Source of the DNA: Dicyema japonicum
Lineage: Eukaryota; Dicyemida; Rhombozoa; Dicyemidae
Direction: 5' to 3'
Length of the DNA stretch: 64,000 bases
Assembly (NCBI GenBank): GCA_011109175.1
Contig: RDEW01000041.1
Coordinates: forward strand, 434,001-498,000
The translations under genes and the position numbers were made by a program. Of the stretch, positions 1 to 64,000 are shown one piece after another (position 1 is the stretch's first letter; each line of letters starts with the position of its first letter). The notes below the pieces were generated by a model. The model saw only the letters and a program-made list of their open reading frames with translations, had not been told where the DNA came from and did no database searches.

Positions 1-1780
1 TCTTAGCCATTCAAACGTAAACCTGGTACTTGGTTAATGCGAGTTTGATAATCTGAGGACTAGGAGGATCTTCTACATGTAAATTTTCTCGGTAAAGGGT
101 TCGAACAGAGGGTGGTTCAAACTCGATGTTTCCTAAGATTGTTATTGAGTTCACGGATGTTAGAAAAAGAATTAAGACTTACCCTTCATGAGAATTAAAT
201 AGTCATTGGGTCATTCTGGATCGCTCTTCCCCCTTCTTCAAGTTGTCAGATTGTTTCTCTATAGGGTCCAAGCAGTCAGGTCTCCAAGAATCCGTCAGTT
301 CTTTTAAATGGAGAAATAAGTGGACCCAGTCAAATAGTCAAGATGGTAAAACCACAATTTTAGAATTTGTATAATTGAGAGACTGAAGACCAGAGAGTCG
401 AGTGGAAAAAGTGAGGTGGTGGTTAATTGGTCGGAAAAGTGGGGTGGTGATATACCTCTATTACACGAAATGTCTACTCTGCTCCATGATAAGTAAAAGC
501 CAACATCTCCCTACACGTGAAAGGGGTTAAATGACTCAGAGACATCAAAAACCTTAAGATCTGAACAAAGCAAGTGTCGGGTGGACGAAGGATTCGGTTC
601 AAAACCAGTCCAACCCGAAATTGAATGACTCGGGAGATACTTTTTCAGATGCTGCACATATAGGATGGTAGTCAGTATGATAATATGTTGCTAGTAATGA
701 CTTCAACGAGAGTCAAAACCCACGTGGTGACCGCAGCGGAGGAGAGCCTGGTGTACCCGAATATTACGAGGAAAGAAGATTCACTTAGATCGATGCCCGA
801 TGGAGGGTGACAAAGAAACTTGCTTAATTTAAGTCTTCGAGTCGCCTTCATTGACACATTTTTTTGAATAATAATGGTGGAAAATAAAAATTACAAGCAC
901 AACATCAACTTGATATCTCAAACTCAAATTTTACTAATAAATCAAAAAACTGTTTCAAATCAAAAATTTAAGCAAATCAACTACCATCACATATCAAACT
1001 AACCATATGGAGGTTCATCCGTGTATTTTCCTCAAAATCATCAGACCTCTAGTAAAGGTCCTCTCGGCAATCAAAAACAATCATTCTCACAATCCAACTC
1101 CAATCGGCGTCAAGTATAGGAAGACCATGTGCACTATACCTTTATCGAATTCATGCGCAAAACGATCCTCAAAGTCTCAAAACAGCAAAACACAAAAAAA
1201 TGGCGGACAAATTTAAATTTATTTTATTATCATTCCTTTGATGACGTCGGAGTACGTCATATCCTTGGCAATAAACTGGGTTATTCAATCCACAGTACCA
1301 GTTTCACCAAGAGGGAAGGTAAGAAGTCTGCTAGCCTGCTGGTTCGCCGCCTTCAGGACAGGTAAGATAATTTAACTTTCCACTTATCCGGAATAGTCTT
1401 TGTATTGATTGACATGAAAAAAATGATGGTAATGGGGGCAATCGTAATAGTAAAAATGATGCCACATGATTGAGAAAAATCTAAGAAATAGCTACAGGAC
1501 CACACAATCGGGAAGTCTTTGTTACCCCCAAGTTACCCAATAGCATTTCTAACCATTTCCGAGAGAATACTTCAGACCAATCTGTGGGTTTTGGTCTGTG
1601 CCGTCAAAAAATACGTATGGAACACCGAGACGTCCCAATGACTAACCTCGGGGTAGTAGGACAGTAGGTTATTAACTCTCTTCAGACTCAGAGTTTCTCC
1701 ATCTTCGTCTTGGCAGAACGCATTACAAATATAGGGGATTTGATTTTTTGTTAAATAGACTGATATTCATCAACATAGTA
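1..1780. other. No recognisable gene
   Basis: I see no family-level protein similarity on either strand. A short + frame at 1241-1375 (44 codons, beginning MTSEYVISL) ends beside a GTAAGA that could be a splice donor, but nothing identifies it. The rest is unassigned and probably decayed repeat. Confidence 0.3.
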
Positions 1781-2060
1781 TTGGAGTAAGACAGGTTTTT
1801 TTGAGGGAGTTTTTCTCCTTTATAAGTCGTCAAGTTGAAGTTTTTGAGAATAATCAGAATTGGGTTATGATCGCTTAAAAATTCGAGGAAAACATTCCAT
1901 AAAATTAAATGTGAGCTTAGATGAACAGATAAACAAGTCCGGGGAGGTCTGACTGTCGTTTCTTCTGGTCAGTGTCCTGATAGAAGTATCATAGAATTGG
2001 TAGAGTATCGTTTAGGTGCAGTTGAATAAGGTTTGGAGACAAAACTGACACTTGGGGGAC
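1780..2060 (-). pseudogene. Decayed antisense fragment of an APE-type LINE
   Basis: The + strand reads an 'aattgggttatgatcgctt' stretch and a 'caagtccggggag' stretch about 70 nt apart. The same two landmarks occur in the same order in the minus-strand LINE near 15060-15165, where they encode the end of the AP-endonuclease domain (SDHNP region). No open frame survives. This is a short, heavily decayed copy; the limits are approximate. Confidence 0.4.
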
Positions 2061-2399
2061 TCATTTTAAAAGGAATCGGTATTGAGATATACAAGAAATA
2101 ATTTCAACCCGACAAAATCTTCGAAAGATGAAAATCGTTAGCCTGCACTGAAGACGTGAGGAATTTAAGGTGCAAGAATTTTTTTACTTAGAACCGGCCT
2201 TGGTTAGGTCAATCGATGCAAGGATAGTCCGTTTGGGAGGATTGTAATTATTGAACCAATAAGTGATATATTGACTTACAAAAGATCCTGGTCGGCAGTG
2301 AACCGATCAGTTCGGTTGCAACATAAAAGAAGATTTGTTTAATTTATACTGATTTTTATTAACATTTTTAATAATATATTCTACTAATTAAAATTTCAA

Positions 2400-3504
2400 A
2401 TGTACAAGACTGTTGTTGTTATCGGCGGAAGTGGGTTTTTAGGATCACACCTCGTTGCAATGCTTATATCTAGAGGCTTTAAAGTCCGGATACTCGACCT
2501 CATACGACCAAAAGAAGGCCTTGGAACAGATATGGAATTCTTTTACGGCAGTATGATGGACAAACGAGTACACGTGTATAAAATGACGAAAGAGTTTAAC
2601 CGAATGCTTAGAAAGTGAAATTTACGCCGTATTTTTGGTGGCTTCTCCTCCCCCACTTTCAAACGATGAGAAACTGTTCAACACCGTGAACTTCTTTGGG
2701 ACAAGAAATGTCCTCGAAATTTGCAAAATACAAAAAATAAACGTGAGAAATTGAAAATATCCATTTAGAGGCTCATTTTGACGAGTTCGGCAAGTGTGGT
2801 CTTCGACGGATTCCATGATGTGATCTTTGGGGACGAATCTCTGCCATATGCGGAGAATTCACTGGACAGCTACACGAGGTCCAAAATAATGCAAGAAAAG
2901 GTAGTTTTTTACTTCATGTTGGCTGTCCTTTCTGCGAATTGCGAAGAATTGGCGACCGTGGCTTTGAGACCTCACGGAATTTTTGGCCCCCGGGACTCTA
3001 TTTTTCCGTCAGTAGAAAAGAATTGCAAATCCCTGAAGAGATTCTTGATGATTGGGTAGTTGAGCTTGTTCATTTAGGTCTGGGACAAATCTGGCGGACT
3101 TTACTTTTGTGGAAAACGTCTGTTACGCCCACGTGCTAGCTATGGAGAAGCTGGAACCTCATGGAATCTTGGCGGGGAATGCTTATAACATCACCAACGA
3201 TGAACCCGTGTTTTTCTGGTCTTTCATTGGGCGTATAATGGAAGGATATAAATCCGCGAAACCGTCTGTTTCCGTTCCGTTTTTTCTGTTATTCGCCTTC
3301 GCGGTGTTTCTTCACCTTTTGAGCGTTTTTTTGTCTCCGTTTATAAAATTTAATCCAAAACTGAGTCCGATGATGGTTTCATTGTCAGGACTGCATCATT
3401 ATTACTCGTGTGAGCGAGCTAAGCGGGATATGGGATATTCCCCCGTTGTGAGTGTGAGTGAAGGAGTTGAGAAGACTATGAAGTTTCACGGAATTGCGTT
3501 TTGA
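2400..3504 (+). CDS. NSDHL: Sterol-4-alpha-carboxylate 3-dehydrogenase (NSDHL-like), 4 exons with micro-introns
   Basis: Extended short-chain dehydrogenase/3beta-HSD family. In animals NSDHL oxidises and decarboxylates C4-carboxysterols at the ER or lipid droplets. Exons: 2400-2567, 2593-2742, 2769-3055, 3078-3504, about 343 aa (human protein 373). Introns of 25, 26 and 22 nt, each GT-AG, are needed to keep frame. The Rossmann motif GGSGFLGSH is at residues 9-17 (G9, G12, G15). Then come a VASPPP segment, TSSASVVFDG with catalytic Ser near 112-113, and the YTRSK catalytic Tyr141/Lys145. RPHGIFGPRD, DFTFVENV, ITNDEP and HHYYSCERAK follow, all NSDHL hallmarks. A hydrophobic membrane segment (VPFFLLFAFAVFLHLL) is near the C-terminus, as in the human protein. 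The start is the first ATG, seven codons before the glycine motif. Oddity: an in-frame 21-nt insertion at 2901-2921 starts with GT and falls exactly where the family has a gap. Identity is very secure; the intron borders are inferred from protein continuity. Confidence 0.9.
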
Positions 3505-3654
3505 TTTATCCGAGATTATTAATATTTGATTTTTGGCTTTAATAAACTGATTATTGTTTTAGTGGGAAAAAATTTTTTTAATGCCTTTTCACGAGAGCCA
3601 TAGTATTTATAGCTCCGCATTGGCAGGACACACACTTTATTTAAGTAAACAGTT

Positions 3655-3900
3655 AATTTTAACTAATCGTAGAACCAAGGAATGATCTTCACTTCTTTTT
3701 TTTCTTTTTCTTGTGTGAGTGTCCTTTCTAGACAATCCGGTTCCGCAGTGAGTATCCACTGATGACGGCGTCACTCTTCAAACCCTTTCTGCATCGTAGA
3801 TGCATGGAACCTTTCACCAGGTGAACAGCAGCGAGATTCGAACACGTAGCCTAAGCCACTTAAGCCCGACACCTAACCATTGTGCCACCATGCCACCCGG
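3655..3900 (-). repeat. tRNA-derived SINE (minus strand)
   Basis: On the minus strand the head reads as a tRNA-like promoter: an A-box-like TGGCACAATGG (complement of about 3879-3889) and a B box GTTCGAATC (complement of 3834-3842), about 45 nt apart. The body then has a 'ggttccatgcatctacgatg' stretch and ends with a 'cattccttggttct' motif. The same order of landmarks is seen on the + strand at 5330-5595, so this is a repeated SINE family rather than a lone tRNA gene. The anticodon arm resembles tRNA-Leu(UAA), but I would not insist on that. Confidence 0.65.
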
Positions 3901-4024
3901 CTAGTAGGAAATAAGCATTCAAATAGCTAGTGCAACGGTGTCAAACATGCGCCCCAGACAATTTAATGGCTATAAAACACAAAAAATAATTTTGTTATTT
4001 TTTACATTTAATTAAAATATTAGC

Positions 4025-4215
4025 AATCGAGACGTCTGGTGCGGCCGGAAGTATTACAGCCTCTTTCCTAAAGGAAACGGGGGGAAATTGGCTCACCGCA
4101 AGAAAGACGTGCGGGAAGCGGTCTGACTGAGGCAACGAATTGGTATCGCAGTTGTTCGCAAAAACGCTTACTCCGTGATGTCAGCAGCCGCTCTCCCCCA
4201 TAGTTAATAAATAAT
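4025..4215 (+). pseudogene. 3' end of an RLE-type LINE
   Basis: The + frame gives an IETSGAAGSITAS segment followed by decayed sequence. It matches the C-terminal tail of the copy at 22.4-24.2 kb (IETSGAVESITAS) and, more distantly, VVETSGVFGPKTVSF of the 43.2-kb copy. It ends in an AT-rich 'ttaataaataat' tail, as expected for a 5'-truncated insertion. Confidence 0.55.
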
Positions 4216-4221
4216 ATTTTA

Positions 4222-4640
4222 TTGTTAATAAATTTTTCAATTAAAAAATTAAAATTTTTGCCAGACAACGCCCACTTGTTTAAAGATATTTTATTAACCA
4301 GAAACACTGTTGCCAAACACAAATTACTAAAGTCTCAGCTATTAAATAAAGATTTAGTTCATTTTCCTACGTACAACGAGCTCAGGAGTACAGTTGGTGC
4401 ACATAGTATAATAAATTTTCCCAAGTATGAAAGACCAGTAGAATCGTTGTTAAAGAATTTAAAAAAAGATTCAATGATTTCTCGTCTTTTGAACAACAAT
4501 TTTCATTATTCACATTCGAACAAATTGATCTCGTTTACCCATATCGTCAGTTGGATTTCGAGATCGATCACTGGCAGTGGCGGGTCTACCACCGAAAGAG
4601 CAATTCAAGACAAATGTCATCACAAAAAATGACCTTTCCA
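4222..4640 (+). pseudogene. hAT-type (ZBED/GTF2IRD2-like) transposase fragment
   Basis: One frame reads KSQLLNKDLVHFPTYNEL. After a frame change near 4465 the next reads EFKKRFNDFSSFEQQFSLF and then YRQLDFEIDHWQ. This order (KL..SQL..HFP, then a basic (E/D)F.(K/R)RF.DF, then hydrophobic LF) is typical of domesticated or decayed hAT transposases of the ZBED5/FAM200/GTF2IRD2 group. The fragment at 24.4 kb has the equivalent FDERFQDF. The frameshift and lack of the C-terminal dimerisation domain make it a relic. Confidence 0.6.
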
Positions 4641-5329
4641 CCTGTCGATAATAAAAAACATTCGTTATCTCATCCAAGGGATTTACGGAGTCTGTACGGG
4701 ATCGAAGCCCCTTCTCGTATCATGTCGGAATGTACAATTATGGCAGACTAGAACTTGCAATACTGCCATAAGCCTTTTGCTGTATTAAAGTGTGCGATAG
4801 ACATCCTTGGTCCTGGCATAATTTCTTTAAAATAAAATTTAGAGACTTGATTGCAATAAGTACCTCGAAAATAGTAAAGAAATCTCAAATTGAAAAAGCT
4901 TTTGCGACGAAAGCGCTTAATAAGTCAGTTTATCTTTCTCTTATCCCATTTTCTTATTCAGGACAAGCGATCCATCAAATTTAAAAAAACAGCCAACTTT
5001 TAAGGTTCTTTTAAAGTTACTAAACGTAAAATTAATGTTAATGATTTGCCATCATGGTTATTATGACAAAATCAGCATAAATTCATGGATACCGTTTTCG
5101 TACATCAATTTGAATTTTAAAATGTAATTTAACACTATTTTATGAAAATTAAATTTCGACCTGTCCGAACTTGGGGACCTTCGCTCGTAGTTTGTCCACG
5201 CTTTTTAGTGGAACGTTGAATTAAGGGGAAAAAATAAGACGTTAGACTCTACGTCAGTAGGGGGAATTAGTGCTGCTATTAAGGCACTCTCTTCTTCAAA
5301 GGACCATTATAAATGTGGACCTCGAAGCG
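4641..5329. other. No recognisable gene
   Basis: Contains only short open stretches (for example + 4790-4984) without recognisable motifs. It is AT-rich from 4980 to 5160. It may include further decayed hAT sequence, but I see no diagnostic residues. Confidence 0.3.
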
Positions 5330-5595
5330 AAATGAGCTTGACACCCCTGAGATAGTGTAGCGAGTGCCGGGGAAGAGGCCTGATGGCCCTAGTTCGAATC
5401 TCACATTCCGGTTGAAGGTTCCAGGAATCTACGATGCTTTGGCTTGACGGGTGACAATTTCATCAGTAAATACATCACTGGGAACCGTCGTATAGAGGAC
5501 ATACGCTATAAAAAAAAAGTGAAGAGCATTCCTTGGTTCTCCCTTTACTATTAGTTATGATAACTGTTCTTACTTAAAGTTTGTGTCCGATCGGA
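5330..5595 (+). repeat. tRNA-derived SINE (plus strand)
   Basis: B box GTTCGAATC at 5392-5400, with a degenerate A-box-like region about 45 nt upstream (near 5351-5366). Downstream are 'ggttccaggaatctacgatg' and 'gcattccttggttct', the same landmarks as in the inverted copy at 3655-3900. An A-run (about 5510-5520) separates body from tail. The two copies have diverged considerably, so the family is old. Confidence 0.65.
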
Positions 5596-6534
5596 GCTAT
5601 AGCTAGTATGGCTCTGCGTAAAAGTGCAGAAATTTATTTATAATGAAGCTATCGTAATTGAGATCGCAATATCTATAACGATTTATATGCAAATTTGCTC
5701 AATTAACTATTCTTTTCTCGGTTGTCTCTTCCTTTTTTGCCATCGAAAGTTCTATGAAACTATAGATTTCGGCTGTTATGGCTTGAAGGCAGAATTCCTA
5801 TAAGATTGTGTATTTTTGAAGGTTTCGACTTTTGCTAAGTCTGATTCAGGATGAGTTGCAGACATCATGAGGTTTTATAAAGAAAGTCATCTACATAGGT
5901 GACGTCAGCGCAAAGTATTTTTAATCCTTTCGCCGTCCCCTCGGGTTTTTTCTTCTTGGTGTTTAATCAAATAGAGTTTTTGTGTGTAGGTTAGTCTTAT
6001 TGGCTTGTCTGGTGTGCTGCAAGGGTTGGATGATGTGGGAATGGCTAATAGGGAGTTACGTCATATCTGTTGTACTGTAAGGGCTTGGGTTGTTTGTGAG
6101 GGTCGGAAGTGAAGGAGGGATATATTTGTTGGCCTAAGGAGGTTTAATCAATTATAATGTAAGGATCGGGGAATTTAAGATTAGTTTAGAAAAGGTTATA
6201 AGTAGCTTATGTAGTCTGATCAATTATGTTGTGGGGGATAGATGGTGTGGGAGTAGTTAAAGAATGTTTTATTATTGTTTTAAAAATTCATCAGCTATAA
6301 TATAGACATTCAGTATTTGACTCCGCCGATCGTCTCAGAGTCCCATCAGCCGACAATAGTGCCCTCCGGTGTTCAAAACATGTTGAACATCTAAAAATGT
6401 ACATCATCTTTGACATGGGAATACATTTCTTGAGCAAGAAGACACATGTGGATCCAAAGATGATACTTTATTTGTAAAGGCTTCAACTTCATTATTCTTA
6501 CTGGTAAGGTAGTTCTCCAGCTCGTCGTTTTTAT
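5596..6534. other. No recognisable gene
   Basis: 5990-6300 is G/T-rich on the + strand and has no long frame. I recognise no protein, RNA or repeat shared with the rest of the window. Confidence 0.3.
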
Positions 6535-6915
6535 TTATTAATTAAAAAATTAACCGCTTCAGATTGAATGGTTGGACAAATTTCGTGAGCATTATTTCTA
6601 AATACATCTATTTTATTCCAACAATTATTTATTGTGTCCCTAGCTACTCGATTCCAGGTTTCTCGAACAAATACGTGTCGCATATTTATTTTTAACTCTC
6701 ATAATAATTTTCATAAATATCGTAGATACAAATTGCTTCATAGAGGACATTTGAATATCAAGATTTAAAAAATTGATAATTCCCACATCATGAGGTTGAA
6801 AAATGGCTGTTGTATTTTTTGGAAGTGGACTGTTGTGTAGAAGGTCTGATATCTTTACAGATTTTTTATCAAAACAATTTTCATCTTTAGTGACAAATGA
6901 TTTATTTGAATTTAA
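6535..6915 (-). pseudogene. pogo/Tigger-type DDE transposase fragment
   Basis: Reading the minus strand, one frame gives LLHNSPLPKNTTAIFQPHD followed by VGIINF, the canonical LPxNTTxxxQPxDxGxI block around the last catalytic aspartate of pogo/Tigger/jerky transposases. Downstream, after a frameshift, another frame gives RVARDTINNCWNKIDVFRNN, the family's C-terminal 'I..CW.k.d' segment. The upstream DDE residues are not found nearby, so this is a truncated, frameshifted relic. Confidence 0.7.
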
Positions 6916-7789
6916 AAAAAAATTTCATCAAATTAAAAAACATCTTCCATATCAAAAAGTTTTTGATTACTAAAAAAAACAGAAAAAAGAATTCAGTGAG
7001 CCTTTGCAGATAAGATTGTGGGGTGGCCAACCCTTTTCGCTCGCAAGCTAATTTTTACATAGCGAATTGTCTGGCGATCGACTTTTTTGTATTTTAATAA
7101 CAATTTTTTTTAATATTAGATTTTATTTAACAAAAAAGAGAATAAGAAACAAACACATCAAAAATAGAGAATTTTTATTTTATAATAAAAATTTAATGCT
7201 ATTTTTGTCATTGTAATTCTCCTGCAATTACTTTGAACTCTGGCTCATATGAGGGGAAATATTGATGGCTCTTCGTTCCTTTCCGGAATGGGTGAGACCT
7301 TTACGAGCCATAAGACATCACGTTAAGCACACGTCCAGAGACTAAGCTCCACAAAATCAATTCAATATACCGGAAAACTATATTTATGGAGGGTCTCATT
7401 CTGAATCACTTGTCAATTATTTACTCGCAGAAGCTATGACCCGTAGTCGCGGAACCGGATTCCTTCGGGTCTGTAAAAAGAAGGAAACCCGCTTAGCTCG
7501 TCCTTTTCCAATGATTGGGAAGTTCTCCTCCATAATTGGATTCCTCTGTAGGGATGAGATAAGGCTCTTTCGCACGTAGTAAGAAAATAGGAGACCACAG
7601 ACGTTGGATGGCTCATTCGACCACGGAACTTAGATTACCTAACTTTCTGACGTTTTTCTGTCTTTATCAGTGATCCCGGGTTCTAAATAAATATGGATAT
7701 CGTTGTAAAACTACAAAAATTCTCTTTAACTATGTGTTTCATTTTAAGAAGTTTTTTTGTGCACCGAGGTGCTCCGAATATAATTGGAC
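6916..7789. other. No recognisable gene
   Basis: AT-rich (7080-7200), followed by sequence without recognised coding potential. A short minus frame at 7434-7616 carries no motif I can name. Confidence 0.3.
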
Positions 7790-7945
7790 GACATGCTAGT
7801 GTTGCTACCAACATGCGAGCTTAAAAAGACAAAAAGCATTGCTTGTTTTGGTCGAAATATGTGTGAACAGCTTTTTTCATTTATGAAATTAAAAAAAACT
7901 GCTTAAAGAACAATTCTCACTAATAAAAATTATCCACTTTAATAA
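7790..7945 (+). pseudogene. hAT transposase C-terminal fragment
   Basis: The + frame reads MCEQLFSFMKLKKTA, a stop, then RTILTNK. CEQLFSxMKxxK and R..LT are the conserved core of the hAT C-terminal dimerisation domain. The equivalent at about 24900 reads EQFFSTMKLNKSSFRLKL. Only about 50 residues survive. Confidence 0.55.
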
Positions 7946-8059
7946 AAGATGGAACTACAAAAATAGCTGTTTTTTGTTTTTTATATAATAAATATTTCTT
8001 AAAAAATAATATATCAGAACTAATTTTCCCTTGATGAGGGCAAAGGAGAATAAATACGA

Positions 8060-8300
8060 AGTTCTACCCCATTGTTCTACCCCATTGTTGTTGAGACGAC
8101 TGGAGAAATAAGTGGGAAATTGCTTCGTTTCACAAAGAAGCATGGACGCCTAGCTACACTAAAAAGCCACGACGCACGTGAGACCCGGTGGCTTATCCAA
8201 ATGATATCTGTTGCAATTGTGAAAGGCAACACAACGTCTGCAATGTCGGCTGGGACCACGTTTGATGGATTTTTTTGTTAATTAATTGATTAATTTAGTT
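8060..8300 (+). pseudogene. C-terminus and 3' UTR of an RLE-type LINE
   Basis: The frame starting PIVVETTGEISG and running to WLIQMISVAIVKGNTTSA matches the C-terminal tail of the 43.2-kb element (PVVVETSGVFG ... LFQRISLAVVRGNSHS). The frame ends at 8281 and is followed by AT-rich 3' sequence. It is 5'-truncated, as is usual for LINE insertions. Confidence 0.7.
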
Positions 8301-8459
8301 TGTTAGCGTAATAAATCGCATAATAACAAAACCTTGTTGAAAGAATTATTTCCTGGCGTACGCGTTTCCCGCGTAATGCGGAAACCCCGACTCATTGCTT
8401 TAACCAGAACGATTCACATGGTTTTTTTCGACGACTCGCTAGTTTCCTTCCTATTTCTT

Positions 8460-8960
8460 TCAGAAAAGCCGCAGTGAGAGATCCTAAGGCTCTTGACGTT
8501 TTATGGCCACTTGTGTGAATCGGTCTTTACAGCCGAATACTTCTGGATCTTGGCCGATTCTGATGCGTTGGACGCAGATCCAGGTTTCTGAACAGATCTC
8601 AGAAGGAGAGAAGTGGAGAAGGTATCCAAACAGGTTACTTCCCAGACCAATGATTTTCCGTGTGAATATGGGGAAAGCGTCATTCCTTCTGGCCTCTTTC
8701 CATCTCTACGATCCATCCGACAGGCTCAGTTGAGCTGGGAAGCCTGCTGCCTCGAGAGTTCGCAGAATAATATTATTCAATGCGGCGCGTGACGAGATGA
8801 GCTACCTGGACTCTTTTTGCAAAACAATAAATGTAATCCTTTGGTGTCAACTGTCCCTCCACAATGGCATCTGTTTCTGCAGACGTCAAGTCCCAATCGT
8901 TGTGCTATTCCGATTTTCACACAGTCGTCATCCATAAGTGTTCAGGAAGAAGCGCATGGA
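8460..8960 (-). pseudogene. RLE-type LINE endonuclease-domain fragment
   Basis: Minus-strand frames give DDDCVKIGIAQRLGLDVC, then a zinc-ribbon-like CHCGG...GLHLLFCKKS...RH, then DGKRPEGMTLSPYSHGKSL and VWEVTCLDTF. Intact copies have KRPDG and WDVTC at the PD-(D/E)XK site. Here D is E in both motifs, so the nuclease centre is altered. A frameshift separates the zinc and nuclease parts. It lies tail-to-tail with the + fragment at 8060-8300. Confidence 0.75.
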
Positions 8961-9639
8961 AATGCGTGGAGCCATGCACCACTACTCAATTTTAAAATTG
9001 GTCAAAAACCAGTCTACTCTGTAAAATTTTTAATTGAATTTTTGTCGCAGGAATTATTTTCACCGGAAATTGCTCTTAAAAATAGTTCACGACGCTTTCT
9101 AAAACGGTCGAGCCATCTATTTAAGCCTTTGAAATTTTAAAAATTTATTCGAGCCGCGATAGTTATAGCAATTTTTTTAAATTCCATCTTGCCTCAAGTT
9201 TCTGAAAAGTTCAAAAACTAGACGATCGAGTTTTGATGAAAAATCTGATTCATAGTTTTTATATAAGACTTCCTCAGTATTAAGGTTTGCAGAATCAAAT
9301 CTTTGTTTCTTTTTTGGTTCAATAAAATAAAAAAATCTCTATTTTACTATAGATAATGTCCCTTTCCTAATTTTATGCATCATAGATATTTCCTTCGGAC
9401 ATAAAGTTCCTTGGCAGGGTTCAAAAATTTTTTGCTTTAACACACAAGAAAGCTTTTTTGGAATGGTTTAAAATAATTTAATTAATAATTTAGAATAATA
9501 AAATTTTATTAATAAAAATTCCACAATAAGCGGGGTTGATGATTTTTATTTATTATTATTCTACCCGTATCTTAACCACCAGCATGGCTTTGAGTTTCGA
9601 GTTTTGAACTAACCGACCGATTGGCGTACGACTCTGTTT
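8961..9639. other. No recognisable gene
   Basis: AT-rich, especially 9440-9560. No motif or shared repeat recognised. Confidence 0.3.
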
Positions 9640-9960
9640 GTGAGCCGCGTAACGCCATGTGGTGCTTCGTGGCTAATTGGTTGAAGTTTTTGTTTGTTCG
9701 TCTGTTCCTTCCTCTCTCTTCCTATTAGAGTAGCGTCATGTGATCCACCTCTCTAGTGACGCCCAGTGCCAGGCCGGCACGAAAAGGATCATTTTGCTCT
9801 CCCCCACTTTATTGGAGGGGTTTCCACTACTGCAGTAATGTCTTTTACCTTTATGTTGATTCGGATGGACTTCGTTTCTGTAGAAGTGGAAACTAAATAT
9901 ACTTAATTAGTTGTTTCTTTAACTTCTTTTTTGGTGTATCCGGGGTTAATAAATAAATGA
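9640..9960 (+). mobile_element. Short internally deleted LINE derivative (SIDE-like), copy 1
   Basis: About 320 bp. It starts with 'cgccatgtggtgcttcgtgg' and contains 'ggccggcacgaaaa', 'ggatcatttt' and 'gctctcccccact'. It ends with 'ggtgtatccggggttaataa' and an (aata)n tail. A second copy with the same order lies at 29970-30290. The 5' half resembles the 5' end of the LINE at 15548 (gtcatgtggttcacc ... gaaccatttgctcttcccc). The 3' end resembles that LINE's tail (acttaattagttggttt ... cggggttatt). No coding capacity: a non-autonomous partner. Confidence 0.6.
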
Positions 9961-10368
9961 CCATCAGCATACAGGTTTTTAATAATTTTTCATTCTCTTC
10001 ATTTAGACTATCTTCGAGCATTGCTCAAATAACTCTTTCTTTTCCTGGAAGCATCGGAGCAGTTGTATGCCTCTCCGAAAAATGAAGAAAAAGATCCTTT
10101 CCTTAGACGCTGAAAATTTTTGACTTCTTAGATATGTCCCTTATTAAGACATCTAGGTGAGGAAAGCTCGCCATGAAGATAATAAATAACACTATAATCA
10201 GAACTGTGCTTCGAGGTACTCTTCTTAGTAGAAAAATCAGCTCTGATATTTTTCCGCCATTTTTTACAAAAGACCACTTCTCACTAAAAAGTTCTTTACC
10301 CAAACAAATATATAGCGTAGTACCCCCGTAAATACAAGTTGCGACAAGAATCTAACAACAACAATTTA
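9961..10368. other. No recognisable gene
   Basis: Unassigned sequence. A 66-codon minus frame at 10103-10303 has a hydrophobic stretch, but no family is recognised. Confidence 0.25.
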
Positions 10369-11053
10369 TTAACTATAGTTAAGAGTTATCTGGAGGGTAG
10401 TACATCTTAGTCCTAAATCCTTGGACTCCACACCTAGAACCTCCCTCTTTAAAATTTTCTTATTCTTCTCATTGCACCCATACAGTAGGCTAGGGAGAAT
10501 AACTCCCTTGACGATTAACAGGAAGGTGTCACAGCTAACGTGTAACCTTCGTGTACAGAAGAGTGACTGATAGGCTTTTTTCCTCCTTCCCTCTATGTCG
10601 TCCATGTAATCTCCCGAGAGTCTATAGTCCAATCCCAAATAGCACAGACTTACAGAAATGCCCCTTTGAATGTCTGTAAAAGAACTAGGTAGTGGTCGAT
10701 CGACATTCCTCTGCATTAATAATCTTTTTTTCCAAATGGGTTTTTGATCCTTTCGGTTTTGCGTCGTCTTCAAATAAAGAATATGAATTGTTCAAAGCCA
10801 TCTTGAAAAGGGAGATAGATGTGGTATTAATAAAAATGCCGGTCACTCCCATAGACTGATCATTTTTGGTGTAATAGATGAAAATTTTTTCTGGACATTT
10901 GAAAATATGATTTACTGTCAACAAAGAAAAGAGGATATCTTTCAGATCATCAAGTTTATATGCGTATGTCGATAGAGGAGTGATGTCAACGAGGTAGATG
11001 GGATGGAGGATACTATTCACAGGCGGATAATCTAGTTCGTTGGATCGGCTCAA
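10369..11053 (-). pseudogene. Possible LINE reverse-transcriptase palm/thumb remnant
   Basis: Two overlapping minus frames. The downstream one (10369-10773) contains YLGLDYRLSGDYMDDIEGR, then KKAYQSL and VKGVILPSLLYGCN. This is the 'YLG ... I..R..kA ... iLP.LLYG.e' pattern of the region after the catalytic palm in many LINE RTs; the LINE at 41 kb has IILPRLLHGCEAW. The upstream frame (10685-11053) has no clear RT motif. Family not assigned. Confidence 0.35.
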
Positions 11054-11165
11054 GGATCCAAAGGTTCACCAAGGATCTACGCGAGACTGGATGGCTTAGA
11101 GAGTATCTCGATAGCTTTTGTCAGAGGAAAAAGCCAGGCGATTCAAGCCCCCTAGATTAATTTAA
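11045..11165 (+). pseudogene. C-terminal tail of an RLE-type LINE
   Basis: After one frameshift the + strand reads SISIAFVRGKSQAIQAP and a stop, matching RISLAILRGNSHAV at the C-terminus of the 34.7-kb element. An AT-rich 3' tail follows. It is a very short 5'-truncated copy. Confidence 0.55.
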
Positions 11166-11839
11166 TTATTTTTTGAAATAAAAAAAACTAAAATTAAAAA
11201 ATAATTTAAAATAAAAGTCAATAATATTGATCGCCAAATAATTAAATCAATAATGTCAATTAAATTGAGCAATGTGTGGGAGAACATATTGGAAAGCAAA
11301 ATGAAAAAATTTTAGTCATTGCGTAAGACATAACGCATGTGTTTCGCCACTATGAGTTTTGAATAGGCGAGATCCCATTTGAAATCTGCGATATATCTTA
11401 TTTTATGAATTTTTAATGAGATCAATGCCTTTCTGTGTGCTTTGACCACTACACGAGTCAATATTGTAACAAAGTACCAATCCATTACTTAATCTTTCAC
11501 CAAACGTTAAAAAAGCCACGTGGGCTATTCAATCCATCAGTAATCTTTTTACTACATTGACTTTCTACAGTAAAATAGAATGAATTTAATTGTCATTTCT
11601 TTTTTGACCACCTCAAGTCACGTACCCTTTGTGGATATTTGTTCCTATGCCGCCCCACGTGGAATAACCAACAACATCAATGAATTATTTCCAAAAACTA
11701 AATTTTCGAGTAAAACTTATAACACGTGCTTAGTTATTTAGATTGACATTATATTGGGTTTCCAGGTAATAGCGTTTGATAAATTTTAAGATAAAAACAA
11801 TAAATACTTTCAAATCCTTCCTTAATCAAACTGAATAAA
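11166..11839. other. No recognisable gene
   Basis: AT-rich. No frame or repeat with a recognisable signature on either strand. Confidence 0.3.
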
Positions 11840-12010
11840 ATTTGCTCATTTTTAGCTCCTCCCATGGAAACATGGTTTTTCCATCTACTACATTCTCAAT
11901 TGGATTGAGAGAGGTGAGTAAAGAGGTTTGCTGTTTCAATCAATTATTTAACAGCTGTCAAAAAAACCTTAAAATCCTTCCCGTTAACAGAACTTTCATT
12001 AATATGGTGG
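11840..12010 (-). pseudogene. Possible Tc1/IS630-type DDE transposase fragment
   Basis: On the minus strand PLYSPL is followed, after a one-base frame change, by LNPIENVVDGKTMFPWEELK. The PxYSPxLNPIEN(V/F) block precedes and includes the last catalytic acidic residue in DDE_3-type transposases. Only this block is seen. Confidence 0.45.
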
Positions 12011-12628
12011 TTAAGCATAACCTATTTAGTCGTTGATGCAATGACTGACTGTTCTGACGCTATCGATTGAAGAACCCTATACTTAATTTATTATCCCAAG
12101 GGACCACAAGAAAAAGAAAAAAATCTTCGTCTAATTAAGCAATGTCGGCGTCCATGCCTAGCCTCCTCCTAGGGTATGTTTTAAGATAATAAATTAATTT
12201 CTATAAAGAGAAAATTTCTTCCCACAGATTTGTCAACGAAACTGCAAAATAATAAATTTGGATGCCATGTGTCAATGGTTCTCCATTCCCAACCTCACGG
12301 TGAGAGCTTCTCAACCTGGATCGGCCTCAGCAAAAAACGAAGCATCTAAAAATACGCATCCTGGAGAGGACAGTCCGTTTTTGAAGGACTGAAACCTCTG
12401 GTATTACAGGACCCAAATCTCTTTTCTTCCTACAGATCGTTGATAGCAAAGCCCTCAATCACGAGACCTGCTTTATAATTTAAAACACTTTTTATATCTG
12501 AGAAATTTAAGACACGTGGAGAGTTGTGAATTTTATGTGAATTTGTTTTTAAAAAATTAATTTATTATTTATATAAAAATAATAAATTTAAAAATTTTTA
12601 AATAAAAATTGTTGATAAGTCCTAAAAT
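12011..12628. other. Upstream region of the SPEF1-like gene
   Basis: No coding motif seen. The last about 100 bases before the ATG at 12629 are very AT-rich (runs of a/t at 12535-12610). No TATA-like or other promoter element can be named with confidence. Confidence 0.3.
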
Positions 12629-13397
12629 ATGTTCGAAAAGTCAGATTTTCTGAAATTATATTCCTGGATCGACTCAATTCCTCTGAGCCGCCCAAAAAAG
12701 AACATCAACAGAGATTTCTCCGACGGGGGTAAAATCTGAATTATTTAAGTTTTAATGGCCGAGGTGATGAAATATTACTTCCCCTCGATGGTTGACCTCC
12801 ACAATTATGTCCCCGCGAACGGATCCAAGCAGAAAACGGAAAACTGGAATCTAATCAACAGGCAAGTGCGGCATATGTTTGATATTCGATTTTCCACAAA
12901 TTTATTTTTAGCAAAATATTCCACAAATTGGGATTCGACTTGGCGACTGACGAAATCAGGGACATTGTCGCCTGCAAGGTCCATGCCATAGAAAGGGTCC
13001 TCTTCTACATTCTTGACAACGTGACCACGTGGGCTCAAAAGAGCGGAAAAATGAAAGGTGGGATCTGCTAATAAATTGATTTTTACTTAATTGATCGTTT
13101 TAGATAGGGGATTTGCCAGGCACGTGGACAAAGCGCAGACTGACGAGTAATTGATGTTGATAATTATTTGGGGGAGAAATATATATAGGAACAAAGTCTG
13201 CAATCGGGAAGTCTGTGGGGGATGCATGGCTATAGGAGAGAAGGACGAACTGATTGACGTGGCTTTTTTTGTTATTTCAGATTTTGGAGAAGAAAATCCA
13301 CCGCCTTGAAAATTTGATTTGTCTGAAGGACATCCGCATTGACGAATTGTCCCTTAAAGTTAAAAATCTTGAGCAAATTGTGTTCTCTCACCGTTGA
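12629..13397 (+). CDS. SPEF1: SPEF1/CLAMP-like calponin-homology ciliary protein, 6 exons
   Basis: SPEF1 (CLAMP) is a microtubule-bundling CH-domain protein of motile cilia and flagella. Inferred exons: 12629-12728, 12750-12861, 12912-13057, 13104-13146, 13189-13258, 13281-13397, giving 195 aa (human 236). Introns are 21, 50, 46, 42 and 22 nt. The second begins GC (AG|GCAAGT context) and the others are GT-AG. The CH domain has the family signatures WIDSIPLSRPKKNINRDFSD, GVLMAEVMKYYFP and MVDLHNYVPAN. The last exon encodes the conserved C-terminal coiled coil (ILEKKIHRLENLICLKDIRI), equivalent to the human MKVLRLEHLLRLKDLRI region. The ATG is the only one consistent with the family's short N-terminus. 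Every junction restores family alignment. The GC-AG intron is the least certain, but it gives an exact-length match. Confidence 0.92.
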
Positions 13398-14084
13398 GTA
13401 TAATTTACTGCATTATTCTTATAAAAATAGACTTGTCAATTTATTATTCAAATTCTGTTATTATTCCTCAATGGGAGGGCGACCATGTGACTCCCTTAGT
13501 AAGGAGAGACCAAGATCCTTTACGAGTTCTTTCGATAATTGAACAATGGCTCATTGGCGATCTATCACTTTCGTCCACTAGTACTGTTAAGTTATCGGAA
13601 TGACCACTATTTCTGTTTTATAGGTCAATATTAAGCCGAGTCACGTGGTTCCCTAAGTAGGAAGAGACCAAGATCCTTTACGAGTTTTTTTGGTGAAAAA
13701 TATCTTATTGGGGATCTATCAATTTCTTCCTTAATTATTCTTATAGAGTCCGACCTCGACTCTGAGAAGACCTCACCTTGGTTTTTGAAACACCCTCAGA
13801 TTTTTGAACACATGGTAGGATTGGCGTAGAAATGGAGGACCCTTTCAAACAAAAAACGAGTTGGAGTTCAAATGCCATACAGGTGACAAAAATTCATGTT
13901 CTCGAGATGGAATTGCTGATTTTGTGTTACTTTAATGAAAAATTGCCTACGGAAAAGAAAATATTTTTTAAAAGCGACGAAACTTGTTTTTTCTGAAAAA
14001 AATCCGAAAAATCATTTCTCCAAAAAACGATAATTCATCTGGCTATAAGCAGAGCAAAGATAAAATTTTTAGATATCTCTCGGA
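13398..14084. other. Intergenic; diverged tandem duplication and a possible exon pair
   Basis: 13478-13590 and 13628-13742 are two diverged copies of one unit (shared 'gagaccaagatcctttacga' and 'ggcgatctatca'/'ggggatctatca'). After them, 13755-13825 reads SDLDSEKTSPWFLKHPQIF. If a 23-nt GT-AG segment starting at 13813 is skipped, it continues DPFKQKTSWSSNAIQVTKIH. This could be an unrecognised gene with a micro-intron, but no family supports it. Confidence 0.3.
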
Positions 14085-15430
14085 ATTCCCTTTTTTTAAA
14101 CCCCAAGACTACCAAGAAAGAAAGAATTAACTTGCTAAATTAACATCTCTCGAATTCTCTTCGAATGCTCCGCCAGTGAACCAACAGCGTTTCTGAAGTC
14201 TCTTCTTTTATTTCTGCAGAAGAATTCTATCAGAGTGCACTTTTTTTAATGCCGATCTGAATTCCTCCGCATGAACCACCCTCTCTCTGAATGGGTTTCC
14301 TAGTTCATTGCACATACGTAGGAAGCCCAGGACATTTCTCACCGTCGCCTCCTCTGAAAGCAGACTGGGGACAAATGTGGAGTCTGATTTCACAATATGA
14401 GCCTGAGGTCCTAGGTGCTTAAGGTGGATAGCACAGACACCGTCGGGGCCACAGGCTCGGGTTGGTCGTAGAAATTTAATGTCCTATCCACGTTGTACGT
14501 CGTATATGTCGACTGTTGTGGACCACCTCGTTCTACATGCAAAGATCGAGAGAAGTCCTTGTGGCTGATCGACACAGCGAGTTTCCGTGCATGTTCCGGG
14601 GCAGGAGTAACGGTTTCCACTCCGCCGTCATCTCCCTTTGTGAGCTTCCAGAAGGTTCCACACGAGTTCTTGTGGCATAGTCGACTAACAAGCCGACTCT
14701 ACTTGCGCCTGTGTTTATCATGGATTAGTTGGGAAATTCTGCGATTTAGAGAGCGTATGGACGATATAGAGCCATCTGATTGCATTCCGGTTTTCTTCAA
14801 GGCATCCCGTTTCTTGATTAGTTCCAGGATGCCCGAAGATAGTTTCGGATTGAATTTTCTGTAAAAGGATATTGGGATGAACCTTCTGTCCGCTTTTCGA
14901 ATAACTGAAGTTAACATCATGCCTGCCTCGTCAACAGGGAAGTCTTCCACAACGAGTCCCGATAGACAATTATCCACATACGTGCTGAATCCAAACCAAT
15001 TTGCCTTCGAATAGTTCTTGAACTTTGTAGAACATCTTGGCAGACAGATTGATCTTTTCAGTTTTAATACAATTGGGTTATGGTCGCTTGTTAAACCATA
15101 ACTAACATCCCATGTAAGGTATCCAGCAAGGGAGGGAGTGCATAATGACAAGTCCGGGGAGTTGGGCTATCCCCTCTTCGGATTGGGGTCCTCGTATGGG
15201 AATCCGGATTATTGAGAATAATTAATCCGTCGAGTATAGATAGGATGTACTCTCCACGATTGTCGGCTGATTGTGTCCGGAGCCAGAGCGGATGTTTGGC
15301 ATTTAAGTCTCCGCATAGTAGCAGATCCTTTAGTCCACACAGTCTCAATAGGTTGGAAATGTAGGAGGTAGTACATGACCCCTAAGGCGGGATATAGACA
15401 TTACACAGTGTAAAAAATCTCGTCAGAGAA
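14085..15430 (-). pseudogene. Internally deleted APE-type LINE (family B)
   Basis: Read on the minus strand from about 15430: NVYIPP, LLLCGDLNAKHPLW (AP-endonuclease GDxNAxH), LTSDHNPIVLKLK (SDHNP catalytic block), the linker FYRKFNPKLSSGILELIKK, then SISHKDFSRS and GPDGVCAIHLKHLG (start of the RT domain). The sequence then jumps to the C-terminal tail at 14208-14393, so the RT core including the YxDD motif is gone. The 3' end is 'ttcttggtagtcttggggttt', a tail also present at 57417 and, slightly changed, at 46800. The front of the endonuclease is missing. Frameshifts throughout; inactive. Confidence 0.75.
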
Positions 15431-15536
15431 AAAGGACACTTCAATAGAACGCAAAATTAGAATTTTAAGTTTTAATTTATTTTTAAATAAAAAATCTTTT
15501 AAATAAAATTTATTTAAATTTAATATTTGTGTAATG
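15431..15536. other. AT-rich spacer between head-to-head LINEs
   Basis: Almost pure a/t (15460-15530) between the truncated 5' side of the minus LINE and the 5' side of the plus LINE. No feature beyond composition. Confidence 0.4.
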
Positions 15537-15574
15537 ATGAGAATTAAGACAGGATCCCGGAGGGTCAAATTCTC

Positions 15575-16318
15575 GTGGCGTCATGTGGTTCACCTTTTGT
15601 GGTGGCGCTCAGTGTAATAATACACCAAAAAGAACCATTTGCTCTTCCCCATCCAGACTCTTTATGCCTGGATGGTATACCTCAACTGGAAACTCGAGAT
15701 GTTGTTTTGTTCCTCTGGATTCTATTGCTTTCTGGAGATATTGAACAAAACCCTGGACCAAAACCCCTTGTTATTATGCAACTCAATGCTAACGGAATAA
15801 AAACAAAGATTCTGGAGTTACGATCTTTATTAACGAAGCAAAAGATTGACATCTGCCTTATCCAGGAGTCAAAACTTTCTACAAAGAGTTCGACCCCACT
15901 TTTTCCTGGATACATCTCTATCAGAAAAGACCGCATTAGACGTGGTGGCGGCTTACTCACAATTATCAGAATCGGTCTATCCTTCCACGATGTAAGCTTG
16001 CAAGTGGATGATTTTATTCTACACGACAAGACCGCGGAACAAATTTCTATTGATCTTATTAATGGGTCAGAACATCTTATTCTAATCAACATTTACATTC
16101 CACCGCCGGGATCCTGTCCTAATAACTATGTTCCGAAGCTCGACAAACTACAAGAAATTCGAAATGTGTTACTATGTGGGGATTTCAATGCCAAACATCC
16201 GCAATGGTTTAGTACTCAGTCGGCAGACAAGAGAGGGAGTCTAATTATCGACTCTCTCAAAAATGGTGATTCTGAATCACCCGAATATGATCACAAGGAC
16301 ACCTATCCGAAGAAATGA
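15575..16318 (+). pseudogene. 2A-like peptide plus AP-endonuclease domain of the family A LINE
   Basis: Open for 247 codons. The 2A-like motif LLLSGDIEQNPGP lies at nt 15722-15760, matching D(V/I)ExNPGP, which makes ribosomes skip the final Gly-Pro bond in known 2A sequences. The AP-endonuclease starts immediately after it: VIMQLNANGI, LIQESK (catalytic Glu), a GGG loop, INIYIPP, LLCGDFNAKHPQW (Asp/Asn). The frame is lost before SDHNP, which is found in another frame at about 16400. The codons upstream of the 2A motif (about 49) would form a short leader. No in-frame ATG is obvious upstream, so the true start is unknown. Confidence 0.8.
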
Positions 16319-16565
16319 CAACCCAACCTCCCCGACATATCCATTGCTTCCTCTAGGATTGCCCCGAAGATTTCATGGAACGTCTTCTACGATTTTATAG
16401 TGATCATAATCCATTATATTAAAACTGAGCCGATTCAATAACTCGCGTAGAATTAAAGCAACCTTCAAGGTCTACAAGAAAGCTGACTGGTCGAATTTCA
16501 AGCTCTTCATTGACAATAACCTAATACACTTTGATCCCACCTCATTTTGCTCCATCGACAAAGCA

Positions 16566-17111
16566 GTGGACCATCTAAACCATGTAATCCTTCAAGCTGA
16601 AAAGTTGTTTGTACCACGTGCAGTTTACAAATCCTACAAGCCTACTCTGGACTCGGAGACTCGTCTCCTCATCAAACAAAGAAACTCCCTGAAGATGAAT
16701 CATCTGCAAACCTCTTCTGATTTGCAAAATATAAAATGCTTAAATCAGAGAATTACAAAGCTCATCAGAGAAAAGAAAGATAGGGCGTGGAACCGCCTAT
16801 TATCATCTATTGGACATATGAAATCCACGAGTCTTTTATGGAAAACTATTCGTCGAATCAAGCTAAACTTATCAGATGAATCAGAATCTTTTTCTGCTCC
16901 AAATACTGTGCAAGCTAACAACCTAATGAAATATTACGCATCCATAAGTCACAAGGACTTCTCGAAATCCCATTCTTGTCACCTTCAGAATTTAGTGCCT
17001 AAACCAACTTCGTGGATCAATTTATTTACGCATGCCGAGGTCACAGGTTATAAGATCGATGAAGAGATCTTTTTACGTGTGGACCTGACGGCATTCCGGG
17101 AATTTTGTTAA
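16566..17111 (+). pseudogene. Linker between endonuclease and RT of the family A LINE
   Basis: 181 open codons, basic and helix-rich (LIKQRNSLKMNHLQ, LNQRITKLIREKKDRAW), ending with YASISHKDFSKS. This parallels the region between endonuclease and RT in the minus copy (SISHKDFSRS). The frame stops just before the GPDGIPG block, so a frameshift at about 17080 separates it from the RT. Confidence 0.75.
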
Positions 17112-17156
17112 ACACCTTGGTAATGCTGCAATCAATTCATTACGTCAATTTTTAAT

Positions 17157-17819
17157 TTGTCTTCTAACATGAATCATCCATGCAAATGGAAGAACTCACT
17201 TATAATACCGATCCTTAAACCAGGAAAACTGAAAACCTCACCTTCTTCCTACCGTCCAATTTCATTAACGTGCGCATTATCGCGCCTAATGGATAAACTC
17301 GTACTCTGGAAAATTAAACCCCATTTGCCCGACTGCCACTTTCAACATGGTTTCATATGTGAGCGTTCAACTACGACACATTTGATTTCACTGTCTCAAT
17401 TTATATCAGACGGGTTCAACGTACCGAAACGCCATCTACGGACAATAATGGTTTCCCTGGATATCCAGAAGGCGTTCGATTCTGTCTCGAGAATATTACT
17501 CACAAAGAAGGTTTTTGACACCACCATTCAGACGGATTTGAAAAGATGGATAGCCAATTTTCTCTCCGGAAGAAGAGGACGTGTCTGTATAGGCCACGCA
17601 AGATCGAGGTCCCGTCTCCTACCAAATGGCGTCCCTCAAGGATCGCCCCTCTCTCCGGCATTATTCAACTTGTTCCTCAACGATTTACCCTGCCCTGGAG
17701 GACCAGATTCAATGCTTCTCACTTATGCTGACGACCTAATCATCGCTAGCAGGAAAAATACGTGGGTACAGCAAAATCAGAGCTTCAGTCACATATTGAC
17801 TACCTGGGAGCCTGGTTGA
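17157..17819 (+). pseudogene. Reverse-transcriptase core of the family A LINE
   Basis: 220 open codons with all central RT motifs: WKNSLIIPILKPGK, SYRPISLTCALSRLMDKLV, MVSLDIQKAFDSV (first catalytic Asp), LPNGVPQGSPLSPALFNLFL, and LLTYADDLIIAS (YADD catalytic pair). The catalytic residues are intact, but the ORF is out of frame with both the upstream linker and the C-terminal part (YLGAWLKLNRLSVSRDKS from about 17785). Decayed, yet recent enough to keep motif-level identity. Confidence 0.85.
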
Positions 17820-18547
17820 AGTTGAATCGTCTCTCCGTATCCAGGGACAAATCAACATACAATTTTCACCACGGACAGAAAAGAAAAACATACACTGGAT
17901 TTGAACATTTTTGGAGACTCCTTACCACTACAGACTCGTCCCAACTATCCTGGGAGTGACATTTGACCCTTTGATGACATTTTCTCAAACATGTGAAGAA
18001 CGTTATGACAAAGGGTCCTCAGGAAACTTAATATAATCAAACCGCTCTTGAAGTCCAAACCTTCACAGGAATGCGCGCCTCGTCGTGTTCAATCAACTCC
18101 TAAAACCGACGATTGAGTACGCCTTGTGCCTCATGGGCCTATGGAGCTTCGATATCAAATTCACTCAAGATCAATACCCTAATTGGCAAAACTAGCACGT
18201 CAAACGAAATCTACCCCCGATCTTTTCCCTCCAATGCTTGACCACGCCGCAATCAAAAATAATGGCTCCGGCTTCATCTGTCTGTGTGGCCAAGAAACAA
18301 GTCGTTTCTTCCATTCAAGGCTAAAGGCCTTCAAATACACGAAAAATTTGGGGAAAAAAACCCACTCCTCTTCAAACTCTAATGAAAGATGATCGTCGTC
18401 TATTCAAGGAAAGCCGTGGGTACTCTGGAGGAACACAGGAAAACCTCTCGATCCTGTTGAGGCGTACCGGGATCACTTAATTAGTTGGTTTACTCCTTCT
18501 TTCTTGGTGTTCCCTTTTCGGGGTTATTAAATAATAATGAGAATTAA

Positions 18548-19446
18548 ACGACGTTACTTTGTTCCTGAGTTTATATTCTCCAGATTACAACATTTCTGGT
18601 ATTACCCCAAGCCAAATCTTGCAACATCGGTCAAGAAGATGACCAGTTTGTTGTATGGAGACCTAACGGGTTGGGCCACTCTTCTTAAGCCAAATTTAAA
18701 ATAGTTATACTTCAATCCGCACGAGAAAAGTGGGATCATCACAAGAAGTTGCAGAAAAATGATGTCAACAACTTTCCGTGGGAAAACTACCTCCCGTTGT
18801 GGGTGGAAGACTGTTCACGTTTTCTGTGAGTATTCGTCAGTTGCTTGTCGAAGTACACAATATCCAAGAAAAACAAGGTGTTGAGGACTTTTCTAGAGAC
18901 TTCGATTTTTTGGAATGATGGCAAATGTTCCACTTTTCAAATGGGATAAGAGGGATCGTAATTTCCAACACTTGATTGCGGATTCCGTTTACATTTATTG
19001 TAGATTAGTCAATGTGTAAGTTGGATCCCGGATCAGGTTCCTACATCCACCAGACAAAAATAGTTAAAGAGAAAAACGAGAGAATTGGTAGGCCACCCTT
19101 CTTGAAGATCGCAGAAGGGTAAGGGATAGGTCCCGGAACGGTTCTTCTTTCCATGCAGAACTTGCCACTAAGCGCAAACTACAACAACAGGTAAACGGCA
19201 TGACCCCACGCTAATAAAACTTTTCAGGATTCCCTTAAAAAAAACTAACAGCTATAACTTTTAAAAAAAATGGATTTGGGAGTAGAATTTTACATTTTAT
19301 GCCAACACACCACAATAAAAATCTGTAAGTTTTATTTATTCTTTTATAGATCTATATAATAAAAAGAATAAGTTGTCAGTCTGTTTGTCCGTGCAAACTT
19401 ATTATAGCTTAAAAAAAGGATATGCCTAAGATAAATTGCCAAAATA
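18548..19446. other. No recognisable gene
   Basis: Some open stretches on the + strand (for example around 18760-19020), but no identifiable domain. Near 19350-19400 a 'ctatataataaaaagaataa' plus 'gtctgtttgtccgtgc' stretch looks like a transposon end, without further support. Confidence 0.3.
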
Positions 19447-19655
19447 ATATGATTCAACCTCTTCAAAAGAGATCGGTCCCTTAGAAAATTAAAATTCTAA
19501 AAGAGTTATAAAAAAGAGATTCATTGGGAAAATTAGATGATTTCGACCTCTTCAAGAGATCGGTCCCTTAGAAAATTAAAATTCTAAAAAGAGTTAAAAA
19601 AGAGATTCATTTGAAAATAAAATGATTCGACCTCTTCAAGAGATTGTCATCCCTT
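19447..19655. repeat. Tandem repeat, unit about 84-89 nt, 2.2 copies
   Basis: 'cctcttcaa' followed by 'gagatcggtcccttagaaaa' starts at 19458 and 19547, with a partial third unit at 19631. The period is 89 then 84 nt, the differences being in A-runs. It directly precedes an RLE-LINE fragment. Confidence 0.7.
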
Positions 19656-20165
19656 GTCATGCAAGATGAGTGCGGGTCGTTTCCCCAGGCATTCCTGTCT
19701 TAACATGACATTAAAGAATTCCCTTGCCTTCTGCTGGACACCATTGCCTGTTAGAAACCTGCTGGTCTTTCCCGAAACGATAGAAAACGCTCTGATGGGA
19801 TGACGACTTTTCCATTCTCCAACGGACGAAACCTGATTCTGGGACGCGACGTGTGTTGATACTTATTCCCCGTCTAATTTGGTTGCTTCTGCTTCAGACC
19901 CCAGGACATGCTTCAAAGCAGGCCGAGGAACGAAAGAGGAGGAAGTACCAGAGAATTTCGGAGGAGTATCTTTTTGTTCCATCCCGCGGTGGAAACGTCA
20001 GGAATTCCTTGGCCCCCAAGCAGATGAAGTTGGTTCGTTAAGATCGGCTCCATGATTCAGCTGTGACTAAGGATTCCGCGAGAGGACTGGTTGGTTCGAG
20101 AACGTATCTCGTTGGCTATTGTTAGGGGAAATAGCATGGCCATTCAGATGCCTTAATTTAATTTT
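19640..20165 (+). pseudogene. RLE-type LINE endonuclease and C-terminal fragment
   Basis: Across three frames: CHPLSCKMSAGRFPRH (zinc-ribbon/basic block; compare HALSCRKSAGRFARH in the 43.2-kb copy), DGMTTFPFSNGRNLILGRDVC (PD-(D/E)XK region with W replaced), ERKRRKYQRISEEYLFVP, then EDWLVRERISLAIVRGNS and a stop near 20158. An AT-rich 3' tail follows. Several frameshifts. Confidence 0.65.
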
Positions 20166-20586
20166 TATTCATTTGATAATAAAATTTTTTACTTTTATTC
20201 GTTAAATATAATTCACTAAGGAATAAACTGATCTCCTGAATTTTTAGTGACAAATATTAATATAGTGTCCACCAATATTGAACTCTTGCCAACCTTATGA
20301 GATCTCTGACAAGCAATATTTCTGGGCCACGCGACTCACAATTATGATGGCATTTGGGAGAAAGGAGTTACGGTTTTCTACCCTACAAACAGGGTGGATA
20401 AAAGATCCTTGAACGTCGGAGTTTTACAAAATAAATTGAATGGATATTTTACTATTACATTGGTTAGTTGACATGATGATGCAGCTCTCAAAGATTCCTT
20501 CCTTAATTTTTTGAATTCCTAGAGCGTCGTCCAAATTGTCCAGGTTAGGAAATTTTTCTAAATAAATTGTCAAAATGTAAAAAAAT
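20166..20586. other. Upstream region of the Cdc25-like gene
   Basis: AT-rich intergenic DNA; no coding motif or named regulatory element recognised. Confidence 0.3.
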
Positions 20587-21175
20587 ATGAATGAATCAAG
20601 AAAACTTAGCAATAAAGAAAATCCCGTTCTCAACAAAGAAAATATACTCGAAAAAAATACGGAAGATCAATATTTTGTTGATGTCAACGAATTCAAACCA
20701 ATTTTGGTACGAAAAACTTAACTTCTTCCACGTGAATTATGAGATCCACCCATTATTATCAGTCCCTCTGATTTTCCCGGATACGGTGATGCGGATAATC
20801 ACAAACGACCTCCAAAACCTGGTCTCTAGATACTATTTGTATGACTGCAGGAGCAAAAAGGAGTTCAAAGGAGGCCATATTTTGGGGGCAACTCTGTTTG
20901 CGGAGGAAGAGTTCAAAGAAAATATCCAAAATTCAATGAGAGGAACACTATTCATATTTTACTGCCAATATTCGTCAAGGAGGTGTTTGAAGGTTGTCTC
21001 TAAAATACAGAAAGAAATCAAAAGGATCTCGGACTTTGAAAAGATGACGTCATGCCCAAATTTATCTATTATTAAAGGAGGGTACGACGGATTTTTCAAA
21101 GACTACCCAAACTATTGCAAACCTCGTGGATATTTGAAAGAAGAAGATATTTGTGAGATTTATTATAATGTATAA
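20587..21175 (+). CDS. Cdc25-like rhodanese-fold phosphatase, 2 exons
   Basis: Inferred exons 20587-20706 and 20744-21175, with a 37-nt GT-AG intron, about 183 aa. The unspliced alternative from 20591 is open but gives a basic, unfamiliar N-terminus. The spliced one is acidic and joins cleanly at IHPLLSVP. Catalytic core: YYLYDCRSKKEFKGGHILGA (Cdc25/rhodanese substrate-side motif) and CQYSSRR, a CX5R loop (Cys114, Arg120) like CEFSSER of Cdc25. Then SIIKGGYDGFF and PNYCKPRGY match the family's LKGGYxEFF and YCEPxxY. Cdc25 enzymes dephosphorylate CDKs on the inhibitory Thr-Tyr pair to drive mitosis. The long regulatory N-terminus of animal Cdc25 is missing, either lost or in undetected upstream exons. 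The Glu before the loop Arg is Arg here. Confidence 0.75.
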
Positions 21176-21294
21176 ATCAAAATAAATTTATTTCGTTAAT
21201 TTAATTTATAATTTTAAATGTAATCTTTGTTTCTTCAGGTGGTGATTTTTTCCAATTTTCATTAACTAATTTTTTCTTAAATCTGATGTTAAAA

Positions 21295-21485
21295 CCAGGG
21301 CTGTGGAGTCGGTAAAATATAGCACGACTCCCGATTCCGACTCCTCGACTTCGTTTCCGACTTTGTTTATTATATAAAAAAAAATTCAGTCGTTGTAAGA
21401 ATAACAGAAGAAATCGGAGTCGTCCTTTTTATCATTGACTCCGAGTCCTCAAATATTATTTCTTCGACTCCGACTCGACACAAAT
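21295..21485. repeat. 'ctgtggagtcgg / gactccgactc' dispersed repeat
   Basis: 'agggctgtggagtcggtaaa' at about 21297 is followed by repeated gactccga/cgactcc motifs on both sides of an AT-rich centre, ending 'cgactccgactcgac' near 21478. The ends are partly complementary, as in a MITE or foldback element. Similar 'ctgtggagtcgg' elements are common in many animal genomes. Confidence 0.55.
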
Positions 21486-22369
21486 CAAATATTCTCTCCA
21501 CTGTGAACAAAATAATTTTGTCTGCAATTTCGAAATATGTCATGCGATCCACTCCCCTCAGGATACGTGTAGTGCTTGGATGGCACCCAAAAAAAGATTT
21601 ATCTAATTTTACTTTAGTGGCGAGGTCCCGTAATGGCAGATATGGATGGACGTGATGTTTGGAAAAAGCGACATCATAATATTATTCCTGCGTTTAAATC
21701 ACGATCCACGCTATTCACTTTCAAGGCTTAGAGACGAGTTCAAATCTTTCCTTGACAACTTTTCCATCGCCATTGAAAGATCACTTGTGATACTTTTATG
21801 AATTTTACATATCATACACTAAGTCCTTACCAAGAGAGATAGGAAGTTTTAAAAGAAGAATGCTCTCCCTCAATCAGCCTATATCAGCAAGTTCTATCAT
21901 CGCTTCAATGATGGAATAGCATGTTCAACCTGGAGTTTTGCTCTTGCCTTTTTTAGGATCGAGAAAATAATGTGTTTTCTTTTATTGGAGAGTCCATAGA
22001 TCGTCACTGTCTTTTCAAAATAGTCTACAAAAAACAGTGACTATGTAAGTAGAAAACCTCCAGGAAAGGATAATGTCCACATTAGTGAGATCCAGGTAAA
22101 AGAGGAGGAAAATTTAATTTTATAGAATAGTATTAAAATGATATGGGGTAAAATCGAAGATACTGACCACGTGGAAAGATTTCTAAGCTGATTTGTTAAT
22201 AAATTGCAAAAAATACTTATCTACGACATACATTAAGCTTATTTCTGGACTGAAACAGAACATTTCTGATCATAACGTGTCTACATAATCACAACGTGTT
22301 CCATCAGAGCCTTTCTCTATGGACAGTGATCCAGAAGATATTTTTTGGGAAATTGAGGTCAAAGTAATA
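21486..22369. other. No recognised gene; one plausible short coding stretch
   Basis: A + frame from about 21653 for 48 codons (MFGKSDIIILFLRLN then HDPRYSLSRLRDEF) has coding-like composition but no recognised family. The rest is unassigned. Confidence 0.25.
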
Positions 22370-24245
22370 ACTCTCGGCCACGAAAAAATAGTTTCCAAAA
22401 AAATAAATGGTTAGACGAGAGTAGTATCCGTAAAACGCCGTCGTTGCCAGGGACAATACTGTCCTTGTCACAACGCCTGAAGTGCTCGAACAGCTCAGAC
22501 TAAAACATCCATGCCCCCCGCCTATTCGTGTCCCCGGGATATGTGACAAGGACGACCGTCACCGAAGGCGAAGTACGGCGCAGCATTTCGTCGTTCGCAG
22601 CGAGTAGCAGTGGTGGTCTCACATTAAGGATCTCACGGCTGGGAAGAAGCTGACTGCACCTTGTCAAATCAATTACAAAACTGGCTACGGGGATATTTCT
22701 CCTCACGCAAAGGAGCTTGTATTCAGCGCACATCTACTAGCCTTCAATAAACCTGAAGGTGGGGTCCGCACCATCGCGGTCGGCAACTATTTCAGAAGGC
22801 TGACAGCTAAAATTGCATCCAGCATTGTCTGTCCGAGAATATCTGATAAATTTTCCCCCTCCAACTACGGGTCGGTGTTAGGTACGGATGCGAGGCGGCG
22901 GTGCATGCTACAAGATGCTTTTTTGGACAGAAAGACGAACAAAATCCGCACATGGGGGTTAAACTAGACATTGTACTGCCTTCAATTCACTATGGAGGGA
23001 TCAAATTTTCGAAACTTTAAGCAAACGATCCCCGGAACTTATTCCATTCGTCTACCGCCCATCTACTAAAAAAGGAGGATGAACTTTCTAGAGTTACGGA
23101 GAAACTCTCCTTACTCAATGCTCATACAACGTTCTTCTTTTTGAAGTATAGCATCGGCTTGCCCAAACTCCTATACGCTCTCCGTTGTTCTCCCTGCTTC
23201 AAACATCGTGACATCCACCTGTCACTGGATAGGACATTGAGAAAATCAGTCGAATCGGTTCTAAACATTTACTTTGACGTGTCGAGTTGGAATCGATACA
23301 AGCTTCCTACACTCCTCGGAAATACGGGTCTCAGGTCAACACTGGAGTTGGCTTTTCCAGCATATCTGTCATGACTTTCAAGTGGAAGTCTTTTGGTTCA
23401 AGATATTCTACGTTTTCCAACCATACTTTCTTGGGACACAGTCTTCGATGAAGCTCGTCACGAATGGTGTGAAACGATCCTTCGATGCAATGCGACTGGG
23501 ATGAGATCTACTCCAAGAATATCTTCGACGTGCTAAAGTCTGAGGCCAACCAGCATCGTCTTGCATGTCTCGTGTCCGCCGCCAACCATGGGAGCGAAGC
23601 ATGGCTGGATGCACTTACGTGTTCCTCTCTGGGTACACTTTTGACGATGACTGTATTCGGATTGAGATCGCTCAGCGCCTAGGAGTTGACATATGCGTCG
23701 AACACCAATGCTGTTGTGGAGGAATCGTCGATGCCAAAAGGCTACATCAGCTTTCGCGCAAAAAGAGTGCGGGCAGAGCACCCCGCCACGTTGCTATGAA
23801 CAACATTGTCATACGTGCTCTGAAGCTTCCAGCAGTGTTAGAGCGCATAGGATTAGACCAAGAAGACGGGAAAAGGCCGGATGGGCTAACAATTTTTCTG
23901 TTCTCTGAGGGAAGATCGCTGTATGGGACTTCACTTGTGTGGATTTTTTTCTAACTCAATGATGCTAACTTTGGCGCAGTCTGATGGACCGACAGCCGAT
24001 CTTGCTGAGAAAATCAAGATAAAAAATATGGTGGAATTGGAGATCGCTTTCGTTTTGTACCAATGGAAATCGAAACGTCTGGTGCTGTGGAAAGTATCAC
24101 AGCCTCGTCCCTGATGGAAATCAGAAGAAATTGGCCCATCGTAAAAAAGACGGTAAGCCGTCTAACTGAGACAACGAATGGAGATTATAGTCGTCCACGT
24201 GAAACGATTACTTCATAATTTGAGCAGCCGCACTTTCCTAATACC
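22370..24245 (+). pseudogene. RLE-type LINE, partial and decayed
   Basis: Across several frames: ELVFSAHLLAFNKPEGGVRT then IAVGNYFRRLTAKIASSIV (RT motifs 1-2). A deletion removes the RT catalytic core. Then PKLLYALRCSPCF, NQHRLACLVSAANHGSEAWL, DDDCIRIEIAQRLGVDICVE, CCCGGIVDAKRLHQLSRKKS, RH, GKRPDGLTIFLFSEGRS and VWIFF (nuclease site partly lost). The C-terminus is FVPMEIETSGAVESITAS. Stops and frameshifts throughout. The 3' region matches the short fragment at 4025-4215. Confidence 0.75.
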
Positions 24246-24354
24246 CTAACTGCCTTTTTCTTGTTGTTTTAATAATAATTAATTTAATTAAAAAAATAAA
24301 AAAATAAATTAATTTGTTTTTGGTAATTTTTTTTTTAAATAGAAGTTTGGTAAT

Positions 24355-25080
24355 GAAAGACAATCATGTACCTGAGCTCTCTGAACCAACTTATATAACA
24401 AATCTTGCATTCCTCACAGATCACTTAAACAAATATAATGCCAGCCACTAGGGTCCGAAACAGTTTATTACGGTGATGTATGACTGCATAAAATCCTTCA
24501 AATTCAAACTTTCATTATGGGGAAAGCAGTTTGCAAATGATAATATTTTTGCACTTTCCAACGCTGCAGTTTTTAGAAATGTCAATAAGCAGAGGTTGAA
24601 AAATTATACAGATTTACTCTTGAAGTTATATAAGAACTTTGACGAACGTTTTCAAGATTTTTTAATATTAGAAGATCGATTTACACTTTTTACCACTACA
24701 ATGTCAATAAATGTTGAACTTATTACTAAGTAATTTCAAATGGAGATAGTGCAAGTTCAAAATGACACCCCAATGAAAAAAAATGCTGAAGTTGGAATTT
24801 TAGAATTATCTAAATTTCTTCGATGTAAAAGATTTTCTCAACTACATGCTTTATCTTTAGGAATCTAAGCAATGTTTGACACTACTTAGATGTAAGAACA
24901 ATTTTTTTCAACAATGAAATTAAATAAATCTTCTTTTAGATTAAAACTAAGGGATGAACATTTACAGTCTGTATTAAGGCTGGCAACTCTAAAAAAACAT
25001 AATCTGAGGACAGACATCGATCATTGCTTTCCAAGAGGCGTTGTCAAAAATCGTGGAATATTGAGTAATATATTGTTTTA
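24355..25080 (+). pseudogene. hAT-type (GTF2IRD2/ZBED-like) transposase relic
   Basis: Frames with few breaks read ELSEPTYITNLAFLTDHLNK, then MYDCIKSFKFKLSLWGKQF, LYKNFDERFQDF, and after about 24890 EQFFSTMKLNKSSFRLKLRD and EHLQSVLRLAT. This follows the order of GTF2I-repeat-type hAT proteins (LTDLAFLTDIT.HLN..., AF..KL.LW, F..RF.DF, FS.MK..KS..R..L.D.HL...LRIA). The BED zinc finger is absent. At least one stop and several frame changes; a dead fossil. Confidence 0.7.
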
Positions 25081-25571
25081 AGTTTAAATAATAAATTAAC
25101 TTTTTTTGTAATTTTAAAAATTAAAAAATATTAATTTAATGTCAAAAAATGACCCAAGCAAATTACGGATAATAAAATGGCCCTTATAGGTTGAGATGGT
25201 GACGTGGCTCTGTTAAACATACGACAGAAAAACACTCATTACGATACAACCGAGAACTTCTGAAGCTAATGACATTTAATGTACGTGGAATATCAAAGGA
25301 TTTGAATTTGAGATCCCCTGTTTATGTAATATTTAATATATTCCGGTGTCCTCTGAGCCCGTAACCTTAAAAAAGGAAAACAGTGATTTTTCTCCATAAT
25401 GAAAGGTAGTGGACATTTTTCGCAGAGTTACATCACCACCCTAACTTATGACAAACTAATCACATTTCGAAGATTAGTTGAATAAATAACGGAAACAATA
25501 AAATTTATTTTTCTGTAAATAATCTAGATCGTCGAATCGCATGATTAATAGTGAATAGTGGTACACTTCCA
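25081..25571. other. No recognisable gene
   Basis: AT-rich start (25080-25150), otherwise unassigned. No shared repeat detected. Confidence 0.3.
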
Positions 25572-25920
25572 ATGGAGGTATTTGATGTCTTCACTAAATT
25601 TACTGAACGAAAATACAGAAAAGACGACGATAGAGCTGATCACCTAAATCATACGTATACGACTGCTTTGCTAAATCTAATATAGAGCAGTAATCGAGCA
25701 AACCAATGATCTGTATGCTTCCCAAGCAATTTGACAGTAATTTGCTGAACAAATACATGGATTATGTCCACGATAGTCGATGGGTTAATAACACGTGCTA
25801 TGTTGCTTTAGATAAAAATTGATCACTCAAGCAAACTACAACTCAAGACTATCAATGGTCTCTATTTATATTTTTGATATTTGCCGCATTTTTCGGATCC
25901 CTTGTATCTTCTGGAGGTTG
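25572..25920 (+). pseudogene. Innexin (gap-junction protein) N-terminal relic
   Basis: Innexins form gap junctions and hemichannels in invertebrates. From an ATG at 25572: MEVFDVFTKFTERKYRKDDD then RADHLNHTYTTALLNL (family: DD..DRLN..YT..LL, end of TM1). After an in-frame stop, a deletion of about six residues and a frameshift: PMICMLPKQFDSN, KYMDYVHDSRWVNNTCYV (family: PI.CW.P..F ... KY...YCWV.NTY). A TGA follows, then QDYQWSLFIFLIFAAFF (family: YYQWVPF...A, TM2). The first-loop Cys of YCWV is Ser here. It stops after TM2 and shows no GT-AG solution for the stops, so it is a truncated pseudogene about 75 nt upstream of the LRR gene. Confidence 0.72.
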
Positions 25921-25994
25921 ACTAGTGATCTTTGGGCATTAATCTCAGCAAATATCCAAGCAAATGGAACGATAGTAATTTTGTTGCCATAGCA

Positions 25995-26966
25995 ATGAAT
26001 GTGGATAACTCTCACCAGCTTACTAGGGAGTGCAAGGTACAGAGGGAAGAGTCTGTCCGTGCATTAAAGGGAAAGTCAAAGCAGCTAAATATTGTCAACA
26101 AACGTCTGACACGTGTGTCCCTGGATTTTGGAGTGCTCTCAAACATTCAGATCCTAAATTTGAAGAACAACTTTCTAAAATCTCTGCCGGAAGAGATAAA
26201 ATTGCTAGAAAATGTAAACTATAAGCCTAAATCGTAGCTCAGAGAACTTGATCTGTCTAATAACAGCTTCAGCAGCATTCCCACCCAAATTAAAGGACTC
26301 AAAAGATTACTTCGTTTATTTTTGTTTAAAAACCAAATTAATTTCATTGAAGACGACTTTTTTTATTCAAATGATTGTATTTTGGTGGAAGTGTTAAATC
26401 TGAATGATAATTTGATTCAATATATTCCTTCCAGCATAAAATTGTTATTTTTATTTAAATAAAAATAGTTTAGAAAATTTAAAAATTTTATTTTTAACCA
26501 GAAATAAAATAAAATATGTTCCAGAAGAGATTGGGTTTCTTTCACAATTACAAGAACTCCATGTGGGTTTTAACGCCATAAAATTACTTCCCGAGGGAGT
26601 TGTCAAACTAAAAAGTCTCAGGAAACTTTCCATTCCTAGGAACAAGCTACAATCTTTCCCTTCAGTAGAATTTCTGTGAATTTTAGAAAATGGATAATTT
26701 GACAAATCTAACTCATTTGGACGTGGCAGGCAACTATCTCACCTTTATTCCGAACTCAGTTTAGTTTTGTGGTGTTAATTAGCTGAATCAACTGAATTTG
26801 AGGGAATTTTACTTTGAAATGAACTGTTTCGAGGTAAAACATAAAAATATCACTACGGAGTCGATCATCTTGGTGCCAAAATTATCAGTATTTTTGTTAA
26901 ATTGACCAGGAAATCGCACTTCGCCAAATTGTGACAGAAATCGATGACTCCCTCACTTCTCGGTGA
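25995..26966 (+). CDS. LRRC69: LRRC69-like leucine-rich-repeat protein, 6 exons with micro-introns
   Basis: Inferred exons 25995-26213, 26238-26443, 26469-26664, 26687-26758, 26783-26887, 26910-26966, giving 284 aa. The five introns are 24, 25, 22, 24 and 22 nt, all GT-AG. Each removes an in-frame stop or frame break and restores the 23-residue LRR register. The N-terminus (SVRALKGKSKQLNIVNKRLT) and the C-terminal LREFYFEMNCFE after the last repeat match LRRC69 (ALKGGKNTK..., LREFYCEGNPLF). About eight LRRs of the xLPxxIxxLxxLxxLxLxxNx type are visible. Function is unknown in the family; cytoplasmic, no signal peptide. In exon 5 a further 27-nt GT...AG segment (from 26834) is in frame and could be spliced or kept. 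ATG 25995 is the first in frame. Confidence 0.85.
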
Positions 26967-27895
26967 CTTGAGTTGGTAAACCTAGCACCTCTCTGGATTT
27001 CATGGATAAACCAAAAATATTGGACGCTTTATTCCGTTCTCATCGCTGCTTTGTGTGCATAAGGTGGTGGTCGACTGTTTCATTGAGTGTGTCTATTATT
27101 CCCGAATGAGGGTTGGTCTCTGTCTTGATTATATAGAAAGGGGAATCTGAGCTTATCCCCATACAAGTATTCGTGTGCTCTAGTGAATGCTTCTTTGAGT
27201 CACAAATAACTCTTTATTCCGTTATTAAATAAATTCCATGTTTCAATCATAATGAGATATTGACCAGTTGGCCTAATGGCTGAACAGTGATTTAGCTCTA
27301 GTGCAGTATAGTGTAGCTCTTGTGCCATTGATCTCCTTATCTCGTCGAGGGGCAATCTCGTCTTCTTTTTTATGGATTTAGGAGATATTGGAGTTCGTAT
27401 TTTATGAAATAAGAAAGGATTGTGGTATCATTCCCTGGGTTTGAATCTCTTCTGATCCAAATTGGAGAAACTCTAAAAGAACAGTCTGACTTGATTAAGA
27501 GCTATTTGATTAGAGCCAATGTTTTGGAGGAGCTATTGAGTCGTTTTGGGTTCTCTTTTTTATGATCCTCCAAGCCACCCATTATTTTGACGAACTTTAT
27601 AGTTATGAGGCCAAGATAAATTTCTAGTTCGAATTAACACGTGAGTTCATATTACCGTAATGAAACACCATCTTCTACATTTTCCTTAACCTTTGTTCGC
27701 TTGAATAATTATAGATTGAAGGTGCGTCTAATGTGGTTTAAAAATGCTTTGTTAGACAAATAACACGATTTTACTCGATAAATGAAATTGTTGGTCGTTT
27801 TCTCATATTTAGATTGAAGTTTGTAAGGTTTTCAAAACTATTTGACTTCAAATGAGCGAAATCTGATTCCTTCAAGATGCAGGACCATCCCTCCC
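26967..27895. other. Intergenic; tRNA-like SINE trace
   Basis: About 27258-27440 has an A-box-like 'ttggcctaatggctgaac' and, about 170 nt later, 'gggtttgaatctc', B-box-like. A related 'ctggcctaatggt' head is at 32477 and 63415. No coding motif recognised. Upstream exons of proline dehydrogenase (a mitochondrial presequence) could lie here, but I cannot identify them. Confidence 0.35.
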
Positions 27896-29214
27896 ATGGA
27901 TCGTGTTTCCAACGAAATGACCCTTCAGAGTACTGCGCTGGAACTGAAACGTAAACCTTTCGGTGATCTGTGTCGCAGTCTCGCGATTTTATCGCTGTGT
28001 TCCATGACTGTCTTTTCAGACAACTGCGAACGGCTCATGACGGTTGGAAAACAATTTTTGGGAAATTATTTGTTCGACAAACTAATGAAGATGACCTTTT
28101 ATAAGTATTTCGCCATCGGAGAAACTGAGACTGAAATTCAGAGGAATCTGAGGCTGAATTCAGAATATAAAATAAACACAATGATAATGATGGCTTATGA
28201 GGATGACCTCGGACTCGTCTCTGCCGAAGAATACGACAAAGCCTTGGATAGAAACCAAAGAGAATTCATTCATGTCCTCAATATCCTAAAAAGAACCGAC
28301 GAAAAGGACATTGTTATGCACTCGAAAATGACGGGGTTCTTTCCATTATCGACTTTGAGAACAATCTCAGAGATGGTCTCCAACCAAAGTGACTATAACA
28401 ACGTTGTAACTTCGCTCAAGAATATTTTCACTGAGGAGCTGAAGATCGGAGATACTGTTTTCAAGGATTTTACTGAATCAGAGAAGAGATATTTGTCAAT
28501 TGGGTTGGAAAAGCTAAAACCAGTAATGCGGGAGATAGAAACCAGCGATATCAAGCTTTTAGTGGATTCAGAGTACTCTGATATTAATACAGGAATCGAT
28601 GCTTTGGTTGCAGCACTGGCTCTTGTGTACAATAAAGTTCGGCCAACAATTGGGTTCACATTCCAGTGTTATCTGAAAAATATAATGGACGGGATTAACC
28701 GAAACTTAGACTTGATTGACGCCTCCGACGTTTGCTGGTCCTGTAAACTCGTACGAGGAGCTTATATGGTCTCTGAGGAAATTAAAGCGAAGAATAGTGG
28801 GGTACCAAATCCAGTGAATGATTCCTATGAATTGACGAGTGAAATGTACGACAATGCTATAAAGGCGATGTTTTTGAGGGATTTTGCCAAAGATCATAAC
28901 ATCATGTTGGCCACACACAATCTCAAATCACTTCGACAAGCCTGTCTCCTGCTTGCCTCGGACTCCAAAAAAGCCGAGTTCTTCAATTTCGGACAACTGA
29001 AGGGAATGTCTGAACATCTGAGTTTGAAGCTGACTCGCTGAATTTCCAGGTCTACAAATCAGCGCCTTATGGCTCTGTCCAGGAAACTATTCCATATCTT
29101 GTGCGGAGAGTTAATGAAAACTCTTCAATTTTCGATAATTGCAAAGATGACGTGAGATTACTGAAACAGGAGTTTTACTCGAGGATTAAAAATACTGTTT
29201 TATTCAGGAAATGA
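27896..29214 (+). CDS. PRODH: Proline dehydrogenase, mitochondrial type, with one frameshift
   Basis: Oxidises proline to pyrroline-5-carboxylate with FAD in mitochondria, first step of proline catabolism. About 440 aa from the in-frame ATG at 27896 (human about 600, the extra being mainly N-terminal). Signatures: LFDKLMKMTFYKYFAIGE, FQCYLKNIMD, SCKLVRGAYM (FAD/substrate site), ATHN, FGQLKGMSEHLS, VYKSAPYGSVQE and RRVNENSS (RRxxEN, proline carboxylate binding). The frame is open and intron-free to 29025, then shifts. EADSLNFQVYK continues at 29026 with exactly the residue spacing of the human protein, so a single base is missing. No GT-AG intron fits the phase. Either an assembly or sequencing error or a very recent mutation. 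No presequence is visible, so an upstream exon is possible. Confidence 0.9.
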
Positions 29215-29556
29215 GGACTTTTCTAATAACTCTAATTTCATTTACGAACTAATTTTACAAATACAAATAAATAGACCACAAAATTCCATAAATTAAATGA
29301 AAATCTCACAAAACCACGGTAACACTAAACTAACCACCGACGTGATCTCGACAGCCTCGAGGAGAGACTTCATCTTGGCTCGATACTACTCTTCCGAGCC
29401 AATACAAGCACGTATCGAGCGTAAAAATGGATGCTCGTAGTTGAATGGGCACACCTATCGGTTCAAACGGTTTAAGGATTCCTGAGAAATCGGAGAGGAG
29501 TCTGTTCCTGAAGTCTGTTGAATCCTTATTATGGTTAGTTTTGACCTTAATTTATT
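29215..29556. other. No recognised gene
   Basis: The minus strand has one open stretch (LLSDFSGILKPFEPIGVPIQ then LRASIFTLDTCLYWLGR), possibly retroelement-derived but not assigned. Confidence 0.25.
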
Positions 29557-29862
29557 TATTTAATAACCCCGAAAAAGGAACACCAAGAAAGAAGGAGTAA
29601 ACCAACTAATTAAGTGATCCCGGTACGCCTCAACAGGATCGAGAGGTTTTCCCTGTGTTCCTCCAGAGTACCCACGGCTTTCCTGAATAGACGACTATCA
29701 TCTTTCATTAGAGTTTGAAGAGGGGTGGATTTTTTTCCCAAATTTCGTGTATTTGAGGCCACTAGGCTTGAATAGAAGAAACGACTTGTTTCTTGGCCAC
29801 ACAGACCGATGAAGCCGGAGCCATTATTTTTGATTGCGGCGTGGTCAAGCATTGGGAACAAT
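29557..29862 (-). mobile_element. 5'-truncated 3' end of the family A LINE
   Basis: Nearly identical, inverted, to 18226-18534 of the 15.5-kb element. The minus strand encodes MLDHAAIKNNGSGFIGLCGQ and ETSRFF, then the tail with 'cttggtgttcctttttcggg' and an (aata)n end at 29557. Typical dead-on-arrival insertion, younger than most debris here judging by similarity. Confidence 0.82.
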
Positions 29863-29969
29863 TTATTACTAAAGATCTTTAATATAAAAAATTTATTTAA
29901 CCGCCCAATTATTCATTTACTAATTAATTTCCAACAAATTAACTTTAATTCAAAATTAATAACTACGTA

Positions 29970-30290
29970 TCCGCGTGGCGCCATGTGGTGCTTTGTTGAT
30001 AATTGGTTGAAGTTTCTGTTTTGTTCTTCTGCTCCTCCTCTCTTTTCCTATTATGTGATCCACCTATCTAGGTGGCGCCCAGTGCTAGGCCGGCACGAAA
30101 AAGGATCATTTGCTCTCCCCCACTCCACTGGAGGGGTTTCCACAACTGCATGTAACGGACGTCTTACCTTTAATGTTGATTCCAGATGGACTCTGTTTCT
30201 GTAAAAGTGGAAACTGGATACACTTAATTAGTTGTTTACTTTAACATCTTTCTCTGTGCATACGGAGTTAATAAATAAATGATAACTTCG
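29970..30290 (+). mobile_element. Short internally deleted LINE derivative (SIDE-like), copy 2
   Basis: Starts 'cgtggcgccatgtggtgctt', contains 'ggccggcacgaaaaaggatc' and 'gctctcccccactccactgg', and ends 'catacggagttaataaataa'. Same length and order as 9640-9960, with moderate divergence. It sits directly downstream of the inverted LINE 3' end at 29557-29862. Confidence 0.62.
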
Positions 30291-30744
30291 CGCTTGTGTG
30301 GGGTCGAAGGAGGAGCATCGGGCCAAGATGAGGTCCCTGCTAGTGCGTGCTGGGTAATCCGAACTTAAATAATCTGAATTTTTTGATGACTTTTCAAAAT
30401 TTTACAAAGATTCCATACAAACAGGCTTCAATAAACCGAAACTTCATTATCCGAAAGACTTTTATTAAAAATTTGGGATTAATTTATTTTTATTGAACAT
30501 TTAAATTAATTTAAAATTAAAATTTAACAGTACCACATGGTTATAAGGAGGACTGAAATTTCAATTGCTCAGAAAAGAAAAATTGTGAAATAAAAAATAC
30601 ATCAAAAATACTCTCAGAGAATAATCCCATATCTTTGAAATAAAAATGAACTTTTATTTGGGAAAACTGTGAAACTATGATTAACGAGTCAAGACAGCCT
30701 ACTGGTAAACATCATCAACTTGATAATTCCCTTGTTGAATGGAT
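30291..30744. other. No recognised gene
   Basis: 30345-30460 contains three 'taatccgaa/attatccgaa'-like words, reminiscent of pogo-type terminal repeats, but no transposase is nearby. The rest is AT-rich. Confidence 0.25.
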
Positions 30745-31470
30745 ACGGTGTCCGGACATTTGGCCGACAGGAAATTTTGGTTTTAAAATTCAGAGATAAA
30801 AATCAAGATAAAAACATTTACTTAAAAGTTATGAGAAAGCGCAGTCACTTGTTCTACTGTGAGCTCCCACTCCGACTGTTTTTTTGTATTTTTGCAACAA
30901 GCCGACAAAAGGTTGGATGTATTATAGACACTCTTTGTGAAAAAGATCTGTGCCATCCTTCAAGTAAATTCGTAGTTCTTTGGAGGCCTTCTGCCTGTCT
31001 GTCGTGTACATTCCACATTTCCAAACTAAACAATGGTCTTCTTTTCCTTTCACGTTGCAAGGCTCCGATCCATGTTATCTCAAAATAGGTCAGAATATCT
31101 CCCAACACGTCATCAGTCTCGTCATCTATGGTTTCAAGGAGCCCTCGGAAACTCTCAATGACTTGAGGTACAGAACAAATGCCAGTGGTTGAATACTTTT
31201 AATTAAGTTTACATTTGCTGGGTCATTATACCATCCCTAGATTTTGTATTTTTCGCCACAAACACTGCCCATAGTAAAAGTAGAAAATATTTGTTCATAC
31301 ATTTGTTGAGATTTTTCTCGAGATTAGCGTACACTAATAGAACCGTACATGTTTCACATAATGCAACATTTATACTGTATAACTGAAAACCTAATCGGCC
31401 AAATTTCCTAGCACCGTATGGGTGTGTCGGCTAAACGTCTTTCGGCCAAATGTCCTAGTACCGATTACAT
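30745..31470 (-). mobile_element. Mutator-like (MULE) element remnant
   Basis: Minus-strand frame 30854-31108 contains MLGDILTYFEITWIGALQRE, FSLEMWNVHDRQAEGLQRTT and NLLEGWHRSFSQRV then HP. The WNV...R..N..EGWH..F...V..HP block is the C-terminal part of MULE-type transposases in animals. Flanks carry inverted words: 'ggacatttggccgacag' at 30754-30770 and 'cggccaaatttcctagcacc' / 'cggccaaatgtcctagtacc' at 31396-31463. These look like MULE terminal repeats. The DDE core is missing. Confidence 0.62.
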
Positions 31471-31479
31471 CAATTCTCA

Positions 31480-32755
31480 AGTCTGGAAAGCGCCTTGCCA
31501 AAACTGCTTGTGTAGAGCATACACATTTATTATTGTGATGAGTGCTCTAGATTCTTGAGAGAGTATGTTTTCATTCGACCCATAAGTGGCCGTGGAGTCA
31601 ATAAAAACGATTCTTTGGACTGCAAGACCCAGTCCATAGTGTCTTGAGTGGGAGGATAGTCTCTTGTAGGCAGCACACTGTTAAACCTTATGCTTTTATG
31701 TCCTCAAGTAGTTACTCTTTTGTATTTTTGCGCAATTCCCAGAACATTGAAAAGTATGCCACCACCTCAACCTTTGTCAGTTTAATTGTCCATTTTGATA
31801 ATTTTTTTAATCAAATATTTAAAATTTAAAATATAATTATTAATAAATAAAAGAAAATTTACCTGGAGAGGTTTCATTATGGCATGGAGCCAGTTTTTGT
31901 TGTTTCTAAACAATTTTTTATTCTCTGCAGAAACAAAGGAATTTAATTCTGATGTTACTTGTTGATATTTCGAAAAGAAAGTGGCAGATGTGGACTCACG
32001 TCAGTGGAAGAAGACAACAGGAGCCATTGTATTAAGTCAACCTTCATATACAAGAAAGAGGAGTCCTGGGATTAAGAAAAGAAGGCAATCATTGAGATGA
32101 GATGGTTTATATAGGTCCTTTACATATGAATGTGAGGCTTGTTTTTTTATAATATTGATCGCATCATCTCGGTCATAGAGGTCAACAACGGAGCAATTAA
32201 GTTTATTATCAGAAGAGGCTGGATAGGGTTTTGAATGAAGAAAAGAGCCTTGAGAATCATCCAGTACAAGTTATTGAAAGTTAACTCAGATTTTCGACTA
32301 GTGCGTACGACTACAAAGGAGTATTAAAGAGTAAAGAGAATGTTTTCTAGAGTTCATTCACAAGGTTAGACGTAAGAAATAAAAGTAGAGTGAATCATGT
32401 CCCGTCATATTTAACAGTCTCATGAATTCTACCTTACATAATTAATATTTGATGTTTATAGTTTGGTTTAAATGGTCAACTGGCCTAATGGTCGGTTGAT
32501 CACCAAAACCCAAAGTTCTGAGAATAAAATCAAAGTTAGGTCCATAAAAGGAAAAAGGACCGTTTTTTAGGTGAATAATTCAATTCTTTTGGTTATGTAG
32601 TAGCTTTTCGTACGTTTAATTCATCAATGAAGAAGATTTTATCAAACATAATTTGAAAATTCGCCAAAGTTCATATCCTATACTACAATTAATTTTTTGA
32701 ATAAAAAAAATTTTAATGCAAAAACTATCAACTACTGGCTTCTATCATAATTGAG
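31480..32755. repeat. Duplicated unit, copy 1 (partner at 62403-63683)
   Basis: From 'tagagcatacacatttatta' at about 31513 to 'caactactggcttctatcat' at about 32752, this is nearly identical to 62403-63683. It contains a minus-strand frame (GLGLAVQRIVFIDSTATYGS) of unknown family near 31560-31630. Near 32470 is a tRNA-like 'ctggcctaatggtcggttga' sequence (SINE-like A box). The copies differ by small indels, for example 50 bp present near 62645 but absent here. Confidence 0.72.
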
Positions 32756-33319
32756 AACCCATTTCCTATCAAGATTTGCAACACTAACTGAGCAAACTCT
32801 TTTCTCTCCTATCATTTTTTGTTCATGATTAGCGATCCGATTCTGTTTAACAAGATTAGTGATTTGCTTCATTTGATTCCTGACGTTCGCGACTGGTTCA
32901 AAAATGAACTGTTTACAAGGAGACGACAGTAATTATCACTATGGCATCTATTGGAAATAAAGTGTGAGTTATAAAATAAGGTTTAAACAATAGAGACATC
33001 ACTATTCGTCGCTGACGAAATGCAGTTTTTCAATTTCTATTGTGAATTAAGGTTTTTTTTACCAGCTTTATTAATCCACATCCAATATCGACTTCCCCCT
33101 TAGTTATGTACCTAGTGCATTATGTTAGATCACTTCATAGCTTTTCGCTTAAAATTCCAGTTCCATCAAAAATCTCAATTATTTTTTTTTTTAATAAAAT
33201 TCTACGATAATAATCGAAAACTATCATCTTTCTATAAACCCAGAGTATTATCCCCCTGGATCCCCAGAGAATCTGTCTTTCAAGTTTCCTGTTCCCTCTT
33301 GGAGGAAAATCGTACCGAC
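32756..33319. other. Segment absent from the second copy of the duplication
   Basis: In the 62-64-kb copy the sequence runs straight from 'cttctatcataat' to 'gttcaccatgtcggctagtc'. Here about 580 bp lie between the two. No gene recognised; the end is AT-rich (33170-33240). Confidence 0.5.
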
Positions 33320-34205
33320 CAAGTCATCCAAAAGATGTTCACCATGTCGGCTAGTCAGAAGTTGGAAGCGTGGGGTCTCCTGCTCTGGTTGTGGAAATTT
33401 CTTCCACCTTGGGTGTGTCAAGCTATCCAAAGCCGCAGTGAGCGCGCTTTGAGTTGGCCATTCATGCCTTTTCCTATTCAGGGGGTTCCCTATATTTACG
33501 CCACTGTTATTTCTCTTGTTAATTATCCATAAACCACTAACTCCGATCCATTCCTGCGCCTCATCTCTGAGCGACGTTCTTTACAGACTATCCCGATAAA
33601 GATCCCCTAGGCTGTTTGCCCTGTCACTGCAAAGACCCTTTCCAATACAATCGAACATTCCCTCCGGACTAACGCTAAACAGGATTGGGTGCGAATTCTC
33701 AGTGTTGTGCTTCTCACACTGGAATTGATCTAGATGGTCACGAGAAGAAGTCTCTCGCTACCGCCATGAGGACCAACATTCGTTTTTTATGAAAGGCACT
33801 CATATCCCCAGTTAAGCATATCTTCAATGTCTGGTCCGAGGATTACTCATGGAAGCAGGCCGGTATCACTGGGAGGACTTAGACATTTCTCTCCTTGCAA
33901 ATCTCTCTTCTCTAATGGCGTGTAACACCCTTGTCAAGAATATTCTACACTCCCTCCCTAAATTCTCTACTTACAAGGACGCAGGTCCTGAGCCGTACCT
34001 ATCAGTTTTCCCTATCTTCCATGTTCTCTCAGCGGAGTCTAGACGATTCTCTATGCGGAAATCATTTGAATATATGTTAGTGTCAATAACCAACATCGCC
34101 GTTCCTGTTTGTTTTCGGGGACATTTCGAGACCGACGTCTGGTTCAACGCAATTCCTAATGGATATTTTGGTTTGAAAAAGTATATCCGAAGTATTGATA
34201 TTTAA
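33320..34205 (+). pseudogene. RLE-type LINE, 5' PHD finger joined to post-RT part
   Basis: N-terminal zinc finger in one frame: GVSCSGCGNFFHLGCVKLSK. Then ISERRSLQTIPIKIP (family segment INERRSSRSIPVKIP of the 34.7-kb copy) and QDWVRIL. The RT is deleted. From about 33800: HIFNVW..., ISLLANLSSLMACNTLVKNI, LHSLPKFST and WFNAIPNG, matching the region between RT and endonuclease of the 34.7-kb element. No nuclease. It faces the minus element that starts at 34660. Confidence 0.75.
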
Positions 34206-34659
34206 AGATAAGGCACTTTTATACATCTGATCCCAATTGGGTACAAAAATCTTTAAAAATGAGAGAAATGTTAGCGATAAGGAATATTTTTGAAGTTGAA
34301 AATCTCTATCAATAATAGCACAGGCAGTGCCAGAATATCGAATAATAATAGTAATAATGTCTGACAGAAGAGAAAGTCAATCTTTATTAAAATTAAAACT
34401 CAAAATTGGTTTCAAAAAAGTCAAAGCTGAGTGTATAGAAAACTTTTGGTCAGTGCCTAGATGTTATGACTTGGGTCACATAGCGAGATTTGTAGAAATT
34501 GAGTGAAATTCCTGATTTTCCCACGTTCTCATTGGAAAGCGGAATGTAAAACTAATTGTCTAAAAACTAAAGACCACTCAAAATAATTTGGGTTGCCAAA
34601 AGGCAATTATAACCAAACAATAGATTTTTTTAAATTAAATATTTATTTATTTATTAATT
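34206..34659. other. Spacer between two RLE LINEs
   Basis: No gene recognised. The last part is an 'aataaataaa'-rich tract belonging to the 3' tail of the minus-strand LINE. Confidence 0.35.
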
Positions 34660-34672
34660 TAAACAATAGAAG

Positions 34673-36058
34673 TCAGGTAGTTGCCGCCCTCACCGCGTGG
34701 CTGTTCCCTCTCAAAATTGCAAGCGAAATTCGCTCAAATAGCCAGCGGCGTTCGCGGAGATCTCCAGTGCATGAGGTGATCCGGTTTCCAAGACGTCCGA
34801 AAAACTCGAGTGTAGAGGGGGAGTAGGATCCGGAAGTCTCCATAGCAAGGGGAACAAATTTGACATCATCGTGAAGGTCGACGTATTTAACGAGTTTGGC
34901 CTTCTCCGCCTTTACGGATGCTGAACAGGCCCTTGTAGCACTCTCGTGAAGATTTTTCTGGGCGAACGTGTCTGTACATGTCACATCCCAAACCAGTGGT
35001 TTCCCGGCCTCAAATGGAAATATGGTCATCCCGTCCGGTCGTTTCCCGTCACTTCTGCATAACCCGACCGGTTCAAGAATGGCCGAGTATCCAGCAGCAT
35101 CCATAGCTCGCCTGACAATTTCATTCAGAGCCTTGTGCCTTGGGGATCTGCCAGCGCTCCTCCTGCAGGCGAGAGGGTGCAGGCCATAGCAGTCTATCAG
35201 GATGCCACATCGGCACGGGTGAGGTACACATACTTTTAGTCCCAGCCGCAGAGAGATACCAGTTCTAACGCATTCATCATCCAGAAAAGTGCCCAAAGCT
35301 CCATTGGGGATGGCGTTTAGCCAAGCTCCGCTCTCAGGGGAAGCCCCCGAAAGCAAACAAGCGCGTCGGTGCTGATTGGCAGATTCTAGTAGGAGTCCAA
35401 ATGATTTCCAGCATAATAAGTTGTCCAGGTTTCGCTGGCGATCTTGGGAAGGAGGCAGGGGGAGGTTGGTGGCATTCCAGGCTTCTCGTGCGTGGATTAT
35501 CTCTTGGTCAGTTGAGAATTCGGGTGGGGAGTGTAGAATCCTCCTGACCAAAGGTTCGCAGGCCGTGAGTGATGATAAATGAGCGGGAAGTGAGACGTCC
35601 AAAGTTCGACGGATTCCAAGACCCCCGAATCTAACTGGGAGTGTAGCCTGCATCCATGTATCATCGTCGAATCGGACATTAAATATTTGCTCCGTCGAGC
35701 TGAGGAGAGACAAATCAAAATTCTCGAGCAGCTCCAGTTGAGAATAATATGGAGCTGTCCTTAGTAGATAGGAGATTCTCTGGATGTTGAGACTTCTTTT
35801 CAATAGGAATAGTGCTGTGTGCAAGTCCAGCAGCTGTAATCTTTCCAGCGAATCGCATAGGAGTCGTTTTTTGTCAAGGAGGACATGCTTCATCGCATTA
35901 CTAGTGATCGGGGATCCAAGAAAAATCAATTCATTTTCAGGGGTCGAAATCCCACCGGGAAACAAGGAGTAAAATTTTTGAACAATTGAAGAGAAGTCAT
36001 CGTCAGCAAGACCACAGTTTGTTATTTCACATTTCGTTATATTCAACTGAAGACCCAC
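34673..36058 (-). pseudogene. RLE LINE ORF, 3' part: thumb, zinc motif and endonuclease
   Basis: 461 open codons continuing the same protein: GLQLNITKCEITNCG (RT palm end), VRFGGLGIRRTLDVSLPAHL, SGAWLNAIPNGALGTFLDDE, HPCRCGILIDCYGLHPLACR (zinc-ribbon-like Cx1C...H...C), SAGRSPRHKALNEIVRRA, DGKRPDGMTIFPF and KPLVWDVTCTDTF (nuclease D and D/E in RPDG ... WDVT). The C-terminus is WLFERISLAILRGNSHAVRA. All motif residues are intact, so apart from the single frameshift the protein could have been functional recently. Confidence 0.86.
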
Positions 36059-37599
36059 CTCGGACAGCGCGGGGTGAGTACTTCTAAGTCCTGGAAGACC
36101 GTTTCCGGGGGACCTCCTAAGACAGCGTCATCGAGGTACCAGATGTTGAGTGGGCATCTAGAGAGCTTCGTGATCCTCTCAATGCCGAGGGAGAACAGCA
36201 GTGGTCCGAGGGGGTCGCCCTGTTGAACACCTGAGGACGATGGAACTATGAAATCCCCGTGCAATAGTGATGAAGGTTTTCCGTATGAATAATTGACCAG
36301 TTCAAATATGTACGGACATCTTTCCTTGCAGGCCTCCAGAATGCAGTCTCTTCTTAAGCTGTTAAAAGCGTTCTTGATGTCCAGTTTTACCATAATGTGC
36401 CTTTTAAAGTCTTGAATGCTGCTGTTCCTGAATCTTCTGACGGAGTGAACGGCTGCCTCACATCCAAGACGAACTCCGACTCCAACTTGACTGGGAAGTA
36501 AGGATTTTGACAAGATTGACGTAGAAAATCTGGAAGCAATCTTGGCTGCTAGTCTTCTGAAAGTGAATCCGACCGCGATCGGGCGGATTCCACCTCCCTT
36601 CTTGTCGACGGCAATCAGACTAGCCGAAAACAAGATATGACGTATCAAATCAGGCAAATGTCCAGATAATATCCTGTTCATAAGAGAAGTGAGTGAGTAT
36701 GAAAGACGACTTGCTTGGTCTCCAATAGTCGGTGAAATAAGGTCTTTAAGATGGCCGGGCCTTAAGCCATCGAGACCTCCACAGCTACTTGGTGCAAAGT
36801 TCCATAACGCCGTGATGACATCCTCAGGCGACGTGGTCAAAGGGGTCGCTTCTGATGGGGGCGAGCAATGGCGTAGGTCATTCGGAGAGGGTGGATGTTT
36901 CCCCAATAGCGTCTTGTAAGTATCAATGGTTGGATTGCGTGGTCCATCTGAGAGTGAGAGGGCCTTCAATGCGGATCGGGTTCCTCCTTCAAGCAACTTC
37001 GATCGTACGGTCTTTCTTAGGCGAAGAATCTCCGTTTCCCGAGTTGAACTCCGAGTCTCAGTTGAACGGATGCAGAAGGACGTGAGGTCCGTAAAGTGAG
37101 TTCCATCCATAAATGCGCGGATGTTGTTCTTCATCTCAATCGAGAGAGACTCCTTCCCATTGCGATCTCTAGAGGAGCCAAGAGCGAAAGGAGCAAAATT
37201 AAACAAACGTATCCAGTCGTTTATAGAGTCGGAGCGGAGTGCATCGTCGATTGCTTTGGTTAAGGCTTCGGCAGCTAGGGGGCGGGCTGCTTTAGGGATC
37301 TTCACCGGGATACTCCTCGATGACCGGCGTTCATTGATAATTTTGAGCAGCGAATCTGGATCCAAATTGGAAAGGTTTGCCCCGGAGGTACATGCACTCG
37401 CGTGACCATTAGGAAACCCCGAACCAATTCCAAGGCACGAGCGGCAGTGCCATACCCCAAGAGCACGGATAGAGGCCTGAGAGAGCTTCAAACACCCGAG
37501 GTGAAAGAAGACTCCACAGGCAGAACAAGAAATTCCAAACTTTCTCAAATTGCTCATGTTGCAGGCAGAGCAATTAGACGATGACTTTTCGAGTAACAT
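36043..37599 (-). pseudogene. RLE LINE ORF, 5' part: PHD finger and reverse transcriptase
   Basis: 518 codons. A perfect C4HC3 PHD-type finger: C10, C13, C25, C28, H33, C36, C52, C55. Then SIPVKIPKAARPLAAEAL and CGGLDGLRPGHLKDLI (start of RT), IRPIAVGFTFRRLAAKIAS, LDIKNAFNSLRRD (catalytic Asp), GVQQGDPLGPLLFSL and WYLDDAVLGG (YLDD instead of YADD). PHD fingers usually read histone H3 tails, which suggests chromatin-guided targeting (inference). The frame is lost 16 codons before the stop. The true continuation, PALSEVGLQL, is in the -1 neighbour frame. Confidence 0.85.
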
Positions 37600-37604
37600 T
37601 CCAC

Positions 37605-37745
37605 TGAATCAACAATAGGCGAAAATCAAGAATAGGGGAATAATCTCAATAGGCGAAAATCAAGAATAGGAGAATAGTCTCAATAGGCGAAAATAGTCAA
37701 TAAGAGAAAGTCAAAAATAGGAAAATAATCACAATAGGCGAAAAC
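37605..37745. repeat. Tandem subrepeats, unit about 35 nt, at the 5' end of the RLE LINE
   Basis: 'caataggcgaaaat' starts at 37612, 37647, 37681 and 37732, each followed by a variant of 'caagaataggggaataatct'. Four units with spacing 35, 34 and about 50 nt, just upstream of the LINE ORF (minus strand). 5' subrepeats of this kind act as promoters in some LINEs; that role is only a possibility here. Confidence 0.75.
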
Positions 37746-37760
37746 AACAACACACAACGA

Positions 37761-39260
37761 CAACACGTTTTTTTTTTTTGAATGGTAACAGTGATAGAAA
37801 ATCTTCTTAATTGTTCCACTTTTATCATGATTATTCGAAACATGAAATTTCCAGTATGAACTTAATTGTTCCACTTTTGTCCTAATTATAGTTCGGAGAG
37901 AGAGTTTTTGTTTAGTATTAAAATGGTTGATACAGAAAACTCAAAAGACTTCAGTCATTTTCAACCACTTGTCATTTGCGACACAATATGCACTCAATCT
38001 AATAATAAATCAGTCCAGTTGTCACATGAAGGAAGCCAGTCCATGTTGTACTATGAGTGCAGAGATGTAACCGCGTAAATAATTCATAGGTATTGTTTAA
38101 AAACCAGAATGGGTGGAATGCCCATGTCAGAATCTTATTGATTATTTGAGTTCATGTTGACTTAGTCTTATTAATGAAGTTATTCTTGTTGCTTGAAGTG
38201 CTTATTGCTGTGATCACGAGGTAGTCAATGTTTTACATTTTTAGTTCAGAAGATATTATACACAATTATGGACGTTATAAAACAGTGGGAGTTATCGAAT
38301 TGTGCATACAATTTAGATTTTGTCTTTTTCGTTTTTTATTCAAACATTCATGAAAAATATCAACACGCTCATTAAGGAATTTGTCGAGGATCATGAATGT
38401 CATGCATCCTCTAATTAAGAGTCAAGTCTTGGAGAATTTTGTGGTATCTTTTAGGTGACCTTGTTTTACGTACGTGCTAGATGCAAACAGAGTAAATGCC
38501 ATGTTGTTTGTTTAATTGTGAGGATTGATCTTATTCTAGACTTCTTTTTACATTTTCCTGAAAATGATATCATTTTGCAAGATTAATTGCTATTTCCAGT
38601 TTTTTTAATATTGAAAATCTAAGAAAGTCAAGGGAAATTCGACCCCTGCTTCGGAATAGTGGTTTGGTTGCTTATATATTGTATGTCCGTGTGATTATGT
38701 TAGAGACTATGTCTATGACGATTATTGGTCGGACAAATCAGTGACTCTACGAAGACAATCAATTGGTTTCATAATTACTTTTTGAGGATTTTAATTTTTG
38801 TCTTCAACGTCCTGGCAGACATGTGCATATTTAATATCGCGGAATTTATGGATTTCCGAAAAACGGTTGAGAAACACTGTTTTATTGAAACATTCTCAGA
38901 TACATTAAGTAGGTGAGTCTCGATTATTTTTGTTAGCCTTTATTTATCTCTGATGATGAATCAGTTTTTCACTATAAAATCATATCTTCTATTTGAAAAT
39001 GTTTGTTCAACAAACAACGCAGATTCATCACAGCAAAAAATATTAGGTTGGTTAAATATTCAATTTGATTGGATTCCTCAATAAATTTTGTTGAAGAGTT
39101 TTACGACGCTGATAATCTTGAATAATTTACCATGGCTCTTTTTGAATCTACTAACAATTTATTTGAAAATCTGAAAATTTCATGATCTCTTCACCAATAA
39201 TGCACAAAATTTCTTTACTTGCTTTCAGCCTCAAAAAATTAGTCTGTTATTTTTGATATA
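37761..39260. other. No recognised gene; two plausible short coding stretches
   Basis: + 37923-38078 starts at an ATG (MVDTENSKDFSHFQPLV...) and ends at a stop. Skipping a 23-nt GT-AG segment starting 38068 would extend it by VLFKNQNGWNAHVRILLII. + 38725-38916 has a hydrophobic stretch (FLRILIFVFNVLADMCIF) and ends next to a GTGAGT donor-like site. Neither is recognisable. They could be exons of a real micro-intron gene. Confidence 0.25.
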
Positions 39261-39264
39261 TAAT

Positions 39265-41305
39265 TTTTGTGAATTTTCCAGATTTTTTCGAAATTTCAAA
39301 AATAACATTATCGGATTAATTAATGACGCAAAAAGTTACAAAAGTGAAAAGCAACCCAGCAAAGTCGGCCTACACAACACTTCCCGTCCTCCGGGAACTA
39401 CAAATATCTACTCATTCACAGTTGAGAACAAGACACTGTGCAGAGCTATAGAATTTGAAATAGATAGAAATGGCTATAATAGCGATCAACTAAGAGCACC
39501 TAATTTTGAGAACGAAACCCAATAATGGAAACCTGACGAATTCCAACCGATTCCACTATGAGATACTCAGGCACCCTTGTTGTACTGATGTCAGTCATGT
39601 CAAACTACAAGCTCGATAAGAATCGCCAATATATTGTATCTCCACAATGAGTCAAGATCTATGCGGATGAGTCACAGAAGCCCTGGTATCTTCCATCTCG
39701 AATTCTACAAAAAATCTGATAAGACAACCTTTATGGAAACCGTGGACAATATCTGTCCATTGAACTGGAAAACCACAAATTCAGAGAAATAACTTCGAGG
39801 TCATCAGAAATTGTAATGAAGAACCTACCCTTTTAGGTGGAATACAGTGACCTCCTGGACTACCTTTTAGAGATAGCCCCATCCACTACGAAGATTTGTT
39901 CAGAAGAGTGCATACGTTGCCAATGGCCAAGGCGTCAATCGGGCACAAACAGGAGGCCACATAGCAAATCCGTGAGGCTTTTTTACGGAAGAAACATGGT
40001 CACTTGAAATATGGATTCGGTAAGACCGTTGATTTGTTATGACTACCAAAAAATCGGGCACTTTGCGTACCAATGCAAAAATTGTTTCCGCTGTGCAGGA
40101 GAACACGACATCTCCGAATGCAGGCGGATCTTGCGTCGAAAACAAATGTGTCAATTGTGGATTTTCTAAAACACGGAGAAAGATATGGAAGATGCCCCGT
40201 GATAATAGAAGCTAGAAAAAAAACTTAATACTCGCAGCAATAAAACGGAACCAAGACAGAAGAAAAAGACCAAAGTTGAATGCAACAAGGAAACACCGCT
40301 GAAAATAAACACGGTCTCAAAGTCAATGAAACCGAGAGATAAGAATAAACGACCCCCGAAATAGTAGGCACGAGAATCGGTTCGGCAGACCCGAAATAAC
40401 ATGCCTGAAGATATCTTCAAGAAGTTAGAAGATATAATCTCAAGATTAAAAAGGTTTTGACTTTACAATGGAAAGCATCATGAGCTAACACCCTGAAAAA
40501 GAGGCGCCCAAGACCCAATGGCGACTGACGATACTGAAAATTATGCTGAGATAGCATTACATCGGATGAGCTCAACCGTTTTTCTCACCTTGGTGGATTC
40601 ATGCTTTAGTTTTTCCTTGTATCACCGCTACTATCACCCTATGTGGAGAGACCAAGAACAATGCGGGATATTGGTAGTGACCATTTTCTACAGGAACTGG
40701 TCTTGAATTTAGTACCAGATGTCATTCACACATCAAATGAAAAGACTACAGGAATTACCTCACAAGGAACCTAAAAAAGTGGACGGAGGAACCCATTTCA
40801 ACAAATGAAATCAAAAATACGAACCGCGATCTTACAAACATCATAGGGACATATTTGCAACTATATGCTAAGAAGAATTCTCGAATGCACACCGTAAGAA
40901 ATTTATCCACATTTCACCTATAACCTTGGAACAGATTAAAGAAAAAAAATCGACTGAGAACTAGCTTAAGAAGATACGTTGACCGGATGAACCACATGGC
41001 GCTACGGATCGGCTCAAATAACCAAAAGAACCATCGTATGCTGGCAGTAAGTACGGAAACCTTCCTTTTCATTTCACGAAGATAATCCTACCGAGGTTAT
41101 TACATGGATGCGAGGCGTGGTACCTATCCACGAAGAAAGAAAGGATATTATCACTACTGGCGAAGTCTAAAAGATCAGCCATAAAGTTAGCCCTGGGCAG
41201 AAGACTACGCGACGTCCTGAGTACTGAAAAAGACGGAAGTCTTGCCCCAGTGAAGCAAATTGTGAAAAACAGGATTTGTAGATTCCTACGTAAGAAAGCA
41301 CATTA
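39265..41305 (+). pseudogene. Gag-like/RT LINE (family C), copy 1, internally deleted
   Basis: ORF1 traces: YSFTVENKTLCRAIEFEID; tandem CCHC knuckles at about 40035-40150, YQKIGHFAYQCKNCFRCAGE then HDISEC (C-x2-C-x4-H-x4-C, one Cys lost). Then a jump to the ORF2 end: IILPRLLHGCEAWYLSTKKE, ILSLLAKSKRSAIKLALGRR and VKNRICRFLRKKAH (RT thumb/C-terminus), stop near 41305. The endonuclease and RT catalytic core are deleted. Nearly identical copy at 50830-52995; the two carry different deletions. Confidence 0.68.
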
Positions 41306-41689
41306 ATTATGGAGATGGGGGACGTCAAAATACCAGGCCGCAAAGCGACTATTTAAAACCCCTATATCTAACTCCTAATCCGGGAAGTTTGTCGAGATTT
41401 ATTTGTTATTGACCAGCCTCGATGGACTTTTAGATCATCTAAGAATTGTGATATTTGAAAGAGTTTGTCAAAAGAATTTTGATTGTTTATATCAATGTTA
41501 ATAAGATTTTAGAAACAAATTGGTGTTTTGTTCACATCAGAAAACATTTGGATTTGAAAAAAGTCAGTCTAGCAGAAATAATGAATTAGTCCAAGTATGA
41601 AATTAATTGCCATCAAGTGAGGAAACGTATTGTTAATAATTTATTAAAAGGAAGATTAGTTAACTTGAAGACTTCATTCGTGACGATTA
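41306..41689. other. 3' flank of family C LINE
   Basis: AT-rich, also present in the second copy (53040-53385). No gene recognised. Confidence 0.35.
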
Positions 41690-43215
41690 ATGTAATCCTA
41701 AAATCTTAAAAATAACAACATTGTAGTTTGTTCTAAAAATCGCAGCATAGAAATGGATCTCTTCCATATTGGAGTTTAAACATACATTCTCAATTTTCTG
41801 AATAATGTCATGTGGAATCATCATTTCCATAAATATATTTGCTACTTTAAAAATAAAGATTAACGATAGTCGGTAGTTAAATTGGCACATTCCCACATAA
41901 CCCAAAGCCAAATACGCTCATCCGTGTTCACATTTAATAAATTTATATTTGACATCAATGACCTTCGAAATAGAAAATTAGACTACCGAGTAAAATAATG
42001 GATATTGAAATTTGCTTGATGCGGATTATCTTTTATAAATTGGTAAATATTATTTAGAATATATTCTTTTGGACTCAAATCACCGAAATCGAAATTTACA
42101 AATGTAGGCAAAATATGATTCGGATCCCCCAATATAAAAGTCATGCAACTCCGGATAAAATATTGCCCGTCAAAAAGAGTTGATTTAAGTCAGGATTCCT
42201 TTCAATGAAACACCGATTTTACAATAAATCTTCTATTACTCCACACGTCGCCAGTAAACCTCTTGCTTTTGGATATTTAGCTAGAGTTGCCACAATTTTG
42301 ATGATTCTAATGGTGATATAATGACCTGAAATTCCATCTATCTGAACTCTTTTAAAAGCATTGTGAATTTGAGGAATTCCATCCAAATCAACAAACAAAT
42401 CCACGTTTTTTTCATTTTCGTCTAAATAAATATATGTTGAATGCCTAAAAGATATCTCAACACATTGAATAAGCCAGAAGTCATGCAGTTGCATTTTTCA
42501 AGAAATTTAAAGCAATACAAGGATTATTTTTTCATTAATTTTAAACTTTGACAAGTCCGGAATAGCCTAGATAAGTCAAAAAGTTTATGTTATATCTTTC
42601 ATAATTTCACTTTCGTAGCTGTACCAAAAACACATTTTTTTAAGCATGTATGAGAATGAAGGTATCTAAAAAATTTTAAAAATTTCAAACGAAAACTAAA
42701 GTCTCCCATGGTTTTACAAACTTTAATATGCTTACACAATCAGTAATTTTCTAAAAATTTGAAATTACAGTACATTTTCATCATCATCAAAAGGTCGGTA
42801 AGGATGAACCACGTTAAGAAAAGTATCATAAATCATGCTAAGAATAGAATCAACACATACCAACGATTAAAGTAAGAAATTTCATAGTCTTGGGTGATCT
42901 CAATAAGAATAGTCCTGGAGTAATAAAATTCGCTTACATGATATTATCTGAAATCACAAACTCTGTCTCATATAACTGGTCGAAAAACTGAACTAATATT
43001 TTTAAATACTTTAAAAATCGACTTAATATTTTATTTCTAAATTTTTTATTTCCATTGCACATTACATAAATGACTTTATACAATTGTTTTTCATCTCCTA
43101 AATCTAAGACAGATCTGAGTAAGTTGTTTACAAGTGATTCTTTATCATTCTATAATATATCATAAAATTTACCGATTCGTTTATATCCACACTCAAATTT
43201 GTAATTCGATTTTAA
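41690..43215 (-). pseudogene. ZYG11/ZER1-like LRR-ARM gene, C-terminal part (copy Z1)
   Basis: Minus-strand pieces: FFDQLYET, then DLFVDLDGIPQIHNAFKRV, IRIIKIVATLAKYPKARGLL and CGVIEDLL, then near the end KIENVCLNSNMEEIHFYAAI. The 'mFl...GG/Gl..f...' plus 'L.L..N.A....R..L' pattern resembles the armadillo region of ZYG11/ZER1, CUL2 ubiquitin-ligase substrate receptors. That assignment is tentative. Frames are broken. The upstream half is missing, replaced by the LINE at 43240-45905. Compared with the 53.4-kb copy, about 300 bp at 41652-41960 are extra here. Confidence 0.5.
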
Positions 43216-43239
43216 CAACCAAAAAAGTAATTTATTTAA

Positions 43240-45905
43240 TTAAGACAATAAAATCGTTCTAAAGTCCAGCGGATATGATCGAGTGGCTGTTACCTCTGAC
43301 TACTGCCAGGGATATCCTTTGGAAAAGCCACTCGGTTTCCCGACGCTCCCTCGAGGCTTTGGTCAATAGACACCCAAGTGCTCTAAGGAAAGAGACCGTC
43401 TTGGGGCCAAAGACTCCGCTCGTCTCGACGACCACTGGCTGTACATGGAAACGGTTTAGGAGGCTGCTGTATTTCTTTATTTTTGAGTTTTCATATAAAC
43501 GGGCGGCCTCTCCCGCTTTCATTGCCGACCTCAAAAGTTTCGACTGGGAAAAGCTGTCAGTACAGGCAGCATCCCAAATTAAGCATTTGCCCCGAGAGAA
43601 GGGGAAGACAGTAATTCCATCGGGTCGCTTCCCATCATCCCTACTCAAGCCCGTTGGCTCTAGAATGGATGGGTATCCCGCCAACTCGAGGGCGCGCTTC
43701 ACCACTTCATTTATAGCCTTGTGTCTAGCGAATCGACCTGCGCTTTTTCGACAAGAAAGGGCATGATGTCCATAGCAGTCGACCTTCCGGCCGCATCGGC
43801 ACTCATGGGGTTGACAAACTTTCAATCCAAGTCTGATGGAGACTCCGGTGCGGACCGTTTCATCGTCTAGGTGAGTTCCCACGTTTCCAATGGGTAGGGC
43901 ATTGATCCAAGCCCGCTCCACTCGCATCTTGCAGTTAAAAGACAGGCTCGTCGTGTTGGTTAGATATTTTCAAAAGCCTCTCGTATTTATCCTCGCAAAC
44001 AGACTCATAAAGGTCTCTCTGCCCGAGTTGTTTGACTTTAGGGTGTACCAAATCTTCGATCTTTGACGACTCTGATGGGAGCTGGAGAATCATCATGATC
44101 AAATTCTGATTGGAGTCCAATGAGGATTGATATGCCGGGTGTGCAAATCAGATGGTGAGAGAATTCCGAGTCCACCAAAGCGAACGGGCAAGGTTGCTTG
44201 TTCCCATCCTTGTTCGTCGAATTCGACATTAGTAATACGTTCGGTCGTAGACCGGAATAGGGAGTCAATCGCCCCGAGTTGTTGCATTTTCAGGTAACAT
44301 GGAGCCCTCGAAGGACGTAATTTAATTTCTGCGTGGATAAAGCGTTTTCATGAGAAAAAGAGAGGTATGTACATCCAGCATCCCAAGGCGTAAAAAAGTT
44401 TTTCTTAGTTGCTGTTCTTTAGCCAACAGAGTGTCGTTAATTCCAGTTTCAGCCAGAGGGCATCCAAGTATTTCCAAATGATCCGGCTCGATTTCCGATA
44501 TTTTAGGAATAATCCCCCGAAACATTAATAGGATCCGATTCCATTCATATCGGGAGAATCCATAATTAACAATTTCGCATTTGGATGCGTTTAGCTTTAA
44601 ACCAAGCGTATCCAATTGGTTAGTAATCTCTGTAGACAGTCATATACATTGTTAGGATGACCTCCCAGGGTGCAATCATCCAAATACCACACGTTCAGCG
44701 GAGTAGTAAGGCATCTCATGACACGGTCGACACCGAGGCAGAACAATGCCGGTCCTAGTGGGTCTCCTTGTTGAACCCCACACGACGAGGGAATGAAGTA
44801 TTTCCCATGTACAAGACTGGACGGTTTTCCATACGAACAATGAACATAATTATATAGACGGGTAATGGGTAAGACAATCTTCCAAAATTACATCGCGCCG
44901 TATGGTATTGAAGGCGTTTTTTATGTCAATCTTGAGGACCACACAAGGCATGTTCGTTCTGTTTCCAGTAAACATCCGAACGGCATGAACCGCCGCCTCA
45001 CATCCACCAGGAGTACCGACCCCTACTTGGGTTGGTCGCAGTTGTTTGACAAGCATCGGAAGGATTGCTCTGCTAGCAAGTTTAGAAGCCAGTCGACGAA
45101 AAACAAACCCAACAGCAATAGGACGAATTCCTCCTCCACATTTATCAAAGGCAATTAACTTGGCGGAAAACATAATATGACGGATTGCTTCTGGTAATCT
45201 TCCGGAAAGCATTCTGTTGATTAACCTCGTTATAGCCGATAATAGCCGAACACCAGAGTTCCCCGTATTCTGATCAATTAAGTCTTTTAGGTGTCCTGGA
45301 CGGAGTCCGTCGAGTCCGCCACTGCTGCTTGGGCGAATGAGAGGATCGCATCTTTCACGTCCCCCTCAGAAATAATCAGACTAGGTAATTCTCCAGAGCA
45401 AGTAGGGATCTGCTCGTCCACTGGCGTACCAGGATGTCGTTCAACCAGTGCATCGTAGGAGTGTTCAGTTGGCTCAATTAGACGGTTATGCTCTTCTAGA
45501 GTCCTCACGGCGGCCCGGACTCCACCTTCAGATAGTTTGCGATGTATCGCTCTCAATCTTTGTGTTTCTGAGGCATGGTTCTCGTGGTTTGAGGGCTTGA
45601 AGGTATATTCTCGGGAGTCACTGAACAAATTTCCAGAAGAAAACAAGCAAATATTTTCCTTTACAATAGACGTGAGCGATTCCTGATCTTTCCTCTTCTG
45701 ACAGGGCATACATAGCGTGTATGGTGCAAAGTAGAATAATCGTGTCCAATCAACTTGGTCAGTCGAAGAAATTGCCCTTTCAATACAATCGTGTAAACAG
45801 TCGGCGGCAGGAACACGGGCTGCTTTTGGAATTTTGATCATGATCCTGCGTGTAGATGCCAGGTTTGCAATTGATTCAAGGGTTTGTCTGGTAATCTTAT
45901 TGGTA
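43240..45905 (-). mobile_element. RLE-type LINE, 5'-truncated, inserted in the LRR-ARM locus
   Basis: Minus strand. N-terminal domain without the PHD finger (IKIPKAARVPAADCL from 45841), GLDGLRPGHLKDLI (frame change near 45300), GGGIRPIAVGFVFRRLASKL, LKIDIKNAFNTIRRD, GVQQGDPLGPALF and WYLDDCTLGG (RT), LGLKLNASKCEI, VRFGGLGI. Then the endonuclease ORF 43259-43927 with CRCGRKVDCYGHHALSCRK, GKRPDGITVFPFSRGKCL and WDAACTDSF, and the C-terminus RISLAVVRGNSHS. About six frame breaks; the 222-codon nuclease part is fully open. The 5' junction at about 45905 falls inside LRR-ARM gene sequence. Confidence 0.85.
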
Positions 45906-46465
45906 TCATTCTCACTTCAAGAATATGATGACCCAGATTTGCTACATTCCCTATTTATGACTGGATTTAACAAAATCAAATCCCTTGAGCTTGGCGATTT
46001 AGAAAATGATAAAATAATTTTTAAAAAACAGCACAATTAAAATAATGGATAAACTTGAGCATATATACTTTATGAACGTTCAAATTATTGACTTTGAAGA
46101 GTTTGCCGCTAAACCTAAACAGTCCAGAGTCTCTGTGGTTTTAATTTATATCAAATTCAGTGATTTTAAGCATGCAACTAATGAATATGATGAAACAAAT
46201 ATTGATGCATTTAAGGTTAATTGTATTCCTCTTCTCGAAAAAACCAAAAATCTAACATTTCTCGATCTATCGAGTATAATATAGAATGGAAAAATTAACA
46301 AAGTTATTCGATTATAATAATCATAGACACGTGGCCAAACATGGATTGAGAAAAAATAATTTGGACCTAATTACAAATTTCAGTGTGGATATAAACGAAT
46401 CGGTAAATTTTATGATATATCATAGAATAATAAAGAATCACTTGTAAACAACTTACTCAGATCTG
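45906..46465 (+). pseudogene. LRR-ARM family fragment, plus orientation (copy Z3)
   Basis: Reads SLQEYDDPDLLHSLFMTGFN, KSLELGDLEND, MDKLEHIYFMNVQIIDFEEF, HATNEYDETNIDAFKVNCIP and LLEKTKNLTFLDLS, the leucine-rich N-terminal half of the copy at 53.4-55.4 kb but in the opposite orientation. The last about 97 bp (46369-46465) are the inverted repeat of 43110-43207 on the other side of the LINE. Broken by indels. Confidence 0.6.
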
Positions 46466-46799
46466 AACCGCACACCCATTCTTTTCATGCAAGATAAGCG
46501 ACGTGCACCTGAGCAATTCCAACGTTAATGCAAGTAATTTGTTCAGAAACTCTTTTTTTTCTTGGAGATAAGTTACCATCTCATTATCTTCCAATTACAT
46601 CAGCTTTCATGAGTAATCAGTTCCACTAGGATGTTAGGCGCAGACGTCCTTAGTAACACTAATGTATGCCCATTTTGTCAATTGAATGTAAATCAATAAA
46701 ATTTAAATAATAAAACTGGGATGATGTTTACTGGTGTAATATTGAGCATCTTTAATTCTCAACAAGGACACACTTTTGATACTTCCATATTTATTATTT
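46466..46799. other. No recognised gene
   Basis: Unassigned; no motif or repeat recognised. Confidence 0.3.
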
Positions 46800-46985
46800 A
46801 TTTTAAAACCCAAAGACCACCAAAAAAGAAAGAATTAACTCGATAAATTAAGTGATCCCAGCCTCCAACATCTCTCGAATTCTCTTCGAATCTCCGCAGT
46901 GAACCAACACCGTTCCTGAAATGTCTTTTATTTCTGCAAGGAATTCTATCGGAGTGCACTTTTTTAATACCGATTTATATGCATC
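46800..46985 (-). mobile_element. 3' end of an APE-type LINE (family B)
   Basis: Matches 14085-14260 (shared 'atctctcgaattctcttcga', 'gtgaaccaac' and 'tctatcggagtgcactttt'). It starts at the tail 'ttttaaaacccaaagaccac'. Only about 180 bp; a 5'-truncated insertion. Confidence 0.65.
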
Positions 46986-47039
46986 ATTAATTATTTAGTT
47001 GTAAGAAAAAAATCATTAATTATTTAGATGTAAGTAGAC

Positions 47040-47270
47040 CTCCGATGTAAACGGAGAGAGCAAATGATTTTGTGTCAACCTACCATTGGCCGAAACCTGA
47101 AACAGATGAATCACATGACACCACTCTAATAGAAGACAAGTAGAAAAAAAGATGAGAAACTTTATCAGAGTATACCTATTAAGGGACATCGAACCAATGT
47201 GCTATTTACAGTATGACACCCTAAGCACTAAGCTACCTAAGTAGCTTACAGTTGTAAGGATTCATTTGAG
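47040..47270 (-). repeat. tRNA-like SINE trace (minus strand)
   Basis: On the minus strand 'ggtagcttagtgcttagggt' (A-box-like, complement of about 47219-47238) precedes 'ggttcgatgtc' (B box, complement of about 47185-47195) at tRNA-like spacing. No second copy of this exact sequence was noticed, so it may be a diverged member of the SINE family or a tRNA relic. Confidence 0.4.
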
Positions 47271-47344
47271 TTTACCGATCATTTTCTAGAAATTTGTAAA
47301 TAAGTGTTAAAATAGTTAAATATTTAAGCCACGTAAAATAATCA

Positions 47345-47710
47345 TTGATTTATCATGACGACACGTGGTTTTCTGCTGTGGTGACTCTCAGTGTATATTA
47401 TACACGAGGGGAATCAGTTTATCTCTCCAACCTCAGCATTTACTTCGATTAGTGGATATTCTCGTTCTCCCTTTGTTGCTTCTGTTAGGCTTTGGAACAA
47501 AACCTCATTTCTGACTCTTCTCTAACGATCATTCTTTAAGGATACCAGCAGAAATGACAGGAGCTTGGCTCCTGATTGCAAACCTCAAGTGACATGCTTA
47601 CACAGGAGTCGAAGCTTACATATCTGTCCCATCCTTGTTTCCAAGATAGTCTATTTCGAGAGGACCATGTGAAAGATTTGATCGACTCCTAAAATTATCA
47701 TGAGAGAGCT
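47345..47710 (+). pseudogene. Degenerate 5' end of a family A LINE with decayed 2A region
   Basis: Colinear with 15570-15900: 'gacgacacgtggttttctgc', 'gtggtgactctcagtgt', then 'ggctttggaacaaaacctca' in place of the intact 2A-coding 'gatattgaacaaaaccctgg'. Then 'acacaggagtcgaagctt' (endonuclease 'atccaggagtcaaaactt'). All frames broken. Shows the 2A-bearing 5' structure is shared by more than one insertion. Confidence 0.5.
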
Positions 47711-48619
47711 TTTATTCATGGTGTCTTTTTATATTCATAATTTATTGGGGCAATGTCGGTGGAATGTGGTGATTTGAACTCTTGGCTTCGATCACCATCC
47801 ACCGACAGTCCTGGCAAGGACTGATCCAATCCAGAATAGTTAAAGGTTATAGTTCTTAATGAGTGTAGATGTTGCGATAGTTGAATTGGTTGCATTTCTA
47901 AAATTTCCTGAGATTCAAAAAACTAGTTATATCAACATAGATTTAATTTTCGAAATAGTATTTTACTGCAGCATGGCAACTTCCCCATCTAATAATTATA
48001 AAGGTACCTTGTCAAAAAATCTGGAAGACATCCAGTATCTCTGAAAGGATGTCTAGATTTATTCTTTGCACTCAAATTTCTTTGATAAATAGTAGAGCAT
48101 GCATCTTAAAATTAAAAATTTTAAAATTATTTCCAAAGACCAAGGGTAACCAAACTAACTAACTCCTCGATCCTGAGTCGTTCCAGCATTCTAGAACTTG
48201 TCACCAGTTAACGACGTTGTCCCCAAGGAAGAATTGTTGGATCCTCTTAATGCCGGCCAAGCATTGGGCTCCTCCACAGTAAGGTGATCCAATGACGCCA
48301 TAAGAAAATAAATAATTTTACCAAACTATCTAGCACCACATGGCGCAACGAGATTTTTAGGATTTTTAAAATTTTTAAATCTTAGATTTGTTATATATTG
48401 ATTTAGTAGCATTTATAATTCAGAAAATAATTAATTAATTAAAAATTACATTTTTAATTTTCAGATTAAATTATGAACAAACACGAATTATAAGATCATA
48501 CAATTAAAATATCACAAAAATTTGAACCCATTTTTATAGTTTCTGGTATAGTTATTTGCCATCAGTTTTACATTTACCTAACTTATTAATTTATAGCATT
48601 TTAAGTCAGAAAAATGAAT
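47711..48619. other. No recognised gene
   Basis: 48120-48320 has 'ggttccagc'-like and LINE-end-like words without clear family. 48330-48550 is AT-rich. No coding motif recognised. Confidence 0.3.
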
Positions 48620-50430
48620 ACACGTTTATTAAGTGTTGTGGTGTGATCAACAAAAATCTCAGATGGAACATAAAGAACGAAAAGAAGACAAAGTACGAGG
48701 AACAAATCCAGTACGGACAAATCAGGTATGTTTTTTTATGTGGAAATCGAAGATCAGGAAATATGGGATTAACTGTACACAATGTGAATCATTCGCCAAT
48801 CTGGGCTGCATAAAAATGAGTAAAGCTTGCGCCGAGACGCTGTCGAGTTGGGTGTGCCCCTCTTGTATTGGAATGGAGGCCCCCAAGCGCGAAAAAATAA
48901 CTCAGTCAAACTTTACACTGCCACATACAGACCATACTCTTTTGAAGATCTCGAACCTCAGGAAAGCCATGAAGATCCAGTAAAATCCCTAAAGGAGTAC
49001 GAATTGCCGCAGCAACGTGTCTTTCAGATGCCATTGATCACGCACTATCCTCTGACAGTTAGGAATCCTGGCTAAAACTTATATGCTTTGCACCTGTCGC
49101 ACTCGGAATACCTACAAAGGAATCTGAGGACAATAATAAAGAAACAAACTCCCGACTCAACTTATCCGGGAAAATGAAACGAAACATAATGAATTTTAGC
49201 TGTCATAACATACACGCAATACTTGAACATCCACTTAATGTCAATGAGGTCGAAACCAGAGGAGCATTCATTAAAGATGCCCCCAACAATCTAAAGGATA
49301 GAGTAAACCGGAAACTTCTGGAGGGCGACGTGCGGGAGCCTTACGGTTATCACATCCGATGACACAATATTGTCTTGTCACCCGAGGTCCTAAATACCTT
49401 AATACTAAAACATCCAGATGCACCGACTGACTATGAAAAGTTTTTGAATCCTGAAAGAACCCAGGAGATCATCATTACTAATCCGAAGTGCGCCACGGAA
49501 TAACTTCCTTCGCCGCTAGAAGCGGTGGAGGCTTGGAAGGGTTACGTCCTGGCCATATTTAGGACCTTACGTCCACTTACACCTCGGAAGCTGGACGATG
49601 TCTTGTCAAATCAATTACGGACCTAATCAGAAAAATGTTTAACCGCGACATCCCAAAATATGCCAAAGAATTGCTCTTCTCCCCAAGGCTACTTGCTTTC
49701 AAAAAACCCAACAGAGGAATCCACCCCATTGCGGTCGGGAACTATTTTAGAAGACTTGCAGCAAAAGTAGCATCGACCTGGTGAGCCGACAACTCGGAGA
49801 GAACTTCTTTCTTAAACAAATGGGTGTTAGTATCCATAACGGATGTGAGGCTGAGGTTCATGCAGCAAGGCGTTTCTTCACACATAAAAATATTTCAAAT
49901 GAATGCATTGGAATTAAGTTGGACATAACGAATGCCTTCAATTCTCTAAGAAGAGATGAAATTATGAAAACGTGTTGTAAGAGGGCTCCAAAGCTTTTCT
50001 CTCTTGTCAATTTATCCTATGGGGAAGATACGTCTTTGGTTTTTGAAAATGAAATTATTAAATCAAAAACGGGTGTCTAACAAGGAGATCCGGTCGGACC
50101 TCTCTTATTTGCCCTGACCATTGATGAGGTCGTGAGATCAATTGATGCTCAGCTAAATCTCTGGTAAATCGATGATGCCACAATTGAAGGATCGTTCAAG
50201 GAAACATACAAATCATTACGTAAAGCGTTACCCGCTTTAAAACATTTTGGTTTGGACATCAATGTTAACAAATTAGAGCTAATAAATGTCTCATATCCAT
50301 ACACCGACTTCCTCTCTATCAAGGAGTCTTTTAACGAACTGCTTCCTAGGATCCCGACTGTGCCAGTTGATAAATTTTCTCATTCATATTCAAAGGATTT
50401 TCTCACTCACTCAAAGCATTTTCTCACTCA
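48620..50430 (+). pseudogene. RLE-type LINE, 5' two thirds (PHD finger to RT)
   Basis: PHD-type finger KYGINCTQCESFANLGCIKM then SKACAETLSSWVCPSC, with the first Cys pair degraded and the metal His replaced by Asn. Then the N-terminal domain (NIMNFSCHNIHAI, NRKLLEGDVREPY), GLDIS-like RT start, HPIAVGNYF, ORF 49781-50080 with LDITNAFNSLRRDE (catalytic Asp), V(stop)QGDPVGPLLFAL and LW(stop)IDDATIEG (YxDD with its first residue lost), HFGLDINVNKLELIN. It ends near 50430 without the nuclease. Multiple stops and frameshifts. Confidence 0.8.
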
Positions 50431-50829
50431 TATTAGAAAGACCTTTTCCAAGGTTATCACGACGAAGATATAACCATTGGTTATTTGAAGAGATTTATTG
50501 AATTTGTTTTATAAAGACCAAACTCTCAATTCTTCTGTTAACTTCTGTAGATATTATTTTTCAACATTTTTGACTGTTAATCCGACATCAGGACCCTCTA
50601 TTAATCCCAGATATTTATATCTTCCAATTATATCTAACATCCTTGATTCTTTCGATAATAGATCTGAGTTATAATCTGTCTTTTCCAGATTCTTTTCAAA
50701 CTCAACAGCTAAAATATATATTGTTAACGTCTTCGATCATTTTCATTATAACCGCTTCGTTATTCGAAACAATTTTCAGATCATCTATGGACAGATGACG
50801 GCTAGTCGAAAATGACGAAACTGTTCTAT
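50431..50829. other. No recognised gene
   Basis: AT-rich. The minus strand near 50570-50800 has short open stretches but no motif I can name; possibly LINE-derived. Confidence 0.3.
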
Positions 50830-52995
50830 TTCTTCAGTGAATTTTCCAGATTTTTTCGAAATTTTAAAAATCAAAAATACTATTATCGGATTAATTAATG
50901 ACGCAGAAAGTTACAAAAGTGAATAACAACCCAGCCAAAGTCGACCTACACAACACTTCCCGTTTTTATGAAACTACAAATATCTACTCATTCACAGTTG
51001 AAAACAAGACACTGTGCAGAGCTATAGAATTTGAAATAGATAAGAAATGGCTATAATAGCGATCAACTAAGAGCACATAATTGTGAGAACGACGATTTCA
51101 ACCGATTCCACTATGAGCAACCCAATAATGGAAACCTGACGAATTCAACCGATTCCACTATGAGATACTAGACAGCCTTGTTGTACTGATGTCAGTCATG
51201 TCAACTACAAGCGCGATAAAAATCGCCAATATATTGCATCTCCACAATGAGTCAAGATCTATGCGGATGAGTCACAGAAGCCCTGGTACCTTCCATCTCG
51301 AATTCTACAAAAAATCTGATAAGACAACCTTTATGGAGACCGTGGATAATATTTGTCCCATTGGACTGGACAACCACAAATTCAGAGAAATAACCTCGAG
51401 GTCATTAGAAATTGTAATGAAGAACCTACCCTTTGGGTGGAAGACAGTGATCACCTGGACTCCTTTTAAGAGATAGCCCTATCCACAACGAATGTCTCTC
51501 GAATGTTCAGAAGAGGACAGACGTTGTCAATGGCCAAAGCGTCAATCGGACACAAAGAGGAGGCCACATAGCTAATCTGTGAGGCTTTTTAATTGGAAGA
51601 AACATGGTCACTTGAGAATGGATGCGGTAAGACCCGTTGATTTGTTAGGAATGCCAAAAAATTGGGCACTTTGCGTACCAATGCAAGAATTGTATCCGCT
51701 GTGCAGGAGAACACGACATCTCCAAATGCCTCGAAAACAACTGTGTCATCTGTGGATAACTATGTCAACGGCAGACCCGAAATAACATGCCTGAAAAAAT
51801 CTTCAAGAAGTTAGAAGATATAATCTCAAGATTATAGGAACTCAGTAAAATCACCCAGAATGGATTTAAAAAAGATGTTGACTTTGCAATGGAAAGCATC
51901 ATGAGCTAACACCATGGAAAAGAGGCGCCACCAAGATTGACGTTTTGGTAATCAATGAGACCATGATAAAAAAGACCAAAACTACTACTATGGAGAAATA
52001 CAACTCGATAGAAATACCATGGGCGGAAGGCGACACGGCTGATACGGGAATCTCTTCTACCGTGATGACCTTCAAGCACGGAGCCGGAATATAGCACAGA
52101 ACATAATGTGAATTCGTTTCCATCAACCGTTTTATAGAGATTAACGTATTTTTTGAAAGAAATGCCATGTCTATCTTGGTGAGCGACATAAATTCAAAAA
52201 ACGTCAGTTACAGGTGCCACAAGACCAATGGCGACTGACGATACTGAAAATTTATGCTGAGATAGCATTACATCGGATGAGCTCAACCGTTTTTCTCACC
52301 ATGGTGGAGACATGCTTAGTGTTTTCCTTGTATCACCGCTACTGTACACATATGTGGAAAGACCAAGAACTATGCGGGATATCGGTAGTGACCACATATT
52401 ACAGGAACTGGTCTTGAATTTAGTACCAGATGTCATTCACACATAAAATGGAAAGACTACAGGAATTACCTCACAAGGAACCTAAAAAAGTGGACGGAGG
52501 AACCCATTTCAACAAATGAAATCAAAAATACGAACTGCAAGCTCACAAACATCAAAGGGACATATTTGCAACTATATGCTAAGAAGAATTCTTGAATGAA
52601 AACCGTAACAAATGTATCCACATTTCACCTAAAACCTTGGAACTGATCAAAGAAAAAAAGTCGACTGAGAACTAACTTATGATGATATGTTGACCGGATG
52701 AACCTCATGACGCTACGGTTCAGCTCAAATAACCAAATGAACCATCGTATGCTGGCAGTAAGTACGGAAACCTTCCTTTTCGTTTTCACAAAGATAATCC
52801 TACCGAGGCTATTACATGGATGTGAGGCGTGATACCTATCCACGAAGAAAGAAAGGATATTATCAGTACTGGCGAAGTCTAGAAGATTAGTCATAAAGTT
52901 AGCCCTGGGCAGAAGACTACGCGACGTCCTGAGTACTGAAAAAGATCTGAGTCTTGCCCTAGTGAAGCAAATTGTGAAAAACAGGATTTGTAGAT
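50830..52995 (+). pseudogene. Gag-like/RT LINE (family C), copy 2
   Basis: Same order as 39265-41305. Here the zinc knuckles are better preserved: ECQKIGHFAYQCKNCIRCAG then EHDISKCLENNCVICG (two CCHC plus a CxxC), at about 51645-51760. A 280-bp segment (51935-52215) absent from copy 1 encodes FFERNAMSILVSDINSKNVS, presumably ORF2 near the endonuclease end. RT thumb remnants (LLHGCEA..., KIVKNRICRFLRKNAH) end near 52995. Copy 1 instead keeps about 230 bp after the knuckles that are lost here. Confidence 0.68.
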
Positions 52996-53384
52996 TCCTA
53001 CGTAAGAACGCACATTAATTATGGAGATGGGGACGTCAAAAGGACCAGGCCGCAAAGACGTACTATTTAAAACCCCTATATCTAACTCCTAATCCGGGAA
53101 GTTTGTCGAGATTTATTTTTTACGACCAGCCTCGATGGACTTTTAGATCATCTAAGAATTGTGATATTTGAAAGAGTTTGTCAGAAGAATTTTGATTGTT
53201 TATATCAATGTTAATGAGATTTTAGAAACAAATTGGTGTTTTGTTCACATCAGATAATTGTTAAAAACATTTGGATTTGAAAAAAGTCAGTCTAGCAGAA
53301 ATAATGAATTAGTCCTAAGTATGAAATTAATTGCCATCAAGTGAGGAATACGTATTGTTAATAATTTATTAAAAAGGAAGATTA
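52996..53384. other. 3' flank of family C LINE, copy 2
   Basis: Corresponds to 41306-41650 of the first copy. AT-rich, no gene recognised. Confidence 0.35.
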
Positions 53385-55449
53385 GACCTTCGAAATAAAA
53401 AATTAGACTACCGAGTAAAATAATGGATATTGAAATTTGCTTGATGCGGATTTTCTTTTATAAATTGGTAAATATTATTTAGAATATATTCTTTTGGACT
53501 CAAATCACCGAATCGAAATTTACAAATGTAGGCAAAATATGATTCGGATCCCCCAATATAAAAGTCATGCAACTCCGGATAAAATATTGCCCGTCAAAAA
53601 AGAGTTGATTTAACTCAGGATTCCTTTCAATGAAACACCGATTTTACAATAAATCTTCTATTACTCCACACGTCGCCAGTAAACCTCTTGCTTTTGGATA
53701 TTTAGCTAGAGTTGCCACAATTTTGATGATTCTAATGGTGATATAATGACCTGAAATTCCGTCTATCTGAACCCTTTTAAAAGCATTGTGAATTTGAGCA
53801 ATTCCATCCAAATCAACAAACAAATCCACGTTTTGTTCATTTTCGTCTAAATAAATATATGTTGAATGCCTAGAAGATATCTCAACACATTGAATAAGCC
53901 AGAAGTCATGCAGTTGCATTTTTCAAGAAATTTAAAGCAATACTAGGATTATCTTTTCATTAATTTTAAACTTTGACAAGTCCGGAATAGCCAAGATAAG
54001 TCAGAAAGTTTATGCTCATATCTTTCATAATTTCACTTTCGTAGCTGTTCCAAAAACACATTTTTTTAAGCACGTATGAGAACGAAGGTAACTAAAATTA
54101 AAAATTTTCAAACAAAAACTGAAGTCTCCCATGGTTTTACAAACTTTAATATGCTTACACAATCAGTAATTTTCTAAAAATTTGAAATTACAGTACATTT
54201 TCATCATCATCAAAAGGTCGGTAAGGATGAACCACGTCAAGAAAAGTATCATAAATCATGCTAAGAATAGAATCAACACATACCAACGATTAAAGTAAGA
54301 AATTTCATAGTCTTGGGTGATCTCAATAAGAATAGTCCTGGAGTAATAAAATTCACTTACATGATATTCTGAAATCACACACTTAGTCTCATACAACTGG
54401 TCGAAAAACTGAACTAATACTTTTTTAAATACTTTCAAAAATCGACTTAAAATTTTATTTCTAAATTTTCTATTCCCATTGCAAATTTCATAAATGACTT
54501 TATACAATTGTTTTTCATCTCCTAAATCTAAGACAGATCTGAGTAAGTTGTTTACAAGTGATTCTTTATTATTCTATGATATATCATAAAATTTACCGAT
54601 TCGTTTATATCCACACTGAAATTTGTAATTAGGTCCAAATTATTTTTTCTCAATCCATGTTTGGCCACGTGTCTATGATTATTATAATCGATAACTTTGT
54701 TAATTTTTCCATGTCTATATTATAACCCGATAGATCGAGAAATGTTAGATTTTTGGTTTTTTCGAGAAGAGGAATACAATTAACCTTAAATGCATCAATA
54801 TTTGTTTCATCATATTCATTAGTTGCATGCTTAAAATCACTGAATTTGATATAAATTAAACCACAGAGACTCTGGACTGTTTAGGTTAGCGGCAAACTCT
54901 TCAAAGTCAATAATTTGAACGTTCATAAAGTATATATGCTCAAGTTTATCCATTATTTTAATTGTGCTGTTTTTAAAAATTATTTCATCATTTTCTAAAT
55001 CGCCAAGCTCAAGGGATTTGATTTTGTTAAATCCAGTCATAAATAGGGAATGTAGCAAATCTGGGTCATCATATTCTTGAAGTGAGAATGATTGGACGTT
55101 ATTGGGTGAGAATGGTAGTAAAGGATTATTTTTTGAAATTATTTTACATAATTTAATATTCGATAAATTTGGATAAACTTGAATCATCTTGACAATATCT
55201 TCAACATCAATTCGCTTACAAAATTCAACGCAGAAAACATTTTTTTACTACATCTGAAATCTTACTTAATTTTGAATATAGTTCGTCTGGAAATTCAATT
55301 CGAAATGGATCTCTCGCATATCTCAGTTGTCTAAGTAATCTTTTAAAAATCATTTTTCTAGTTTTTTCGTTTAATTCTTGATATTTTTTATCATCAAAGT
55401 CTATTCGAATTTGATCAAGGCAATGCGCATATAATGAGGGTATTTCCAT
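53385..55449 (-). pseudogene. ZYG11/ZER1-like LRR-ARM gene, most complete copy (Z2)
   Basis: Starts at an ATG at 55449 (MEIPSLYAHCLDQIRIDF...), then KMIFKRLLRQLRYARDPFRI, and after a frame change in a 7-A run (about 55245) VFCVEFCKRIDVEDIVKMIQ, SFSLQEYDDPDLLHSLFMTG, LEHIYFMNVQIIDFEEFAAN, LNSPESLW, then (other frame) LLEKTKNLTFLDLSGYNI. C-terminal ARM-like part: NRKFRNKILSRFLKVF, DLFVDLDGIAQIHNAFKRV and ATLAKYPKARGLLATCGVIE. An N-terminal 'SLxxxCLD' resembles the VHL-box start of ZYG11 proteins. Broken frames suggest a pseudogene, though homopolymer errors could explain some. The family has at least four copies within 20 kb. Confidence 0.52.
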
Positions 55450-56454
55450 TTACTAACAAAATGATGAATTTATAATTATGTTAATTTTCAAAAAATATTA
55501 ATTTTACTTAAAAAATAAATTTATTTATTAGAATAATTAATTTTATTGAATTTTATAACAATATAGTATCCTTGGTCAAATGTGATCCTCCAATACTCGG
55601 CGTTGTGTGAGTCATGCTTCTGATGTGGATGTCTGCTTAATTCTGTATTTTTTGATTTTGCTGTTGAATAATTTTAAATCAGTTTGTTAAGAATTTAACT
55701 CCAACAGGTAATTCTTTTTTCAAAGAGAGATGATTCTTATAACGGTGTTCATGTTGCACTAGGACCTAGTGACTAGGTGCTAGTGGATTTGTACGATCTG
55801 TTACTTCATGGAATAATAGTTTTGAATTTGGATAGTTGTAGACATGAAATATTAGGTATAGATTTTCAATAAATAAATTAGTAGTTTTATTAAATCACAT
55901 CGAAAATTCATCGTAAAAAAGTATATTATTTTTATGTAAAATAAAATTAGTGTGATGAAGGCTTTAAGGCAGATAAATTAGCACGCAGTTTAATGTTATG
56001 AATCAAAAATACAATCATACATATTAGAAGTGGTTTATCCAGGGATATAAACTACCAGGGCATGTTTTAGAGTCAGTTCGAGTTTATGAACAACGGGGGA
56101 ACATCTCCGGGTTTATAGATGTTAAAATTTTGATTAAATCAGGTTAATGGACCTCAATGTTATTTCAAATATTTACAAATTTTTTGTAATCTTGGGGATT
56201 GAAGTTGTTTGTTTGTTAGAATAGTGTAGATTAAATCCAAGCATTTGATGACATAAGATCCTTCAGTCGAACTCCTTCAGCTCAAAGATAAGTGAACTAT
56301 TCGACAATTCTATATTTATGATTGGCGTGCAAATTAAAGAGATGATAATTTGCTAATTTTGTGACTCCAGTTTATGCTTTCACGTGTCTTTCAATTCAGA
56401 GATAAAATTCAAGATAAAAACATTTACTTAAAAGTTATGAGAAAGCGCAGTCAC
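55450..56454. other. Divergent intergenic region between LRR-ARM copies
   Basis: AT-rich; no coding motif recognised. The last part (56395 on) begins the repeat shared with 30785. Confidence 0.3.
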
Positions 56455-56865
56455 TTGTTCTACTGTGAGCTATCACTCCGACTGTTCTTTTCGTATTTTT
56501 GCAACAAGCCGACAAACGGTTGGATGTTTTATAGACACTCTTTGTGAAAAAGATCTGTGCCATCCTTCAAGTGAATTTGTAGTTCTTGGGAGGCCTTCTT
56601 CCTGTCTGTCGTGTACATTCCACATTTCCAAACTAAACAATGGTCTTATTCTCCTTTCACGTTGCAAGGCTCCGATCCATGTTGTCTCAAAATAGGTCAG
56701 AATATCTCCCAATACGTAATCAGTCTCGTCTTCTATAGTTTCAAGTAGCGATCGGAAACTCAAAATGACTTGAGTTACATAAACGGCCAAATGTCTATCG
56801 GCCTAATATCTGTCTGCCAAATGTCCTTGTACCGATTATGCCAATTCTCAAGTCTGGAAAGCGCT
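56455..56865 (-). mobile_element. MULE remnant, copy 2
   Basis: Minus frame 56473-56790 reads VLGDILTYFETTWIGALQRE, SLEMWNVHDRQEEGLPRTTN and SLEGWHRSFSQRVSIKHPTV, closely matching 30854-31108. It is followed by the terminal-repeat-like 'gccaaatgtccttgtaccga' near 56816-56835, with the related 'cggccaaatgtctatcggcc' just before it. The DDE core is missing. Confidence 0.65.
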
Positions 56866-57450
56866 TTGCCAAAACTGCTTGATCTTCCCAAAATCAAGAC
56901 TAATCTAAATGGGATCCCAAAAGGCTTCCCTTTATCTGTTCTCCTCTATAACTTATTTCTACATGACTTACCTACTACCAAAGATCAGGAAACCATGTTT
57001 TTATCTTACGCGGACTACCTACTATCGAAGCAAGGGATAGATCTCCCTCCGTGGCTGTGACGGTGATCACATCTCAACCCATGAGTGTCACTGGCTATCC
57101 GCAAATATGTTCTCTTATCTGCATCCAAGTCTCAGTTCATTCTCTCCACTTAAGACAAGAGATTTAAGGATGGACTCGAGATATTCTTTGGAGACATCCC
57201 TATCCTTCTACATGAATCCAATAACTATCGACACTTTAAAAACGTTTTCCAGTCACATGGAGGAAGTGTTAACCAAGGGGCTACGTAAGTGGAACTATTA
57301 TAAAGAAGAGTCCTTTCCCACCTACAGAATGTATCAGTAAGCTCTACCTTCAAATTATTGAATATGCTCGTTCTGTCTAGAGATTTGCTATTTTCTCTAA
57401 GCGACCAAAAAGAATTTTTTCTTGGTAGTCTTGGGGTTTAAATAAATAAT
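56866..57450 (+). pseudogene. LINE RT fragment joined to LINE 3' tail
   Basis: Frame with LNGIPKGFPLSVLLYNLFLH then DLPTT and LSYADYLLSK: the RT G-xP-xG-xPLS...LFLxDLP and YADD motifs, with the second catalytic Asp changed to Tyr. Then post-RT sequence (WLSANMF...) and the 3' tail 'ttcttggtagtcttggggtt' at about 57418. Internally deleted APE-type LINE; repeated at 59120-59567 without the tail. Confidence 0.65.
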
Positions 57451-58465
57451 GTGCCATTTTTGTTAACCACCAGTTCTTTCACTTAAAGCGACCAGGGGAG
57501 CACAATTTTCGATTTAACAAAATTATTAGACATTTATTACCACTACGACTTGCATGAAACTCTTCTCGTTCCTTTTGTCCTACCAATACCTGACTAACAC
57601 AAGTAGGTCATATTCGAAATGACAAACTTTACGAGAATCACGTAGAACCATTGAAGGATCCGGCATGGCGAATAATTGATCTTACAGATTAGAAGGAAAC
57701 CGACGACTTTTCCAGAATTACCTTTGGGGCAGAAACATCAGTGAGATTGACGATAAATTTAGTGAGATTTCCTCTACTATTTTCTTTCTCTTTCCCTAAG
57801 TATCTTTTGGATATAAAATACATCATCAAGCAGGTGGAACTTCTGTAACAAAATAATTGAAGAAAAATGGCCTTGTGTCTCGCGATCTTTTATGTCTGAA
57901 AATATGAAATTAAGAACTTCTTGAAATTCACAACTTTTACTACTTTTGAGTTAAGATGGAAAAGATAGTCACCACAGGATCAGCCTGATTTTTAAAAAAG
58001 CCTGTATTTTCTTTAAAGCCCTGATCTTGAATATATTCCATTACACCTATTTCGATAATAGCATATAAGGCTCATAGGACCATAACCCAGTGGATATTTT
58101 CGGTGATCCTGATTTTCATAGATGACTCAGGTTTGTCTTGAATATGTCCAGAAAAATTCTAATAGTTTCTAGATCATTGAGAGCCTTGTCTGACCAATAA
58201 ATTCGAATTTATTCATCTGTTTCGATTAATTCAAAGTTTGATTAACACGTGTTTAAATTTTTAAAATTATATAATCAAACTCATAAAATATTGCAGCAAC
58301 AAGCACGATGTCCTTCTCAGGACTATCTCCGGCATTCAAAATTCTCGGAGTCGCAGGTGAAATCAATAAAATTTAATTTTTACAAATTAATTTTATTTTT
58401 TATAAAAATCAATAAATATTTTTTTTGAAAATTAATTTAATTATAAATTCAAAACTTGTTAGAAA
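57451..58465. other. No recognised gene
   Basis: At about 58308 an ATG opens MSFSGLSPAFKILGVAG, ending next to a GTGAAA that could be a donor: a plausible isolated first exon, not recognised. 58370-58460 is very AT-rich. Confidence 0.25.
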
Positions 58466-61400
58466 ATGAACACCATCATTATATGTGCTTGCGTTAAAAA
58501 TATTCGAAAACTGTGATGAGACAAAATTCAAAAATTAAGCGAAAAATCGAACAAAATGTTTTAAAAGATTTAAAGAACTTGGATATTTGAAAGATTTCAC
58601 TTAAGAAGAGTTCGCAAATCAAATATCTACAAGATTTCAAATGTTGTACAGAAAAATATTTTCTGCATTGAATTTAGTAAACAAAATGTTGACGTTAAAG
58701 ACATTGTCAAGATGATTCAAGTTTATCCGAATTTATCGAATATTAAAATATGCGAAATAACTTCATCGAAAAGAAACCTTCACTACCATTCTCACCCAAT
58801 AACGTCCAATCATTCTCACTTCAAAAATGATGACCCAGATTTGCTATATTGCCTATTTATNACATTTCCAAACTAAACAATGGTCTTATTCTCCTTTCAC
58901 GTTGCAAGGCTCCGATCCATGTTGTCTCAAAATAGGTCAGAATATCTCCCAATACGTAATCAGTCTCGTCATCTATAGTTTCAAGTAGCGATCGGAAACT
59001 CTCAATGACTTGAGTTACATGAACGGCCAAATGTCTATCGGCCTAATATCTGTCTGCCAAATGTCCTTGTACCGATTATACCAATTCTCAAGTCTGGAAA
59101 GCGCTTTGCCAAAACTGCTTGATCTTCCCAAAATCAAGACTACTTCTAAATGGGATCCCAAAAGGCTTCCCTTTATCTGTTCTCCTCTATAACTTATTTC
59201 TACATGACTTACCTACTACCAAAGATCAGGAAACCATGTTTTTATCTTACGCGGACTACCTACTATCGAAGCAAGGGATAGATCTCCCTCCGTGGCTGTG
59301 ACGGTGATCACATCTCAACCCATGAGTGTCACTGGCTATCCGCAAATATGTTCTCTTATCTGCATCCAAGTCTCAGTTCATTCTCTCCACTTAAGACAAG
59401 AGATTTAAGGATGGACTCGAGATATTCTTTGGAGACATCCCTATCCTTCTACATGAATCCAATAACTATCGACACTTTAAAAACGTTTTCCAGTCACATG
59501 GAGGAAGTGTTAACCAAGGGGCTACGTAAGTGGTACTATTATAAAGAAGAGTCCTTTCCCACCTACAAGATTTCAAATGTTGTACAGAAAAATATTTTCT
59601 GCATTGAATTTAGTAAACAAAATGTTGACGTTAAAGACATTGTCAAGATGATTCAAGATCATCCGAATTTATCGAATATTAAAATATGCGAAATAACTTT
59701 ATCGAAAAAAGTCCTTCACTACCATTCTCACCCAATAACGTCCAATCATTCTCACTTCAAAAATATGATGACCCAGATTTGCTACATTGCCTATTTATGA
59801 CTGGATTTAACAAAATAACATTCCTTGAACTTTTTCGTATCATAAATTACCGTCCATTGACTTTTAAAAATAGCACCTTGAAAATAATGGAGAAACTGGA
59901 ACACATCGAATTTTATAACCTTTCCATCATCGACTTTGAAGAATTTTCTAGAAACTTAAACAGTCCAGAGTCATTGTGGTCTGTTCTTTTGTAAAATTCC
60001 GTTATTTTGCGTACATACAGAAATTATATAGTAACGGTATATATTTGGATTCAGATAATATTAGTTGCCTTTTTGAAAAAGCCAAGAACATTACTTTTGT
60101 AGATTTATCTGGGAATATTGTCAATGTGCAAGAAGTAACAGAGTAATTAATTCTAGTTATTTTAGCACAGTACCAAAAAACCAATTGAAGAGAATTCTTT
60201 GGGAGAATTTTTTGAGTTACAGTGAAGATATAAACGAATCAGTAAATTGACGAAATAATGTAGAATGATCGAGAATCAGCTGTAAATAACGCAGTCAAGT
60301 CTTTCGAACATATATCCTGGGATGTTTTACACGGAAGTAACGAAGTATTGGATATATCCTCGATGATTTAACAACATGAAAATTAAGAGTATCTTTTTAA
60401 ACCGATTTTTGAAAGTATTTTGAAATATTATTATAGCTTCTCTATCAGAGTTTTAAGAGTAAGTACAGAGATCCAAATGTTTTTATGTAATTGAATTTTT
60501 TTACTCAGATTTATTCTAACTGGGATTACAGAAATACATGAGATTTCGTATTCTAATCGTTGGTATACGTTGGTCTCATTTTTAGTTTAATTTATTATAC
60601 TGTTCTTAAAATTCTTAGTAATCACCTGATTCAGGAAGTTTCCGTAATTTAACTTTTAAGGCTATTCCTTCCTGTGTATACTTAATCCTCGATTTAAATC
60701 CATGGAACACATCTATCTTCGTTTGCTAATTTTTTATTTTAGCTGCCTGCACTGTCATTCATGTTTTTTAAAATGTCCAAATTGGAAGACCGTGCAGCTT
60801 ATATAAGAAATGGGTGTCAGCCTATAATGAAAAAATTAAGTATCGAATTTTTATCTTATTTGGGGCACTTGGGACTTGTCAGAGTTTACAAAATAAATAA
60901 TCTTAGTACTGCTTTGAACGTATTAAAGCATTCTACCTCAAGACTTATGACGTATTGAATGTGCTGAACTACCTGTTAGGTACTAAATACATTTAGTTAG
61001 ATGAAAATGAAACGAATGTAAATTTGTTTATTGACTTGGGTGGAATTGGGTCAATTTGTAAAATTTTCGAAAGAATCCCATCAAAATGTCGTGAAGAAAT
61101 TATAATTCCACTTCTTGAAACTACGGAAATTCTAGCTAAATTTTCGAAATCTAGACGTTTACTGGGGAAATGCAGAATAATAGAATATTTATTGTAAACT
61201 TGTTCAATCATTAAAAGTGATCTTGTTTACGATGAATCCAATTTTATTATTTCCTATTTAGCCAGGAGTTGTATGTGTCTCGTTTTCAAATGATGTCTCC
61301 CCTACAATCATAAATTTGGATATAGGTGATGCGATTCGACGAGAAGTGATTCTTGATAAGATTTTTCAATTTATTAAAGAATATCCTCATGAAGCCCATT

Positions 61401-61712
61401 GTGATATCGATAGAAGGTTGCTCAAATTTAAATGTTCAGTTTGACGTCAACAATAACATTATTAAGCGTGTAACACAGATGAGCGAATTTGGCTCTGGGC
61501 TTTGTGGGAATGCTACTTTGACAACTGAATCTCGTTATCTTTATTTTGATAATAGCAAATGTATTTATGTACAAGTTGATTCCGCATGGCATTATTCAGA
61601 AAATTGAGAATGTATGTGTACACTCCAACATGGAAGAGATCCATTATTATACTGAAATTTTTAGAACAAATTACAATGTTTTAATTTTTGTAATTTTATA
61701 ATTACATTAATC
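58466..61712 (+). pseudogene. ZYG11/ZER1-like LRR-ARM gene, diverged plus-strand copy (Z4)
   Basis: Starts at ATG 58466 and aligns codon for codon with the 55449 start, but has two adjacent stops after about 16 codons. Then ISNVVQKNIFCIEFSKQNVD, and after the inserted 58861-59567 block the same stretch again, LHCLFMTGFNKITFLELFRI, LEHIEFYNLSIIDFEEFSRN, CLFEKAKNITFVDLSG. ARM-like part: LEDRAAYIRNGCQPIMKKLS, NLFIDLGGIGSICKIFERI, EILAKFSKSRRLL; end ENVCVHSNMEEIHYY. Diverged from Z1-Z3 at many positions, so an older paralogue; also broken. Confidence 0.55.
58861..59567. repeat. Assembly gap (N at 58861) followed by a 700-bp repeat of 56628-57330
   Basis: A single N, then MULE C-terminal end, terminal-repeat word and LINE RT fragment nearly identical to 56628-57330. 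On both sides lies the same LRR-ARM sequence ('agatttcaaatgttgtacag' occurs at about 58633 and 59566). Either a real insertion with target duplication or a scaffold mis-join. Confidence 0.7.
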
Positions 61713-62293
61713 AGCATTAAGGCAAGTCTGCAAACATCCTACAGTCAATTGATTTCCTTATTAAAAATAATTTATCTAACTAAGCTTTCTTATTTTAATG
61801 TCTCCACATTAACCACTAATTTCAGTTTATCGCATTTTTCTTCTGAACAAAGACAAACTGTGGGACTTTGGAAGCATAAGATGCGCAAATTTAATGATAA
61901 AAAGCTTTGAATTCACTGATGTTGTGGATTAGAAACTACTGAAAAACTTGAGGAAATTACATAGTAATCGCCTCATTAAGAAGGAAATGGAATTAATTCT
62001 AGATTTAGCTGCGAGAAACCCAAAACTTTTTAGCAAAAAGACAAAAATAGGACTCTGCTACTATGGATTAACTAGGGACTGATCCGTTCCATTGTACGTT
62101 TACGATAACAATTAATGACATCAACATAGATTTTTTAAGTGAAAGCAGATCCGTATTCATTACTTAGTTTCATTAATGAGGGTTAAATTCCAACTTAGCT
62201 GATTCTGTGTCAAATCCAAATATATCACTTGACGGCTATGTAGTTATTGAATTTGTCGGTAATTTTTTGTTTTTAATGATAATAATCATTACC
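61713..62293. other. No recognised gene
   Basis: AT-rich, perhaps further decayed LRR-ARM sequence near 61920-62060 (KKEMELILDLAARNPKLFSK), otherwise unassigned. Confidence 0.3.
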
Positions 62294-62566
62294 TCATCTT
62301 TGCTCTGTGTTCTTCCCTTGTGCTTCCTGAATTTTCAGGGCCACCTTCACGTGATCTGGAGACAAGCCAAGTTCTTCAATGTCATGTGAGATTCTTTCGC
62401 TGAGTAGAGCATACACATTTATTATTGTGATGAGTTCTCTAGATTCTTGAGAAAGTATGTTTTCATTCGACCCATAAGTGGCCGTGGAGTCAATAAAAAC
62501 GATTCTTTGGACTGCAAGACCCAGTCCATAGTGTCTTGAGTCGGGATAGTTTCTTGTAGGTAGCAC
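62294..62566 (-). CDS. Unidentified ORF at the start of the duplicated unit
   Basis: 90 codons: GLGLAVQRIVFIDSTATYGS, ESRELITIINVYALLSERIS and LGLSPDHVKVALKIQEAQGK. I do not recognise the family. It is in the repeated unit beside MULE-derived sequence, so a transposon origin is possible. The sister copy at 31.5 kb keeps only the first part (GLGLAVQRIVFIDSTATYGS), then diverges. Confidence 0.35.
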   Translation of the reverse strand: MLPTRNYPDSRHYGLGLAVQRIVFIDSTATYGSNENILSQESRELITIINVYALLSERISHDIEELGLSPDHVKVALKIQEAQGKNTEQR

Positions 62567-63683
62567 ACTGTTAAACCTTATGCTTTTAGGTCCTCAAGTA
62601 GTTACTCTTTTGTATTTTTGCGCAATTCCCAGAACATTGAAAAGAGAGTCGTTCCGAATGCTTTAAGACATAAAGCGCAAGATTGATATGCCACCACCTC
62701 AACCTTTGTCAGTTTAATTGTCCATTTTGATAATTTTTGTTTTACAAATATTTAAAATTTAAAATATAATTATTAATAAATAAAAGAAAATTTACCTGGC
62801 GAGGTTTCATTATGGCATGGAGCCAGTTTTTGTTGTTTCTAAACAATTTTTTATTCTCTGCAGAAACAAAAGAATTTAATTCTGATGTTACTTGTTGATA
62901 TTTCGAAAGGAAAGTGGCAGATGTGGACTCATGTCAGTTGAAGAAGACAACAGGAGCCATTGTATTAAGTCAACCTTCATATACAAGAAAGAGGAGTCCT
63001 GGGATTAAGAAAAGAAGGCAATCATTGAGATGAGATGGTTTATATAGTCCTTTACATATGAATGTGAGGGCTTGTTTTTTTATAATATTGATCGCATCAT
63101 CTCGGTCATGGAGGTCAACAACTGAGCAATTAAGTTTATTATCAGAAGAGGCTGGATAGGGTTTTAATGAAGAAAAGAGCCTTGAGAATCATCCAGTACA
63201 AGTTATTGAAAGTTAACTCAGATTTTCGACTAGTGTGTACGACTACAAGAGGAGTATTAAAGAGTAACGAGAATGTTTTCTAGAGTTCATTCACAAGGTT
63301 AGACGTAAGAAATAAAAGTAGAGTGCATCATGTCCCGTCATATTTAACAGTCTCATAAATTCTACCTTACATAATCAATATTTGATGTTTATAGTTAAAT
63401 ATGCATGGTCAACTGGCCTAGTGGTTGGTTGATCACCAAAACCCAAAGTTCTTAGAATATAAACAAAATTAGGTCCATAAAAGGAAAAAGGACCGTTTTT
63501 TATGTGAATAATTCAATTCTTTTGGTTATGTAGTACTTGTCGTACGTTTAATTCATCAATGAAGAAGATTTTATCAAACATCACATGAACATTCGCCAGA
63601 GTTCATATCCTATACGACAATAAATTTTTTGAATAAAAAAAATTTTAATGCAAAAACTATCAACTACTGGCTTCTATCATAAT
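62403..63683. repeat. Duplicated unit, copy 2 (partner at 31480-32755)
   Basis: 'tagagcatacacatttatta' at 62405 through 'caactactggcttctatcat' at 63661-63680 matches 31513-32752 with small indels. It includes the tRNA-like 'ctggcctagtggttggttga' near 63414. Confidence 0.75.
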
Positions 63684-64000
63684 GTTCACCATGTCGGCTA
63701 GTCAGAACTCGGAAGCGTGGGATTTCCTCCTCTGGTTGTGGAAATTTCTTTCACCTGGGGTGTGTCAGCTATCCAAAGCCGCAGCGAGCGCGCTTTGAGT
63801 TGGCCATTCATGCCTTTTCCTATTCAGGGGGGTTCCCTATATTTACGCCACTGTTAACTCTCCTGTTAATTACACATAAACCACTGACCCCGATACATTC
63901 CTGCGCCTCATCTCTGAGCGAAGTTCTTTACAGACTATCCCGGTAAAGATCCCCAAGGCTGTTCGCCCTGTCACTGCTAAGACCCTTTCCAATACAATCG
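63683..64000 (+). pseudogene. RLE-type LINE 5' end with PHD finger, continuing off the window
   Basis: Starts 'gttcaccatgtcggctagtc' and matches 33337-33655 closely through 'accctttccaatacaatcg'. In intact form this encodes the SCSGCGNFFHLGCVKLSK-type finger and the IPIKIP segment; here the frames are also broken. The element is cut by the window edge. Confidence 0.75.

Follow-up and report, generated by a model that had tools for sequence, protein, structure and literature searches.

Putative spliceosomal introns of about 20-26 nt in a dicyemid genome

Short GT-AG segments in three genes of the window

The window, a stretch of 64,000 nucleotides, harbors on its forward strand three genes interrupted by very short segments with intron-like ends: an NSDHL-like gene, a SPEF1-like gene and a leucine-rich-repeat (LRR) gene; a proline dehydrogenase (PRODH) ORF lies downstream of them (Table 1). 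Ten segments had been proposed as GT-AG introns in a preliminary description, and all 10 start with GT and end with AG exactly where they had been placed. Removal restores the reading frame. In 7 of the 10 the length is not divisible by three, and the other three (12729-12749, 26214-26237 and 26759-26782) would introduce stop codons in frame if retained. The proposed restoration of family alignment was also borne out, with the spliced NSDHL, SPEF1 and LRR products matching known relatives in Pfam and the PDB. The 3' ends had been overstated: TTAG or TTTAG, said to close most segments, is found in only 4 of the 10, while 6 of the 10 end in TAG.

Table 1. Genes and introns located in the window
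Feature	Position	Strand	Description
NSDHL-like sterol-4-alpha-carboxylate 3-dehydrogenase gene	2400..3504	+	spliced ORF, 4 exons, 343 aa
NSDHL exons	2400-2567, 2593-2742, 2769-3055, 3078-3504	+	
NSDHL intron 1	2568..2592	+	25 nt, GT..AAAG
NSDHL intron 2	2743..2768	+	26 nt, GT..TTTAG
NSDHL intron 3	3056..3077	+	22 nt, GT..TTTAG
SPEF1-like gene	12629..13397	+	195 aa in 6 exons; CH_2 domain, C-terminal part resembling SPEF1
SPEF1 intron 1	12729..12749	+	21 nt; in-frame stops if retained
SPEF1 intron 2	12862..12911	+	50 nt, GC-AG; ungapped alignment over junction
SPEF1 intron 3	13058..13103	+	46 nt, placement not unique
SPEF1 intron 4	13147..13188	+	42 nt, placement not unique
SPEF1 intron 5	13259..13280	+	22 nt; weak 9ijx match crosses junction after residue 157
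Leucine-rich-repeat gene ("LRRC69-like" in the preliminary description)	25998..26968	+	6 exons; start codon not established
LRR gene intron	26214..26237	+	24 nt
LRR gene intron	26444..26468	+	25 nt
LRR gene intron	26665..26686	+	22 nt
LRR gene intron	26759..26782	+	24 nt; follows residue 230 in the spliced product
LRR gene intron	26888..26909	+	22 nt; follows residue 265; least well supported of the ten
Proline dehydrogenase ORF without intron	27896..29041	+	PF01619 118.8 bits, residues 154-379

The spliced NSDHL frame is open from ATG to stop and its product scores 170 bits against PF01073, while human NSDHL (PDB 6jkg) aligns with residues 3-241 at 193.9 bits and covers all three junctions. 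An alternative first intron (2594-2615, 22 nt) also leaves the frame open, but was rejected on its lower Pfam (164 vs 170 bits) and PDB (191.2 vs 193.9 bits) scores. The spliced SPEF1 product reaches 114.2 bits against PF06294, and human SPEF1 (PDB 2ee7) aligns with its residues 8-104 at 116.8 bits without gaps over the first two junctions; residues 152-188 show a weak match to SPEF1 9ijx (E 8.4e-4). Further SPEF1 introns of 42-50 nt had been described and were recovered at 50, 46 and 42 nt, the 50-nt one being GC-AG; the 46/42-nt pair is not unique because 37 open placements exist for that stretch. The LRR product matches PF13855 in six stretches (93.1 bits), and its PDB matches are LRR proteins, of which the best chain aligns to residue 231 and others to residue 243. 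The intron at 26888-26909 rests mainly on the open frame, with an LRR_14 match that stops at residue 267. The claim that PRODH has no intron stands for the long ORF, where none was found, but similarity to the C-terminal part runs on in another frame and reaches about 29213.

Dicyemids are tiny, worm-like parasites or symbionts of cephalopods. Following removal of one 26-nt intron, an innexin product encoded in the 64.7-Mb assembly gave innexin1 of Dicyema koshidai (phylum Dicyemida) as its best match, with 77% identity over 99%, and by this match the genome is a dicyemid's. Genome size and GC content also resemble those of D. japonicum. The preliminary description was made by a reader who could not know of this source, in which mini-introns are a published feature.

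Intron lengths in PRP8 and four dynein genes

Gene models built ab initio performed poorly. First settings yielded only 12 introns, and training on PRP8 codon usage gave models that did not work for the window genes. When NSDHL, PRODH and the innexin served as the training set, long parts of these genes were recovered, albeit with a differing NSDHL intron 1 and an incorrect intron in the innexin; SPEF1, the LRR gene and U2AF were missed. In PRP8, five ab initio introns of 35-83 nt ran over conserved exons, and homology was used to replace them. Homology-guided splicing was therefore adopted.

PRP8 sits at the catalytic core of the spliceosome. Its homology-guided alignment, in which GT-AG was required and intron lengths of 12-300 nt were permitted, contains 36 introns, every one of 20-26 nt, at a score of 9830 with one frame break. 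The product of about 2,300 residues is otherwise conserved and shows 80% identity to Lingula PRP8. Decoy runs with eight other boundary pairs and introns of up to 120 nt permitted scored 8636-8849, with 2-15 introns and 19-29 frame breaks. Could the segments be insertions or deletions in decayed pseudogenes, or intron-like artifacts of the assembly? Single-nucleotide frame breaks do exist in the assembly (one in PRP8 and one frame change in PRODH), and a GT with an AG 21-26 nt further on is common by chance (11.6 per kb in a retrotransposon stretch with long ORFs). Moreover, the GT-AG ends of all 36 PRP8 introns follow from the construction of the alignment. Yet with the donor left free (up to 40 nt) GT was found at 35 of 36 donors, with the acceptor left free AG was found at 34 of 36 acceptors, and the decoys failed. 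Random indels would not be expected to stay at 20-26 nt within the permitted range, and the proteins are otherwise intact, as seen for the 343 residues of NSDHL. A pseudogene reading fails because PRP8, otherwise conserved and with a single frame break, holds 36 such introns, and this explanation is highly improbable.

The same length class dominates the dyneins. A DNAH5-like gene contains 58 introns, 51 of them of 20-26 nt; after filtering, its median intron length is 23 nt, equal to that of PRP8. Three more distant dyneins, aligned to DNAH5 references, gave noisy alignments and were treated with a stricter support filter and a lower intron penalty than DNAH5. Together, PRP8 and the four dyneins retained 139 introns after 117 of the 175 introns of the three distant dyneins (leaving 58) and 13 of the 58 DNAH5 introns, the latter with weak flanks, had been dropped; 116 of these 139 fall at 20-26 nt. 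The remaining 23 comprise 2 shorter and 21 longer introns, some of which may be misaligned introns of the three distant dyneins, and the 139 introns average 26.6 nt. A uniform length near 25 nt thus holds in these five genes. A homology-free model with a flat prior of 15-150 nt placed 62 of 135 introns at 22-25 nt and spread the other 73 outside this range.

Splice signals and components of the major spliceosome

Donor positions past the GT are nearly free of constraint. The extended 5' consensus GTRAGT is typical of, but not obligatory for, U2-type introns; it is not followed here, with G at +5 in just 19 of 127 short introns. T is the favored base ahead of the terminal AG, being present there in 57 of 79 introns from PRP8 and DNAH5. 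The TAAT-like branch word that had been suggested upstream of the acceptor did not stand out: in the same 79 introns its mean match was 4.62 vs 4.51 in shuffled introns, 21 of 200 shuffles scored at least as high, and no branch-point word clearly above shuffled introns was found.

Core factors of U2-type splicing have conserved sequences in the same genome, namely U1, U2, U6, a U2AF65-like protein and SF1. Of these, U2 snRNA gave 22 of 25 genome matches above the gathering score and U6 snRNA 9 of 10, while none of the 11 U1 matches reached the Rfam gathering score (best 69.0 vs 69.5). All 6 loci read for U2 contain the word GTAGTA, 5 of the 6 read for U1 contain ACTTACCTGG (the sixth was read in part), and the one U6 copy read has ACAGAGA. 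Exon pieces of a U2AF65-like protein lie in order at one locus, each scoring under the TIGR01642 cut-off for the whole protein, a consequence of reading the genome exon by exon, and a sequence match to SF1 was found.

We infer from these sequences that the window segments would be removed from RNA by splicing. The central proposal of the preliminary description had been spliceosomal splicing at sizes close to the smallest known in animals, and it is supported by homology in the window, by PRP8 and the four dyneins, by the snRNA genes and by the controls with decoy or free boundaries. At a probability of roughly 0.97, we read the segments as U2-type spliceosomal introns that have been reduced in this dicyemid to about 20-26 nt in all genes studied closely. 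Alternatively, they might be kept in the mRNA and bypassed in translation, or eliminated at the DNA level, without any splicing; uniform, short, A/T-rich inserts with weak motifs would by analogy resemble the internal eliminated sequences of ciliates. Against this stand the GT-AG ends, the T favored before the final AG and the presence of snRNAs of both spliceosomes, as well as similar introns of Dicyema acuticephalum described from cDNA compared with genomic clones (PMC2222250), which leave this explanation with almost no credibility. For spliceosomal removal, a conventional spliceosome would act by intron definition and recognize every intron whole, as a single short unit. The donor may be paired through the exon-side AG plus GT, the branch A could be any suitable A within the A/T-rich interior, and a spacing limit of about 20-26 nt, acting as a ruler, would select the AG to a greater degree than sequence motifs do.

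Known short introns and the minor spliceosome

Mini-introns of dicyemids are already known and have been in print since 2007. Published reports give a mean of 26.2 +/- 1.9 nt for 16 introns in 7 genes of D. acuticephalum (PMC2222250), a median of 27 bp for Dicyema sp. (PMC6543705), a mean of 38.2 bp for the gene models of D. japonicum (PMC6736024), and, for dicyemid introns, a 5' boundary score weaker than any other known, together with the absence of a branch-point signature (PMC2483917). The introns described here belong, by the innexin, to the same phylum and match these in short length and weak 5' sites; they tend to be a little shorter (median 23 nt in PRP8 and the filtered DNAH5 introns), though the average over the 139 is 26.6 nt. 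The orthonectid Intoshia linei likewise combines short introns with a simplified spiralian parasite, but its median is 57 bp and most introns exceed 30 bp (PMC6543705). Similar or smaller introns occur in Paramecium (20-35 bp) and the Bigelowiella nucleomorph (18-21 bp) (PMC2222250), and in Stentor coeruleus, for which a report describes all snRNAs as present and SR proteins as undetected (PMC9505925); unlike the dicyemid, these are unrelated single-celled lineages. Human SPF45-dependent introns are also short, with a truncated pyrimidine tract, whereas the model intron measures 56 nt, more than twice the dicyemid length (PMC8363638).

Dicyemids seem to splice out introns of about 22 nt with a conserved spliceosome and almost no motif past GT and AG, and they are therefore well suited to questions of minimum intron size and of how intron ends are marked. 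The case also demonstrates that a tool-free reading can correctly detect a lineage-specific genome feature.

The least expected result was the presence of U11, U12 and U6atac genes, each with one genome match above the gathering score (U12 85.4, U11 67.6 and U6atac 37 bits), so that a minor spliceosome is probably retained. Searches of openly available papers turned up no report of a minor spliceosome in dicyemids. U12-type introns are marked by ATATCCTT/GTATCCTT donors and TTCCTTAAC branch sites, and none that was convincing was found in the DNA stretches examined. That the dicyemid keeps a working minor spliceosome beside such extreme intron shrinkage is a tentative and rather doubtful proposition. 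If true, roughly 25-35 nt would have to accommodate both the long donor and the long branch site of its U12-type introns. No animal would then have smaller minor introns, and they would naturally test how compact the geometry of the minor spliceosome can be. The U11, U12 and U6atac genes make the question of minimum intron size testable for the minor spliceosome as well.

Short introns in NSDHL, SPEF1 and the LRR gene

The preliminary description had assigned ten very short introns to three conserved genes of the window, three to NSDHL, two to SPEF1 and five to an LRR gene labelled LRRC69-like, and all ten segments begin with GT and end with AG exactly where it had placed them. Since a GT followed by an AG 21-26 nt downstream arises by chance 11.6 times per kb in the retrotransposon stretch 15575-17819 (mostly long ORFs), these boundaries alone are weak proof, and the proof is carried by the proteins. 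NSDHL without its three segments is open from ATG to stop (343 residues), and the product scores 170 bits against PF01073 and 193.9 bits against human NSDHL (6jkg), in an alignment that spans all three junctions. An alternative first intron at 2594-2615 was rejected on its lower scores (164 and 191.2 bits, respectively). Removal of introns of 21, 50, 46, 42 and 22 nt from SPEF1 yields, as had been proposed, a reading frame of 195 residues, which aligns to human SPEF1 without gaps over the 21-nt and 50-nt junctions; residues 152-188 give a separate weak match to SPEF1 that crosses the last junction, and the 46-nt and 42-nt introns can be placed in more than one way (37 open combinations). Six LRR_8 stretches were matched in the LRR gene, LRR proteins of the PDB match its product beyond the fourth junction, and support for the fifth intron comes mainly from the open frame.

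Intron lengths and splice signals in further genes

Introns of PRP8 and four dyneins, which lie outside the window, were placed with a purpose-written spliced protein-to-DNA aligner. With 15 animal PRP8 proteins, picked among 120 matches listed, as references, and GT-AG introns of 12-300 nt permitted, 36 introns were placed in PRP8, every one of 20-26 nt, with a single frame break. Substitution of eight decoy boundary pairs (introns of at most 120 nt) reduced the score from 9830 to 8636-8849 and the introns to 2-15, and raised the frame breaks to 19-29. When the donor dinucleotide was left free (introns of at most 40 nt), GT was recovered in 35 of the 36 donors, and a free acceptor gave AG in 34 of 36. 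The dyneins were analysed in 20-kb stretches from four of the 12 dynein heavy chain-like places in the genome (our grouping of 42 matches). In the DNAH5-like gene 58 introns were placed, 51 of them of 20-26 nt; the three further dyneins aligned more poorly, and 58 of their 175 introns passed a filter on flanking alignment. The pooled set of 139 introns (36 from PRP8, 45 of the 58 from DNAH5 after filtering, and these 58) comprises 116 of 20-26 nt, two shorter and 21 longer, with a mean of 26.6 nt. In a homology-free model with a flat prior over 15-150 nt, 62 of 135 introns fell at 22-25 nt and the others were scattered outside this range.

Short uniform introns were described from cDNA and genomic clones of Dicyema in 2007 (mean 26.2 nt, n = 16; passages of PMC2222250), and passages of a 2019 study of Dicyema sp. 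give a median of 27 bp and cite a survey of 40 D. japonicum genes by Ogino and colleagues (PMC6543705). The typical length found here is slightly shorter. In view of these published introns, the mini-introns are a correct finding that was already known in kind.

The 79 PRP8 and DNAH5 introns no longer than 30 nt have an interior G+C content of 12%. In 57 of them the base before the final AG is T, and the exon side of the donor carries A at -2 in 56 and G at -1 in 46; among 127 introns in this size range from all five genes, G occupies +5 in 19. Of two signals named in the preliminary description, a TTAG end, said to be usual, is found in only four of the ten window introns, and TAAT-like words in the 79 introns do not clearly outscore shuffled sequence (4.62 against 4.51, with 21 of 200 shuffles as high). 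Interior G+C rises from 5% in PRP8 through 18% in DNAH5 to 23% for the ten introns of the window, and intron composition thus varies strongly from gene to gene. In the most likely mechanism, a standard U2-type spliceosome would handle each intron as a whole: the exonic AG together with GT would identify the donor, any A within the A/T-rich interior could serve as the branch, and the AG would be chosen by permitted spacing.

Major and minor spliceosome components

The U1 5' end ACTTACCTGG is present in five of the six loci read (the sixth incompletely read), the U2 word GTAGTA in all six loci read and the U6 word ACAGAGA in the single copy read. The Rfam gathering score is exceeded by 22 of 25 U2 matches among those listed and by nine of ten U6 matches. 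U2AF65-like pieces are ordered at one locus, each below the whole-protein cut-off, and SF1 has one match above its own cut-off. Judged from these sequences, the splicing machinery looks conventional and the introns unconventional. None of the 11 U1 matches reaches the gathering score (best 69.0 versus 69.5), and the six U1 loci, which fall below it despite their mostly canonical 5' ends, are internally divergent from one another.

Three minor-spliceosome snRNAs were also found (see table), and the U12 sequence contains ATGAGTAAGG, which we take to be its branch-site recognition word. On the three snRNA matches, the dicyemid probably retains a minor spliceosome. The DNA examined yielded no convincing U12-type intron. 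Searches of open PubMed Central papers for a dicyemid minor spliceosome led only to PMC2483917, whose dicyemid passages make no mention of one.

Features of the window and snRNA genes elsewhere in the assembly
Feature	Location	Strand	Remarks
SPEF1 50-nt intron	window 12862-12911	+	GC-AG; longer than typical GT-AG mini-introns
Non-LTR retrotransposon piece	window 15575-17819	+	endonuclease and reverse transcriptase
ORF of 194 aa	window 20591-21172	+	rhodanese-like domain, E 3.1e-8
PRODH frame change	window 28960-29213	+	similarity moves from long ORF to another frame near C-terminal end
Non-LTR retrotransposon piece	window 36046-37599	-	PHD finger and reverse transcriptase
U12 snRNA	C68:163471-163599	-	single match, 85.4 bits, over gathering score
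U11 snRNA	C1:1591391-1591510	-	single match, 67.6 bits, over gathering score
U6atac snRNA	C34:237761-237858	-	single match, 37 bits, over gathering score

PRODH, genome and innexin

PRODH had been described as intronless, and its long ORF (PF01619) indeed shows no intron; the C-terminal similarity sits in a different frame, and no intron was found to explain this shift, which may reflect either a fault in the assembly or a genuine lesion of the gene. The assembly (64.7 Mb in 191 contigs; window GC about 37.5%) is close to the 67.5 Mb and 36.7% GC given for Dicyema japonicum in a passage of PMC6736024. With one 26-nt intron removed, an innexin of the assembly is 77% identical, across 99% of its length, to innexin1 of Dicyema koshidai, a member of the phylum Dicyemida. 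Two innexin records that carry the name Octopus sinensis (P0123 and P0124) share 53% and 48% identity with the dicyemid innexin over 67% and 70% of its length and possibly represent dicyemid contamination of the octopus assembly; two other named molluscs among the innexin matches listed stand below them, at 34% and 31%.
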